A DNA stretch of 47,904 nt from a virus: positions 1 to 47,904 of IMG/VR virus record IMGVR_UViG_3300045283_000114. The stretch is one strand, 5' to 3'. Below are positions 1-47,904 of this stretch, in pieces. Each line of letters starts with the position of its first letter. Positions within the stretch are counted from its first letter, which is position 1. A program made the translations under genes and the position numbers. The notes beneath the pieces were generated by a model. It did no database searches. It saw only the letters and a list, made by a program, of their open reading frames with translations, and was not told the origin of the DNA.

Positions 1-78
1 ATGAGCGACTCCGGTGGAACGAGCGGGAAATGGAAAGAAATGTTCTTTCCAGAGAGAAGAATGAACAGTTGGAACTAA
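1..78 (+). CDS. 3' end of internal virion protein gene (if window is circular)
   Basis: The frame starting at base 1 reads 25 codons to a TAA at 76-78. The open frame at the right edge of the window (from 45523) ends on a complete codon, so joining the two ends continues that gene in frame to a protein of about 819 residues. The N-terminal ATG here would then be an internal Met. As a stand-alone 25-residue gene it has no visible ribosome site, so the joined reading is preferred. If the window is not circular this entry is only a short open frame. Confidence 0.5.
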   Translation: MSDSGGTSGKWKEMFFPERRMNSWN

Positions 79-197
79 ACCCGAGATTTCCGGGGGATTA
101 TTCGCAGATCAACAGGTCTCCGTTGTCAAGCCAGCTTCCAGACGCAGCCAGGCGGGTCGAGCAAGAACGGAAGCGACGTGAGGGCGAAGTGAGATAA
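30..197 (+). CDS. Small charged protein, 55 aa, upstream of ejection protein
   Basis: This 55-residue frame is rich in Arg, Glu and Gln, with a charged C-terminus (VEQERKRREGEVR) suggesting a short helix. Its TAA overlaps the ATG of the next gene (TAATG at 195-199), the coupling used throughout this genome, which is the main reason to believe it. It overlaps the preceding frame by 49 nt. The open frame extends upstream of the chosen ATG, so the true start could lie across the circular join. No family is recognised; its place among internal virion genes suggests a small virion or assembly factor. Confidence 0.45.
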   Translation: MERNVLSREKNEQLELNPRFPGDYSQINRSPLSSQLPDAARRVEQERKRREGEVR

Positions 198-2272
198 TGG
201 ATGACTCTCTCTACCCCGCTCGCGAAACTCCGCTGACATTTGCCGAATCGGGCGATGAAAACCCCGGCTCGCTCTTTCTCGGTGCTGCCGCGCGTCAGGT
301 CTATTACTCCGACAATCTTTGGGCACACCATAACGCTTTCGAGGAGGCCTACGACCGGCGCATCAAGCAGATCAAAGGCGTTACCGGCATCGACCTTGAT
401 AATCCGGAACGCATAGGCGCCGCACTTGGCGCGGCTCAGACGGCGGCCGGCGTCGGCGGTGCCGTGAGTTCTCAGATCATCGCCAAACGCCAGGATTTTG
501 AGAAGGAGCTTGATGAGCTTCGACGCAAGCACCCCGACAAGATCGAGTCGCTCGCCTTCGGCGACATCAGCAAGGAAGCGGCGGCGATCGCCCGCGGCGC
601 CGAGGACGAATATGAGCGGGCTAAGAACCTTCCGAATCTCGGCGGCCTGACCGAATTTGGCGCCGGCGTGGTCGGCGGCATGTGGGGGCAGCGCCGCGAT
701 CCCCTGTTTATCGGCTCGCTATTTGCCGGTCCGACCGGCGCTATGGGCCGTACCGTTGCGGGCCGCATCGCCATGTCCGCCCTCACCCAAGGCGCCTACA
801 ACGCAGGCCTCGCCGTCCTCGAGCAGCCGGCCGTCCAGGCCTGGCGCCAACAGGTCGGGCTGCGGTCCGGTTGGGGTGTCGGAGTCGAGAATGTCGGCAT
901 GGCCGCCCTCGCCGGGCTGATTCCCGGCGCCGTGCTTCGCGGCGGATATGAGGCATTCAAGGGTGTGCAGCCGGCGCTACAGCGCTTACTCGGCGGCGAA
1001 GCGCGCCCCGGCGACATCGAAAGCGTCATGCAGGTTGCCAGAGATGCCCTCCGCGAGATCGACAGAACCAACGCAGAACGCATAGAGCCCCGCGCAATCG
1101 GGCAAGCGCTGGCCGCTGATGAGTCAGAACGCGCGGCAGGCCCCCCACCTACCCCCGAGCTCAATCCCGAGACCAGCGACCGTCTAATGGGCTCCGCGCT
1201 GAAACACGCCGATGATCCGATCGGCCAGCCGTCCCCGGAAGCGGTCGCGGCGACTCTCCGGGTTCAGCCTGTTCCCGATATGTTTGCACCGCCGAGTCCC
1301 TTCAAATTGGCATCATCTGGTGAATTATCTGCCGAAAGAGCGGGACAGGTTGCTAAGCAGCTAAAACAAAATCAGGGAGAAATTGAAGATAGAATTTTTG
1401 GCAGCAAAGAGGTTGCCGACCGTTGGCGCAAATTAAATCGACAGTCTAATAGAGCATGGGACAACGCCAAAGATGCAGAAGCGCGTGAATTTGACAGGCA
1501 GATTGGGGACTTAGAGGAACAGGCAAATCTCAGTGGTGCCGACGAGGCATATTTGAATGGTGAGGGATGGCCTGAATTTAGCGATCCCGACGCTTGGCGC
1601 GATCTTGCCCGCAATTTACGGGATTTTGAAGTTGATCGTGAAGACCGAGTGGCCGCGCTTGGCCGCGTGCTTCGCCGGTTGCCGAATGAAAATAAGCCAG
1701 TCTCCGCACACGATCATTGGACATTAGCGGAAATTCAGCACGCCTTATCGGAGGAGGCCAAACAAGGCGGAAATGCACAAGAATTGTTGCGTGACGCATT
1801 CAGAAGCAGTCGGGACGCTTACGGCGGAGGTTCAGACGCGGCCGAAATCGTGCAAAGTGACATGGAAAGGCTTAGGCGCCTATTGGAGAATGAGCCCAAA
1901 CCGCCGCCCGCGCTTCCGCCAGCCCGCCCACGCGAGCCAGAACCGGGAGAAGCAGAAATAGCCAACGCGATCGCCGAGGCCTCCCCCGAGAACGAGCACG
2001 AGGCACAGCTCGCCGTCGACGAAATGCTCGAACACGAGGGCCGCAAGGTCGGCATGGACGTCAATCGCCGGCTCGAGGCAGACGCTGCCGCACAGCGCAA
2101 GGCCAACGCCGGCACCATTGCCGAAGAACCCAAACCTGCCAAAGGCGATCCCTTGGGCCATATCCCGTGGGCGGATGAGAGGGGCAAGCCGACGACAATC
2201 ACCGCGGCCAGCGCCCGGCAGATCGACCGCAATGAGCTCAAGCTCGCCGAACTGGTGAAGGCCTGCAAATAA
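197..2272 (+). CDS. Internal virion / DNA ejection protein, 691 aa
   Basis: Large virion-type protein. Residues about 150-255 form a long Gly/Ala-rich, weakly hydrophobic stretch typical of podoviral ejection proteins that insert into the host envelope; the rest is helical and charged. Residues about 370-565 are encoded by visibly more AT-rich DNA (about 1300-1890) than the flanks and look like an inserted domain. It overlaps the following 844-aa gene by one base (TAATG), so the two are coupled. Position after the tail tube genes and before the tail fibre matches the T7 gp15/gp16 region. The exact role (pore, peptidoglycan passage) is inferred from position and composition; no lytic motif is seen. 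Confidence 0.65.
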   Translation: MDDSLYPARETPLTFAESGDENPGSLFLGAAARQVYYSDNLWAHHNAFEEAYDRRIKQIKGVTGIDLDNPERIGAALGAAQTAAGVGGAVSSQIIAKRQDFEKELDELRRKHPDKIESLAFGDISKEAAAIARGAEDEYERAKNLPNLGGLTEFGAGVVGGMWGQRRDPLFIGSLFAGPTGAMGRTVAGRIAMSALTQGAYNAGLAVLEQPAVQAWRQQVGLRSGWGVGVENVGMAALAGLIPGAVLRGGYEAFKGVQPALQRLLGGEARPGDIESVMQVARDALREIDRTNAERIEPRAIGQALAADESERAAGPPPTPELNPETSDRLMGSALKHADDPIGQPSPEAVAATLRVQPVPDMFAPPSPFKLASSGELSAERAGQVAKQLKQNQGEIEDRIFGSKEVADRWRKLNRQSNRAWDNAKDAEAREFDRQIGDLEEQANLSGADEAYLNGEGWPEFSDPDAWRDLARNLRDFEVDREDRVAALGRVLRRLPNENKPVSAHDHWTLAEIQHALSEEAKQGGNAQELLRDAFRSSRDAYGGGSDAAEIVQSDMERLRRLLENEPKPPPALPPARPREPEPGEAEIANAIAEASPENEHEAQLAVDEMLEHEGRKVGMDVNRRLEADAAAQRKANAGTIAEEPKPAKGDPLGHIPWADERGKPTTITAASARQIDRNELKLAELVKACK

Positions 2273-4806
2273 TGGCTAACTTCGAAACCTGCATTAACAG
2301 CGCCGTCAAGCAAGGCGAGATCAGCGAGGAACAGGGCGAGGCCCTAAAAGACCGCTGGAACGAATACGCCGACACCATGCGGCGATCCGGCGAGCGTGAC
2401 GTCGAGGCCGGCGCCAGGGCCGCGCTTGCCCGCGAGCTCGAGGAGAAGGGCGCGCACAAGCGGATGCTCGCGGCCAAGGCCGAGGAGAACCGCGACCAGC
2501 TCGCCGGCTATCTGATGACCTATCGCGACGCCAAAGGCCGCTCGAACGTCTTCGAAGCCGCGATGAACCTCATCGAAAACTTCGGCTATGGCGCCGCCAC
2601 GCGCTCGCTCGCCCACATGGCGGCATCGAAGTACGGCCTCGCCACCGCCGAGCTCGCCGACATGCTCTCGACATTCCGGCGCAGCAACTTCCTCGGCCGG
2701 CGCATGAACCGCCCGCAGCTCGAGAACGTTGTGCGCGAGGTTCTAGGCGAGAGCACCGGCGACGCGCCGGCGAAGGCGATGGCGGGAGCGGCCAGCAAGG
2801 TGTTCGAGAGGTTGCGCCAGGAATACAACGAGCTCGGCGGAAACATCGGTGAGCTCGGCGGCGGATACATGCCGCAGTACCACGACCAGCGCGCGGTGCT
2901 TAATGCCGGTCGGCAGGCCTGGAAAGATTACATCCGGCCGAAGCTCGATCTCGAGCGGATGCGCGACCCGCTCACGAAAGGCGAGCTCACCCCGGAGCGC
3001 CTCGACCAAGTGCTTGACGTCGCATGGGAGCACATCGCGACCGGCGGATGGTCGGACCGCAAGCCGCAGGCGCGGCCGTTCGGCATCGGCTCGACCGCAA
3101 ACCAGCGCCAGGAGCATCGGTTCCTTCACTTCAAGAGCGCCGATGATTGGCTGGCCTACAATCGAGACTTTGGCAAAGGCGATCCTATTCAGGCGATCTT
3201 TCAGCACATCCGCGGCATGACCCGCGACATCGCCGCGATGGAACGCTTCGGCCCGAATCCGAGTGCCACCGTCGAATGGCTCAAACAGGTTGTGCAGAGT
3301 GAGATCGGCAAGAGCATCGCCGGCAAAGATAGCCTCTACACGCCGACGACGATCTCAAAGTTCGTCGATCCCGCCACCTATCTGCCGCACCGTATCGAGG
3401 CCATGTTCGATTACGTCCGCGGCCGCCGGCCCATGACGCAGGGCATCGCGTCTGCCTTCGGCGACATCCGTAACATTCTGACCAGCGTGCAGCTCGGCGG
3501 CACGTCGGTCCTGGCCGCGGTTCAAGACCCTTTTGTCGACATGGCGGCTCGGCACCTATCCGGCATTCCGATGGCGCAAGCCCTCGGCGGAATCGTTCAC
3601 GCCTTCACTGGCGGCAAGAAGGATTTGGCCGTGCGGTCCGGCCTGATCCTCGAGGACTTCATTCACATCATCGGCACCGAGGCGCGTTACGCTGGCTCGC
3701 TTGGCGGTCACGAGTGGTCGCGTTGGCTTGGCGACCGCACGCTGCACTTGACCGGATTGACGCCGTTGACCGAGGCCCGCAAGCACGCCTTTGGCCTCGA
3801 TTTCTTTGGAGCAATGGCCGATCACGCCGGCAAGACATTCGACGAAATGCCGCCGCCGTTGCGGCGCACGATGCTCGACTATGGGCTCGGCGAGAAGGAC
3901 TGGAACAAGCTCCGCGCCATCGAGCCGTTCCGTTCGACGCCGGACAGCGCGGGCATTCTACGCCCGACCGACGTCGCCCAGGTCGATCGCCGGCTCGCCG
4001 AGCGGTACACGGAAATGGTTCTCGGGCAGACCGAGCGCGCCGTGCCCACCGGCACCGCCAGGTCGAAGACCACCGTCACCGGCGGCGTGCAGACAGGCAC
4101 GGTCGGCGGCGAGCTCATCCGCTCGATGCTCCAATACAAGAACTTCGGCCTGTCGCTGATGACGCTGCAATGGCAGGCCATGATGCAGGAGATCGGCGCG
4201 GGAAGCGCCAGCGGTGCCGCCATACATGCCGGCGCACTTGTGGCCCGCGGCGCAGCCTATGCCGGTAGCCTCGCGACCGTGCTCACACTCGCTGGCGCCG
4301 CCGCAATGCAGCTCCAAAACCTCGGCGCCGGCAAGGACATTCAGACGATGGACCCGACCACGCCAGAAGGCCGGCGGTTCTGGATTGCCGCACTGCAAAA
4401 GGGCGGCGGCTTCGGCATCCTCGGCGACTTCCTCTTTTCCGACATGAGCCGCTTCGGCCACTCAATCACCGAGACGCTCGCCGGACCGATGGTAGGCATG
4501 ATCGCCGACGTCGCTGATCCGATCATCCGGCTAATTCAGAAGCCAATCGAGGGACAGAAGACAAACCCAGGCCGCGAGCTCGTGAAGTTCATCGGCCGTT
4601 ACACGCCGCTTCTCTCAACTGCACCGTTCCTACGCACGGCTTACCGCCGCATATTCCTCGATCAACTGCAATACCTGGCCGACCCCGAGGCGCATAAATA
4701 CTTCCGCGACCAAGAGCGGCGAATCCACAAGGAAACGAAGGGCAACTTTTGGTGGCGGCCGGGCGAGACGACGCCGAGCCGCGCGCCAGACCTCGGCATT
4801 CAATGA
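2272..4806 (+). CDS. Large internal virion / ejection protein, 844 aa
   Basis: The protein resembles a family common in podoviruses and prophages: an N-terminal helical region, a conserved centre (GGGYMPQYHDQ near residue 200, then HFKSADDWLAYNRDFGKGDP and GMTRDIAAMERFGPNP to about residue 350), and a C-terminal half with Gly/Ala-rich amphipathic stretches (about 640-690) and a GGGFGILGDFLF segment. Such proteins sit inside the head or tail and are delivered with the DNA. It follows the 691-aa gene with a one-base overlap and lies just upstream of the tail fibre, as T7 gene 16 does. No transglycosylase active site was recognised. Family placement is from memory of conserved segments. Confidence 0.7.
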   Translation: MANFETCINSAVKQGEISEEQGEALKDRWNEYADTMRRSGERDVEAGARAALARELEEKGAHKRMLAAKAEENRDQLAGYLMTYRDAKGRSNVFEAAMNLIENFGYGAATRSLAHMAASKYGLATAELADMLSTFRRSNFLGRRMNRPQLENVVREVLGESTGDAPAKAMAGAASKVFERLRQEYNELGGNIGELGGGYMPQYHDQRAVLNAGRQAWKDYIRPKLDLERMRDPLTKGELTPERLDQVLDVAWEHIATGGWSDRKPQARPFGIGSTANQRQEHRFLHFKSADDWLAYNRDFGKGDPIQAIFQHIRGMTRDIAAMERFGPNPSATVEWLKQVVQSEIGKSIAGKDSLYTPTTISKFVDPATYLPHRIEAMFDYVRGRRPMTQGIASAFGDIRNILTSVQLGGTSVLAAVQDPFVDMAARHLSGIPMAQALGGIVHAFTGGKKDLAVRSGLILEDFIHIIGTEARYAGSLGGHEWSRWLGDRTLHLTGLTPLTEARKHAFGLDFFGAMADHAGKTFDEMPPPLRRTMLDYGLGEKDWNKLRAIEPFRSTPDSAGILRPTDVAQVDRRLAERYTEMVLGQTERAVPTGTARSKTTVTGGVQTGTVGGELIRSMLQYKNFGLSLMTLQWQAMMQEIGAGSASGAAIHAGALVARGAAYAGSLATVLTLAGAAAMQLQNLGAGKDIQTMDPTTPEGRRFWIAALQKGGGFGILGDFLFSDMSRFGHSITETLAGPMVGMIADVADPIIRLIQKPIEGQKTNPGRELVKFIGRYTPLLSTAPFLRTAYRRIFLDQLQYLADPEAHKYFRDQERRIHKETKGNFWWRPGETTPSRAPDLGIQ

Positions 4807-4880
4807 AGTAAGAACAGAATAATCATAATCACCATCATCACGACCATCGGCCCTACGTCCATCAGCCAACCCGGATACAT
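4800..4880 (-). CDS. Candidate 26-aa single-pass membrane peptide
   Basis: On the minus strand an ATG preceded by a strong ribosome site (AGGGAGGGGGCG-ATG) opens a 26-residue peptide: a short MYPGWLMDVGP head followed by an almost wholly hydrophobic Met/Val/Ile/Leu tail. It lies in the 129-bp gap between two plus-strand late genes and overlaps the end of the 844-aa gene by 7 bp. Support is the ribosome site and the hydrophobic profile; its orientation against all neighbours lowers confidence. Function unknown. Confidence 0.35.
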   Translation of the reverse strand: MYPGWLMDVGPMVVMMVIMIILFLLH

Positions 4881-4893
4881 CGCCCCCTCCCTG

Positions 4894-4902
4894 GTGCGTT
4901 GC
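4894..4902 (+). repeat. GTGCGTTGC motif upstream of tail fibre
   Basis: One of seven exact plus-strand copies found by eye (4894, 18520, 22660, 27040, 29203, 37006, 41097); no copy was seen on the minus strand. Here it starts 42 nt before the start codon of the signal-peptide-bearing tail fibre. The 3' CGCAC overlapping that start codon could pair with the motif's GTGCG, so an RNA hairpin is possible. Confidence 0.55.
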
Positions 4903-4935
4903 CAATGAGGCCGGATCATAGCCCATTTCCGGCCC

Positions 4936-6549
4936 ATGCGCACGCTCCTCGCGGTTTTAGCTTTCCTTGCGGGGTTTCTCCCGAGCATTGCCGCGGCGCA
5001 GGCGCCTCCTCCCGTCCCGGCGCTGCCGGATACCGAGCGCCGCACGACCTATAGCCTCACCGCGCAGACTGGCCCATTTAGCGTGGGCTTTGCCCTCTAT
5101 GGTGACGGCACGGATTTTGGAAATTGGGTTCAAGTTTACCTGATTAGCGGCGTCGCCCCGAATATCACGGTCACGCAGATTCAGCCCGTCAGCGGCTTTA
5201 CGATGAGCTCGGCGACGGGCCCGATCGCCACCATCCCGCGGCCCATCACCGACGCCACGATCACGCTCACAACCGCACAGACCGGCACGCTGCAAATCGT
5301 CGGCGCCAGGAGGCCAAGACGCATTTCTCAATTCACGGAGAACCGCGGCGTCGCCGCCCGCGACCTCAACCAAGCAGTCACCGATATCATCGCGGAGAAC
5401 CGCGAGCGATGGGACCAACTCAATCGCGCTATCGTCGCGCCGCCGGGCGAATCTCTCGCCGCTCTGCCGCCGGCAGGCAACCGCGCAGGCGCGTTTCTGT
5501 GTTGGGATGCGACCGGCCTGATCCCACAAGCCTGTGGCACAGGAAGCGGCCTCGGCAATGTCACCGGACCGGGTTCCGCCGTGGTCGGCCATGTTGCGGT
5601 CTTCGCAAATACCGCGGGCACTCTGCTTTCAGATGGAGGCTCGGCCGGCACTGGCAGCGTGAACGGTCCCGGCTCGAGCACGGTCGGCCATGTGGCGACC
5701 TGGAACAATGTTGGCGGCACGCTGCTTCAAGACCCTGGCCTCACCATCACCGCCGGCACCGGCACGCTCACGATCGCCAATGCCAAGACGCTGACGGCCA
5801 ACAACTCGCTGACCTTTGCCGGCACTGACGGCACGACACAGACCTTCCAAGCCAGCGATACGGTTGTCGGTCGGGCAACCACCGACACGCTGACGAATAA
5901 GACCTACAACACGGCGGGAACTGGAAACGTCTTCCAAATTTCTGGCACGCAACTTTCGGCCCTGGGCGGTCTTTTCACGATCACTGGCGGCAATCTTACG
6001 TTTGCGAACGCAACTGCAAACACGACGTTTGGCAACTGGACCGGCTCGGCGGCGACGCCATCGTTCAATGCGATGCCGACTTGCAGCGCAACCGGCAATT
6101 TCCTCACGTATCTCAGTGGCACCGGCGTTCAATGTAACACCACGTTCCACGCGAGCGGATCGTGGACGCCCACGATCACAGGCTCGAGCACTTCTGGAAC
6201 CGGGCAGACCTACACGCTGCAAATCGGCTCCTATGAAGTGATCGGCCGCACTGTCATCGTTCGTTTCAATATCGTGGCCACTTCGCTCGGAACCGCAGCC
6301 GGCAATGTCCTGATCAGCAACTTGCCATTCACGAACAACGCAACAACCAACGACAACGGCACCTGCAATTTCTCAACCTATACCGTGACCGGATTGGCCG
6401 CGAGCAATGTCGGCCTCGGCGGCGTGATCCTTGGCGCGGTGACAAACGTCACAGTCACGCAATTTGGCAACACGGGCTCCTCGGCTCTGACCATAGCGCA
6501 GGCAGGCGGCACGCCATCGTTCAACGGTCATTGCATCTACCACACGTAG
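4936..6549 (+). CDS. Tail fibre protein with T7-type N-terminal domain and signal peptide
   Basis: Residues 1-23 are a classic Sec signal peptide (MRTLLAVLAFLAG then SIAAAQA), unusual for a fibre assembled in the cytoplasm. Residues about 38-160 match the T7 gp17 N-terminal tail-attachment pattern (beta-rich, then a DLNQAVTDIIAENRERWDQL helix). Beyond about 200 come Gly/Thr/Asn-rich beta repeats including ANNSLTFAGTDGTTQTF, a segment type I associate with Rhizobiales phage fibres, and a C-terminal beta domain with scattered Cys. Expected role is host receptor binding. It follows the ejection-protein genes and precedes the endolysin, the T7-like order. An alternative start without the signal peptide is not obvious. 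Confidence 0.75.
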   Translation: MRTLLAVLAFLAGFLPSIAAAQAPPPVPALPDTERRTTYSLTAQTGPFSVGFALYGDGTDFGNWVQVYLISGVAPNITVTQIQPVSGFTMSSATGPIATIPRPITDATITLTTAQTGTLQIVGARRPRRISQFTENRGVAARDLNQAVTDIIAENRERWDQLNRAIVAPPGESLAALPPAGNRAGAFLCWDATGLIPQACGTGSGLGNVTGPGSAVVGHVAVFANTAGTLLSDGGSAGTGSVNGPGSSTVGHVATWNNVGGTLLQDPGLTITAGTGTLTIANAKTLTANNSLTFAGTDGTTQTFQASDTVVGRATTDTLTNKTYNTAGTGNVFQISGTQLSALGGLFTITGGNLTFANATANTTFGNWTGSAATPSFNAMPTCSATGNFLTYLSGTGVQCNTTFHASGSWTPTITGSSTSGTGQTYTLQIGSYEVIGRTVIVRFNIVATSLGTAAGNVLISNLPFTNNATTNDNGTCNFSTYTVTGLAASNVGLGGVILGAVTNVTVTQFGNTGSSALTIAQAGGTPSFNGHCIYHT

Positions 6550-6554
6550 CAAAA

Positions 6555-7070
6555 ATGAAATCATCATACGATACGATTATCACCGGCGTCCTTGTGAGCG
6601 AGGGCGTTTATTCCAATGACGCGGGCGATCCTGGGGGGCCCACGAAATATGGGATTACGATTTGGGATGGGCGGGCCTACTGGAAAAAAAACGCCACTGC
6701 CGCGGACATGAAAGCGATGTCACTATCGGTAGCCAAGGAAATCTATCGAACAAAATATTGGGCCAAGATAGACGGCGACGATCTTCCGGCGGGCGTTGAC
6801 TATGCCGTGTTTGACTACGGTGTAAACTCTGGCATCAGCCGAGCGGCTAAAGTCCTACAGCGGCTTGTCGGAACGAAAGCCGATGGCATCATTGGCCCAC
6901 ATACTATTTTGGCAACCCGCGAGCACGATCAAATTGAACTTATCAATGACATTTGTGATGAGCGCCTAAACTTCCTGCACGATCTCGCATCGTGGAGACT
7001 TTTCGGAAAAGGCTGGAACTCCCGTGTAAGACGAGTGCGGACAGATTCACTCAAGCTCGCGCAAGGATAG
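6555..7070 (+). CDS. Endolysin, GH108-type N-acetylmuramidase
   Basis: Peptidoglycan hydrolase, 171 aa. The N-terminus carries the GH108 signature, with a catalytic Glu at about residue 16 in SEGVYSNDAGDPGGPTKYGIT, the usual E-G-x-Y...DPGG-T-x-x-GI pattern. The C-terminal half (VDYAVFDYGVNSGISRAAKVL, then KADGIIGPHT) matches the predicted peptidoglycan-binding domain that accompanies GH108. The ATG at 6555 is chosen because the upstream in-frame ATG at 6531 lies inside the fibre gene. There is no signal peptide or N-terminal membrane segment, so release should depend on a holin. DNA is more AT-rich than the neighbours, hinting at recent exchange. Confidence 0.88.
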   Translation: MKSSYDTIITGVLVSEGVYSNDAGDPGGPTKYGITIWDGRAYWKKNATAADMKAMSLSVAKEIYRTKYWAKIDGDDLPAGVDYAVFDYGVNSGISRAAKVLQRLVGTKADGIIGPHTILATREHDQIELINDICDERLNFLHDLASWRLFGKGWNSRVRRVRTDSLKLAQG

Positions 7071-7075
7071 CGAAC

Positions 7076-7285
7076 ATGCCGACGACGGATGAGCAAAATG
7101 CCGCGTTCGATGTCTTTCATGCCGAGGCCGTGCGAGACATTCCGATGCTTCCCGGCTTTGTGCAGGGAAATGTCCGCGCAAAATTGGAATCGCCAGAAGG
7201 TCGGGCGATGGTTTTGAGATGGATATGGCTGATCCTCACGGCCGCCGAGCACGTGCGCGCAACGGAGCAACAAGTGAAGCTATGA
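7076..7285 (+). CDS. Small protein of lysis cassette, 69 aa
   Basis: The ATG at 7076, six bases after the endolysin stop, gives 69 residues ending VRATEQQVKL. The C-terminal half (AMVLRWIWLILTAAEHV) is moderately hydrophobic and could be a peripheral or transmembrane helix. Its stop overlaps the next start (ATGA), indicating translational coupling in the lysis operon. No family is recognised. Confidence 0.6.
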   Translation: MPTTDEQNAAFDVFHAEAVRDIPMLPGFVQGNVRAKLESPEGRAMVLRWIWLILTAAEHVRATEQQVKL

Positions 7286-7620
7286 GCTTTTGGGGGTATG
7301 GTTGGGACGATCTAGCTGCTCAACTCGCTCGCATTGAGCAGAACCAGAGTACAATCTTGCGAGTTTTACGACGTACCGAACAGGAGGTTCTCGTGGCCTA
7401 TGAAGCAGAGCTCGCCGCCGCGGAAGCTGCGGCAAAATCGAACAGCGACGTCGACGACTCGGTGGAGCAAATCCTTGTGGCAGTGACGGCGCTCGTCGCC
7501 AGTCTCAAGACCGGCTCGACCGATCCGGCAACCGCGAAGCGCATCACCGATCTTGCTTCCGCGCTCACCGCACGGAGCGCACAGTTGGCGGCCGCGGCTG
7601 CGACCGTTCCGGCGACCTAA
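7282..7620 (+). CDS. Coiled-coil protein of lysis cassette, 112 aa
   Basis: The start at 7282 is set by the ATGA overlap with the previous gene. The product opens MSFWGYGWDDLAAQLARIEQNQ and continues as an Ala/Glu/Ser-rich helical coiled coil; no membrane segment or Cys is present. It sits between the endolysin and the holin candidate. A structural or lysis-timing role would be guesswork. Confidence 0.6.
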   Translation: MSFWGYGWDDLAAQLARIEQNQSTILRVLRRTEQEVLVAYEAELAAAEAAAKSNSDVDDSVEQILVAVTALVASLKTGSTDPATAKRITDLASALTARSAQLAAAAATVPAT

Positions 7621-7688
7621 CGAAGCCGCGTGGCAGGCTAAGGCGGCGGTGGTCACGTCATAACCCGCCGCAACTTCTGGAGCGTCAA

Positions 7689-7976
7689 ATGAATTACGAC
7701 CAATTCACGGGCGTTCTGCGGGCATTGTTGCCGGCTATGTTGGCGTTTGCCGTTGGCAAGGCCTGGATTCCGAGCGCAGCCGTTGGCGACATAAGCGCGG
7801 CCGTCCTCGCCATTGCTGCCGCTGTGTGGTCCTTTCTCAATAACAGGACGACAGCCAAGGCGGCTGCGGTTTCTGAAACTCCCGGAGTCAAGGTTGTGGT
7901 GGCTCAGAATGCGCCGGAAGCCATGAAAGAGCTCGCCGCAGATACGACCGTTCCCAATGTCGTAACGGCAAAGTAA
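7689..7976 (+). CDS. Putative holin, two membrane helices (Pam3-gp28-like)
   Basis: This 95-residue protein has two hydrophobic helices (about residues 10-27, LRALLPAMLAFAVGKAWI, and 36-50, AAVLAIAAAVWSFL) and a soluble C-terminal tail containing a KVVVAQNAPEAMKEL-like segment. Size, topology and the MNYDQ start resemble phage holins of the Pam3-gp28 type, small inner-membrane proteins that permit endolysin release. It lies between the endolysin and a papain-fold hydrolase. Family assignment is from pattern memory and the holin role is inferred from topology and position. Confidence 0.7.
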   Translation: MNYDQFTGVLRALLPAMLAFAVGKAWIPSAAVGDISAAVLAIAAAVWSFLNNRTTAKAAAVSETPGVKVVVAQNAPEAMKELAADTTVPNVVTAK

Positions 7977-8561
7977 ATGGCCGACAAACTCGTTCTGCGG
8001 TTTTCGACCAGCGAAGACACTTGGCAGAACTGGATGAGCGCGGCTATTCGGCGGCTCGGTCATTCTCAATTCTCGCATGTTGATTTTGTGCTCCCAGATG
8101 ACCATGAGTTCGCCGGGGGATTACTCGGGGCATCCGACATGGGCGCGCATTCGCCGTTTATTACGGGATCGCCCAGGGGCGTGGCCGTGAGGCCGGTGGC
8201 GTACCAGCGCTTCGGTATCAGGCGAGACCTTGTCTTACAAACAGACAAGGCTGACGCTGTGATCGCCGCCGCGATGTCGCAGCTCGGCAAACCATTTGAC
8301 AGCAGCGGTCTGTGGGAGTTCATCGGAGACAAGCCGCCAGAAGAACGCAACTGGCGTGATGTTGCACACTGGTGGTGCTCGGAACTTAAAGCGTGGGCGA
8401 AGGAGGAGGGCCAGTTCTTTCGGCGGCGTCTCTTCGCTGCCAAGAGCCGTGTTTCTCCACCCGACCTAATGCTGCTTCTCGATCAAGACGAGCGCTGGAT
8501 CAATCGCGACACGTTCTGGCAACCGATACCTGGGCTTGTCCTCGATCCGGGGGAAAAATGA
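7977..8561 (+). CDS. Permuted NlpC/P60 (YiiX-like) family protein
   Basis: A 194-residue protein with the order expected of circularly permuted papain-fold hydrolases: His34 in SHVDFVLP and Cys134 in HWWCSELKAW, the CSE motif being typical of YiiX-like members. The start directly abuts the holin stop. Related proteins cleave amide or ester bonds in peptidoglycan or lipids, and phages carry such genes near lysis modules. No signal peptide is present. It may be an accessory cell-wall enzyme; substrate is unknown. Confidence 0.68.
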   Translation: MADKLVLRFSTSEDTWQNWMSAAIRRLGHSQFSHVDFVLPDDHEFAGGLLGASDMGAHSPFITGSPRGVAVRPVAYQRFGIRRDLVLQTDKADAVIAAAMSQLGKPFDSSGLWEFIGDKPPEERNWRDVAHWWCSELKAWAKEEGQFFRRRLFAAKSRVSPPDLMLLLDQDERWINRDTFWQPIPGLVLDPGEK

Positions 8562-8562
8562 C

Positions 8563-9033
8563 ATGAGCACCATCAACCATCGCGATGGTAAACCCGGCGG
8601 CGGCTGGACGCTCGACACGCTGCAAGAACATAATCAAATAGTCGACACCCTGAAAGAGAAGTTAGATACCGAGCGAGATCGCCGGTATTCCGAAGTCAAC
8701 ATCGAGCGCGAGAAGGCGTTGAAGATTAAAGAGGAGGCCGACAAGGCTGCCCTCGGGCTCGCTCGCGAAATCCAAAGTTACAAAGACGAGAAGGCAAATC
8801 AATTGCGCGAGCAGATCAGCAGTGAGCGCGGGACTTTCGCTACGAAAGACGACCTAGGAGCGATGATGAGGGAAATCCACGCTTCCATTCAGCCACTTTC
8901 AACCTATGTCGCCGGCATGGCCGGAAAATCACAGGGCCATGCGTCGGGGGTTGCCATGATCGTTACCGCCGTGTCGATCGGGTACAGCATCATCGCTACC
9001 ATCGGCGTGGTGTTCGCGCTTCTGCGACATTAG
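8563..9033 (+). CDS. Coiled-coil protein with C-terminal membrane anchor, 156 aa
   Basis: Residues about 20-95 form a highly charged coiled coil (many EREK/DKAAL stretches); the last 35 residues include a hydrophobic helix (AMIVTAVSIGYSIIATIGVVFALL) ending RH. The ATG at 8563 is chosen over an upstream one that lies in the preceding gene. C-terminally anchored coiled-coil proteins are frequent in phage lysis regions; a spanin-like role is possible but the topology is inverted relative to a typical i-spanin. It overlaps the convergent minus-strand gene by 4 bp. Confidence 0.65.
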   Translation: MSTINHRDGKPGGGWTLDTLQEHNQIVDTLKEKLDTERDRRYSEVNIEREKALKIKEEADKAALGLAREIQSYKDEKANQLREQISSERGTFATKDDLGAMMREIHASIQPLSTYVAGMAGKSQGHASGVAMIVTAVSIGYSIIATIGVVFALLRH

Positions 9034-9626
9034 CCCTCCACTTTAGCGATGGCGGCGCGGGCGCGCTTGGCCCATGCATCGTCTGAACTGGCGTTGCCCC
9101 TGCATTCAATACCTTCGGCGAGCAACGCGAGCAGCTCGACGTTACTGGCTTCTAGGCGCTCATTGTCGTTCGCCACGCTCTCGTGTGCGATCTGATAATC
9201 TTTCAAACGCTTCAACAGTCGCTCGATCTCGTCAACGGCCTCGTCCCAGCATTGGTAGTGAGATCGTCGCTCATTTCCCCTCCGCCGCAATGGCGGCCAT
9301 GCGTTGCTGGCCCGCAGCTGCTCGATCTCGGCGCACAACTTTGGATTAACGGCGTCGCCCACTTCGCCGCGTACTTCTTTGAGATTACGTTGAGCCCAAT
9401 CGATATTTTCGGCGCGCAGCCGCTCGCGCTCCTCGTTGACAGCGTCGTGCATGCGATGCCAGTAGTCTTGTAATCCGGCTAGCCGCTTGATCTCGGCGCG
9501 TAGCTCCGCATTTTCCATCTTAATTTCCTTAATGTGGTCTGGGTCGTCTAATTCTTCGACAAGCGCGCGCAGCCGTGCGATCTCTTGCACAAAGGCTCGC
9601 AGCCGCAGCTCCTCGTAAGCGCTCAT
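9030..9626 (-). CDS. Coiled-coil protein, 198 aa
   Basis: Almost the entire protein is Glu/Arg/Leu-rich with heptad-like spacing (IARLRALVEELDD, MENAELRAEIKRLAGL, DNERLEASNVELLALL), predicting a long coiled coil, and it ends DAWAKRARAAIAKVEG. It is the last gene of the leftward region, separated from the radical SAM gene by about 200 bp that carries TGCAACAT repeats, so it may have its own promoter. Similar small phage proteins with Glu-rich coils and conserved C-terminal Trp/Ala/Arg segments are common and uncharacterised. Confidence 0.65.
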   Translation of the reverse strand: MSAYEELRLRAFVQEIARLRALVEELDDPDHIKEIKMENAELRAEIKRLAGLQDYWHRMHDAVNEERERLRAENIDWAQRNLKEVRGEVGDAVNPKLCAEIEQLRASNAWPPLRRRGNERRSHYQCWDEAVDEIERLLKRLKDYQIAHESVANDNERLEASNVELLALLAEGIECRGNASSDDAWAKRARAAIAKVEG

Positions 9627-9654
9627 CTTGTACCCATTTGGATAGCCTGCTCAG

Positions 9655-9802
9655 TGCAACATATATGCAACATACACCCGCTAACCCATTGAAAATAAAG
9701 GGAAGAGCGGAATAAGGGTAAGATGCCGCTCGCGGTGTTGTGCTGCGGGAGTTTTGTAGGGATTTCAAGCGCTTAGCTCTGTGTCGCATGTTGCATGTTG
9801 CA
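9655..9802. repeat. Paired TGCAACAT repeats in inverted orientation
   Basis: The 206-bp gap between the two minus-strand genes holds four copies of one octamer. TGCAACAT occurs at 9655-9662 and 9666-9673, 11 bp apart or one helical turn. Its complement ATGTTGCA occurs at 9788-9795 and 9795-9802, overlapping by one base. The layout suggests binding sites for an unidentified regulator or the arms of a large hairpin. No coding frame is convincing in the gap. Confidence 0.5.
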
Positions 9803-9832
9803 TCATTTGTTGCCCAAAATTCCCCAATAGTT

Positions 9833-10696
9833 TCAGGCCTTCTCCAATTCTCTCGGCAGCTCCATGCAATATGACTGCGATATGGCGTGAATGATTGCCG
9901 GTCGCGCCCACCGCCGCGAGAATTCCCGCCAACCCGGTCCAGGCATGTGCTTCTGCTGCGATGGCGTCTCGGGCCGCCACAGCATGGCGAACGGCGTGAA
10001 ACCGATCGCAGTCATCTGCTCAAGCCGACGCTGAGCCAAGTCGAAAGTGTCTTTCGGATATCCCACCAAGACATAGACCCGCATGCGGTGTGACTGCGGT
10101 GTGAACCCTGCGGCGAGCAGTCGGCGAGCCGCATGCTCAAGCGTCTCGAATGCATCGCCAGGGTCATAGGCGAAGAACATGTTCGGCCGAGGCGTCAGGC
10201 CCGCAAGCAGATCTACTTGATAGTCCTCAAGCGATAGTGCCTCCAGGCCGCCGGTAAATTCGACACGTCGCTTTTGCCGACGCAGCATTGCAAAGACCGC
10301 TTCGACATGCTCGCGTGGACAGGCTAACAGGTTGTCATCGAGGATGTTCCAGCCGTCAACGATCGGCAACAACCGAGGCACAGGATCGCGCTTCCATACT
10401 GAACAGAACCAGCAGCGTCGCGGACACCCCCTCGACGTGAACACATATCCAGGCTTGATGTAACGGCCAGGAATGAAGTCCGCTCCCGCGTCCCCGTATG
10501 CGACACCTCCAACCTTGACCGGCGCAACAGCGTGCCATTGTTCAGCAAGTTGCTCGGCGATCGCCTTGTCGTAGGTGAACGTCACCGAAACGTGAACCTC
10601 GTCCGCTTCGGCGAAAAAGTCAGGCGGCCCGAAGTAGGCGAGTTCATCATCGGGCGTTGCCTTGGTTTTCCGGGGAAAGACGCGGATCAGCTTCAC
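9833..10696 (-). CDS. Radical SAM protein, 287 aa
   Basis: The cluster motif is C-x3-C-x2-C at Cys91, Cys95 and Cys98 in TSRGCPRRCWFC, the canonical radical SAM [4Fe-4S] ligand set. It is preceded by a FIPGRYIKPGYVF segment like the linker after B12-binding-type domains, although the 90-residue N-terminus is too short for a full cobalamin domain. Later FTGGLEALSLEDYQ and VYVLVGYPKDTFDLA fit the TIM-barrel core. The GTG start at 10696 overlaps the upstream gene's stop (GTGA) and follows a GGGGGTGGA ribosome site; the longer upstream frame is not used. Substrate is unknown. It is the distal gene of the early leftward operon, so it acts early or in host takeover. Confidence 0.8.
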   Translation of the reverse strand: MKLIRVFPRKTKATPDDELAYFGPPDFFAEADEVHVSVTFTYDKAIAEQLAEQWHAVAPVKVGGVAYGDAGADFIPGRYIKPGYVFTSRGCPRRCWFCSVWKRDPVPRLLPIVDGWNILDDNLLACPREHVEAVFAMLRRQKRRVEFTGGLEALSLEDYQVDLLAGLTPRPNMFFAYDPGDAFETLEHAARRLLAAGFTPQSHRMRVYVLVGYPKDTFDLAQRRLEQMTAIGFTPFAMLWRPETPSQQKHMPGPGWREFSRRWARPAIIHAISQSYCMELPRELEKA

Positions 10697-10887
10697 TCCA
10701 CCCCCGCTGGTTCGATGCAAGATAACTGCAACATGAACGCTGCTCGTGACATGACCCACTGCCCCCCAATCTTTTTCGCCGGCAACCGTCCGTGCTCTAG
10801 CAGATGGTAAGTCGCGCGCGTGCTCTTGCCGATCGCCGCGGCAATGGCCGGCGCGCCCCAAAGGATGTCGCAATCATCCATGCTCAT
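10693..10887 (-). CDS. Excisionase-like helix-turn-helix protein, 64 aa
   Basis: This short protein reads DILWGAPAIAAAIGKSTRATYHLLEHGRLPAKKIGGQWVMSR, the winged-HTH pattern of MerR/excisionase (HTH_17) proteins, in which the helix pair is followed by a 'lpakkiGgqW' wing. The ATG at 10887 overlaps the upstream peptide's stop (ATGA); a second ATG at 10881 is better spaced from a GGGGA ribosome site. Its own stop overlaps the radical SAM GTG. It could be a Xis-like directionality factor or a repressor, but no integrase is in the window. Confidence 0.7.
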   Translation of the reverse strand: MSMDDCDILWGAPAIAAAIGKSTRATYHLLEHGRLPAKKIGGQWVMSRAAFMLQLSCIEPAGVE

Positions 10888-10973
10888 TCCCCTGGATTGA
10901 ACATGATGCACCACGGCAAGAGCAAAGCCAGAGCCACCATGAACAGCCAACCTATATGGACGCATTCACTCAT
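10884..10973 (-). CDS. 29-aa single-pass membrane peptide
   Basis: A 29-codon frame lies between two coupled genes: its ATG overlaps the preceding stop (10973/10966) and its TGA overlaps the following ATG (ATGA at 10884-10887). The peptide has one hydrophobic helix (IGWLFMVALALLLPWCIMF) with short polar ends. Overlap at both ends in an operon built this way is good evidence that it is translated. Function unknown; candidates are a membrane-acting inhibitor or superinfection factor. Confidence 0.55.
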   Translation of the reverse strand: MSECVHIGWLFMVALALLLPWCIMFNPGE

Positions 10974-11133
10974 CGCTTTTTATCGGCTCAAGCGTAGATA
11001 CCCATCGTTCAAGTTCTGTGCGGTCAAAACTCCCGTCTTTGTAGGGATGTAAAAACCCGCGGCGAATTGCCTCGTCAATCATCGCTACTACTGTCTGATA
11101 TTGCTCGATCTGCTTCATCTTACGTTGATTCAC
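10966..11133 (-). CDS. Small protein, 55 aa, in early left operon
   Basis: The GTG at 11133 overlaps the upstream stop (GTGA) and has a GGAGAG ribosome site, giving 55 residues; an ATG five codons on is an alternative. The sequence (IEQYQTVVAMIDEAIRRG, then DGSFDRTELERWVSTLEP) is helical and soluble. No family recognised. Both ends overlap neighbouring genes, so it is part of the coupled chain leading to the radical SAM gene. Confidence 0.6.
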   Translation of the reverse strand: MNQRKMKQIEQYQTVVAMIDEAIRRGFLHPYKDGSFDRTELERWVSTLEPIKSDE

Positions 11134-11339
11134 CTGATCTCTCCGTAACCATATCGCTCCTTAAAACCTTCGTAAGAAGATGAATCAACTAACACACACA
11201 CTGCGTCCCTAATGATCTCTGGCGGCATCGTCCCCCTTAACCCTTCCCACCTTGAGAAATCACTCCTCAAAGCAATTACCCAATTCTCACGAATGCCCAT
11301 ACACCCGATTAGTCGCAGCGAGTTTTTATCTCTGTTCAT
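11130..11339 (-). CDS. Small hypothetical protein, 69 aa
   Basis: This frame starts inside the last codons of the annealing-protein gene (14-nt overlap) and ends in a GTGA overlap with the next gene. The product has a Trp/Arg-rich middle and a C-terminal EIIRDAVCVLVDSSSYEGFKE helix-strand segment. DNA is more AT-rich than the flanking genes. A later start at 11300 (MGIRENWV) is possible. Family unknown. Confidence 0.55.
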   Translation of the reverse strand: MNRDKNSLRLIGCMGIRENWVIALRSDFSRWEGLRGTMPPEIIRDAVCVLVDSSSYEGFKERYGYGEIR

Positions 11340-12135
11340 CGGCTTTGCGAGCCTCCGGTTTGTGTCGGCGATCTAGCGCGGCTTTGAGCATGGACTTTTC
11401 GTGCGGCTCGAGTGCCGTCCATGCCTTCTCGAGCTCGGCGGTTCCTTTCTTTGCCGCAGCGCCGAGCATGTGGTCGAGCTCGGTGTACTCGCGAGTCGAG
11501 ACGCCCGCCTCACTCTCCTTGTCACCAGCGGCTTCTTCGGTGCTCGGAGTTGGCGAAGCGGGCGCTCCCGCCGCCCCGCTAGGAGCGGGTGGCTCGATCT
11601 CTCCGGCCTTATCGTGTTCAATCATTACGTTCGGCGCCGGCCTCGCCGGCCGCTTGGCACTGGCGGGAATGTCCTCGATCTCGGTTTCATCAAGCCATCC
11701 CAAGCCGCAGATCGAAAGCGTCGCGCGGCGTTTTGCTTTGGTGACGGCCTTCAATTCTGCATTGGCGCGCGCCTCGCCGCTCAATGTGGAAGGGAAATTG
11801 ACCGAACCTAAATCCTCATCGGTGCGACCATCAGGCAAACGTGCGCGCACATGCACCGTCAAGATGTCTCGCTCAACCTCACGCGATACAATCTCTAGCG
11901 ACACGCCGTTGATCTTGCGAAGCTGATCGGCACAACTCCGCAAGGCGTAGAGCTGTAGTCTGCCATTGAGTGTGATGTATTCAAACGGCTTGGTAAGCGG
12001 GTTGAGGTTCATGCTCTTGCAGACTTCGCTGTAATAACGCACGCGCTCATCCGGTGTCAGCTTGCTCAAATCTCCTTTGAGCAAGACGCTTTCCATGATG
12101 TCGCTGGCAACCGGCTGCTTCACTGGTATGGTCAT
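11326..12135 (-). CDS. Single-strand DNA annealing protein (RecT/Bet-like), 269 aa
   Basis: Residues 1-160 carry the folded core: YYSEVCKSMNLNPLTKPF, LNGRLQLYALRSCADQLRK and AELKAVTKAKRRATLSICGL, which resemble phage annealing proteins of the RecT/Redbeta superfamily. Residues about 170-269 are a Pro/Ala/Glu-rich tail probably used for contacts with partners. It starts in an ATGA overlap with the YqaJ-type exonuclease gene, the standard exonuclease-plus-annealer pair for recombination-dependent replication. The assignment rests partly on this pairing; a search could place it in a less studied annealer family. Confidence 0.75.
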   Translation of the reverse strand: MTIPVKQPVASDIMESVLLKGDLSKLTPDERVRYYSEVCKSMNLNPLTKPFEYITLNGRLQLYALRSCADQLRKINGVSLEIVSREVERDILTVHVRARLPDGRTDEDLGSVNFPSTLSGEARANAELKAVTKAKRRATLSICGLGWLDETEIEDIPASAKRPARPAPNVMIEHDKAGEIEPPAPSGAAGAPASPTPSTEEAAGDKESEAGVSTREYTELDHMLGAAAKKGTAELEKAWTALEPHEKSMLKAALDRRHKPEARKADEQR

Positions 12136-12917
12136 GTTTGCTCCCGTAGGCTAAGACGGCCGGCGCGATCGCGAGTGATCTGCGTACCATGTCCAAAACA
12201 TTTCTTCGCGTCCGCAGGCACCAATGACTTGAGGATTTTCTCGGCATCCCGGCAGCGATCGGCCGCGGGCTTGGTTTCAATCCATACAAACGACGACGAT
12301 GCCCAAGCATTCTGCCCGGTCATGTCATAGGTTTTTTTGGCATCGGCCGGCGGTGCCACCGGATCGAGAGCCACAGGCGGCGTTTTGTCGGCGACGTGCC
12401 GCATGAACATCTCGCCGCGCTTGACCATTTCCTCGATATAGGCGTCGTCGCGCGGGATAAATTCAACGATCGGCTCAGATGCGCCCATGATGACGCTGAG
12501 CGCACACTGCGGAGCTCCGGTCACAAACATTGTCCATTGTTTTTGCGGCTGGTAGCGATCAATGATGACCTCGAACGGCTCGCGCCCACCGACATGCTTC
12601 GCCTCGATTGGACAGTTAAGATCAAATATCCATCCATCCAGCGTGGCCGCTGCCCACGTCATCACCGGATGCACCATGACACAGCCGCGTTGAATGACGG
12701 CGTGCGCGTTCTTTTGCTCGTACCAATCGAGTTGGAGTTTTTCGGTGGTCTCGCCGAGGCGCACCGGCCAGACTTTCGACAGGTCTTCTGGCTGTGCCTC
12801 GCCGATCATCTCGCGATAGAGGCGCAGGAGAGCTTCCTTGTCGCCCGTCATCAAGCAGGCAACACGCGATGCCGTGAGCTTGCCCTCGCGGGCCTTGATT
12901 TGTTCAGCGGTCAGCAC
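12132..12917 (-). CDS. YqaJ-type viral exonuclease, 261 aa
   Basis: The fold's motifs are in order: LTASRVACLMTGD at about 14-26, Glu56 in LGETTEKLQLDWYEQ, Asp94 in AATLDGWIFD, Glu105-x-Lys107 in PIEAKHVGG, and Gln124/Gln127 in YQPQKQW. These make the PD-(D/E)xK active site of lambda-exonuclease/YqaJ enzymes, which degrade the 5' strand of duplex ends to give 3' tails for annealing. The gene is coupled by ATGA to the annealing-protein gene. Cytoplasmic; expected early under PL control. Confidence 0.85.
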   Translation of the reverse strand: MLTAEQIKAREGKLTASRVACLMTGDKEALLRLYREMIGEAQPEDLSKVWPVRLGETTEKLQLDWYEQKNAHAVIQRGCVMVHPVMTWAAATLDGWIFDLNCPIEAKHVGGREPFEVIIDRYQPQKQWTMFVTGAPQCALSVIMGASEPIVEFIPRDDAYIEEMVKRGEMFMRHVADKTPPVALDPVAPPADAKKTYDMTGQNAWASSSFVWIETKPAADRCRDAEKILKSLVPADAKKCFGHGTQITRDRAGRLSLREQT

Positions 12918-12953
12918 GCGCCGTTTCCGTTCTGAAATGTCTGGGCTTGGAGA

Positions 12954-13196
12954 TCATCTGCCAAACACCTTTTTGAGCTTTGCAGTGTCAATCAGCAAAT
13001 AAAAAACTCGTTTGCTTTGCCGGTTGAAAAACTGAATTGAGATCGACTTTTTACGGCGCCTCATCTTTACATAAAGCTCTGCCCATCCGGGTTTTTCCCA
13101 TCCCTCAGTTGTCCCGCCAAATTCCCAAAAGGTCCAAGCATCCGGCGGCCAACGCTTTATGAATTTCGGCCCGGAGATCACAGGCGCTTCCTCCAT
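12954..13196 (-). CDS. Hypothetical protein, 80 aa
   Basis: The product contains a Trp/Gly-rich N-terminal half and a basic stretch MRRRKKSISIQFFNRQSKRVFYLLID predicted as beta strands. It lies 12 nt after the 46-aa gene and 36 nt before the exonuclease gene, consistent with the leftward operon. Base composition is more AT-rich than the recombination genes. No family recognised; small nucleic-acid-binding protein is one possibility given the basic strands. Confidence 0.6.
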   Translation of the reverse strand: MEEAPVISGPKFIKRWPPDAWTFWEFGGTTEGWEKPGWAELYVKMRRRKKSISIQFFNRQSKRVFYLLIDTAKLKKVFGR

Positions 13197-13208
13197 TCCT
13201 CGATAGCC

Positions 13209-13349
13209 TCATCCGCCCTCGTCGATGCCGCGACGCACGCCGATCGCTTCCGTCATTGCGAGTAGGCGGGCGAGCATGTCGATTGCCTCGTGCCGAGGAA
13301 GGAGCAGCAGAATATCGAACCATCGCTCGGCGACTTCCTGGTCTGTCAT
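13209..13349 (-). CDS. Small helical protein, 46 aa
   Basis: The ATG at 13349 overlaps the upstream stop (ATGA) and the frame reads 46 residues of amphipathic helix (QEVAERWFDILLLLP, then EAIDMLARLLAMTEAIGV). Uninterrupted leftward orientation and coupling support it. It has no recognised family and is too short for a confident fold guess; it could be a small adaptor of the recombination module. Confidence 0.6.
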   Translation of the reverse strand: MTDQEVAERWFDILLLLPRHEAIDMLARLLAMTEAIGVRRGIDEGG

Positions 13350-13543
13350 GAATGTCGCCCCTCCACGGCCACGCAGAGGGGCGACCTAGTTTGGACAGCG
13401 AGGGGCATGAGCCTCAGTTCAACCCGTACCCCTCTTTCACTATGCGTTGATCGTGTCGCGCCTCCGTGGGATTCCGAGTTGACTGCGGAGCCCTCAACCC
13501 GGCGGGCCACACGGGTTACATCCGGCCGGCGCGGAAGCGGCAT
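13346..13543 (-). CDS. Arg-rich small protein, 65 aa
   Basis: Starts in a TGATG overlap with the 28-aa peptide gene and ends in an ATGA overlap with the 46-aa gene, so it fills the operon exactly. The product is Arg/Ser/Val-rich with low predicted structure. Composition alone would not support it, as the frame could be a by-product of GC-rich DNA, but coupling at both ends does. Function unknown. Confidence 0.45.
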   Translation of the reverse strand: MPLPRRPDVTRVARRVEGSAVNSESHGGATRSTHSERGVRVELRLMPLAVQTRSPLCVAVEGRHS

Positions 13544-13630
13544 CACGGCCGAAGCACCGTGGCTATCACGCCGGCGAAGATCAGAACCACGATCGTCACA
13601 GCGACCCATTCGATCAGCCAAAACATCATC
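13544..13630 (-). CDS. 28-aa single-pass membrane peptide, first gene of left operon
   Basis: A strong ribosome site (AGGAGGG, 5 nt before ATG) precedes a 28-residue peptide, almost all hydrophobic (FWLIEWVAVTIVVLIFAGVIATVL, ends RP). It is the first gene after the predicted PL promoter, leaving a leader of about 40 nt. Small membrane peptides at the head of a phage early operon often act on the host membrane or exclude other phages; that role is a guess here. Confidence 0.6.
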
Positions 13631-13675
13631 GAAACCCTCCTGCGCCACGCGGTTCGATTTGTCATGTGGCGCGCA

Positions 13676-13704
13676 CTATGCTGAACGCATAGGGGTAAGT
13701 CAAA
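13676..13704 (-). promoter_or_regulatory. Predicted early leftward promoter PL
   Basis: On the minus strand TTGACT (13704-13699) and CATAGT (13681-13676) are separated by exactly 17 bp, a good sigma-70 match. Both hexamers overlap the two 15-bp operators at 13704-13718 and 13678-13692, so repressor binding would block it. It points to the leftward recombination/radical SAM operon. Confidence 0.65.
13678..13692. promoter_or_regulatory. Repressor operator OL1
   Basis: TATGC-TGAAC-GCATA is a perfect 5-bp inverted repeat with a 5-bp spacer. It lies over the -10 region of PL. The neighbouring operator's centre is 26 bp away. Confidence 0.7.
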
Positions 13705-13718
13705 TGCAAATTGCATAA
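13704..13718. promoter_or_regulatory. Repressor operator OL2
   Basis: AATGC-AAATT-GCATA contains ATGCAA-A-TTGCAT, a perfect 13-bp palindrome, and shares the TGC-N5-GCA core with the other sites. It abuts the -35 of PL. Confidence 0.7.
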
Positions 13719-13735
13719 GCGCTGTGGAAAAAATT

Positions 13736-14065
13736 TTAGGGACGATTTTTCAGAGAGTGAAATTCCATAAAGCGCAGCACTTCGGCGCGCTGATCTTCAT
13801 CCAAGCGCTCATACATCACTTCAAAATCTGGCCTGTTTCTGGCCTTTTTGAGCCCGGTGCCATTCAAAAGCCATTCCACCGAGACGCCGAACCGGCGAGC
13901 ATACTTCATTACGGTCTCGGGGCTTGGCCGCTTGCCCCCTCGATGCCCATTCTCGTGCCCATAATAGGTAGGCAAGGGCTCACCGAGAGCTCGTGCGGCG
14001 TCTGCCTTGGTCGCAAAGCCGGCCTGTTCCCTGGCTTGCCTCAATCGGTCGCTGAAACCGGACAT
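13736..14065 (-). CDS. CI-like phage repressor, 109 aa
   Basis: The N-terminal 60 residues form a Cro/CI-type helix-turn-helix (FSDRLRQAREQAGFATKADAARAL, then ETVMKYARRFGVSVEWLLNGTG); the C-terminus is a short helical segment (VMYERLDEDQRAEVLRFMEF), probably for dimerisation. There is no S24/LexA autoprotease domain, so induction should not use RecA-stimulated self-cleavage. The start at 14065 fits the predicted PRM transcript; upstream in-frame ATGs are before or inside the promoter. It lies between two operator pairs and is divergent from the Cro-like gene, the lambda arrangement. Confidence 0.82.
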   Translation of the reverse strand: MSGFSDRLRQAREQAGFATKADAARALGEPLPTYYGHENGHRGGKRPSPETVMKYARRFGVSVEWLLNGTGLKKARNRPDFEVMYERLDEDQRAEVLRFMEFHSLKNRP

Positions 14066-14086
14066 ATCCCCATTTTGTCGTAGGGG

Positions 14087-14115
14087 CTTATGCATTTGGC
14101 GTTGACGAATCTCAA
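14087..14115 (-). promoter_or_regulatory. Predicted repressor promoter PRM
   Basis: On the minus strand TTGAGA (14115-14110) and CATAAG (14092-14087) are spaced by 17 bp. The -10 overlaps the half-conserved operator at 14089-14103, allowing autoregulation. The transcript would start about 15 nt before the repressor ATG. Confidence 0.6.
14089..14103. promoter_or_regulatory. Repressor operator OR (degenerate)
   Basis: TATGC-ATTTG-GCGTT keeps one perfect half-site and the central spacing but has a degenerate second half. It overlaps the PRM -10 and so is a likely weak site for repressor autoregulation. Confidence 0.5.
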
Positions 14116-14130
14116 AATTGATCCTATGCG
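14102..14130 (+). promoter_or_regulatory. Predicted early rightward promoter PR
   Basis: TTGACG (14102-14107), a 17-bp spacer and TATGCG (14125-14130) make a good sigma-70 promoter. The expected start is near 14137, only about 3 nt before the Cro-like ATG at 14140, so the mRNA may be nearly leaderless. The -10 lies inside operator 14125-14139. Confidence 0.65.
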
Positions 14131-14139
14131 TTTTGCACA
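14125..14139. promoter_or_regulatory. Repressor operator OR at PR
   Basis: TATGC-GTTTT-GCACA has the TGC-N5-GCA core and covers the PR -10. The site at 18282-18296 read on the minus strand (TATGCGTCAAGCACA) has the same two half-sites. Confidence 0.65.
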
Positions 14140-14349
14140 ATGAAGCTGGAGCTACATGAGAAGATTCGGGCCGCACGACACACCCTCGGCGAAAGTCTAC
14201 CTGTGTTTGCACGCCGTTTTGACGTACATCCAATGACGGTTTGGAAGTGGGAAAAGGCTTGGCACGAGCCTGGCGGGCCCGCGTACATTCTGCTCCAGCA
14301 ACTTTTCACTCAGATGAAAAGGCCGCCTCGCCAGGAGGCCGCAGAATGA
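14140..14349 (+). CDS. Cro/CII-like helix-turn-helix regulator, 69 aa
   Basis: The protein reads KIRAARHTLGESLPVFARRFDVHPMTVWKWEKAWHEPGGPAYILLQQL, a compact HTH with the 'MTVWKWEKG' type recognition helix seen in Cro and XRE regulators. It is divergent from the repressor and immediately downstream of the predicted PR, which leaves almost no leader and no ribosome site. It should compete with the repressor at the same operators and favour lytic growth. A CII-like activator role is less likely given size and position. Confidence 0.78.
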   Translation: MKLELHEKIRAARHTLGESLPVFARRFDVHPMTVWKWEKAWHEPGGPAYILLQQLFTQMKRPPRQEAAE

Positions 14350-14402
14350 ACTCAACGCACACAGTCCGGCCATCGGACACCTACGCTTCGCGGTTCTTAT
14401 AG
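14346..14402 (+). CDS. Candidate 18-aa peptide after Cro-like gene
   Basis: A short frame begins in an ATGA overlap with the Cro-like stop and reads MNSTHTVRPSDTYASRFL before TAG. The coupling is the only support. It may be a leader-type peptide or chance. Confidence 0.25.
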   Translation: MNSTHTVRPSDTYASRFL

Positions 14403-14433
14403 CGCACTTTCCGCGCCAGTTCCAGTTGTGTCC

Positions 14434-14448
14434 TATGCGTGCGGCATT
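14434..14448. promoter_or_regulatory. Operator upstream of GapR-like gene
   Basis: TATGC-GTGCG-GCATT matches the TATGC-N5-GCAtA operator and includes a TATGCG -10-like hexamer, 34 nt before the ATG at 14468. The -35 is poor (CCGCGC at 17-bp spacing). It suggests the GapR/RuvC operon has its own repressor-controlled promoter. Confidence 0.5.
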
Positions 14449-14467
14449 CAACCTCAGGAGGACTATC

Positions 14468-14860
14468 ATGCCTAGGAAGAAAGAAAACGGTGCCCCGACA
14501 CCGGCGAAGACCAACGGCTACGACGCCGAGAAGACGCAGAACTATGTCGCTCGGCTCGAGGCGCTCCACGCCGACATCGCAAGCCGCATGGCCGAGGCTC
14601 GCAACGATTGTAAGGCGATCCACGCGGACATCAAGGAAGTCTACCAGGAGGCCAAGGACGAAATCGGCATCCCGAAGAAGGCCTTGCGCTCGGTCATCCG
14701 CGTGCGGCTATGGGAATACAAGACCGACCGCATCCGCGAGGAGCTCGACCCGGATACCCAAAACGACCACGACCTGATCCGCCACGCGCTCGGCGACCTG
14801 GCCGATACGCCGTTAGGGCAAGTCGCCCTCGGCAAGATCGAGCAAGACATCCGTGGCTGA
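14468..14860 (+). CDS. GapR-like (DUF2312) DNA-binding protein, 130 aa
   Basis: The central region VARLEALHADIASRMAEARNDCKAIHADIKEVYQEAKDEIGIPKKALRSVIRVRL follows the GapR pattern: a long coiled-coil helix, IKEVYxEAK, then a C-terminal helix with basic RxxIRxR residues. GapR is an alphaproteobacterial protein that clamps overtwisted DNA ahead of replication and helps topoisomerases. The ribosome site CAGGAGG sits 6-7 nt before the ATG. The gene leads the rightward operon and overlaps the RuvC-like gene by 8 nt. A role in phage replication is inferred; the 25-residue Lys/Pro-rich N-terminus is extra. Confidence 0.8.
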   Translation: MPRKKENGAPTPAKTNGYDAEKTQNYVARLEALHADIASRMAEARNDCKAIHADIKEVYQEAKDEIGIPKKALRSVIRVRLWEYKTDRIREELDPDTQNDHDLIRHALGDLADTPLGQVALGKIEQDIRG

Positions 14861-15365
14861 TACTTGGCTGAGGCCAATATCGGCGCAGGAACTACAGCAT
14901 CTCGACACGCGGCCGATCCTTGGCATTGACCCCGGCATAACCGGGGGAATCGCCTTCCTGTACCTGGACGGCCTGTTCCCGGCCGGCCGTGTCAACACGA
15001 TCGACATCCCCACCGTCGCCGGCGAAGTCGACGTCGATTCCCTCGCGCACATCGTCGAAGAATGCGACCCCCGCGTCGCCATCATCGAACGCGCCAATGC
15101 CATGCCCAAGCAGGGTGTCAGCTCAACCTTCAAATATGGCGTTGCGTATGGGGCGCTCCGCACGATCTGCACGCTGAACCGCGTGCCCTACCATCTGGTC
15201 ACGCCCGGCAAGTGGAAGAACCATTTCAAGCTCGACAGTGACAAAGAGAAGTCGCGCGCGCTGGCAATCCAATTCTGGCCCGGCACCAACCAGTTTTCCC
15301 GCAAGAAAGACCACGGCCGCGCCGAGGCCGCGCTGATCGCCCTCTATGGCTGGACGAACCTATGA
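14853..15365 (+). CDS. RuvC-like Holliday junction resolvase, 170 aa
   Basis: RNase H-fold nuclease with the RuvC acidic set: Asp26 in LGIDPGITGGIAF, Glu79 in VAIIERANAMPKQGVSST, and Asp153/Glu158 in KKDHGRAEAALIALYG. RuvC enzymes cut four-way DNA junctions; in phages they resolve recombination and replication branches before packaging. It starts at GTG 14853, overlapping the GapR-like gene by 8 nt, and ends in an ATGA overlap with the next. It functionally complements the exonuclease/annealer pair on the left arm. Confidence 0.85.
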   Translation: MADTWLRPISAQELQHLDTRPILGIDPGITGGIAFLYLDGLFPAGRVNTIDIPTVAGEVDVDSLAHIVEECDPRVAIIERANAMPKQGVSSTFKYGVAYGALRTICTLNRVPYHLVTPGKWKNHFKLDSDKEKSRALAIQFWPGTNQFSRKKDHGRAEAALIALYGWTNL

Positions 15366-15607
15366 CCAAGATGACGAACCAAGTCGCGCGGCAGCTTTTC
15401 GCGATGTCGAAGAAGACAAAGAGCGACCCGTTCCGAGAAATGCGCAACGAGCGTTACCAGCGCACTTTCACGGATGAGCAATTCCCGCACAAACCGCGCG
15501 GCAACAGGTTCAAGCCGGTGGACGAGGAACAAAAACGCGAGTGGCGGATGTTAGCAGAGCGAACCAACCCCTATTCGCGCTACAAGAAGGTTCCGCCAGT
15601 TGCTTGA
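15362..15607 (+). CDS. Small basic protein, 81 aa
   Basis: The ATG at 15362 overlaps the resolvase stop (ATGA). The product is Lys/Arg-rich and mostly hydrophilic (MRNERYQRTFTDEQFPHKPRGNRF, then EWRMLAERTNPYSRYKKV). The next gene's TTG start lies inside its last codons. It may bind nucleic acid, judging only by charge; no family recognised. Confidence 0.55.
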   Translation: MTKMTNQVARQLFAMSKKTKSDPFREMRNERYQRTFTDEQFPHKPRGNRFKPVDEEQKREWRMLAERTNPYSRYKKVPPVA

Positions 15608-16073
15608 ACTGCCCGGCCGGCTGTTGGCGATCGCGCGGACCTACACGGAACTTCACGACGCTTTGCGCGCGCGCAGCAACGAGCTCGAGGTTTCACGGGA
15701 AACAATCGACGACATTGCCGGCTTTGAAAGCGGCTATACGGCAAAACTACTCTCGCCCGTGCCGATGAAGCGATTAGGGCTGCAATCGCTCGGCCCGGTT
15801 TTGACCGTGCTCGGCCTCGCATTGGTGGTGGTGGAAGACCACGAAGGACTGCGGCGAATCAGTCACCGCTTGAAAAAACGCAACCATGCCTCCGTACGAA
15901 TGCCCACGAGGAAAAGGCACAAGCGCCTAGGGCCGGAATGGGGGAGGCTCATGAGCGCCAAGCGCAACCTGAAACTCTCGCCCCGGCGCCGCAGTCAGAT
16001 CAGCCGACACGCTGCGGAGGTAAAATGGCGAGCGATCAGATTTAAACGGGCGGCGATGGAGCAGCTAAAATGA
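15600..16073 (+). CDS. HTH-containing protein, 157 aa
   Basis: The start is TTG at 15600, with an AAGG ribosome site about 9 nt upstream; no ATG fits. Residues about 15-75 (ELHDALRARSNELEVSRETIDDIAGFESGYTAKLLSPVPMKRLG, then PVLTVLGLALVVVED) look like an XRE-type helix-turn-helix fused to a short hydrophobic strand-helix. The C-terminal 70 residues are strongly basic. It is coupled to the next gene by ATGA. A DNA-binding regulatory role for the right early operon is likely but unproven. Confidence 0.6.
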   Translation: MLELPGRLLAIARTYTELHDALRARSNELEVSRETIDDIAGFESGYTAKLLSPVPMKRLGLQSLGPVLTVLGLALVVVEDHEGLRRISHRLKKRNHASVRMPTRKRHKRLGPEWGRLMSAKRNLKLSPRRRSQISRHAAEVKWRAIRFKRAAMEQLK

Positions 16074-16318
16074 AAGAGTTACGCAATCAAGCGCTGGAGG
16101 GGCTCGTCGAAGGTCTCCGTAAAGAGATTGGGACCTGTTTTTTGCTATATCTACGAGAGGAAATAGAGTTTGACGCGCTTGAACACCATCTGGACGATAT
16201 TTTTGAATGCTTTGAAATTGTAAGCGCAGCCATTACAGAGAGGGTTGACGAGAACGGCGCGCTTGCGACGACTCAATCCATTCCTTCGGCACGCGATAGC
16301 GGTAAAAAAACCAAATGA
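16070..16318 (+). CDS. Acidic small protein, 82 aa
   Basis: Coupled by ATGA to the HTH protein. The sequence is helical and acidic (LVEGLRKEIGTCFLLYLREEIEFDALEHHLDDIFECFEIV). DNA is AT-richer than the flanks. Its last 86 nt overlap the 3' end of a convergent minus-strand HTH gene, so the two transcripts could interfere. No family recognised. Confidence 0.5.
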   Translation: MKELRNQALEGLVEGLRKEIGTCFLLYLREEIEFDALEHHLDDIFECFEIVSAAITERVDENGALATTQSIPSARDSGKKTK

Positions 16319-16469
16319 GCCGCTCCACATATAGCGGAATCCTGTTTTTGTTGTCGCCGCCCTCTTGCCATCGCATGTGCTGGCGCCAACTACAACCTAT
16401 CGCGCGCGCCCATTCGTCGTTTGTGTACCCTAGCCGTTCACGTGCGTTCTTGTATTCTAGATGAGTCAT
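16233..16469 (-). CDS. Antisense-oriented HTH protein, 78 aa
   Basis: From ATG 16469 the product reads LEYKNARERLGYTNDEWARAIGCSWRQHMRWQEGGDNKNRIPLYVERLIWFFYRYRVPKEW, an XRE-like HTH in which 'RLGYTNDEWARAIG' is helix 1-2 and 'WRQHMRWQEG' the recognition part. A GAGGG element precedes the start. It is divergent from the gene at 16665 and converges on the gene at 16070 with an 86-nt overlap. It may be a second repressor controlling the accessory region. Confidence 0.62.
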   Translation of the reverse strand: MTHLEYKNARERLGYTNDEWARAIGCSWRQHMRWQEGGDNKNRIPLYVERLIWFFYRYRVPKEWIESSQARRSRQPSL

Positions 16470-16626
16470 GGTCGTGCCCTCGGCGCCCTCGCGGGCTTTG
16501 ATGGAGCGGCGATGATAGGGGCCAGGGGGCGCCAACCCTCTGGCCCCGCTCTTTTGCAAAAATGCCACACTGACTAATTGTCATCCGCTCCCCCCCCCGG
16601 AATTCAGGTGCCTGTAAGTCAGCCGT

Positions 16627-16639
16627 GCGTAATGTACGC
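16627..16639. promoter_or_regulatory. Palindrome GCGTA-ATG-TACGC in divergent promoter gap
   Basis: The 195-bp gap between the divergent genes at 16469 and 16665 contains a perfect 5-bp inverted repeat with a 3-bp spacer, flanked by imperfect GCC/GGC extension, plus a run of nine C (16590-16598). It is a plausible operator for the HTH protein at 16233. No strong promoter was found in the gap. Confidence 0.4.
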
Positions 16640-16664
16640 GGCCAGACAGAAACGGGAGGGCAAA

Positions 16665-16916
16665 ATGCAAACATTGCTGGACTTTGGCGACTATCCTGAG
16701 ATCGACACCGATGGAGTCGGCGACGTGCAGGCGATCGGTCATAAGGCCATCATCTACATGTTCCGCTGGCGCCGGATTGACGGTCTATTTCAGCCCGTTA
16801 TCGTCGCCGCCGTCGCCCGACCCTTGACAGGATTCGACGCCCCGCTTCCGCATAAGCGCGACCTGGAAGCGATGCCGCAACTAGTCAGGATTGCGGCACC
16901 GCAGGTATTCAACTGA
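16665..16916 (+). CDS. Hypothetical protein, 83 aa
   Basis: The ATG at 16665 has a GGGAGGG ribosome site 5 nt upstream and gives 83 residues with alternating strands (AIIYMFRWRRIDGLFQPVIVAAVARP). No family recognised. It is divergent from the HTH gene and its stop overlaps the end of the convergent gene at 16909 by 8 bp. Confidence 0.55.
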   Translation: MQTLLDFGDYPEIDTDGVGDVQAIGHKAIIYMFRWRRIDGLFQPVIVAAVARPLTGFDAPLPHKRDLEAMPQLVRIAAPQVFN

Positions 16917-17406
16917 CCGCTCGCCTCGCCATAAGGCTCGAGAGCTTGATTTGTCCGTTGTGCTTCAAGTCCTTGGCCGACCGCTCCGTGATTTCCCACG
17001 GGGCGCCATCATAGCCGGGCAGATCGTGAAGCGCTGCGGACTTGATGTCTTGCAGTATCCGCCACGCGAGCGTCGAATCCCAATCCTCGGTTTCGCAAGA
17101 CTGATATTCGAGGCAATGGCAAGCCTTGATGATCTCGACAGGCGTAAGCGGAGTCGGGAAAGGCTTGTATTTGTAGTCGGACGCCGCGTCTTTTGCCTCA
17201 TCGGCATAATCCGGGCTTGTCGCGTCATACCGAGCTACCACCGATCGCACGTTCTCATCCATGAGAATCCGCCCGATCTCCTCGGCAGTAAACGACGTGA
17301 TGTCGCGCCGCTCGCGGGTTGCCGCCACGTAGAACGAAACCCGCTTTTCGACGGCATACGTCACGATCGCGTTGATGTGCATATCGCCGCAAATGAATGC
17401 AGACAT
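16909..17406 (-). CDS. Conserved phage hypothetical protein, 165 aa
   Basis: From ATG 17406 (GAGG ribosome site 9 nt upstream) the protein has recognisable segments: GDMHINAIVTYAV, then ENVRSVVARYD, then PVEIIKACHCLEYQSCETEDW, then LPGYDGAPWEI. This layout, with a CxxYQSCE core and a final LPGYD, is one I recall from many uncharacterised prophage proteins. Several Cys and the sequential motifs suggest an intracellular binding domain. The much longer upstream frame on this strand is rejected because it lacks these features. Confidence 0.65.
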   Translation of the reverse strand: MSAFICGDMHINAIVTYAVEKRVSFYVAATRERRDITSFTAEEIGRILMDENVRSVVARYDATSPDYADEAKDAASDYKYKPFPTPLTPVEIIKACHCLEYQSCETEDWDSTLAWRILQDIKSAALHDLPGYDGAPWEITERSAKDLKHNGQIKLSSLMARRAVS

Positions 17407-17498
17407 AGCTTTTACCTCGCGGTGTTCAGCCGGCGCCATGCCGGCCGGATGGCAGCGCCATCGTGAGGCGGCGCACTCGGCGCCGCCCTGCGATAGCG

Positions 17499-17759
17499 TC
17501 ACTTTGAGCCGATCCGCAGCGTGCCTTGCGAGCCTGACACGGGCCGGCCGAAGGACGCACGATCGCCCGCAGACTGCCCGGCGCCATACGCCGCACGATC
17601 GCCTATGGTGGTCGACGAGCTGCGCCCGCGGCCCAGGTGGATACCCGCTTCGGCCATCTTGGCCGCGACGGCTTGGCCCTTGACAACGACAAGTGCTCGC
17701 GCGTTGGAGGTTACAGGCGCCGACAACGCGGCAGAAACGGCGCACTCTTGGTCCCGCAT
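17499..17759 (-). CDS. DUF2786-like C-terminal fragment, 86 aa
   Basis: The region RALVVVKGQAVAAKMAEAGIHLGRG, then AAYGAGQSAGDRASFGRPVSG, resembles the C-terminus of DUF2786/DUF7168 proteins, in which an 'AgraAGdra' loop follows a helix. The N-terminal part of that family is missing, so this is either a trimmed stand-alone domain or a decayed gene. The 5' end overlaps the zinc-ribbon gene in a different frame; starts at 17795 or 17759 are possible. Confidence 0.45.
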   Translation of the reverse strand: MRDQECAVSAALSAPVTSNARALVVVKGQAVAAKMAEAGIHLGRGRSSSTTIGDRAAYGAGQSAGDRASFGRPVSGSQGTLRIGSK

Positions 17760-18160
17760 TGCGAGCAAACAAAGCGCTTGCCGGCTAATTCCCACGCTCG
17801 CGAGCGCGCAATCACAAGCCTGCGCTCATGCCCACACGCGCGGCATTTGATGTCCAGCGTCGAAAGAGGCTCGTGTGAGCGCAATGCAATCTTCTCCGCA
17901 TGCGCCTCCCGCCGTGCGCGTTCCTGCAATTGCCGGCGCCTGTCCTTATCCCAATCAAGACCCATCGCGTGCTCCCGATAAACGTGACTTGTGCCCAATA
18001 TAGGCCCGAAATACGCGTATCCATAGTCGAACGGCGCAACCATGTCCTCCAACGAATCAACCTCGTCCGATGTCACCACATTCGCGATTCGCGTGCGCTT
18101 GCCATGCCAATGTTGATAAAACGCGCTCTCATCATGCGTCTGTTTGTCGTGTCTTTTCAT
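17711..18160 (-). CDS. Protein with C-terminal zinc ribbon, 149 aa
   Basis: From ATG 18160 the protein has an N-terminal region with Asp/Tyr-rich segments (EDMVAPFDYGYAYFGPILG), a basic helix (DKDRRRQLQERARREAHAEKI), and a C-terminal CRACGH...FVCSQCGTK zinc ribbon with two CxxC pairs. Zinc ribbons often mediate nucleic-acid or protein contacts. It faces the 400-bp gap with the distal operator, so it may be repressor-controlled. Its last 49 bases overlap the DUF2786-like frame. Confidence 0.6.
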   Translation of the reverse strand: MKRHDKQTHDESAFYQHWHGKRTRIANVVTSDEVDSLEDMVAPFDYGYAYFGPILGTSHVYREHAMGLDWDKDRRRQLQERARREAHAEKIALRSHEPLSTLDIKCRACGHERRLVIARSRAWELAGKRFVCSQCGTKSAPFLPRCRRL

Positions 18161-18281
18161 AGCCAATTGTGTCAACTTGCGCTTGAGCCGCAAATCATGT
18201 TACGCTTGTGTGTAGGGTCGGTCAAACAGCCCTCGCGCGCAACCCCCTATATCCACAAACTCATATCCCTCCCTAAACCCC

Positions 18282-18296
18282 TGTGCTTGACGCATA
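18282..18296. promoter_or_regulatory. Distal repressor operator
   Basis: TGTGC-TTGAC-GCATA; on the minus strand it reads TATGC-GTCAA-GCACA, with the same half-sites as the PR operator and an identical TATGCG -10-like element. It would control the leftward zinc-ribbon gene region. No good -35 is visible on that strand. Confidence 0.5.
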
Positions 18297-18519
18297 GGCC
18301 AAATCAGCGCACCATACCCTCGCGCGGTTCCAAGCAGTAGGTCGGCCTCACCCTCCCAGCCCCCCTCACGGATGGACCGATCCTCACAACGCCAGGAGCC
18401 GCGCACCCTCCAGCAGCTCGCTGCGCTCGCGCTTCGCTTCGCTCAGCCTTTGAATAACACAAGGCCGACCGAAGGGAGGCGCGCCGAAGGCGCAATCAAT
18501 CATCCTGCTCGGTCCATCG

Positions 18520-18528
18520 GTGCGTTGC
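18520..18528 (+). repeat. GTGCGTTGC motif upstream of small-terminase candidate
   Basis: Exact copy of the repeated 9-mer, starting 40 nt before the ATG at 18560. The spacing matches that at the tail fibre (42), 37046 (40) and 41138 (41) genes. Confidence 0.5.
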
Positions 18529-18559
18529 CACCCCAGCCATCATCAGGCCTCACAGCACA

Positions 18560-19033
18560 ATGTCCATGCTCCCAAGCGACTCACCAACGCCTGTCCGCCG
18601 CCTCAATGTTCCAGCTCGAGAGGATACAGCCGAACGCAAGGTCTCCGGTCGCGTGCGCCGAGCCATTCTCACAATGGTTTGGCACGGATTGCCCGACAAT
18701 CAGGCCGCGATACAAGCAGGCCTCACCGTCCGTGCCCTTCGCGACGCTCTCGCAACAACACACGTCCGCGGCTTCTATCGCAAAGCGTTGCAGGTGCGCA
18801 GAGAAAGCGAGAGCGCACGCAACATCCAACGCTTAGCCGAGATACGCGATAAGGCCGACAACATGCCTGCGGTCAACGCAATTCGCCTCCTCGAGCAGCT
18901 CGGCGAGGATGAACACGGCAATAGACGCGCGGCCGCGATGACATCTCCGGGCATGGTGGTGGTGATCGAGGGCGTCAATGCGCGTGTTGACGTTACCCGC
19001 GACGTTACCCCTAAGCCAGATAGCAGCGAATAG
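18560..19033 (+). CDS. Putative small terminase subunit, 157 aa
   Basis: The N-terminal part has an HTH-like segment (RRAILTMVWHGLPDNQAAIQAGLTVRALRDALAT), followed by an Arg/Glu-rich helix (RKALQVRRESESARNIQRLAEIRDKADNMPAVNAIRLLEQLGED) typical of small terminase oligomerisation regions. The C-terminus (GMVVVIEGVNARVDV) is short and beta-like. TerS recognises phage DNA and activates TerL. The unusual point is that TerL lies 5.7 kb downstream. Alternative: an unrelated phage regulator. Starts at 18560 or 18566 are both possible. Confidence 0.6.
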   Translation: MSMLPSDSPTPVRRLNVPAREDTAERKVSGRVRRAILTMVWHGLPDNQAAIQAGLTVRALRDALATTHVRGFYRKALQVRRESESARNIQRLAEIRDKADNMPAVNAIRLLEQLGEDEHGNRRAAAMTSPGMVVVIEGVNARVDVTRDVTPKPDSSE

Positions 19034-19202
19034 CCCAATGAAATCAAGGGAACAGCCCCGTGTGGGCTCAGTCATCAACACTGATGGTCACCGCCCGCGC
19101 GCCCTCGGCACCCCGCCGGCGGGAGGGGGGAGGGGGAAAAACGCGCGTCTTCAAGCCGCTGGTAACCCCCGCACGCAACTTTTCTCTGTATATTCTGGGT
19201 GT
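19034..19202. other. Intergenic gap with G-rich tract
   Basis: The 169 bp after the TerS candidate carry a purine-rich tract near 19115-19138 (GGGAGGGGGGAGGGGG) followed by A-run sequence, which could form a G-rich structure on the plus strand. No start codon or ribosome site with a credible frame was found. Confidence 0.35.
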
Positions 19203-19499
19203 GTGATTTTTTTTCTTGCTGTGTTTTTTCCTTCGCCTGCGGGTGCGCGTGATTTTCTAGGCGACATTGGTGGCGGGTTGATTGGTGGGGTTGTGGGGGG
19301 ATTTGTGGGATCGCAGTTTCAGCGGCCGCCGCCTGTCTACTATCCGCCGCCTCCTGTGTATTACCCGCCTGCGCCGCGGTACTACCCGCCTGCGGTGAAT
19401 TACGATCCTGTTGCGGTGTGCATTGCGCGGTTTCGTTCATACAACCCTGAGACGGGGATTTATTGGGGGTATGACGGCCAGCCGCATCGGTGTCCGTGA
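19203..19499 (+). CDS. BA14K-like secreted protein, 98 aa
   Basis: The GTG at 19203 opens a signal peptide (VIFFLAVFFPSPAGA), then a Gly-rich loop (GDIGGGLIGGVVGGFVGS), a Pro/Tyr-rich linker with repeated YYPP units, and a C-terminal domain CIARFRSYNPETGIYWGYDGQPHRC matching the BA14K signature (C-x-RFRSYNP-TG-Y-GYDG-H-C). In Brucella the family includes a 14-kDa immunoreactive lectin-like protein; in Rhizobiales such proteins are exported. Carried between TerS and TerL, it looks like a lysogenic-conversion (moron) gene. Ribosome site is weak; DNA is G/T-rich relative to the surroundings. Confidence 0.75.
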   Translation: MIFFLAVFFPSPAGARDFLGDIGGGLIGGVVGGFVGSQFQRPPPVYYPPPPVYYPPAPRYYPPAVNYDPVAVCIARFRSYNPETGIYWGYDGQPHRCP

Positions 19500-19693
19500 T
19501 GAGCAGCTACCGAAACCTGCACGAACACATGACCTACCACGGCGTCAAGCGGTGGTTCCTTGACGGCTGTGATCGCGAGGACGCCAACACGATCCGCGAG
19601 GCAGTCGAGCGCATCCCCGAACGCAGGTTGATCCGACGCCTCGCGCGGGCTCTTGCTGCGGAGGATCACCGGACAGTGCGTGAGGGTCCGTGA
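19499..19693 (+). CDS. Small helical protein, 64 aa
   Basis: ATG 19499 overlaps the BA14K gene's TGA by one base. The protein is soluble, charged and helical (NTIREAVERIPERRLIRRLARALAAED). It is coupled on both sides (TGATG at 19693). No family recognised. Confidence 0.55.
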   Translation: MSSYRNLHEHMTYHGVKRWFLDGCDREDANTIREAVERIPERRLIRRLARALAAEDHRTVREGP

Positions 19694-19782
19694 TGGCGTG
19701 GATAATTGGCTTGGTCATTGGGTTTCTGATCGGTGTCGTGGTTGGGGCATATGCTCTGCAATTCGCGCTTTCGAGAATTTGA
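19693..19782 (+). CDS. 29-aa membrane peptide with glycine zipper
   Basis: A TGATG overlap starts a peptide with one helix containing GxxxG-like spacing (IIGLVIGFLIGVVVGAYALQF) and a short polar tail. Glycine zippers let small helices oligomerise in membranes. It begins a run of three overlapping tiny membrane or secreted products. Confidence 0.5.
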   Translation: MAWIIGLVIGFLIGVVVGAYALQFALSRI

Positions 19783-19847
19783 TGTGGCTTTTGATCGTTG
19801 TTGGGGTGGGATTTGCGGCGCTGTGTGTTTGGGCGCAGCTGTCATGA
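19782..19847 (+). CDS. 21-aa membrane peptide
   Basis: ATG 19782 overlaps the previous stop (TGATG) and the TGA overlaps the next ATG (ATGA). The peptide is almost one hydrophobic helix (LLIVVGVGFAALCVW). Coupling on both sides is its main support. Confidence 0.4.
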   Translation: MWLLIVVGVGFAALCVWAQLS

Positions 19848-20158
19848 GCACCGGCGTTCTGCGGATGATTGTGTCCTTTCTGATCGCGATGACGTTGGCG
19901 CGTGCGCATGAGGCGCCGAGCGGTTGGGCGTATCCGAAGGATTGTTGTGGCGGTGATTGCCATCCTGTTCCGTGCGAGGAGGTTTCTGCAGTTGCGCCGC
20001 GGGATGGCTTTGTTGGGCCGGACTACGAGTGGCATGGCCTGACGTTTCGCAAGCCGCAGCATCAATTCTCGCCTGACGGGGCGTGTCATGTGTGTGTGGG
20101 CAACTTCAAGCCACTGCTGCCGCGGTGCATATTCACGCCGATACCTGCGGGGACGTAA
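19844..20158 (+). CDS. Secreted Cys-rich protein, 104 aa
   Basis: A signal peptide (residues 1-21, MSTGVLRMIVSFLIAMTLARA) is followed by a mature region with seven Cys (34, 35, 39, 44, 81, 84, 95) and conserved-looking segments: SGWAYPKDCCGGDCHPVPC, YEWHGLTF, then CHVCVG and PRCIF. I recall this arrangement as a small exported protein family in Rhizobiales genomes and phages, probably disulfide-bonded in the periplasm. Start fixed by the ATGA overlap. Function unknown; fits the cluster of exported accessory genes. Confidence 0.65.
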   Translation: MSTGVLRMIVSFLIAMTLARAHEAPSGWAYPKDCCGGDCHPVPCEEVSAVAPRDGFVGPDYEWHGLTFRKPQHQFSPDGACHVCVGNFKPLLPRCIFTPIPAGT

Positions 20159-20272
20159 ATGTGGGTCTTATGTCGATGGTGCTTTGGAAAGGGTTGGATT
20201 CCAACTACCGCGACGACGGTTTGGAAGCCATGTGAAATATGCGAAGGCAAAAAGTGGTTATGGATTTACTGA
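20159..20272 (+). CDS. DnaJ-type zinc-finger mini-protein, 37 aa
   Basis: TAAATG joins this to the preceding gene. The peptide has two CxxC pairs, CRWCFGKGW and CEICEGKKW, each followed by a Gly, close to the DnaJ CxxCxGxG repeats and enough for one Zn ion. It ends one base before the next ATG. The role is unknown. Confidence 0.5.
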   Translation: MWVLCRWCFGKGWIPTTATTVWKPCEICEGKKWLWIY

Positions 20273-20273
20273 G

Positions 20274-20738
20274 ATGAAACTCTACGTGCCTTGCATCATG
20301 GGGCAGTGGGGGGTGATTTTCTCCGGGGGTGTGCCGATCATTGCATCGAGGCTGCGGGGGATTGGGGTTGTGGCTGAGACGTTTGCGTACGGCAGCGTCA
20401 ATGCGATTTTTGCGCAGTGCAATTCGTATCTGCGGGCCGGGTACTCGCTTGGGGCGGTTGGTTTTTCGCTCGGGACGTCGACGGTCGGGTTGATGCAGCA
20501 AACCTTGCCGTTCGAGCTGGTTGTCTGCTTGGCCGAGTCGAGCCTCGAGCGGAGGTTCAAGATCAATCATAAGTTGTGCAAGCGTTCGGTGCTTTGGCAT
20601 GGGTGGGATTTTTTGTCGGATGCCGGGGTCACCGATGGCTTCGACCTAACCATACAGACGGCGTTGCCGCACTTGCTCATCCCGTATTCGCCGCGGATTC
20701 AGGCGGACATCGTGGCCAGGTTCCAGGCGCTGCTATGA
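20274..20738 (+). CDS. Alpha/beta-hydrolase-like protein, 154 aa
   Basis: ATG 20274 gives a compact protein with a nucleophile-elbow motif GFSLG (Ser65), preceded by a short strand, and a late His133 in TALPHLLIPYSP, an order compatible with a small serine esterase/lipase. The region between includes CLAESSLERRF. It has no signal peptide. The 154 residues are short for the fold, so it may be a reduced or non-catalytic member. It overlaps the beta-helix gene by ATGA. Confidence 0.5.
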   Translation: MKLYVPCIMGQWGVIFSGGVPIIASRLRGIGVVAETFAYGSVNAIFAQCNSYLRAGYSLGAVGFSLGTSTVGLMQQTLPFELVVCLAESSLERRFKINHKLCKRSVLWHGWDFLSDAGVTDGFDLTIQTALPHLLIPYSPRIQADIVARFQALL

Positions 20739-21526
20739 TCCAAGACCTGATCAATGCGACCGATGTCGGCGGCACATGCACGGTGCCGCCTGGCACCTAC
20801 ACTATGGCCATGCCTACCGTGTTGAAACCGGGGATTACGCTAGACCTGACCGGCGTGACTTTGAAGCAGTATCCGTCAACGGTACGAAGCGTCTATAGCG
20901 TTCTGCAAGTCGCCGGCCCTGGCAGCGGCAAGAATACCATCATAAACGGCACAATCATCGGCGATCGCGACGGTCGGCCGGATGACCCAACGCTCGGTGG
21001 AATTGGCTACGGCATCATGATCGCCCTGGGCGCGAGCGGGGTGATCGTGCGCGGCACGCAGATCAGCAATTGCTTCGGCGACGGCATCATCGTGTGGGGC
21101 GGGAACAATGTTGAGCTCGATCGCGTCATTTCGCATGGCAACCGCCGCCAAGGCCTGACGATCACAGATTCCTCGGTGCTGTGGATTCATGACTCTCAGT
21201 TTTCTAACGACAGCGGGTCGCCTCCTGGCGACGGCATCGACCTAGAGAACAATTTCGAGACCGAAACCATCGCGGATGTGGCGATCTCGCGGTGCAAGTT
21301 CTTCGGCAACAAGGGCTCTGACATTGGCCTCGGTTCGCCGGGCATCTACCACAACATCCGCATCACGCCGGACAATTCGTTCGACCTCACGACGCAACCA
21401 ATTTGGGTTGCTGGCGGCGCAGGATCGCTCGGGGCGCCGTGGTGGGCGCCGCTGTTGAAAGGAATTTTTGGTGCATTGCCGACCTATCGTTGGTGGGGCT
21501 ATCCGACACAATGGTACTCAGCATAG
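20735..21526 (+). CDS. Right-handed beta-helix protein, 263 aa
   Basis: From ATG 20735 (overlapping the previous stop), the sequence begins MIQDLINATDVGGTCTVPPGTY, a form used in pectate-lyase-like folds ('vpaGtY... l.pGitL'), then coils with short periodic strands (NTIINGTIIGD, SGVIVRGTQISNCFGDGIIV, NVELDRVISHGN, DVAISRCKFFGN). This is the parallel beta-helix architecture of tailspikes and polysaccharide lyases. No signal peptide or catalytic residue pattern was recognised. It lies in the accessory block and could be a capsule-acting depolymerase or surface protein. Confidence 0.65.
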   Translation: MIQDLINATDVGGTCTVPPGTYTMAMPTVLKPGITLDLTGVTLKQYPSTVRSVYSVLQVAGPGSGKNTIINGTIIGDRDGRPDDPTLGGIGYGIMIALGASGVIVRGTQISNCFGDGIIVWGGNNVELDRVISHGNRRQGLTITDSSVLWIHDSQFSNDSGSPPGDGIDLENNFETETIADVAISRCKFFGNKGSDIGLGSPGIYHNIRITPDNSFDLTTQPIWVAGGAGSLGAPWWAPLLKGIFGALPTYRWWGYPTQWYSA

Positions 21527-21537
21527 GAGAATGAAAA

Positions 21538-21705
21538 ATGGACGACCCGGCAGTCAAGCAGCGGTTCGAAGATGCGCTCAACAGCCTTAGCGTCGAATGC
21601 AAGGGCATTGCGACCAATCATCACGAATCTCTCACGCCGCGCGGTGTGATCGAGATTTGGGATGCGCTCAAAATCAGCGATCTCAAAGTCGTGTCGGCGG
21701 GGTAA
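21538..21705 (+). CDS. Small protein, 55 aa
   Basis: An AGGAGA ribosome site precedes ATG 21538; the 55-residue product is helical and soluble (DPAVKQRFEDALNSLSVECKGI, then IEIWDALKISDLKVV). It follows the beta-helix gene by 11 nt. No family recognised. Confidence 0.55.
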   Translation: MDDPAVKQRFEDALNSLSVECKGIATNHHESLTPRGVIEIWDALKISDLKVVSAG

Positions 21706-21710
21706 CGGCC

Positions 21711-22031
21711 ATGAAAATGCTCAAAGCAATCCTCTTTTGCGTTTTCCTCGGTGCCTGCTCATCGAGCACAACGCCGCCAACTTCGGTGGACGTGATCGGC
21801 GCCATCGAGGCTCAATGCAAGTTCGTTGCGACCGCATCGTCGATCGAGCAGTTCATCGTCACCGCCATTGGTCATCCCGAACTGATCGGTGGCGTCGTGA
21901 CGGTCAACGCCATCGCGACCGCGATCTGCAACGCGCTTCCGCCTCCGGTGATGGCGGCCGAGGGCAACGCCAACCAGGGAGAAGTTACGTTCACGGTCGG
22001 CGGGGTCGAGATTAAGGGCTATCGCAAGTAG
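21711..22031 (+). CDS. Lipoprotein, 106 aa
   Basis: N-terminal KAILFCVFLGAC ends in a lipobox (L-G-A-Cys16), so the protein should be lipidated and anchored in the envelope. The mature part has a hydrophobic central helix (EQFIVTAIGHPELIGGVVTVNAIATAICNAL) and a C-terminal GEVTFTVGGVEIKGY strand. The next lipoprotein's GTG overlaps its stop by one base. Phage lipoproteins often block superinfection or act as outer spanins; neither is shown here. Confidence 0.65.
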   Translation: MKMLKAILFCVFLGACSSSTTPPTSVDVIGAIEAQCKFVATASSIEQFIVTAIGHPELIGGVVTVNAIATAICNALPPPVMAAEGNANQGEVTFTVGGVEIKGYRK

Positions 22032-22660
22032 TGCGGAACCTCGTGGCGTTCTGTTTGCTGACGCTGGCGATTGGTTGCAGCCAATCCTCGCCGCCTGCGC
22101 CCGTACCGTCCCCGTGGGCAATCGGCCCGGTTGTCAACGGCGTAAACGATAGCAGCGGGATGCCCCCGTACATGCTGCCGGATGGGGCGGGCGGGTTTTA
22201 TTTCGATTTTCCACAAGCCGGCCACGTCAATTACGTGACTACAACGCCCGCCGGCACGCTCTCAGCCATCAGCCTGTCCTATGTGATTAGCGCGCTGACC
22301 GGCGCGCCCCCGGCATTTCTCGAGGTTGATTGCGGCACTCCTGGCTGCACGCCTGGGCCCGGACTGATGCGGCTCTACGTGCAGCGCTGCGGCGACGATT
22401 GGGGCGGGGACGCAACCGGCAAGGCGAGCTTTCGGTTTTGGTCGGCGCCGACGCCTCTGATCCTAGGCGGGACAATAGTCTACCGGCCAATAACAGGCTG
22501 GACGAATGTTGACGGCCAGCAGGACGCGGCCGCCCTGCAAGTCACGCTCGCGAATGCGTGTTCCGTTGGGTTCACGTTCGGCGGCATGTTCGCGGGGCAT
22601 GGCGTGATCTCGAGCGCGCCGGCGCGTTTCACGCTCAAGGCCTTCTCGACTCAGCAGTAG
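22031..22660 (+). CDS. Second lipoprotein, 209 aa
   Basis: A GTG start overlaps the preceding stop. A hydrophobic N-terminus (NLVAFCLLTLAIGC) ends at Cys16 with A-I-G before it, a weaker lipobox than that of the neighbour. The mature part is a beta-sandwich-like domain (GPVVNGVNDSSGMP, HVNYVTTTPAGTLSAISLSYVI) with a few Cys that may pair. A Ser/Pro-rich linker follows the lipobox. It looks like a surface-exposed binding domain; family unknown. Confidence 0.6.
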   Translation: MRNLVAFCLLTLAIGCSQSSPPAPVPSPWAIGPVVNGVNDSSGMPPYMLPDGAGGFYFDFPQAGHVNYVTTTPAGTLSAISLSYVISALTGAPPAFLEVDCGTPGCTPGPGLMRLYVQRCGDDWGGDATGKASFRFWSAPTPLILGGTIVYRPITGWTNVDGQQDAAALQVTLANACSVGFTFGGMFAGHGVISSAPARFTLKAFSTQQ

Positions 22661-22668
22661 TGCGTTGC
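22660..22668 (+). repeat. GTGCGTTGC motif after second lipoprotein
   Basis: Copy of the repeated 9-mer, starting at the last base of the stop codon and running into a GC-rich hairpin. The next ATG is 87 nt away, farther than in the four 40-nt cases. Confidence 0.45.
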
Positions 22669-22684
22669 GGGCGCGCCGGCGCCC
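22669..22684. terminator. GC-rich hairpin, possible terminator or RNA structure
   Basis: GGGCGC-GCCG-GCGCCC is a perfect 6-bp stem with a 4-base loop just after the lipoprotein stop. No U-tract follows, so intrinsic termination is uncertain; pausing or mRNA stabilisation is equally possible. Confidence 0.4.
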
Positions 22685-22746
22685 CGTTGTGATCGGCGAA
22701 ACGGAGAGGACAGGCAAATCGGCGAAACCATAAAGGAGATGCGACC

Positions 22747-23193
22747 ATGTGTGACTATTCGCTCGCTCACCTAAAGTCCCGGCCGGCGGCAGTCGGCGAC
22801 AAGCTCGTCACCCACAACTTCGGCTCTGGCACGCGCGGGTTTGCCCCGCAAGATCATAACGAAGCTGTCGCAGTCTGCGTACTGCCAGGAACGGAAATCG
22901 CTTTCGATGAGGATATCAAGTCACATGCACCGTATCAGTATCGGGGGCCTGTGGCTGAACATAAAGTGGCGATCTTCCGGCAGATCAATCTCGATAAGCC
23001 GCGAATGCACCATGATGCCCTGGAACTTCCCACCGGGACGCACATCATGCTGACAGGCCTTGTCGAGGGACAGAAAGCGACCGTGCTGCAACTGCCGGCG
23101 GCGCCGAAGAACGAGGCCGAGCGCAAAGCGCAAGAGCGCTTGCCGATGGCCGAGCTTGTGAGCCGCTCGATGCTTGAGAGATTGTTCGGCTAA
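22747..23193 (+). CDS. Conserved hypothetical, MCDYSL family, 148 aa
   Basis: An AAAGGAG ribosome site precedes ATG 22747. The N-terminus (MCDYSLAHLKSRPAAVGDKLVTHNFGSGTRGFA) and HEAVAVCVLPGTEIAF-like segment are features I associate with an uncharacterised protein seen in Bradyrhizobium and relatives. The C-terminus is helical. No catalytic motif recognised. It is one of the clearest hints of host range by family. Confidence 0.6.
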   Translation: MCDYSLAHLKSRPAAVGDKLVTHNFGSGTRGFAPQDHNEAVAVCVLPGTEIAFDEDIKSHAPYQYRGPVAEHKVAIFRQINLDKPRMHHDALELPTGTHIMLTGLVEGQKATVLQLPAAPKNEAERKAQERLPMAELVSRSMLERLFG

Positions 23194-23207
23194 AGTCCGC
23201 GCGTGTC

Positions 23208-23603
23208 GTGAGCTCCATAACGACAGTGCGATCGCCAAATGGGGATGTCGAATATCATGACATCCCCGTCTATTTCCTTGAGCGCTACGAGGAGGAGTTT
23301 GCCGCCTGGGCGGCGAACATCCGCAGGATCGGGCCGATCAAGAACATCATCTTGAAGGAAGGCTACCTCGCCGATCCCTCGCCAGACCCCGAGCACGGTC
23401 CGCAGCTCCTTCAAGTGAGCGTCTCCGTATGGCCAAGCCGGCATCGACACTGCCTGGTAATCGCGCCGTTGACCAACCGCGACCGTGAGCTCATCACGCG
23501 GCACTGCGAGAAATTACAGAAGGCCGGCCTCGCTTCGCGGCAATTCCAGAAAGAGCCGCCGCGGCCGTTCATGCCGTTCACGCCCACTGTGGTGAAACAC
23601 TGA
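23208..23603 (+). CDS. Hypothetical protein, 131 aa
   Basis: A GTG at 23208, 14 nt after the previous stop, opens 131 residues with a strand-rich first half (VRSPNGDVEYHDIPVYFLERY) and a C-terminal basic/Pro-rich tail. No family recognised. Neighbours are small plus-strand accessory genes. Confidence 0.5.
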   Translation: MSSITTVRSPNGDVEYHDIPVYFLERYEEEFAAWAANIRRIGPIKNIILKEGYLADPSPDPEHGPQLLQVSVSVWPSRHRHCLVIAPLTNRDRELITRHCEKLQKAGLASRQFQKEPPRPFMPFTPTVVKH

Positions 23604-23616
23604 CCAGGAGGAAGCG

Positions 23617-23787
23617 ATGACCAAGCCAAAGCACAAAGAAGTCAAAGAAGTTCCAGTGAAAGACCGCGTTGATGCGCTTGAGGCCCGCGTTGCTGTGTTG
23701 GAGGGCAAGGTGGTCAATCTGCCGCCGGCTCCTCCTCCAGTACCAGCGGCGCAAGGTACAATGATGGAAGATGACGACACGCCTTGA
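23617..23787 (+). CDS. Small Lys/Pro-rich protein, 56 aa
   Basis: AGGAGG precedes ATG 23617, the best ribosome site in this block. The product has a Lys-rich start, a short coiled coil (KDRVDALEARVAVLEGKVVNL) and a Pro-rich tail. It overlaps the next gene by 17 nt. Probably a structural adaptor; unknown. Confidence 0.55.
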   Translation: MTKPKHKEVKEVPVKDRVDALEARVAVLEGKVVNLPPAPPPVPAAQGTMMEDDDTP

Positions 23788-24016
23788 TCCTTGGGGCATG
23801 GCCCGTGGCTATGCCGACGACGATGATTGGAAGGTAGCCAAGAGCTCAGTCGAGTATTCGATGGGCGTTGGCGACGGCGATATGTGCGCGCGCTGTCAGT
23901 TTTACATTTCGGCCGGCCTCGAGGAGAGCCAATGCCGCCGCGTCAAAGGCATGGTCGAAAGCCGTTACTGGTGCGCGCTCTACAAAGCTAAACGACAAAA
24001 CATGCAGTGGAGATAA
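23771..24016 (+). CDS. HiPIP-like four-Cys protein, 81 aa
   Basis: The four Cys (39, 42, 55, 68) follow C-x2-C-x12-C-x12-C, with Tyr/Phe after the second Cys and Trp-Cys at the end (MCARCQFYISAGL, then SRYWCALYK). This spacing is that of high-potential iron-sulfur proteins, reduced to the cluster-binding core. The family normally carries electrons in the periplasm, but there is no signal peptide here. A zinc site is the alternative. The N-terminal 30 residues are acidic. Confidence 0.55.
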   Translation: MTTRLDPWGMARGYADDDDWKVAKSSVEYSMGVGDGDMCARCQFYISAGLEESQCRRVKGMVESRYWCALYKAKRQNMQWR

Positions 24017-24019
24017 GCC

Positions 24020-24184
24020 ATGCCTCTCGGTCTCGCCTTTTGGATTCTGATGCTGCTTTGGCTCGTGTTTGGGATGTGGAACGTATGGCCCAACCATTAT
24101 GCGGTAGGCGGTAATCTTCTGCTGTTCATCCTCCTTCTGCTGTTGGGGTGGCACTCTTTCGGGTCACCGATACACGGCGGATGA
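24020..24184 (+). CDS. Two-helix membrane protein, 54 aa
   Basis: Helix 1 is LAFWILMLLWLVFGMW and helix 2 is NLLLFILLLLLGW, separated by a short NHYAVGG loop. Size and topology are holin-like, but a better-placed holin candidate is at 7689. The TGA overlaps the next ATG (ATGA). Confidence 0.5.
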   Translation: MPLGLAFWILMLLWLVFGMWNVWPNHYAVGGNLLLFILLLLLGWHSFGSPIHGG

Positions 24185-24294
24185 TGCGAAAAACGCCGAT
24201 CGCAGACACAGTCGCGCGCGCGCTGTTGATTATTTTTCTGACGGTGCTTATCACCGGATGGGTGATTTGGGCGCTCCCTGGAGGCAATCCATGA
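24181..24294 (+). CDS. 37-aa single-pass membrane peptide
   Basis: ATG 24181 or 24184 overlaps the preceding stop. One helix (RALLIIFLTVLITGWVIWAL) follows a positively charged N-terminus. Its stop overlaps the next gene's ATG. Likely inner-membrane; role unknown. Confidence 0.5.
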   Translation: MMRKTPIADTVARALLIIFLTVLITGWVIWALPGGNP

Positions 24295-24518
24295 TGACAT
24301 TAAGGGAATATGCGAGGGGTTTTGCACTGGAAGACATCAGACGGCACATGATTGAGAAGTTTTTGGAACGGCATCCAAAGTATGAATCAATGGAGATAAC
24401 CGATGCCATTAAGAAAAGGGCGCTCAAAAAAAATAGTCTCCGCGAACATCCGCGAACTGAGACGGTCCGGCTATCCGCAGAAGCAGGCGGTCGCGATCTC
24501 TCTCAAAAAAGCAGGTAA
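24291..24518 (+). CDS. Mini-protein resembling the capsid N-terminal arm, 75 aa
   Basis: Residues about 3-34, TLREYARGFALEDIRRHMIE onward, align with major capsid protein residues about 8-39, TLPEYAKGFAREDIRRAIIE onward, at 18 of 32 identical positions by eye; the remaining residues differ. The start overlaps the preceding stop (ATGA). After about residue 38 the frame overlaps a clear small gene (24403) in another frame, and the product becomes basic and low-complexity there, so the functional part may be only the arm. It could be a decoy, an assembly regulator, or a duplicated fragment. AT-richer than the capsid gene. Confidence 0.6.
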   Translation: MMTLREYARGFALEDIRRHMIEKFLERHPKYESMEITDAIKKRALKKNSLREHPRTETVRLSAEAGGRDLSQKSR

Positions 24519-24534
24519 GGCTCGCAAGCGATGA
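24403..24534 (+). CDS. Conserved small basic phage protein, 43 aa
   Basis: A GGAG ribosome site 8 nt upstream of ATG 24403 and the sequence MPLRKGRSKKIVSANIRELR, then GYPQKQAVAISLKKAGKARK, match a small protein very common in tailed phages ('MPLkkGkskk... NI.eL...G.pqkQAvAIAl.kAGk'). Its role is unknown; the basic helix suggests nucleic-acid contact. It overlaps the capsid-arm frame by 116 nt and is coupled to the next gene. Confidence 0.75.
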   Translation: MPLRKGRSKKIVSANIRELRRSGYPQKQAVAISLKKAGKARKR

Positions 24535-24698
24535 AGCCCGCTCCGTTGTGGTTTTGGCAGGATGAAATCTTGAGCGCGTCTCAAGATGATTGGCACAATT
24601 TCATCTTGCATAGGAGATTTTATCAACTGGAAGGCGTTAGTTGGCACTTAAATTATGAATGCGGATATTGGCCGCGTCGTAAATATGGATCGTCATGA
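24531..24698 (+). CDS. Small Trp-rich protein before TerL, 55 aa
   Basis: ATG 24531 overlaps the preceding stop and the TGA overlaps TerL's ATG (ATGA), giving 55 residues rich in Trp, Phe and His (FWQDEILSASQDDWHNFILH). No family recognised. Coupling to TerL suggests joint expression with packaging genes. Confidence 0.55.
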   Translation: MKPAPLWFWQDEILSASQDDWHNFILHRRFYQLEGVSWHLNYECGYWPRRKYGSS

Positions 24699-26203
24699 AC
24701 GACGACACCCGGCGTCAGTTTCGTATCAAGGGTGGAACCAGGCTCGCAGACTTCATCATGTCGAATCGTTTCGTCGACGTGATCGAGGGCCCGCTCGGTT
24801 CCGGCAAGACACACGCGCTTTGCGCGCGGATCATGCGCCATGCCCAGGAGCAGAAGCCCTCGACGCTCGATGGCCTGCGCAAGACGCGCTTTGCCATCAT
24901 CCGCAACTCCTACCCGGATTTGAAACGGTCAACGATCAGGACTTGGTGCGAGATCGTGCCCGAGCACATCTATGGCAAGATGAACTGGTCCGTGCCGCCG
25001 ACCCATCGGCTGCGCTTCGCCGACGTGCTTTGCGAGGTCGATTTTCTCGCGCTCGACAAGCCCGAGCAGGGCATCTTTAAGCTGCGATCGACGGAATACA
25101 CCGGCATCGCCTTCAACGAACTCCAATACAATCACAAAGAGATTTTCGACGAGGCGACGTCGCGCTTGCGCTATCCGCCGCTCTCTGAGGGCGGCGCAAC
25201 GTGGCGCGGCATCATCGCGGACGCAAACGCGCCGGACGAAGACCATTGGCTCGCGATCATGACCGGCCAGGTCGACATGCCGCCCGGCCTCACCGAAGAA
25301 GAACAAGAGGCTCTCGCAAAATGGCCGGAAGATTGGGGTTATCACCAGCAGCCGGCAGCGCTGATCGAGAAGTTTGACAATCAGGGGCGCGTCATCGACT
25401 ACGAGCCCAACCCGCACGCCGAAAATATCGAAAACCTCGACGCCGACTACTATCAGAAGCAGTTACAGGGCAAGACAAAATCATGGATCGACTCGCGCCT
25501 GATGGTGCGCGTGGTGCTTGTGGTCGACGGCTCGGCGGTCTGGCCGATGTTCAAGCCGGAAGTGCATGTATCGCCTCACCCGCATGTGCCGAATGCGGCC
25601 TATGACATCGACGTGGGGCTAGATTTCGGGCGGACGCCGGCCGCGGTGTTTGCGCAGGCGATCAACAATCGGGTCTTGGTGCAGCACGAGCTCCTCGGCC
25701 ATAACGAGGGAGCAGTGACGTTCGCCCCGAAGGTGCGCCGGTTCATTGCGTCGCGGTATCCCGATCACGCGGTCAGCCGATTTCGGTTTTGGGGCGATCC
25801 GAAAGGTAACGATAAGGGGCAAGCGGATGAAAGAACGGCCTATGACATCTTTACAGCAAATGGTATGCGCGTCCGAGCGGCGCCCGGCATCACTCACAAT
25901 CAGATTTCAACCCGCGTCGACGCCGTTGCCCATCTTCTCAATGAAATGTACGACGGGCGCCCGCGGTTTTTGCTCTCGCCGGTGTGTAGAACCTTAAAAG
26001 TGGCGATGGCCGGGAGATACCACAACGAAAAGGACGAGATCGGCGAGCTGCGGCCGTGCAAGGACCGCTACAGCAATCCGTGCGATGCTTTGCAATATCT
26101 CGCGCTCGGAATCGGCGAGGGTCGGCGCATGATCAAGCCCGATGGACCGTCAAACGCGATCCAAGTGCGCCACCGGCGCTCGATGAGAAGGGCCGTGGCA
26201 TGA
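24695..26203 (+). CDS. terL: Large terminase subunit (TerL), 502 aa
   Basis: DNA packaging motor. Walker A GPLGSGKT is at residues 32-39 (Lys38), and the ATPase core continues through FAIIRNSYPDLKRST and IAFNELQYNHKEIF. The nuclease half has the three acidic positions: Asp310 in DVGLDFGRTPAA, Asp368 in FWGDPKGND, and Asp464 in NPCDALQYLALG. This is the podovirus-type TerL, cutting concatemeric DNA and driving it through the portal. It is coupled to neighbours at both ends (ATGA). The C-terminal basic tail (RHRRSMRRA) may contact the portal. Confidence 0.93.
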   Translation: MNDDTRRQFRIKGGTRLADFIMSNRFVDVIEGPLGSGKTHALCARIMRHAQEQKPSTLDGLRKTRFAIIRNSYPDLKRSTIRTWCEIVPEHIYGKMNWSVPPTHRLRFADVLCEVDFLALDKPEQGIFKLRSTEYTGIAFNELQYNHKEIFDEATSRLRYPPLSEGGATWRGIIADANAPDEDHWLAIMTGQVDMPPGLTEEEQEALAKWPEDWGYHQQPAALIEKFDNQGRVIDYEPNPHAENIENLDADYYQKQLQGKTKSWIDSRLMVRVVLVVDGSAVWPMFKPEVHVSPHPHVPNAAYDIDVGLDFGRTPAAVFAQAINNRVLVQHELLGHNEGAVTFAPKVRRFIASRYPDHAVSRFRFWGDPKGNDKGQADERTAYDIFTANGMRVRAAPGITHNQISTRVDAVAHLLNEMYDGRPRFLLSPVCRTLKVAMAGRYHNEKDEIGELRPCKDRYSNPCDALQYLALGIGEGRRMIKPDGPSNAIQVRHRRSMRRAVA

Positions 26204-26421
26204 AACGAAGACGCGCAGTTAATCGGAAAACTGAGCAATGGGCGCGCCATCTTGCCTTGAGCTATCACATTGAGATGGATCAATGCCATGATGATAGTTT
26301 GGCGTGGGAAAGGGCCAAACTTGAAGTGACTCGTTCGCTTGGCGTCCGATTCCTGAGTACACCCGAGGAATTTGCAGAAGCCTGCCGGAAGGCCTGGGAA
26401 AAACGAAGGGTCGTGGCATGA
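26200..26421 (+). CDS. Basic small protein after TerL, 73 aa
   Basis: ATG 26200 overlaps TerL's stop. The N-terminus is strongly basic (MKRRRAVNRKTEQWARHLAL), the rest helical with a Trp near each end. DNA is AT-richer than TerL. No family recognised. Confidence 0.5.
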   Translation: MKRRRAVNRKTEQWARHLALSYHIEMDQCHDDSLAWERAKLEVTRSLGVRFLSTPEEFAEACRKAWEKRRVVA

Positions 26422-26579
26422 CCTGGCGCGGGATGATTGATGACAGAATGGGCCAAGACATCAAATCCGCGGAACTGAAAAATAACAACGTCTATGTTCA
26501 GACTGCGAAAGGCGAGGTATGGCGCATTTGGGTTGATTTTGACGGTCTCCCGCGGTTCGAATTGGTCAAGCGAGCATGA
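26418..26579 (+). CDS. Small protein, 53 aa
   Basis: Coupled by ATGA at both ends. The sequence (ELKNNNVYVQTAKGEVWRIWVDFDGLPRFELV) is beta-rich, like a small strand-turn-strand domain. No family recognised. Confidence 0.5.
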   Translation: MTWRGMIDDRMGQDIKSAELKNNNVYVQTAKGEVWRIWVDFDGLPRFELVKRA

Positions 26580-26683
26580 ACATGATTCCTTATCCGCCGC
26601 CACCGCCGCCGATTTGGTGTTCCTACTGCGGCAACGGTCCATGCCAAGGCGGGACCGGATGTCCAAGACTCCCTTATCGTTAA
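26576..26683 (+). CDS. Cys-rich zinc-knuckle-like peptide, 35 aa
   Basis: A Pro run (PYPPPPPP) is followed by IWCSYCGNGPCQGGTGCPRL, whose four Cys could bind one metal ion. It starts in an ATGA overlap and ends one base before the next ATG. The role is unknown; such knuckles sometimes contact RNA or DNA. Confidence 0.45.
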   Translation: MNMIPYPPPPPPIWCSYCGNGPCQGGTGCPRLPYR

Positions 26684-26684
26684 A

Positions 26685-27131
26685 ATGGTCGGCCGGGCGA
26701 CCCTTGGTCCGCTGATTTCGCAACCGGATAACTGGTTGCTGATATTCGAGCGCCAGGCGCCGAGCCGATTCTTCGATTTCGTCGCGTTTGGCAAATACAA
26801 GCACGTCAAAGCGTGCGGATACGTGCCTTTTCTGCATGTTTGGACGTTTTTCGATCCAAGTTGGAGCGGAACCGAGCTCTATGTTGCCGAAGATGGCCGG
26901 CCGGCGCTCTATTTGATGTCGCAATGGATCGTCGAGGCCGATGTGATGCGATTTCCCCGCAAACACGCCCCGGCGCGGCTTCCACCGCTTGCCGGATGGT
27001 GCGTTCCACAGATTAAGCGGCTCATCGGGCTCCGCAGTGGTGCGTTGCGGCCCGATACCCTCTGGCGAGACTGCCTCGCAAACGGCGGCGTCCCGCTCGA
27101 GGCCAATCATGGGTCAATCCTCATCCACTAG
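26685..27131 (+). CDS. Conserved hypothetical next to TerL, 148 aa
   Basis: The centre (NWLLIFERQAPSRFFDFVAFGKYKHVKACGYVPFLHVWTFFDPSW) is rich in aromatic residues and reads as a compact alpha/beta domain. I recall related genes next to packaging genes in Rhizobiales phages, without known function. A GTGCGTTGC copy (27040) lies within its 3' part. It overlaps the next gene by 23 nt. Confidence 0.5.
   Translation: MVGRATLGPLISQPDNWLLIFERQAPSRFFDFVAFGKYKHVKACGYVPFLHVWTFFDPSWSGTELYVAEDGRPALYLMSQWIVEADVMRFPRKHAPARLPPLAGWCVPQIKRLIGLRSGALRPDTLWRDCLANGGVPLEANHGSILIH
27040..27048 (+). repeat. GTGCGTTGC motif within 148-aa gene
   Basis: Copy of the 9-mer 69 nt before the ATG at 27109, inside the coding region of the preceding gene. 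Confidence 0.4.
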
Positions 27132-27405
27132 TGCCCCGAGCCTGACGGACCTCCTCAATGCTGGTGGAGGCCTGCCAGGACCGCCGCCCGCGATCACGCC
27201 ACCGCAGACGCCGGATTTTGGGGCGCCTCCGACCTACACCCCGCCGCCCGCCGATCCCCTGATGGCGATCCTCACCCAATCCGCGGACACGCAGGAAACC
27301 GCCGCGCTGCAAGACCAGGCGCGCATGGATACCTCCTCGCTTCTCGCGCGCTACGGCTCGCGGCTCGCTTACGCCGGCGTCAACTTCAACTCGCCGCTCC
27401 GGTAG
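27109..27405 (+). CDS. Pro-rich protein before portal, 98 aa
   Basis: The protein has a Pro/Ala/Thr-rich first half (GPPPAITPPQTPDFGAPPTY) and a helical C-terminus (TAALQDQARMDTSSLLARYGSRLAYAG). It lies between the 148-aa gene (23-nt overlap) and the portal gene (6-nt gap). A small head or connector-accessory protein is likely by position only. Confidence 0.5.
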   Translation: MGQSSSTSAPSLTDLLNAGGGLPGPPPAITPPQTPDFGAPPTYTPPPADPLMAILTQSADTQETAALQDQARMDTSSLLARYGSRLAYAGVNFNSPLR

Positions 27406-27411
27406 CCCGCG

Positions 27412-29070
27412 ATGGCAGGATACGAAAGCCCGCCCGGCGAGCTCATCAGCCCCCAAGGGAGCAAAGACGATCCGGTCGAGCAGGAAGCGATCAAGCGGCT
27501 TGCCGAGGCAAGACACTGGAAGCAGCGCCGCCTTCTCGATTTCAAGGAATGCTATTTTTTCACCGCGCCGAGCCGGCAGCGTCAGCTTTCATCGGAAACG
27601 CAGCCGTCCGTGCAGACGATGCTCGACGAACCCGAGCTCAACACCGATCTCGGCTTTCTCCTGACGGCGGATTTCACGACAGAAGTGATCAATGCGTATC
27701 TACCCGAGGCGCAGATGTGGTGCGAGCGCGGGCCCGGCATGGATGTGCCGGATCAGCTTTTCAACGATCAGATGAAGGTGAAAGTCCGCGCCGCGGACAA
27801 AAAGATTTTCCAGGCGATCAAAGCCTCGAATTTCTACGCCGAATTACCCAAGTGCTTCACGCCCGACCTTGCGATCGGCACCGCCGGCCTGTGGATACAT
27901 CGGCCGTATCCGACGAAGCCGATCGAGGTTCTCGCTGTGCCCATGCGCGAGATCGAGATCAATCTCGGTCCGAACGGCGAGATCGACGACCGTTTCATCG
28001 TGCGCTATCCGCGCAATGCGCTCGTGCAGGCCTATCTTGGCGCGCTGTGGGATAAGGTCGACGAGGAGACGAAAGCAAAGATCAAGGAACAGCCGGCCGG
28101 CCGCACCGAGCTCACGTGGGGGTTTTGGCGCCGATGGGACAGGCCCGAGGAAGACGAATGCTGGCAGCACGTCGTCCTGATCGGAAAAAAACGCCTGCAC
28201 GACATCGAGCTCAAGGGCGAGGGCTCTTGCCCGTTCATCGTGATCCGTTTTGGCGCGACGGCGGACTGGCCTTGGGCGATCGGCCCGATGATTCAAGGTT
28301 TGCCCACCATGCGTCAGGTCGACGATCTCGAGCGCATGAAGATCGAGGGCGTTGAATGGGCGGTAAATCCGGCCATCAAATACCCGGATGACAGCGTAAC
28401 GAACATCGAGCAAGGGATCGAGCCGGGCATGGGTTATCCCGTGCGTGTCGGCGCCGAGAACGCTTTCGGACCGATCTACAATCAACCGTCGCTTGATCCG
28501 GCCCTCCTCGAGCTCGAAACCAAGGAGCACAGGTTAAAGAAGCTGCATTTCACCGATTATCCCGAGCAATCCGGCGATACGCCGCCGACCGCGAGCCAAT
28601 GGCTCGATGAACTCGCCCGCGCACAGCGCCGCATCGGCATGGCCGGCTATTCATTCTGGCGGGAAGGGCCGCTGCGCATTTTCCTGCGCTACAAGTTTCT
28701 TTTGGAGATAGCCGGCACGATCGAGAAGCTACAGGACGCCTCCGGCAAGCTGATAGCGACACAGCCGATCAACCCCACGCAGCGCGCGGCCGAGCAGCAG
28801 GAGATCGCAACCGCCACGCAGGCCGCGCAGATCGGCGCACAGATGTTTCCCGAGGAATGGCGCCTGGTTGTCGACGGCAAGCAGACGATCGTGAACTTCA
28901 TTCAAAAAATGAGAGTTGCTTACGACAAGAAGTCGCAAACCGGCCTCATCGCCATGCGCGATTCGAAGGAAGTTGCCCAAGTCGCCGCGCAACTCGCTCA
29001 ACTCGCCGGTACTCGGCAGAAAGCCGGCGGCGCTACGCCAGAGGAGGCCGGTGCGCCGGCAGCGCCATGA
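27412..29070 (+). CDS. Portal / head-tail connector protein, 552 aa
   Basis: This matches podovirus head-to-tail connectors (the T7 gp8/BPP-1 type): RHWKQRRLLDFKECYFFTAP near the start, LTADFTTEVINAYLPEAQMW, LAIGTAGLWIHRP at about residues 154-166, the MKIEGVEWAVNPAIKY region, and a helical C-terminus (EQQEIATATQAAQIGAQMF). The portal is a 12-subunit ring at one head vertex through which TerL pumps DNA and where the tail attaches. It follows the TerL region and is coupled by ATGA to the next gene. C-terminal Ala/Gly/Pro tail is disordered. Confidence 0.9.
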   Translation: MAGYESPPGELISPQGSKDDPVEQEAIKRLAEARHWKQRRLLDFKECYFFTAPSRQRQLSSETQPSVQTMLDEPELNTDLGFLLTADFTTEVINAYLPEAQMWCERGPGMDVPDQLFNDQMKVKVRAADKKIFQAIKASNFYAELPKCFTPDLAIGTAGLWIHRPYPTKPIEVLAVPMREIEINLGPNGEIDDRFIVRYPRNALVQAYLGALWDKVDEETKAKIKEQPAGRTELTWGFWRRWDRPEEDECWQHVVLIGKKRLHDIELKGEGSCPFIVIRFGATADWPWAIGPMIQGLPTMRQVDDLERMKIEGVEWAVNPAIKYPDDSVTNIEQGIEPGMGYPVRVGAENAFGPIYNQPSLDPALLELETKEHRLKKLHFTDYPEQSGDTPPTASQWLDELARAQRRIGMAGYSFWREGPLRIFLRYKFLLEIAGTIEKLQDASGKLIATQPINPTQRAAEQQEIATATQAAQIGAQMFPEEWRLVVDGKQTIVNFIQKMRVAYDKKSQTGLIAMRDSKEVAQVAAQLAQLAGTRQKAGGATPEEAGAPAAP

Positions 29071-29462
29071 GCGACCACATCAGCGACGAGGAGCTCCTCC
29101 AAGCCCTCGACAGGATTGCCAGAACGCCGGATGGCGCCCTGCTTTACCTCTATTTCCAACGGGCCGTCCTCGAGCTCTTTCGTGACCCCTCGGCAAACAA
29201 CGGTGCGTTGCGGGCTCACGAGGGGCGCCGCAATTTCGCGGCCGAACTGATGGGCCGCATGGCTCGAGGAATCGACGAAAGTGGCAGAGCAACTACCTCT
29301 CAGCGCACCGGCTACACCACCGAGCGCCCCGTCGTCTTCCGAACCGCCGGCAACACCGCCGGCAAGTCCCGGCTCTCCGTCCGCGAACGGATCGCCGCCG
29401 ACGACCCCGAGCTCCGCGGCTTCACCGTCCAGTCCGGCTCCGGCCGCGGCGACGCCGCCTAG
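29067..29462 (+). CDS. Bbp19-like head protein, 131 aa
   Basis: ATG 29067 overlaps the portal stop. Residues 1-70 (ELLQALDRIARTPDGALLYLYFQRAVLELF, then NNGALRAHEGRRNFAAELMGRM) match the pattern of Bbp19-like proteins of BPP-1-type phages. The C-terminal half (Thr/Arg/Gly-rich) is encoded over 182 nt that also encode the scaffold's N-terminus in another frame. A GTGCGTTGC copy is at 29203. The role in the head is not known in detail. Confidence 0.68.
   Translation: MSDHISDEELLQALDRIARTPDGALLYLYFQRAVLELFRDPSANNGALRAHEGRRNFAAELMGRMARGIDESGRATTSQRTGYTTERPVVFRTAGNTAGKSRLSVRERIAADDPELRGFTVQSGSGRGDAA
29203..29211 (+). repeat. GTGCGTTGC motif within Bbp19-like gene
   Basis: Copy of the 9-mer 78 nt before the scaffold's GTG start at 29281. 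TTGCGG here could pair with a downstream CCGCAA, making a hairpin near the overlapping start. Confidence 0.4.
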
Positions 29463-30114
29463 CCGGCCGGATTTCTGGCCGGAACGGCATTGGGGCGAGA
29501 CGGGTCCAAAACTCAAGGAATTTGTCGAGGAGCACAATCAGCTCGCCGCGCGTGTCGCCGCGGATGATAGCCGCAAGCTGACGTTGCCGAAGGCCGTCGA
29601 AGAATACACCCCGACGCTGCCGCAGGATTGGAAGCCGCCGGCGGGCATCGAATACCAACTCAATCCCAACGATCCCACTTTCATCGCCGCTCGGCAATTT
29701 GCGCTCGAGAGCGGCCTGACGAAAGACCAATGGTCGAAGATGCTCTCGATCTACGCCTCGAGCCAGGTCAACGATCTCTCGACAGTCACCGCGGCGCGTA
29801 ATGCCGAGCTCCAAAAGCTCGGCGCGACCGCTCCTGCCCGCCTCAACGCGATCGAGCAGTTCTACAAGGCCACCTACGGCGAGGCCGACGCCAAGATCAA
29901 AATGCAGCGTCTTCTCACCGCCGACGATGTTCGTATCGCCGAGAAGGAGCTCGCCCGCACTGTCAATCCCGGCGGCTCGACGTTTACGCCGGCGCGCGAG
30001 CCCGGCCCGGACGGCGGCAAAGTTTCCGAGGAGCAATGGTCGAAGATGGGCGCAGCCGAGCGCCTCGATTACGCGCGTCGCTTCCCGCAGGGCGCAAATG
30101 GTGCAGCGAGGTAA
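29281..30114 (+). CDS. Scaffolding protein, 277 aa
   Basis: Starts at GTG 29281 (GAGG about 9-10 nt upstream). Residues 1-60 are an almost pure Pro/Ala/Ser low-complexity stretch, then DFWPERHWGETGPKLKEFVEEHNQLAARV and a long helical, charged region ending with a Glu/Arg/Gln-rich tail, as in podoviral scaffolds that guide capsid assembly and are later released. It lies just before the capsid region. The N-terminal 60 residues are encoded in an overlap with the Bbp19-like gene, so that segment may have arisen by overprinting. Confidence 0.78.
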   Translation: MAEQLPLSAPATPPSAPSSSEPPATPPASPGSPSANGSPPTTPSSAASPSSPAPAAATPPSRPDFWPERHWGETGPKLKEFVEEHNQLAARVAADDSRKLTLPKAVEEYTPTLPQDWKPPAGIEYQLNPNDPTFIAARQFALESGLTKDQWSKMLSIYASSQVNDLSTVTAARNAELQKLGATAPARLNAIEQFYKATYGEADAKIKMQRLLTADDVRIAEKELARTVNPGGSTFTPAREPGPDGGKVSEEQWSKMGAAERLDYARRFPQGANGAAR

Positions 30115-30117
30115 TTC

Positions 30118-30330
30118 ATGGCGCTCCTGACCGTCTCCATCAACGATCCCACGTTTAACCGCAAATCCGATGAGGTTGTGTTCCTTACGAGAGCACTTGA
30201 CGTCATCAAGACGGAGCTCGGTCGTGGGAATGGAACCGTAACGAGCGGCACAATCCTCGATTACACCACCGGACTTGGACCCACGTCTCTCGGCACCTGG
30301 ACCTACACGCCGAGCGCGGCAAATCCCTAA
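30118..30330 (+). CDS. 70-aa head-region protein, also a C-terminal module of a tail protein
   Basis: The whole product (LLTVSINDPTFNRKSDEVVF, then RALDVIKTELGRGNGTVTSG, then LGTWTYTPSA) is nearly the same as the last ~72 residues of the 656-aa protein at 39127, roughly 70% identical by eye with one RALDVIKTELGRGNG block unchanged. It sits between scaffold and capsid genes, the usual place of a small decoration or assembly factor. Starts 4 nt after the scaffold stop. Which copy is ancestral is not clear. Confidence 0.65.
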   Translation: MALLTVSINDPTFNRKSDEVVFLTRALDVIKTELGRGNGTVTSGTILDYTTGLGPTSLGTWTYTPSAANP

Positions 30331-30350
30331 GCTGAAAAGGACCATCGGTC

Positions 30351-31304
30351 ATGGCGATTTCAAATCTGATCACCCTGCCGGAATACGCGAAGGGGTTCGC
30401 TCGCGAAGACATCCGACGTGCAATCATCGAGATGTTTACGCAATACAGCGACATCTTTGAAGCGATGCCGTTCGAGAGCTTGAAGGGCTCAAACTTCACT
30501 GGCTATCGCGAGTCCGTTCTGCCGCAACCAGTGTTCCGTGCCATCAACGAAGCCTCGAGCTCGGGGCATGGCTTCATCACGCCGTTCCAGGAAGCCACCT
30601 ACATCATCGACCACGACATCGACGTCGATCGCGCAATTCAGGATCGCCACGGGCCCGAACGCAGAAATTATGAAGAAAGAATGGGAATCACCGCGTTTGC
30701 GAGATTGTGGGTCGATACTTTCGTCAAGGGTGACCAAAGCACCAATCCCCGCGTCTTCAACGGCCTCAACGTGCGCGCAACCAAATTCGGCCGGCTTTAT
30801 CACAACTCCACGGGTTCCGGCGGCGCCGCACTCTCGCTGGCGAACCTCGATCAGATGCTCAACAACCTGTCGCGCAAGAGCGGCACGAGCTACGTCTTTG
30901 TCCCGTTCATCAGCCTTCCGCTCTGGATTCAGGCCGCGCGCACGCCATCACTCTCTGGCTTCGTCATGCAAACCTGGGATGAGGTCGGCTCGCCGAAAAT
31001 CAGTTATGCCGGCCTTCGTCTCCTCTGGGGCTATCCCAAGGACGACCATCAGCCGGTGTTGCAATTCAGTGAGGTTGCCAAGGGCGGCGGCTCGGCCGTC
31101 ACCGCCTCGCTCTACGGTCTCACGCTTGGCGAGGGGATGCTTCGCGGAATCACCGTGCGGCCGCTGACGCCGGAAGACGTTGGCTTGCTGCAAGACCGCA
31201 AGACCTATCGCACGCACATCGCCTGGGACGTCGGCATTGTGGACGAACACAAATACTGTCTCACGAGAATGGACTCGTGGACCAACGCGCCGATCGTTGC
31301 GTAG
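30351..31304 (+). CDS. Major capsid protein, 317 aa
   Basis: The sequence matches the BPP-1/P22-like podoviral capsid pattern: an N-terminal arm (LPEYAKGFAREDIRRAIIEMF), a middle with VDRAIQDRHGPERRNYEERMG, and a C-terminal IRPLTPEDVGLL-like segment (ITVRPLTPEDVGLL). It should adopt the HK97 fold. It lies downstream of scaffold and the 70-aa gene and upstream of the cement protein, the expected order. A 32-residue piece of the arm recurs as a separate mini-gene at 24291. Confidence 0.85.
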   Translation: MAISNLITLPEYAKGFAREDIRRAIIEMFTQYSDIFEAMPFESLKGSNFTGYRESVLPQPVFRAINEASSSGHGFITPFQEATYIIDHDIDVDRAIQDRHGPERRNYEERMGITAFARLWVDTFVKGDQSTNPRVFNGLNVRATKFGRLYHNSTGSGGAALSLANLDQMLNNLSRKSGTSYVFVPFISLPLWIQAARTPSLSGFVMQTWDEVGSPKISYAGLRLLWGYPKDDHQPVLQFSEVAKGGGSAVTASLYGLTLGEGMLRGITVRPLTPEDVGLLQDRKTYRTHIAWDVGIVDEHKYCLTRMDSWTNAPIVA

Positions 31305-31329
31305 GACACAGAGCTTAACGGAGAACACC

Positions 31330-31980
31330 ATGATCCTGCACCGCAGCGCACTCGATACGATCCGGCGCATCCAGGCGCGGGAATTTGCCAAGAACGTCGA
31401 TTTCTCGGCACGTCCCTTGGCTGCACGATCGGCTCTTGAACGGTTGCTTCTCGCATCCGCCGGCGATCGCTCGTTTACCTTCGACGCCAATATGGGGCTG
31501 TCGGATGGCTCGGCGGCGATCGCGGCGACCGGCTACGCGCAATATGCCGGCGCCGATGGCATCGTCGATCTCGGCGGCAATCAGAACGTCACGGTCACGC
31601 TGCCGTCGATTGCCGACGTCTCGACCATCACGCCGCAACAGCCGCGTATCGACGCCGTAGTGCAGATTTACATGACGGCGGTCACGACCAGCGGCACGGC
31701 GGTCGCAAAGCTGATCGTGGTCGGCTCGAACAATCCGGCATTCACCGCCGGCACCACTACGCAGCTCGGCATGATGGAGTTTGGCGCCATCGCGTCGCAG
31801 GAACAGGTGAACGGCTTCATCACTGCGGCACCGCCTGCGGTCGGCGGAAGCGAGTACGAAATCCTCTTCACCAACGAGCAGAACAACGTCAAGTATCAGT
31901 TTGTGAAGCTCTACGTTGTGATCGCCAACTCCGGCTCGGTCACGTTCCGCGCGAACGTGGTCGTGCTGCCCGAGCCATGA
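31330..31980 (+). CDS. Bbp16-like capsid cement protein, 216 aa
   Basis: ATG 31330 is 25 nt after the capsid stop. The protein has SFTFDANMGLSDGSAAIAATGYAQ and GADGIVDLGGNQNVTV segments like the Bbp16 family, then beta strands (AVVQIYMTAVTTSG, VAKLIVVGSNNPAF), consistent with a jelly-roll cement protein stabilising the mature head. Position directly after the capsid gene supports it. Confidence 0.72.
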   Translation: MILHRSALDTIRRIQAREFAKNVDFSARPLAARSALERLLLASAGDRSFTFDANMGLSDGSAAIAATGYAQYAGADGIVDLGGNQNVTVTLPSIADVSTITPQQPRIDAVVQIYMTAVTTSGTAVAKLIVVGSNNPAFTAGTTTQLGMMEFGAIASQEQVNGFITAAPPAVGGSEYEILFTNEQNNVKYQFVKLYVVIANSGSVTFRANVVVLPEP

Positions 31981-31991
31981 GCTGAAACACG

Positions 31992-32492
31992 ATGGAATTC
32001 GCCTTTACCAAATTCAGCGGCGATCTCGTTACCAACACACCCACGTTGCGGGTGTGGTTGTGGGACACGGGCCCGATCCCACCGATCGCGCCCGCGCGAC
32101 CCAAGCCGCCGAAAGGTCAGGAAGGCGACCCCGAATACGATCTCGCGATGATCGACTTTCGCGAGCAGATGCACGACTACGAAAAGGCGCTTCTGAATTA
32201 TCGCAGGGCGAAAGAAGACCACGCCGACTGGTTCGAGAAATACAAAGGCCCGTTCGAGTTTCGGCAATGGTCATGTGATGCGCGTGTTTCGCTCGAACGC
32301 GACCCCAAGCGATATTTCGTGAGCTCGCGCAATCCAGGCTGGGAGAAAACCAAAAATCTCGGATTGCCGAAAGGCATGGAACCCGGCGAGTGGCACTACA
32401 AGAACCAAGAGCGGATCGCGGCCGGCGAGGCCGACGAAGCCGAGGAAAGACGTCAAGACCCCGTTTTCGGATCATTGGAGGCTCGAGCATGA
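31992..32492 (+). CDS. Conserved structural-region protein, 166 aa
   Basis: The sequence has a beta-rich N-terminus (MEFAFTKFSGDLVTNTPTLRVWLWDTG), a helical charged centre (DFREQMHDYEKALLNYRRAKEDHADWFEKY) and RDPKRYFVSSRNPGWEKTKNLGLPKG near the C-terminus. I recall similar proteins in Rhizobiales phages after the capsid genes; function unknown. It is coupled to the next gene by ATGA. Confidence 0.6.
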   Translation: MEFAFTKFSGDLVTNTPTLRVWLWDTGPIPPIAPARPKPPKGQEGDPEYDLAMIDFREQMHDYEKALLNYRRAKEDHADWFEKYKGPFEFRQWSCDARVSLERDPKRYFVSSRNPGWEKTKNLGLPKGMEPGEWHYKNQERIAAGEADEAEERRQDPVFGSLEARA

Positions 32493-33091
32493 ACCGCTTG
32501 CTGAAAACTGTGCTTGCTGTCAGCGCTGCCGCGCTGCTCGGCATCCCGTTGGTGCTCGTGCCGCCGAAGCCCGTCAAGGCGAACGGCGCAGTCATGTGCC
32601 AGGGCGATGTGTCCGGTGCTTCGACCGGATCACGCACTGTCGGCGGCACGCTGTCGTCAGTACCGAGCGGAACGCTTTATACCCTAAGCGGTAATGGTTG
32701 TGCTTATGTTCAAGCGGGTGACATCGGCTATTTTCTCTCGCAGGGCTATACGTCGTCTGGAAATTTAGGCACGCCGCTTGTCTTCACGACCGGCGTCCAA
32801 ACCGGCACAACTGACATCGTGCTCGGAACTATCCCTGCAAGTTCCGGCGTTGTGTCAGTCGGCATTACCAATTCGACCGCGAACGCCGTGACCGGCGGCA
32901 TCTCCATCGGCTCGACCGCGAACGGTACGCAAATCGCTGCCGCCATTACGTGTGGTGCGAACTGCGTCGTGCTTTCGCCTGTGCTGGCCGCGACTTATTC
33001 GGCCACCGCCGCGACGACCATCCACGCTGCCGCTGTCACGGCCTGGAACAGCGCCAACGTCGCGATCACCGTGAATTGGAGTTACTTCTAG
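32489..33091 (+). CDS. Exported beta-rich protein, 200 aa
   Basis: A signal peptide (residues about 1-32, KTVLAVSAAALLGIPLVLV then PVKANG) precedes a Thr/Ser/Ala/Gly-rich beta domain with scattered Cys (VMCQGD, GNGCAYV, TCGANCVVL) that could form disulfides. Coupled by ATGA to the preceding gene, which is a virion-region gene, so this is an exported product encoded inside the structural block. Family unknown. Confidence 0.65.
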   Translation: MNRLLKTVLAVSAAALLGIPLVLVPPKPVKANGAVMCQGDVSGASTGSRTVGGTLSSVPSGTLYTLSGNGCAYVQAGDIGYFLSQGYTSSGNLGTPLVFTTGVQTGTTDIVLGTIPASSGVVSVGITNSTANAVTGGISIGSTANGTQIAAAITCGANCVVLSPVLAATYSATAATTIHAAAVTAWNSANVAITVNWSYF

Positions 33092-33107
33092 TAGGAGCCC
33101 GCTCCGC

Positions 33108-33176
33108 ATGGTTGTCGTTCCTCACCATGCTAACTTGCGCCGCGGTCGCGGCGCTCTTTCTTCGGGGCGCTTCTAA
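33108..33176 (+). CDS. Candidate 22-aa peptide
   Basis: ATG 33108 opens 22 codons (VVVPHHANLRRGRGALSSGRF) ending in a TAATG overlap with the next gene; a GGAG element is 12 nt upstream. A second hydrophobic frame runs through the same DNA. Either could be real or neither. Confidence 0.28.
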   Translation: MVVVPHHANLRRGRGALSSGRF

Positions 33177-33466
33177 TGGCCGCGCTTTACATTTCCGAAC
33201 ATAATGCTGGCGCGAGCGCGGGCTTGCCGCTTGTTCGTTGGCCGGCTCTCGCAACACAGGTTGTGGCGATTGGCGGCGGCTCGCAACAGTCAAATCCGTT
33301 TGGCGGCGGCACAAGGATCATCCGCGTTCACAGCGACGTGGTGTGCTCGATATTCATCGGTCCAAATCCGACAGCAACTACATTGCATCCGCGGTTTTCG
33401 GCCAATCAAACCGAGTACATGGAAGTCAACGCCGGCGATCAGATCGCAGTGATAGCAAACACATGA
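33176..33466 (+). CDS. Small structural protein, 96 aa
   Basis: The protein is beta-rich and soluble (RWPALATQVVAIGGGSQQSNPF, then TRIIRVHSDVVCSIFIGPNPTA, then VNAGDQIAVIANT). I associate this pattern with small structural proteins of Rhizobiales phages, perhaps a tail or head fibre adaptor. Coupled to the next gene by ATGA. Confidence 0.58.
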   Translation: MAALYISEHNAGASAGLPLVRWPALATQVVAIGGGSQQSNPFGGGTRIIRVHSDVVCSIFIGPNPTATTLHPRFSANQTEYMEVNAGDQIAVIANT

Positions 33467-33960
33467 TGCTCACATCCTCGCCGCCATCCTCACAGGATTT
33501 TGCCAACCTCTCTGCGCTGATGCAGATTATTGCAAACCCAAAATCAGCGAAGGCGCAGCTCGATGCACTGTCCGCCAAGATTAAGGAACACAACGAGGCG
33601 GCGGACAAAGCGTATGCGGCAGAGCAGGCCGCGCGCGCAGCGAGCAAAAAGGCTGACGCCGACAAGGACGCGGCGGCACACGCACAGGCAGAGGCCGATA
33701 CTGGTCACGAAGCTCTGAAATCTCTTACAACCGCCAGGCTCGCAGAGCACGAGGCGCGCAAAAAAACATTGGACGAACGAGAGCAAAAGGTCGGGGATCG
33801 CGAGCATAATGTTTTTGAGCGCGAGCGAGCGGTCAGTGATCGTGAGGCTGCGGCCACACAGGCCGAACGGCAGCTCAAACTCGATCGCGAGAAAAACAAG
33901 TCCGATCGCGCCATGCTCGAGTCGCGGATGACGAAGCTCAAGAGCGCAATCGAGGCATGA
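33463..33960 (+). CDS. Coiled-coil protein, 165 aa
   Basis: The ATG at 33463 overlaps the preceding stop. Residues about 40-165 are an unbroken Ala/Glu/Lys/Arg-rich coiled coil (AAHAQAEADTGHEAL, then DEREQKVGDREHNVFERERAVSD). Such rods are common in phage structural or chaperone proteins. No family recognised. Confidence 0.58.
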   Translation: MMLTSSPPSSQDFANLSALMQIIANPKSAKAQLDALSAKIKEHNEAADKAYAAEQAARAASKKADADKDAAAHAQAEADTGHEALKSLTTARLAEHEARKKTLDEREQKVGDREHNVFERERAVSDREAAATQAERQLKLDREKNKSDRAMLESRMTKLKSAIEA

Positions 33961-33961
33961 G

Positions 33962-34348
33962 ATGGCTTTCCAAAAATCGGTCGCCGTCCGCAATGCCGAG
34001 CTCGATCAGATCGAAACGACCATTGGCGTCTCGGCAGTCTTGAAATTGTTCTCCGGCGCCGAGCCGGCGAACTGCGCTGCGGCCGATCCCGCTGGCCTGC
34101 TTTGCACGATCAATCTGCCGGTCGATTGGATGAACAATGCAAGCGCCGGTTCGAAAACCAAGTTAGGAACTTGGTCGGCGGCGGCGAGTGGCTCCGGTAC
34201 GATCGCATCCTGGCGCATCTATGAAACCACCGCGACAACCTGTCATCTACAGGGCAACACAACCGACATGGGGTTCGACAACACGAACGTCGCCGTTGCT
34301 CAGGTCGTCACCGTCAACACCTTCACGATCACGGCTGGAAACGCATAG
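33962..34348 (+). CDS. Beta-rich structural protein, 128 aa
   Basis: The sequence (QIETTIGVSAVLKLFSGAEPANCAAAD, then LPVDWMNNASAGSKTKLGTW, then FDNTNVAVAQVVTVNTFTITAGNA) is a beta-sandwich-like domain seen in Rhizobiales phage structural operons. It lies between a coiled-coil gene and another beta protein. Likely virion-associated; function unknown. Confidence 0.58.
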   Translation: MAFQKSVAVRNAELDQIETTIGVSAVLKLFSGAEPANCAAADPAGLLCTINLPVDWMNNASAGSKTKLGTWSAAASGSGTIASWRIYETTATTCHLQGNTTDMGFDNTNVAVAQVVTVNTFTITAGNA

Positions 34349-34357
34349 GAATAGATC

Positions 34358-34939
34358 ATGAGCCTCGGTTATTGGGAAACACTGGCGTCGGTTTCGGCCG
34401 ATGGAACTGCGCTCACGGCGGCCGCGCGTGGAAGCTTGCTCCAAGGTGCCGCAAAAACCGGCCTCTATACGATGGCGGCCAACAGGTTGCGTGTTGGCGA
34501 TGTGCTGAGTATTCGCGCGGCGGGTCGAGTCAGCAGCGCGATTACAACTCCCGGCACCTATCGGTTTGATTTGTCGTGGGGTGTAGCCGGCACGGCATCG
34601 TTTGATTCGCTTGCCCTGACTCCAATATCGACAGTTGCGCAAACAACGGTGCCTTGGGTGTTGGATGTTGAGGGCACCGTGCGCTCTCTGGGCACAGCCG
34701 GCACCATCTTTTGGTTAGGTTCCTTCCTGTGTTCTGCCTTGCTAGGCACAGCGGCGCCCGCCTCTGGCCCCGGCCCTGGCGGCGTTTTGGTTCCATTCGT
34801 TAATCCTCCCGTCGTCGGCCCAGGCGTCGACATGACCATTGCTCAAATCCTCGATTTCAACTTCACGCAAACCGTGGCCACGGGCTCAGTCACGCTGCAC
34901 AACTACGCGCTGTCGCTCAAGTCTAGCTCGGGGTTCTGA
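34358..34939 (+). CDS. Beta-rich structural protein, 193 aa
   Basis: MSLGYWETLASVSADGTALT opens a jelly-roll-like protein (YRFDLSWGVAGTASFDSLAL, then VPWVLDVEGTVRSLGTAGTIFWLG) with a C-terminal QTVATGSVTLHNYALSLK strand. It belongs to a set of beta proteins typical of this block. One base of its stop overlaps the next gene's ATG (TGATG). Confidence 0.6.
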   Translation: MSLGYWETLASVSADGTALTAAARGSLLQGAAKTGLYTMAANRLRVGDVLSIRAAGRVSSAITTPGTYRFDLSWGVAGTASFDSLALTPISTVAQTTVPWVLDVEGTVRSLGTAGTIFWLGSFLCSALLGTAAPASGPGPGGVLVPFVNPPVVGPGVDMTIAQILDFNFTQTVATGSVTLHNYALSLKSSSGF

Positions 34940-35193
34940 TGAATGGCCAGCGATGGAAAAAATGGAAGCGTTCAGTTTCTATAGACGGCCATAAAACTTG
35001 TCTTTCTCTTGAGCCAGATTTTTTTGATGCGCTGAAAAAGATAGCTGCGCAGCGTGGCATTACATTATCAAATCTTCTAGCAGATATTGATAAAGATAGA
35101 CTTTCCTACAATTTGTCGTCGTCGGTCAGGCTCTATGTCCTTCGTTATTATCTCCCGAGAGCGGAGTGCTGCCAATGGCCGGATTTCTCGTAA
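34939..35193 (+). CDS. Ribbon-helix-helix protein (RHH_4-like), 84 aa
   Basis: The core reads RSVSIDGHKTCLSLEPDFFDALKKIAAQRGITLSNLLADID, the RHH_4 pattern (beta strand, then two helices around 'LEpeFw.aL..IA...g.slS.L'), followed by LSSSVRLYVLRYY. RHH proteins bind DNA as dimers and usually repress. Such regulators are frequent in alphaproteobacterial genomes but unusual between tail-region genes. DNA here is clearly AT-richer than neighbours, a sign of transfer. The start is coupled to the preceding gene. Confidence 0.75.
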   Translation: MNGQRWKKWKRSVSIDGHKTCLSLEPDFFDALKKIAAQRGITLSNLLADIDKDRLSYNLSSSVRLYVLRYYLPRAECCQWPDFS

Positions 35194-35384
35194 CGATTCC
35201 CTTTACTCGCAACGGTGTTGCCGGGACGGCAATTGTCGGCGTCGGAACATCGTTCGCGCCCAATGCTACAGCAGCAATCACCCTCGCGGAAGGTTTTGGC
35301 CAAGCGTGGATCACAAAGAATTCGGCTGACGTTGTAACATTCGGCACTGTTACTGCCCAAGCTAGCGGCACGATCCCGTCGTGA
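35175..35384 (+). CDS. Small structural protein, 69 aa
   Basis: ATG 35175 gives 69 residues (GFLVTIPFTRNGVAGTAIVGVGTSFAPNATAAITL) of beta-type sequence; it overlaps the RHH gene by 19 nt and is coupled to the next gene by GTGA. Probably a virion accessory. Confidence 0.5.
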   Translation: MAGFLVTIPFTRNGVAGTAIVGVGTSFAPNATAAITLAEGFGQAWITKNSADVVTFGTVTAQASGTIPS

Positions 35385-37003
35385 CAATCGTTCTAGATTG
35401 TTCGGGATTAGACGGAACGAATGACGGCGCTGGCGACAATGCAGTTGCATGGCGTGTTATTATTCACGCCGCTGCCCTGACGGCGGCAACGGGGAATCAA
35501 GTCCAGGTTTCTTGGCGGTCAGGATCGAGTTCGGGGAGTAACTCGCCCGCTATATCCGGCGCATGGATTGGCCAGCGCAGCGGTGCAACCAACAATTTTA
35601 CTGGAAATCAGGTCCAGCTCAAGTTCGGTGGTTCGACTACCTTCAATATCACGGCCGCAAACCAAACGATCACGTCCGATGTCGCTACACTAGGCGAGAA
35701 TTTTGACAGCACCAAAGACTACATCGTTTCATTTAGAGGACAGACCGGCGCAACTGCCTTTTCTCTAACTACCGGCACCTTTTCTAATGTTGACAATAAT
35801 AATCTTGGCGCGAGTACGGCGGGCGAAGAGGCGTTAACTACCGCCACCGGTGGGTATACCACCGTGGCAAATGTTAGTCAGATTCGCCAGATCATCATTA
35901 CGGGCGGCGCTGTTGATCGCGGCGAATACCGATCCACACGCCCGCAGGCGCGGCAGAATAGATTTTGGCCTGGAACGAAAGGGCCGCGCCGACTAGCGCA
36001 AGCCGAAGTCGGCGGTGCCACGGCAAATGCGTCGTTAACGCAGGCTGATGCTACTCTCTCGGCTGCGGCCACAACGGCGGTCGAAGACCCTCGACAGGCC
36101 GTCTCGCCAAAGACACGTAGCACTCGGTTCTTTCCCGGCGGCAGCAAGGGGCCGCGCCGCAGAACATTCGACGGGATATTCCCGAGCCTCACGGCGAACG
36201 CGGTACTGACGCAGGCCGATGCCGCGCTATCCGCAGCGTCCACATTAGCGATTGCGGCCACTGCAACGCTGACACAGGCGGATGCCACGCTCTCCGCAGC
36301 ATCCACTCTCGCCATAGCAGCGAATGCGACGCTCACGCAGGCTAATGCGACGCTCTCGGCGACGACCACGCTGGCAATTGCCGCAAATGCTGCACTGACG
36401 CAGGGCGACGCTACTCTTTCAGCCGCATCTACTCTCGCCATCGCCGCAAATGCGGCGTTAACACAGGATGACGCTGCCCTTTCGGCCAGTGCCACCACCA
36501 GTGCTGTTGTCGAAGACCCTCGGCAATCCATTTCGCCGCTCTCGCGAAGCGTTCGATTCTTCCCTGGTGCCAGCAAAGGACCTCGCCGGGCTCGGTATGA
36601 CACGACCGTCACCACCGGCATTACCGCGAATGCCTCGCTAACGCAGGATGATGCCGCTCTTTCGGCCGCAACAGCCCTCGCCATTGCCGCAACTGCATCG
36701 CCGACGCAGGCCGATGCTACCCTCTCGGCGGCAGCAACCGTCGCTATTGCGGCAAACTCATCGCTCGCTCAGTCCAATGCAACACTTTCGGCCGCCGCTA
36801 CATTGGCGGTCGCAGCCAACGCCGCATTGACGCAAGACGCCGCAACGCTATCCGCTGCCACGACGCTCGCCGTTGCTGCAAATGCTGCCCTGATACAGGC
36901 AAACATCCTTGCGGCCTTCGCCACTACTGGCGGGGCGGTTGCGCCGCAAACCCATAATTTCCCTTTCATCGCCAACGTGGGCAAATTGATGCACCGGAGC
37001 TAA
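35381..37003 (+). CDS. Repeat-rich structural protein, 540 aa
   Basis: Starts at GTG 35381. Residues about 1-180 are a beta domain (SGSNSPAISGAWIGQRSGATNN). The rest holds two repeat types: a ~21-residue Ala/Thr/Ser unit (ATLTQADATLSAASTLAIAA, about ten copies) and a ~31-residue basic unit with RFFPGxSKGPRR (three copies, one variant). Tandem Ala-rich strands make an elongated fibre-like structure likely. Very similar repeat cores occur in Rhizobiales phage proteins. The basic units might bind DNA or a negative surface. No signal peptide. Confidence 0.65.
   Translation: MTIVLDCSGLDGTNDGAGDNAVAWRVIIHAAALTAATGNQVQVSWRSGSSSGSNSPAISGAWIGQRSGATNNFTGNQVQLKFGGSTTFNITAANQTITSDVATLGENFDSTKDYIVSFRGQTGATAFSLTTGTFSNVDNNNLGASTAGEEALTTATGGYTTVANVSQIRQIIITGGAVDRGEYRSTRPQARQNRFWPGTKGPRRLAQAEVGGATANASLTQADATLSAAATTAVEDPRQAVSPKTRSTRFFPGGSKGPRRRTFDGIFPSLTANAVLTQADAALSAASTLAIAATATLTQADATLSAASTLAIAANATLTQANATLSATTTLAIAANAALTQGDATLSAASTLAIAANAALTQDDAALSASATTSAVVEDPRQSISPLSRSVRFFPGASKGPRRARYDTTVTTGITANASLTQDDAALSAATALAIAATASPTQADATLSAAATVAIAANSSLAQSNATLSAAATLAVAANAALTQDAATLSAATTLAVAANAALIQANILAAFATTGGAVAPQTHNFPFIANVGKLMHRS
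36030..36910 (+). repeat. Nested tandem repeats in 540-aa gene
   Basis: About ten ~63-bp units encode ALTQADATLSAASTLAIAA-type repeats, interrupted by longer ~90-bp basic units around 36080-36170 and 36510-36600. Copies diverge in codon usage more than in protein, suggesting selection rather than very recent slippage. Confidence 0.65.
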
Positions 37004-37005
37004 TG

Positions 37006-37014
37006 GTGCGTTGC
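37006..37014 (+). repeat. GTGCGTTGC motif upstream of exported protein
   Basis: Copy of the 9-mer, starting 40 nt before ATG 37046 of a signal-peptide protein. GTGCGT here could pair with a downstream ACGCAC to form a hairpin. Confidence 0.5.
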
Positions 37015-37045
37015 CCCGTTTCCGCCCACACGCACTAATCCGGCC

Positions 37046-37657
37046 ATGCTTACCGTGCTACGAGCCTTTCTCGCGGTGCTTCTCTTTGCGCTTCCGGCGC
37101 AGGCTCAGATCACCTTTGGCACCCCCAACCCGTCCGTAAATGCCATCGGACAGGTGATGATGTGCGTCAACTCGGCAAACGCCGCTGTGGCTTGCCAGGG
37201 CGCCGCCGTCACCGCGACATTCTCGGGTGCCGATACGAGCTCGGCCGTTGCCACACTGCCGGCGGCGGCTGGCGCGACCACCTACATCTGCGGCTTTACG
37301 ATCTCCGGGCTCGGCGCCACGTCCGCGACAAATGTCATCGGCACGATCGCCTCGCTCACCGGCGGCACGGCCAGCCACGAATACAGCTTTCCCCTCGGCG
37401 CAACGGTCGCAAGCTCGCCCGTTACCGTCCGGTTCACGCCCTGCATTCCGGCGAGCGCGGTCAACACCGGGATTCCGGTTACGGTGCCGGGCGCGGCCGG
37501 AAACACGAGCACGAACATCGTTGCATGGGGCTTTCAGAGCGGCGGTGCGGTTGTCATTGTCGCCCCGACCGGACAGTTTTTGTTGATGGCGGACGGCGTG
37601 AACAAGGTGTTGCAGACTAACGGAGTGGCAAAGATATGTTTAGCCGGCACCTGTTGA
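37046..37657 (+). CDS. Exported beta protein, paralogue A, 203 aa
   Basis: Signal peptide MLTVLRAFLAVLLFALPAQA with cleavage before QITF. The mature domain (IGQVMMCVNSANAAVACQGAAV, then TTYICGFTISGLGA, then TPCIPA, then GAAGNTSTNIVAWGF) is repeated almost segment for segment in the gene at 41138, so the two are paralogues. Conserved Cys pairs suggest a disulfide-stabilised beta-sandwich. The C-terminus has an extra QFLLMADGVNKVLQT extension absent from the other. Likely periplasmic or surface; function unknown. Confidence 0.65.
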   Translation: MLTVLRAFLAVLLFALPAQAQITFGTPNPSVNAIGQVMMCVNSANAAVACQGAAVTATFSGADTSSAVATLPAAAGATTYICGFTISGLGATSATNVIGTIASLTGGTASHEYSFPLGATVASSPVTVRFTPCIPASAVNTGIPVTVPGAAGNTSTNIVAWGFQSGGAVVIVAPTGQFLLMADGVNKVLQTNGVAKICLAGTC

Positions 37658-38784
37658 AATATCTGATCGCTGCGGCGCTGGCCTTTGCGCCATCTTTGGC
37701 GCGCGCCGACTCTACTGTCTCGAGCATGACTGCGGCCGGGGTATTGACTGGCACCGAACTGTTCTACTGCGTGCAAGGCGGTGCAGATCGAAATTGCACC
37801 GCCAACCAAATCAAGACGTTCACCGGCAGCGGCGGCACGCCCGCCGGCGCTTCGCTGACGCTTCAATACAACAATGCAAGCGCCTTTGGTGGCATGAGCG
37901 GAACGAGTTGGGACGACACCAACCGCTCGCTGACGATGACGGGCTCGACGATCACGGTATCGCATCCCGTCCTCGACATGACGCAGACGTGGAACAACGC
38001 CGCTACCACGTTCACCGGATTACGGCTCAACGTCACCAATACGTTGAGTGCGGCTAATTCGGCATTGATTGATTTGCAGCTTGGCGGATCAAGTAAATTC
38101 AAGGTCGCCAACAACAGTGGCATTGCGTTCATTTCCCTTGGGACCGGCAACGCAAGCGCTACGGAAATTGATATATTGGGCAGCAATGCTACCGCTGGTA
38201 GCAGAAGCATTATTTTCCAAGATGAAGGCACCAGTCCTGCAATAAACATTGGTTACAATGGACTTGTGACCTGGTCCGGTGGAGATGCGTCTCCACCAGA
38301 TTTAATTCTTACCCGTGACGCCGCCAACATCCTCGCCCAACGCAACGGCGTCACCGCAAACAGTTTTCGCGTCTACAACACCTTCACGGACCTGAGCAAT
38401 TATGAGAGAGGCGTGCAGGATTGGACGACGACCGCCAACACGCTGACGATTGGGGCACAGGCTGCGGGCACGGGCACGTTGCGACCTGTTGCTTATGTCG
38501 GCGTACACCATAAGTTTGCCGGCACCGCGCCAACCCCCTCCGCGTGCGGCACCACGCCCGCCCTCACCGGGAGCGATACCCACGGCACCGTGACGATGGG
38601 CACGGGCACGCCTACCGGATGCGTCATCACGTTTGCGGTCGCCTATGTAAGCGCACCTGACTGTGTGGTGACGTGGCAAACCAATCTCGCCTCGATGACA
38701 TACACGATCAGCACGACCGCCATCACGCTCACGCAAACCGCGACTTCCAGTAACAAAGTCAACTACGTCTGTCACGGGACATAA
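37636..38784 (+). CDS. Exported tail-fibre-like protein, 382 aa
   Basis: Signal peptide MFSRHLLKYLIAAALAFAPSLARA precedes a fibre-like sequence: QGGADRNCTANQIKTFTG, then repeated Asn/Thr/Ser/Gly beta turns, and a C-terminal part (GTAPTPSACGTTPALTGSDT, then VSAPDCVVTWQ) resembling phage fibre/tail tip domains. It overlaps the previous gene by 22 nt. A fibre with an export signal is unexpected. Role may be receptor binding or host-surface display. Confidence 0.6.
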   Translation: MFSRHLLKYLIAAALAFAPSLARADSTVSSMTAAGVLTGTELFYCVQGGADRNCTANQIKTFTGSGGTPAGASLTLQYNNASAFGGMSGTSWDDTNRSLTMTGSTITVSHPVLDMTQTWNNAATTFTGLRLNVTNTLSAANSALIDLQLGGSSKFKVANNSGIAFISLGTGNASATEIDILGSNATAGSRSIIFQDEGTSPAINIGYNGLVTWSGGDASPPDLILTRDAANILAQRNGVTANSFRVYNTFTDLSNYERGVQDWTTTANTLTIGAQAAGTGTLRPVAYVGVHHKFAGTAPTPSACGTTPALTGSDTHGTVTMGTGTPTGCVITFAVAYVSAPDCVVTWQTNLASMTYTISTTAITLTQTATSSNKVNYVCHGT

Positions 38785-38793
38785 GGAGACAAC

Positions 38794-39114
38794 ATGATCC
38801 GGCGTTTTCTCTGTTCAATCGCCTTCTTGGTCGCACTGGTTGCGACGGCCGAAGCAGCAACGCTAACGATCTCCATCACCGGCTCTGCATTGCCCACTGT
38901 CAATCAGACGAAGACCTACACGGTCAGTGATACGGACCTCCAAGCTGTATTGAATTGGGCGGCGTCTAATTATGCTGCCTCGCTTCCGGTATCGCCCACG
39001 AACGCGCAAATCCTACTGGCATGGGTGCAGGGCTTCATCAACGCTACTAAGAATGCAGTGGTGCAATTCCAGACGCCGCCTCCCGCACCGCCGCCGCCGC
39101 CGACCATCCAGTAG
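38794..39114 (+). CDS. Small exported protein, 106 aa
   Basis: Signal peptide MIRRFLCSIAFLVALVATAEA, then a small beta/alpha domain (TISITGSALPTVNQTKTYTVSD, then AQILLAWVQGFINATKNAV) and a Pro-rich tail. It lies between two fibre-like genes with short gaps. Phage structural accessory or lysogenic conversion product; unknown. Confidence 0.6.
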   Translation: MIRRFLCSIAFLVALVATAEAATLTISITGSALPTVNQTKTYTVSDTDLQAVLNWAASNYAASLPVSPTNAQILLAWVQGFINATKNAVVQFQTPPPAPPPPPTIQ

Positions 39115-39126
39115 CAGTGAGGCATT

Positions 39127-41097
39127 ATGGCGCTTGCCGATTTTGTCGGGCTGATCCTTGCAAACTGGAACATGATCCAGTCGCCGCAGGATTTTCGCAC
39201 CGGCAATACTGACCCAAATGGAAATGGAACATGGGCAACTGCCAATGCGTCGATCGGCACTGGTCTTGTCGGCCCTGATGGGTTAACGACCGCGCAAAGC
39301 CTGGTAGAGAACTCGGCGACCTCCGAGCATACTGTCACGACCCCAGGGTCGGGCATATCTGCGTACGTTTTTTGCGGATCAACATCGAATGTCTCCGGCT
39401 ATCCGTTCCGGTTCACGCTAATTGGCAAGCCCGGATCGCGCACTCGGTTAGTTGTCAAATATACCGATACATTCAGCGGATTAAATACATCACTCGGCTT
39501 TGATTTGGCTGGGCTCAATTCCAATTACGCCGACGTTACGACAGGCACGACGATTTCAAACAGAACTATGACTAACATTGCCGGTGGCTTTGTCAAAACA
39601 ACGTGGGATTTGCAATTCACGAACGCAGGGCAGACGGACTTCACAATAACGATCAAACTCGACAACGGCTCGGGGACCGGCGCGCTAAGTACGAATTACG
39701 CAGGCAATGGCAGCGGCAACGTGCTGTTGTGGTTTTTCGGAATGCTGCCGGTGGCAGCACAGACTCAGTTGGCCCATCAGAGTTATTTCAGCGGCTTCGA
39801 TAGCATCGGTGAGATCGACATCGGCGACACGCAAGCCCCCGGCTTCAACTGGTATCCGCACAATCGCTGGCCCAACTATGCTCTTGGTCCTCCTCTCCTG
39901 GCAACAAACATACGCACGGCCCCGACAACGCCAGCGAGCGCCATTCATATAAACAGTAGCATTCTCACATTGGATTTAGATGTCTCGGGCTACGGGTCTG
40001 GACTGATGTCGTGCTGTGTGGACCCGCATGACGTGACGAAATTTGTTGGAAGAACTTTCAAAGCCCCCGTCGTCTTTGAAGCGAGCATGACCTACGACAA
40101 AACCAATGGCTCCATTCAAAACGTGGGATATTCGGGTTCTTCGATCGCATGGTGGGGCACAAACACGACTGCTTATAATGGCGGCAGCCACGCCTCTGAA
40201 CTTGATCATATGGAGGCCTCGACCGGCCCGAGTTCGTTCAAAAGCTCTGCCTTTGACAGCATTCTTGCTCCTGTAAATACGGCTGCTGAGTTTCAAAATC
40301 AGGTGGGATTGCATCCGCCTAACACTTCAACTTTCATCAAAGTTGCAACGATGATTCTTCCGCGCAGCACAGATTCAAACAATCTGGGCGCTAAACTCAA
40401 TTTTTATAATGGTCAGTGGGCGCCAGGCTCTTTCGAACCGATATGGCTGTTGCAAACCACACCGCCGAACGATTTCACCATCTTTGAGACTGCGGCCTGG
40501 AACCTCATCATCGGCGCCGGGTCTGGAACAATCCCAGGCCCGATTGTCGTAAATGCCCCGGTGCAATTCGATTTTGTGCGCGTGTTTCAGGCATTCGTGG
40601 CGACGCCGACCATCGTTTCATTTGCACCTAATGTCGGCGGCGTTGATCCAACCCGCAGCCTAACACTAGTTGGAACGGCGGTGATCGGCGGCACTGTTAC
40701 GGTCTTCGATGGAGCGAGCAACCTAGGCACCGCATCTGTGGATGGCGGTGGCAATTGGAGCTTCACGGTGACGGGCCTGCCTAACGGCACGCATACATTT
40801 ACCGCGATCGCTACCGACTCAACCGGCAACACCAGTGCTGCATCTTCGCCGTTTCCAGTCACGATAAACGTGCTGGCCTTGTTGACCGTCACCATCAACA
40901 ATCTCAGCCCGCAGTTCGATAAGAGGTCGGCCGAAATCGCCTTCCTCGAAAGGGCGCTCGACGTCATAAAGACCGAGCTCGGCCGCGGCAACGGAAACGT
41001 GACATCGGGCGTCATCCTCGATTTTTCGGAAGTGCCCGGATCGTCACCTACACCGCTCGGTACATGGACCTATAACCCGTTCGCGCCTAATCCCTAG
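39127..41097 (+). CDS. GH16-like candidate depolymerase with Ig-like and 70-aa C-terminal domains, 656 aa
   Basis: Order: a carbohydrate-binding-like beta domain (about 1-200), a concanavalin-type domain with ELDHME at Glu358-Asp360-Glu363, which fits the ExDxxE active site of GH16 glucanases/agarases, a bacterial Ig-like domain (about 505-585, with VTVFDGASNLGTASVDGGGNWSF, GTHTFTAIATDSTGNTS), then a C-terminal ~72-residue module nearly identical to the 70-aa gene at 30118. GH16 enzymes cleave beta-glucans. In phages such proteins degrade surface polysaccharide. No signal peptide. The catalytic call needs structural support. Confidence 0.58.
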   Translation: MALADFVGLILANWNMIQSPQDFRTGNTDPNGNGTWATANASIGTGLVGPDGLTTAQSLVENSATSEHTVTTPGSGISAYVFCGSTSNVSGYPFRFTLIGKPGSRTRLVVKYTDTFSGLNTSLGFDLAGLNSNYADVTTGTTISNRTMTNIAGGFVKTTWDLQFTNAGQTDFTITIKLDNGSGTGALSTNYAGNGSGNVLLWFFGMLPVAAQTQLAHQSYFSGFDSIGEIDIGDTQAPGFNWYPHNRWPNYALGPPLLATNIRTAPTTPASAIHINSSILTLDLDVSGYGSGLMSCCVDPHDVTKFVGRTFKAPVVFEASMTYDKTNGSIQNVGYSGSSIAWWGTNTTAYNGGSHASELDHMEASTGPSSFKSSAFDSILAPVNTAAEFQNQVGLHPPNTSTFIKVATMILPRSTDSNNLGAKLNFYNGQWAPGSFEPIWLLQTTPPNDFTIFETAAWNLIIGAGSGTIPGPIVVNAPVQFDFVRVFQAFVATPTIVSFAPNVGGVDPTRSLTLVGTAVIGGTVTVFDGASNLGTASVDGGGNWSFTVTGLPNGTHTFTAIATDSTGNTSAASSPFPVTINVLALLTVTINNLSPQFDKRSAEIAFLERALDVIKTELGRGNGNVTSGVILDFSEVPGSSPTPLGTWTYNPFAPNP

Positions 41098-41105
41098 TGC
41101 GTTGC
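41097..41105 (+). repeat. GTGCGTTGC motif upstream of paralogue B
   Basis: Copy of the 9-mer, starting at the last base of the preceding stop and 41 nt before ATG 41138. The following GCGGC and GCCGC segments can pair. Confidence 0.5.
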
Positions 41106-41137
41106 GGCTACGGGCGCCGCGATCCAATGAGAAACCC

Positions 41138-41638
41138 ATGCGCAGACTCCTTGCAGCCATCGCCCTCCTCCTAGCAGCGGGGCTCCCTGCGCCGGCGCAA
41201 ATCACGTTTCCGACGCCGAATACCGGCGTGATCGCGATCGGCCAGGTGCAGATGTGCATCAATGCGGCCGGCAACGCGGTCGCCTGCCAGGGCATCAACG
41301 TCACCGGCTCGTTCTCAGGGGCCGACACAACTACGGCGGTGGCGACCCTTACCGGCACGAGCGGCAAAACCACCTATATCTGCGGCTTTCAGGTCAACGG
41401 CCTCGGGCTCACCACCGGCGCCACGGTGAACGTCGCGGTGGCCAGCGTCGTCGGCGGCAATACCCTCAATTTCGCCTATACGTTCCCCACCGGCGCCACC
41501 GTCGTCGCGACGCCGGTTTCTCAGACTTTCACGCCCTGTATTCCGGCAAACGTGGCTGGCACCAACCTCACCGTTACCGTGCCCGGCGGCGCCGGCAATA
41601 CGAGCACCAACATCACCGCCTGGGGTTACCAGCAATGA
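41138..41638 (+). CDS. Exported beta protein, paralogue B, 166 aa
   Basis: ATG 41138 (rather than the upstream in-frame start) begins a signal peptide (MRRLLAAIALLLAAGLPAPA, cleavage near QITF) and a mature domain closely similar to the gene at 37046 (IAIGQVQMCINAAGNAVACQG, TTYICGFQVNGLGLTTG, TPCIPANVAGT, GGAGNTSTNITAWGY). Both have the GTGCGTTGC element ~40 nt before the start. It is coupled to the tail tube gene by ATGA. Function unknown. Confidence 0.65.
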   Translation: MRRLLAAIALLLAAGLPAPAQITFPTPNTGVIAIGQVQMCINAAGNAVACQGINVTGSFSGADTTTAVATLTGTSGKTTYICGFQVNGLGLTTGATVNVAVASVVGGNTLNFAYTFPTGATVVATPVSQTFTPCIPANVAGTNLTVTVPGGAGNTSTNITAWGYQQ

Positions 41639-42357
41639 GCGCCTTTGAGTGGCCCGTCGACAAGTTGACGCTGATAAACCGGGCGCTTGTCCAGACGGGC
41701 GATGATCCGCTGACTGTCCTCGACGACGGTTCCGACCGCTTTATCGCGGCGTCGGCCGGCTACGAGGATGGCCTCGCCGTCCTGATGGAGGAGTCGAATT
41801 GGGGTTTTGCGACGCTGGTTGTGCAACTCCCGCCCCTTCCTACGCCACCGGCAAACAATGCTTGGGACACGCAATACAACCTGCCGGGCGATCTCCTGCA
41901 TATCGTTTGGGTGCGCGTCAACCAAAACACCACCGATCCGACCACCAGCGTTTTGAGCCAGCCGACGCTGTGGGACATCGAGGCCGGCAAGCTGGTCATC
42001 AATGCGCAGGGCGGTCCGCCGCCGCCGAGCCCGCCGCTGACGCCGGCGATCGCGTTTCTGAAATACGTTTCCACGACATTCGGCGATCCGGCGACACCCG
42101 GCACCACGCCGCTGTTCGTGCGTGCGCTCACCGCCTATACGATGGCCGGGCTCTACCGCAGCCGCGGCGATGTCGCCGAGGCGAAGGAAAGCACCCAGGC
42201 TGCGATGGTATTCTCGCAACAGGCTCGCACGAGGTACGATCAACAGAAGCCCAAGCGGCAATTCCGCAACTCCCGCATCCTCGCCGCCCGGCGCGTGCGT
42301 CATCCCTGGCCGCCCGTGGGTCTGGATAATTGGACGGGAACCGGCAGCGCCGGCTAA
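41635..42357 (+). CDS. Tail tubular protein A (gp11-like), 240 aa
   Basis: LINRALVQTGDDPLTVLDDG near the N-terminus, AVLMEESNWGFA, and the YNLPGDLLHIVWVRV segment are conserved in T7-type tail tubular A proteins, which form the ring between portal and nozzle. The C-terminal region (YTMAGLYRSRGDVAEAKEST) is helical. Position before a gp12-like gene supports it. Starts in an ATGA overlap with the preceding exported protein. Confidence 0.78.
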   Translation: MSAFEWPVDKLTLINRALVQTGDDPLTVLDDGSDRFIAASAGYEDGLAVLMEESNWGFATLVVQLPPLPTPPANNAWDTQYNLPGDLLHIVWVRVNQNTTDPTTSVLSQPTLWDIEAGKLVINAQGGPPPPSPPLTPAIAFLKYVSTTFGDPATPGTTPLFVRALTAYTMAGLYRSRGDVAEAKESTQAAMVFSQQARTRYDQQKPKRQFRNSRILAARRVRHPWPPVGLDNWTGTGSAG

Positions 42358-42372
42358 CGCGGATGAAGCGCG

Positions 42373-44616
42373 ATGAAGCCGAGCACGGTCACCAAGCAGA
42401 CCGATTTTAGCGCAGGCGAGGTCGACGTCGAGCTCAAGCGCAACGACGAACACCCTTACTTCAAGACGGGTGCGCGCCAGATGAACAACTGGCGCATCCT
42501 CAATTCGCGCGGTCTGTCGAACCGGCCGGGGCGGCGGCTTCTCGCTGTTGGTGGTTTCGTGCGGACCGACGAAGTGCTTATGGCCCCCGGAACGCCGTTT
42601 TATCTGCAATTCCAGGCGGGCGTTTTAGCTATCTACAATTCATCATTTGCCAATGTTTTCAGTATCGGCGCCCCTTGGTCTGGATCAAACCTCAATCAAA
42701 TCGTTTGGGACGTTCTCGGGTCGCAAATCTTCCTCTGTTTTCCGGGGATGAATCCGCTCGTGCTGACGTGGAACGGCGGCAATTTCTGGACTTCCGCAAA
42801 TTATGTCCCGCGAACGGCTATCCTGGGTTCACAGAAGCGCAGCGTCTTTTTTCGAGTGACGCCGGCGGGCACTCTATTGCAATCAAGTGCATATGGGCCG
42901 GGCCCGGTCACGCTCACCGTTACGGGCGCAAACAATTTCGATAACACATCAGTCGGCACAATCCTTCGGTTCACCAATCGACAGATCGCAGTGCTCGCGG
43001 TCAACGTCATCGGGAGTCCCGCGAACCTCACTGGAAACGTACTCGAGCCGCTCTTTCCGGCAATGACGCTTGCCGTTGCGAATGCAAATTTCACCTATGA
43101 GATTAACGATGTGGTGATCGGGGCCGGCAGCGGTGCAAAAGGAATAGTGTTTGCGACGTCCAATACAAACGTGGATGTGCAGCTCACTGCATCGACCCAA
43201 TTCATCGCCGGTGAAAACGTGGTCGGGCCGAATGGCATCGGTGCGGCTACGGTTGTCAGCGTCGACGCTCAACCCGGAAACATCGCGGCATGGGACGAGG
43301 AGGTATTCAACACTTTCCGCGGATTTCCGGCCTCGTGCTTTGTCGACAACAATCGTCTCGGGTTTTGCGATTTCCCTAGCCTCCCAGGCCTGATCGCCTG
43401 GTCGGCAGTCGGCGACCCGTTCGACCTTTATACCGATCAGAACAATGTCTTTCCTAACAATGCAATCCAAGAATTGGTCCCGACGCGCTCGCGTGTGATG
43501 TACGTCGTTCCGGGCATGGAAAGCAGCGAGTTTGTGTTTTGCGATAACGCCATCTTTAGCATTCCGATTAGCGCGACAACGCCGTTGCAGCCGGGCAGCG
43601 TGAGCTTCTTGCAGCTCACCGGCGATGGGGCTTTGCCAGGAGTGAAGCCGCAACGCGCACAGCAAAGCATTGTGTTCGTCGGGCCGAACGGCAATCAGAT
43701 TAAAGCGGTCCAGGCGATTGGTGCTTACACTCGGCCGTATGTGGTCGATGATATTTCCGATCTTCGGGCGCATTTGATCAAGTCACCGATCGCAATCGCC
43801 ATTCCATCTTCGGTCGGACAGTTCGAGGAGCGCTACATCTACTTGCTCAATGCAGATGCCACGATCACGGTCGGCAAATATCAAATGAAAACCGGCGTGA
43901 TCGACCAGGGCGTCGGCTGGAATCCTTGGTCGGGCAATGGGATGCCGACATGGGTATTTGCGCTGAATGCCGACGTGCTGATTAGTTCGTCCTATTCGAT
44001 CATGGGCAATGTGCTCGAGATCGTGGACGCGACGCAATTCCTCGACGCCGCTATCCTGGTCAACAATCTGCCAGCTAACTTTGTGCCGCCAGGTGGAGCG
44101 GGCCCGCTGTTTTTCATTCCTAGTGGCAGCGTGGACCTGATGGACGGCGGTCGCATGATGGGGACATATCAGGTCGACGCCAGCGGTCATATCATTCCGC
44201 AGAACAATGCCGGCGAGAACCTCACGAGCTCAACCCTCACCGCTGGCCAGGCCTGGACCGCCACGCTCGAGCCGTTCGTGCCAATGGCACAGGGCGGCCA
44301 GGATGTCGGACAGCGCGTGTGGCCACGTCGGCTCAAGCGAGCGCAGGCCTATGTGCGCAACTCGACCGGCTTCCTGTTCGCCAAGCTCTTTTCCGGCTCG
44401 ATCACGCCGACGTCGCCGGCGCCAGGCACGATCATGACCGTGCGCCGTATCTCGACATGGCAGGAAGACGAAAATCCCACACAGCCGCCGCCGCTGCGTG
44501 AGCAAAGCTATCTGTTCCGCCCGCTCGGATATTCGCACGATCCGCGTTACGCGATCGTCAAAGATACACCAGGCCCGCTCGAAATCCTCGAGCTCGACAA
44601 CGAGGTCACGGTCTGA
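42373..44616 (+). CDS. Tail tubular protein B / nozzle (gp12-like), 747 aa
   Basis: The N-terminus (KPSTVTKQTDFSAGEVDVELKRND, then YFKTGARQMNNWRILNSRGLSNRPGRR) is a hallmark of T7 gp12-like nozzle proteins, which form the tail tube tip. A long beta-rich body follows. It is 15 nt after the gp11-like gene, as in T7. The C-terminus overlaps the next small gene's start. Confidence 0.82.
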   Translation: MKPSTVTKQTDFSAGEVDVELKRNDEHPYFKTGARQMNNWRILNSRGLSNRPGRRLLAVGGFVRTDEVLMAPGTPFYLQFQAGVLAIYNSSFANVFSIGAPWSGSNLNQIVWDVLGSQIFLCFPGMNPLVLTWNGGNFWTSANYVPRTAILGSQKRSVFFRVTPAGTLLQSSAYGPGPVTLTVTGANNFDNTSVGTILRFTNRQIAVLAVNVIGSPANLTGNVLEPLFPAMTLAVANANFTYEINDVVIGAGSGAKGIVFATSNTNVDVQLTASTQFIAGENVVGPNGIGAATVVSVDAQPGNIAAWDEEVFNTFRGFPASCFVDNNRLGFCDFPSLPGLIAWSAVGDPFDLYTDQNNVFPNNAIQELVPTRSRVMYVVPGMESSEFVFCDNAIFSIPISATTPLQPGSVSFLQLTGDGALPGVKPQRAQQSIVFVGPNGNQIKAVQAIGAYTRPYVVDDISDLRAHLIKSPIAIAIPSSVGQFEERYIYLLNADATITVGKYQMKTGVIDQGVGWNPWSGNGMPTWVFALNADVLISSSYSIMGNVLEIVDATQFLDAAILVNNLPANFVPPGGAGPLFFIPSGSVDLMDGGRMMGTYQVDASGHIIPQNNAGENLTSSTLTAGQAWTATLEPFVPMAQGGQDVGQRVWPRRLKRAQAYVRNSTGFLFAKLFSGSITPTSPAPGTIMTVRRISTWQEDENPTQPPPLREQSYLFRPLGYSHDPRYAIVKDTPGPLEILELDNEVTV

Positions 44617-44732
44617 TGATAACTGAATTTTATGCAGCCGCCGCCGTTGTATCCGCGATCGCATCCGTCGTCGCATGTTTTTGCTATCTGATGGCGCTTT
44701 ACCATCTGTCCAAAATGAAAAGGCATTTTTAA
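44616..44732 (+). CDS. 38-aa single-pass membrane peptide
   Basis: ATG 44616 overlaps the nozzle stop by one base and its TAA overlaps the next ATG (TAATG). The helix (AAAAVVSAIASVVACFCYLMALYHL) is flanked by charged ends. Coupling at both ends is the main support. It sits in the T7 gene 13 position. Confidence 0.48.
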   Translation: MITEFYAAAAVVSAIASVVACFCYLMALYHLSKMKRHF

Positions 44733-45523
44733 TGGGCGAGGCAGCAAGTGGGGCTTCGATCGCCTCGGTGCTCACGGACGCGGCCGGCAGCTATATCACC
44801 GGTCAGGCGAAGGCCTCGAGCTATGCGGCGCAGGCGACGAACTTTTTATATGAAGGCTCGGCGAAGGCGCTCAACTACAGCATGGATGCCACGACGAAGG
44901 CGGCCAACTATCAGTACGAAGGCCTGATCAACTCGGCCAACTACGAATACAAGGGCGCCGCCGAACAGGCGCAATATGGATTGCAGGCCGGCCAGGACAC
45001 AGCGCAGGCCGAGCGCGCCGAACGCGCCGCTGATCTCGGACGTGTGCAAGCGGCGACTACCGACGTCGCATTGCGTGAGAACATGGTGACAACCCTCGGC
45101 GGAATCGAAACCAGGGCCGCCGCCGGCAAGACATACGGAAGCCCGACCGACATCGCATTCGAGGAACATCAAGAACAGGTCGCCGAGCGCGATCGCGGCA
45201 CACAAATGTTGGCTATTCACGCGCAGATCGGCGAAGACAAATCGACGGCGGCCTACTTGCGCGGCGCCGCATCCTTCGCACTGACGCAGGGCAACATCGC
45301 GAAGAACTTCGCCGATTTCAATGCAGACGCCACTACGAAGATGGCCAGCTACAACGCCGACACCGCGACGAAGATGGGAGCAATCAACGCCGGCATCGCG
45401 ATGACATCAGGCCAAACGCAGGCAGCGCAGGCAGAGCAACAGGCGGGCTATGCCACCACCGCCGGATGGGTCGGCGCGCTGGCTAAAGTCTTTGGCGGAC
45501 TTGGAAAGGCAGCGGCGACATAA
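44732..45523 (+). CDS. Internal virion protein, gp14-like position, 263 aa
   Basis: ATG 44732 gives an Ala/Thr/Gln/Tyr-rich, helical protein with short repeats (NYSMDATTKAANYQYEGLI, then NADATTKMASYNADTATKMGA). Composition and place after the nozzle gene fit small internal virion proteins such as T7 gp14, which form the outer pore in the host envelope. Its stop overlaps the next start. Role inferred from position and composition. Confidence 0.62.
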   Translation: MGEAASGASIASVLTDAAGSYITGQAKASSYAAQATNFLYEGSAKALNYSMDATTKAANYQYEGLINSANYEYKGAAEQAQYGLQAGQDTAQAERAERAADLGRVQAATTDVALRENMVTTLGGIETRAAAGKTYGSPTDIAFEEHQEQVAERDRGTQMLAIHAQIGEDKSTAAYLRGAASFALTQGNIAKNFADFNADATTKMASYNADTATKMGAINAGIAMTSGQTQAAQAEQQAGYATTAGWVGALAKVFGGLGKAAAT

Positions 45524-47904
45524 TGGCTGACGGACTTCCCACCGTTCCCGATCGACCACCCGGCTCGCTCACGCCGCACGAGCGCGCGCTGCCGGTGCCG
45601 CGCGTGGAGCAGCCGCAGGTGGTCGTGCCGCATGTTGGCGCGCGCCAGATCGAAACCCCGAAGGTCGGCACGCTCTCAGGTGGCTTTGAGCTTTTTGGCA
45701 GAGTGCTCAACCAGGCGGCCGACGAAGGCATGGAAGTCGCCTCGGTGATGGCGAAAGAGGCCGGCTTGAAGTCGGTCACGCTCGACGCCGATGGCAATCT
45801 GCAAGTCACAAAATACCCGATCGTCGGCAGGGCCGCGGAGAGTTTCAAGAGTGCGATGCAGACGAGCGCCGTCATGCAAGGCGAGGCGACGATCGCGAAA
45901 GATATGGTCGACCTGGCGCAGCAATTCAAAAATGATCCCGAAGGTTTCCGCAGCGCAGCACAGGCTTATCGGCAGGAGAAGACCGCGCAGTACGAAGCAA
46001 TAAGCCCGGCGGTTTCGCTGTCGCTCGGCCACGCGATCGACATGCGGGCGATCGAACATTATCGCGGGATGCTTAATCGCCAGGAGGGCGAGAGCCTCAA
46101 GATCGCGGCATCTTCGATCGGCGCGCAGATTTCGGCAACTTCGAATGAGCTCTTTGCGCAGTTTCTCGGTGGCAAGGGCTATGACGACAAGGGCAACTTC
46201 ACGCCCGAGGCCGCTTCGCGGTTGCAGAAGATCACGGCGCTAGAAGGCCAGTACGCCAGCAATCCGCGCTATGGCGTCTCGAAAGATGAAGTCGACTACC
46301 GCATGGCGCAGCTCAAGAGCGAGCTCCGTGTCGCTGACATGCAATACCGTGTCGGCGAGGTCTTTGACAAAGACGGCCCGGAAGCTGCCGGCGCACTGGC
46401 GGAAACCATCAAGACCGATCCGACGCTGCAACTGACGCCAAGCGAACGTCTGAGCTCGTATCACCGCGTCATCGCCGAGGTCCAACGGAGGGCCGGCGTC
46501 CAGACCGCCAACGACAAGTCGATCGAAAAGAAGATACAAGCCGCGTTCGAAATGGCGACGAACGGCGATGCAGTGCCGCCAGAGCCCAAAGAGGTTCTCC
46601 GGCGCCAGGTTGAGGAATCAAAAAATCCGGACCTGAAAGTAGCGCTACAACAGGTCGAGGCCGTGCAGCCGATCATGGCCGATCTCCGCAAGGGCAGTCC
46701 GGCCGACGTCGAGCGCTTTCTCAATGACGTCGAAGAAAACATCACCAAGAATGGCCTCACGCCAGAGACTTCGGCGATGCGTGCCGGCGGTTTCGCATTG
46801 CTCAAGAAAATGCGCGACGGGATCAAAGACGATCCGCTGCAATGGGCGAGCCGTACCGGCGCGGTGCGCGTGGCGCCGATTGATTGGTCCGCGCCTGATG
46901 CAATGCAACAGATGCGTGATCGCGTTGGCAAGGCCGAGGCCGTCGCGCAGAAGTACGGCCAGGTGCCGACGTATCTCACAAAGGACGAAGCCGCGGCGAT
47001 CGGCGCGGTCGCACAGCGCGGCGGCCAGCCGCTTCGCGACATCGCGCAGGGCATCGTGCAAGGGTTCGGAGATCGTGCGCCGCGGGTGCTCGGCGAAGTC
47101 TCAGGCGAATCCCCGGTGCTCGGCCAGCTCGGCCGTCTGCTTGCGAGCGGCCATGTCGCGCCGTCGTTTGTGCTCGATGCGAGTGACGCCGTGGCACTAC
47201 GCAACAATCCCGATTTCAAGAACCGTTTCCCGCGGTGGGCCGACAAGGAGAGCGACGCGATCCGCATGGATCAAAACGAAGTGACGCGCAAAGAATACGC
47301 CGCCGCGTTCACCTTGCAGCCGGACGCCGGGCGGGCGATGGAGGCGACGGCACAGGCGGCCTACTTCAACCGCGCCATCCGCAATGGCTACACGCCAAAA
47401 CCGACAGAAGACAAAGAGGGCTCGCTAAAGGCATACACGCTCGCACTGCAACAGGCGGCCGGTCGCACCACTGTCGGCGGCGTCAACTACGGCGGTATTG
47501 CTGACTACGGCATAAGGCCCGGAACATGGTTCACATCGAACAGGGTTTACGTCCCGCCGAACATTGTTTCAGATCGTTTCAAAGACGTGATCGGCGCGCT
47601 GACACCCGCCGATGTCGCCGGCGCGGTCGACGCTAAGGGTGCGCAATATGCCGTGGGCGCTTTCAGGGACTCAATCCCCGTGTGGAACGGTCGCGCCTAT
47701 CAATTCTCGCAAGGCGATCCTACCGGCGACGATCCGCGGTGGATCAGGGGGCGCAACGGTCTGCCGTTCGAGGTCAACATCAACGCGCTCGAGCCGGTGC
47801 TGCGCAAGCGCGTGCCCGAAGCCTATGGCGACCGAGAGCGCCACAGCATGTTAGGCAATCCGTTCATCAGCACGGCAGAGGCCGCCACCCTCATCAATCC
47901 GACG
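45523..47904 (+). CDS. Internal virion / ejection protein, partial at window end
   Basis: ATG 45523 overlaps the preceding stop (TAATG). The frame stays open for 794 codons to the last base. The protein is mostly helical and Glu/Ala/Arg-rich (KEAGLKSVTLDADGNLQVTK, AQAYRQEKTAQYEAISPAVS), with no recognised enzyme motif, as expected for gp15-like internal virion proteins. If circular, it ends at 78 after about 819 residues, followed by the 691-aa and 844-aa ejection proteins. The C-terminal half includes DYGIRPGTWFTSNRVYVPPN and PFISTAEAATLINP. Confidence 0.7.
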   Translation, partial: MADGLPTVPDRPPGSLTPHERALPVPRVEQPQVVVPHVGARQIETPKVGTLSGGFELFGRVLNQAADEGMEVASVMAKEAGLKSVTLDADGNLQVTKYPIVGRAAESFKSAMQTSAVMQGEATIAKDMVDLAQQFKNDPEGFRSAAQAYRQEKTAQYEAISPAVSLSLGHAIDMRAIEHYRGMLNRQEGESLKIAASSIGAQISATSNELFAQFLGGKGYDDKGNFTPEAASRLQKITALEGQYASNPRYGVSKDEVDYRMAQLKSELRVADMQYRVGEVFDKDGPEAAGALAETIKTDPTLQLTPSERLSSYHRVIAEVQRRAGVQTANDKSIEKKIQAAFEMATNGDAVPPEPKEVLRRQVEESKNPDLKVALQQVEAVQPIMADLRKGSPADVERFLNDVEENITKNGLTPETSAMRAGGFALLKKMRDGIKDDPLQWASRTGAVRVAPIDWSAPDAMQQMRDRVGKAEAVAQKYGQVPTYLTKDEAAAIGAVAQRGGQPLRDIAQGIVQGFGDRAPRVLGEVSGESPVLGQLGRLLASGHVAPSFVLDASDAVALRNNPDFKNRFPRWADKESDAIRMDQNEVTRKEYAAAFTLQPDAGRAMEATAQAAYFNRAIRNGYTPKPTEDKEGSLKAYTLALQQAAGRTTVGGVNYGGIADYGIRPGTWFTSNRVYVPPNIVSDRFKDVIGALTPADVAGAVDAKGAQYAVGAFRDSIPVWNGRAYQFSQGDPTGDDPRWIRGRNGLPFEVNINALEPVLRKRVPEAYGDRERHSMLGNPFISTAEAATLINPT

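Follow-up and report, generated by a model that had tools for sequence, protein, structure and literature searches.

Podoviruses of an alphaproteobacterial clade may build their virions in two compartments, a proposal towards which we lean, if only slightly: particles would be assembled in the cytoplasm, disulfide-bonded fibres and companion proteins would be made in the periplasm, and the two would be joined only at lysis. The representative studied here is the podovirus of IMG/VR virus record IMGVR_UViG_3300045283_000114, the whole stretch of which (positions 1 to 47,904; 47,904 bases) is referred to as the window. An earlier reading of this DNA, hereafter the original prediction, described Sec signal peptides on a set of late-region products, and its interpretation is partly supported: the leaders are real, that of the tail fibre among them, and are at odds with virion assembly in the cytoplasm.

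Genome and late-region organisation

The closest catalogued phages, epsilon15/phiV10-type phages and Dunaliella virus SI2, are distant, and no near DNA match to the window was found in the phage collection searched. ORF 45523 reads past the end of the window and, once the ends are joined, reaches a stop at base 78; the record is therefore circularly permuted, having been cut inside a gene, and the genome is probably complete. It follows that the late genes form one unbroken region, which starts at 24.7 kb and runs through the joined ends to about 9 kb (Table 1). The protein encoded across the window ends (1-78 plus 45523-47904) is an internal virion protein of 819 aa that is free of cysteine.

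Two further features of the window were noted. The 656-aa product of 39127-41097 contains a Big_13 domain, and its C-terminal 74 residues are 65% identical to the product of a 70-aa gene (30118-30330) between scaffold and capsid; the common module looks like an attachment unit for the capsid or virion that has been reused as a fusion. Among the leftward early genes, an ORF at 9833-10873 (-) includes the sequence CPRRCWFCSVW, a radical-SAM-like CxxxCxxC cluster.

Table 1. Late-region features of the window, with the basis for each where given (SP, signal peptide)
Feature	Coordinates	Strand	Basis or remarks
Virion structural protein (phrog_684)	2272..4806	+	Fibre gene directly 3'
Sec-exported tail fibre, 537 aa, 6 mature Cys	4936..6549	+	Leader in 48/49 relatives; SP, residues 1-21; T7 gp17-type docking domain, about residues 27-165; variable C-terminal part
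Predicted fibre signal peptide MRTLLAVLAFLAGFLPSIAAA, cut before Q	4936..4998	+	Rule score 14.0; region under purifying selection in relatives
Mature fibre N-terminal region, predicted virion-docking domain, T7 gp17 fold	5014..5505	+	AF2, Foldseek, BFVD
Endolysin-like gene (family name presumed), without leader, 3' of fibre	6555..7070	+	Sequence; homologues in L020, L037, L074
Terminase	24695		
Portal	27412		
Scaffold	29281		
Capsid	30351		
Exported protein, 200 aa, long signal peptide, 4 Cys, N-terminus MNRLLKTVLAVSAAALLGIPLVLVPPKPVKA	32489..33091	+	L096 orthologue
Exported beta-sandwich protein, 203 aa, SP MLTVLRAFLAVLLFALPAQA↓Q, 6 mature Cys	37046..37657	+	Paralogue of 41138
Exported fibre-like protein, 382 aa, SP MFSRHLLKYLIAAALAFAPSLARA↓D, 6 mature Cys	37636..38784	+	
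Exported small protein, 106 aa, SP MIRRFLCSIAFLVALVATAEA↓A, no mature Cys	38794..39114	+	
Exported beta-sandwich protein, 166 aa, SP MRRLLAAIALLLAAGLPAPA↓Q, 4 mature Cys	41138..41638	+	
Tail tube-type protein, without leader	42373..44616	+	Late operon shared with fibre
Internal virion proteins	from 45523 round to 4806		

Signal peptides of the late genes

Sec leaders are present on all six of the late genes to which they had been ascribed, namely those starting at 4936, 32489, 37046, 37636, 38794 and 41138. They were scored by a rule of our own over the n-, h- and c-regions, distinct from SignalP, which at a cut-off of >=12 accepted 11/12 exported Escherichia coli proteins, 0/22 cytosolic proteins and 0/6 inner-membrane proteins. 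Five of the six score 12.7-15.2, and that of 32489, at 9.2, lies under the cut-off and is backed by its L096 orthologue, the leader of which independently scores 12.85 and which has 4 mature cysteines. All six predicted Sec/signal peptidase I leaders are thereby confirmed at the level of sequence, and the product of 32489 is probably cleaved at VKA↓N.

None of the exported genes had an informative match when the window proteins were scanned against Pfam and PHROG. Homologues of several were found in relatives. The two paralogues, 37046 and 41138, have six homologues in other viral contigs, all with leaders and even cysteine counts, one protein being present in two of these contigs and one copy being truncated where its contig ends; the paralogues' beta-sandwich model resembles, at low-to-moderate scores, carbohydrate-binding modules and the fibre tips of Bdellovibrio. 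A homologue of 37636 that bears a signal peptide and 8 cysteines is encoded at L128 14788-16023, and the homologue of 38794 in L135 lacks a leader and starts at the mature position.

Leaders are also found elsewhere in the window. Two consecutive genes between the early and late regions, at 21711-22031 and 22031-22660, have lipoprotein leaders with lipoboxes LGA↓C and AIG↓C respectively; in relatives, lipoproteins lie near the lysis genes. A further exported small protein (HEAPSGWAYPKDCCGGDCHPVPC), with 7 cysteines and a 41% identical homologue in L011, is encoded at 19844-20158, and a similar cysteine motif follows a leader in Microcystis phage Mwe-JY08 (L204 29-388), L106 and L091. This exported phage family is widespread and violates the even-cysteine rule described below.

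Conservation of the fibre leader

Relatives of the fibre were sought with the N-terminal 164 residues of the mature protein, the leader being left off such that it could not bias the search. The search returned members from 44 viral contigs and from 6 loci in bacterial genomes, five of these loci being from Bradyrhizobium, and the fibres appear to belong to a large virus family of Bradyrhizobium-type soil bacteria. The leader is conserved in relatives: 48/49 distinct fibres possess one, with a charged n-region and a hydrophobic core, ending in A-x-A↓Q ahead of a conserved PALPD motif. Position +1 is Gln in 44/47, among which -1 is Ala in 41/44 and -3 is Ala in 35/44. The mean identity of the leader is 46%, as against 64% for the docking domain, and in pairs at 80-90% identity its pN of about 0.2 against a pS of about 0.55 indicates purifying selection. 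By contrast, such a leader is present in 0/167 orthologues of ten other genes of the phage group, mostly virion and packaging genes (portal, capsid, tail tube, internal virion proteins, terminase, scaffold and endolysin), and in 0/51 ordinary T7-type fibres.

The sole leaderless fibre recovered by this search, that of L011, starts (MPSPVAVPALPD) exactly at the mature site, and nests within the leader-bearing clade of the tree (support 94/80), from which it follows that leadered and leaderless forms interchange. Two fibres of bacterial genomes, L227 and L228, also lack a leader and begin at the mature site; L227 has two cysteines and L228 none. A different arrangement is found in the Bradyrhizobium genome locus L225 (reverse strand, about 9165-11087), where the leader and first mature residues run straight into the C-terminal part; the docking domain is largely absent, 8 mature cysteines are present, and the gene is either a decayed prophage gene or one encoding an exported protein with a role off the virion.

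Identity of the fibre and its docking domain

An AF2 model of the mature N-terminal domain (pLDDT 78) had as its top Foldseek matches in the PDB two T7 gp17 entries, 7ey9_a and 7boz_a, followed by the tails of LME-1, Kp9, P-SCSP1u and E1004, with probabilities of 0.89-1.00 (1.00 for T7 gp17), a best E value of 1.4e-3 and modest TM scores of about 0.3-0.4; matches in the BFVD viral structure library were to tail fibres and tailspikes. A profile of 35 leaderless syntenic fibres also matches the window fibre (E = 4.5e-10). PF03906 (Phage_T7_tail) has no match in the window, there is no Pfam match among 44 members of the fibre family, hhalign of the family against T7 gp17 gave E values of 0.06-0.11 at a probability of <1%, and a PDB sequence search returned chance matches only. 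As the direct profile comparison with T7 gp17 is not significant, the original designation of a T7-type tail fibre rests on the fold and on the syntenic profile, both of which uphold it; Pfam and direct comparison do not.

The gene's position is that of a tail fibre, immediately behind the ejection-protein genes of the tail operon, and in distant relatives a leaderless T7-type fibre is found directly behind the 2272-type virion protein. The C-terminal parts of the family match tail-fibre, tail-spike and pectin-lyase PHROGs, and one member, the L088 fibre, ends in a Peptidase_S74 chaperone. The docking domain is the most conserved part of the fibre and is under purifying selection (dN/dS 0.04-0.26). 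Each of the near-complete genomes has one docking-domain gene (6/6), and no second docking-domain fibre was found in these six. On these grounds the premise that exported fibres are lost to the virion is probably mistaken. This predicted docking fold and the single gene that encodes it are, like the leaders, the cleavage motif and its conservation, read directly from sequences and the models built on them.

Cysteine parity

Proteins oxidised in the periplasm tend to have their cysteines paired, and hence to have an even number of them. The mature cysteine count, which ranges from 6-20 per fibre, is even in 42/45 complete leader-bearing fibres (binomial p = 4e-10) and odd in 3/45; these comprise the first 40 fibres (38 even) and an out-of-sample set from Bradyrhizobium genomes (4/5 even), the frameshifted L229 having been left out. 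Relatedness cannot account for this parity, since 16/17 representatives were even (p = 1.4e-4) when the C-terminal parts were clustered strictly (25% coverage). Other exported proteins of the phage group are similarly biased (44/47 even, p = 1e-10). By contrast, the controls were near balanced, with even counts in 13/27 leaderless syntenic fibres (Fisher p = 2e-5 against the leader-bearing fibres) and in 78/149 non-exported genes of the same loci. Exported fibres have 1.77 cysteines per 100 aa, compared with 0.46 for non-exported genes and 0.25 for ordinary T7-type fibres, and in many loci, among them L103, L120, L125, L128 and L136, the ejection proteins adjoining a cysteine-rich fibre, up to 1,353 aa in length, lack any cysteine, a juxtaposition for which export of the fibre would account.

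Because parity is found in exported proteins and is absent from the controls, the leader is very probably functional and the fibres exported and disulfide-bonded; we infer strongly from the even counts that both the export and the pairing are real. Parity reports the pairing of cysteines, and is silent on the compartment in which the virion meets the fibre.

Clusters of exported genes are found in the same region of relatives. That of L088 (1392-8004) contains five, with 2, 4, 4, 8 and 8 mature cysteines, and others are present in L005, L095 and L128. One late gene of L095, at 15322-17460 (-), encodes a 712-aa protein with 13 cysteines and a twin-arginine-like leader (RRKFLAG) among neighbours with Sec-type leaders, and its product possibly uses Tat export.

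A model for fibre maturation

In the pathway proposed here, the tail fibre and several companion adhesion-type proteins would be made in the cytoplasm as pre-proteins, exported through the host Sec machinery and processed at A-x-A↓Q by signal peptidase I, whereupon fibres and companions would trimerise and form disulfide bonds in the periplasm. DNA-filled virions would meanwhile be assembled without fibres in the cytoplasm. Once holin and endolysin opened the cell, virions and periplasmic fibres would mix, and the T7 gp17-type docking domain, by then the mature N-terminus, would attach the fibre to the tail as the last step of assembly.

Trimerisation in the periplasm and docking at lysis are steps that we only infer. 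Docking at lysis is the simplest reading of an exported fibre that is the sole docking-domain protein and has that domain under purifying selection, and late addition is physically reasonable, given that completed P22 particles can take up tailspikes in vitro. The likely benefits would be disulfide-stabilised fibre tips and the keeping of sticky fibres from receptor precursors in the cytoplasm. Against docking at this stage, fibres set free at lysis would be diluted, and the L225 protein, with its leader, even cysteine count and largely missing docking domain, fits a role off the virion, or decay.

Alternative explanations

That the fibres mature in the periplasm and dock at lysis onto virions made in the cytoplasm is the best explanation of these observations, and one that we hold to be moderately probable. 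Its main rival, which we consider rather unlikely, is that the exported fibre acts off the virion, in the periplasm, at the envelope or after being freed at lysis, as an adhesin, as a decoy that blocks receptors or as a factor in superinfection exclusion, with the virion using some other adhesion device. The strong support for export is common ground, L225 has a leader and a C-terminal part with little of the docking domain between them, and the phage-fibre-like MAT proteins exported by Bdellovibrio function off the virion (PMC10769870). However, an off-virion function sits poorly with selection to preserve the docking domain more than any other part of the fibre, with the want of another docking-domain gene in the six near-complete genomes, with the gene's occupation of the tail operon slot where distant relatives keep ordinary leaderless fibres, and with the leaderless L011, which has a single fibre directly behind its tail tube gene.

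Two of the remaining explanations had been offered by the original prediction and are disfavoured. It is improbable that the fibre exists in two forms, one initiated at the annotated start and exported, the other cytoplasmic through internal initiation or inefficient export, with only the latter entering virions: 33/51 fibres have an in-frame start-type codon near the mature N-terminus, and the Val before PALPD is encoded by GTG in 24/50, but this GTG is not conserved, paired cysteines would be needless in a cytoplasmic protein, and a Shine-Dalgarno-like sequence precedes the internal candidate in 0/51, a weak objection as only 11/51 main starts have one. More doubtful still is an uncleaved leader that anchors the protein through its hydrophobicity, in the virion or in the inner membrane, such that the protein is never periplasmic. 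Nearly all members have the hydrophobic N-terminus that this would need, but A-x-A↓Q is kept while the hydrophobic core diverges and leaderless homologues begin at the mature residue, leaving retention unsupported, and the even-cysteine signature also tells against it. Least likely of all is misannotation or chance, with true starts downstream and leaders untranslated; 4936 and 37046 do lack a good Shine-Dalgarno sequence, yet this explanation is already contradicted by the maintenance of the leader across 48 fibres, by its ratio of pN to pS and by the cysteine parity of the fibres. Conservation and parity likewise ruled out the signal peptides being the product of chance or shadow ORFs.

Significance and comparison with known systems

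Textbook assembly of tailed phages is cytoplasmic, and the pathway proposed here would, if true, be a new one for these viruses. Morphogenesis would then involve a further compartment and have an obligatory dependence on a host pathway, since the fibre would have to pass through Sec, be cleaved and oxidised, and meet its virion at lysis. Exported fibres would let phages evolve receptor-binding tips stabilised by disulfide bonds. Where and when the fibre joins the virion would be directly testable in Bradyrhizobium lysogens, spontaneous release of podoviruses by Bradyrhizobium being known (PMC11599138), and a leader combined with even cysteines provides a simple sequence signature for exported virion proteins elsewhere. 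No precedent for an exported tail fibre of a tailed phage was found in the literature searched, which was mainly open-access, subscription journals lying largely outside its scope. The appearance of DsbA in Klebsiella phage screens has been ascribed to host surface proteins (PMC13412088), and was rejected as support for fibre export.

The exported family resembles T7 gp17 and other podovirus fibres (PF03906) in its N-terminal docking fold, tail-operon position, trimer-type C-terminal parts and, in one member, S74 chaperone, and differs in having a Sec leader, high and even cysteine counts and no Pfam-level match. Similarly, the epsilon15/phiV10-type relatives, Dunaliella viridis virus SI2 and Microcystis phage Mwe-JY08 share the fibre slot after the ejection proteins and a homologous docking domain, whereas their fibres are without a leader and their cysteine counts without a parity bias. 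Host Sec is already known to serve phage late proteins, in that endolysins such as fOg44 Lys44 and the SAR endolysins are exported by Sec leaders (PMC6116005), although these are lysis enzymes rather than virion adhesion proteins. The MAT fibres of Bdellovibrio, which consist of a signal peptide, a beta-rich domain of about 130 aa, a phage-fibre-like trimer and sometimes S74 (PMC10769870), have, compared by architecture, the same type of organisation as the exported phage fibre; by contrast, they are bacterial predation proteins that are neither encoded by tailed phages nor known to dock to a virion, while the phage docking domain matches those of phage tails.
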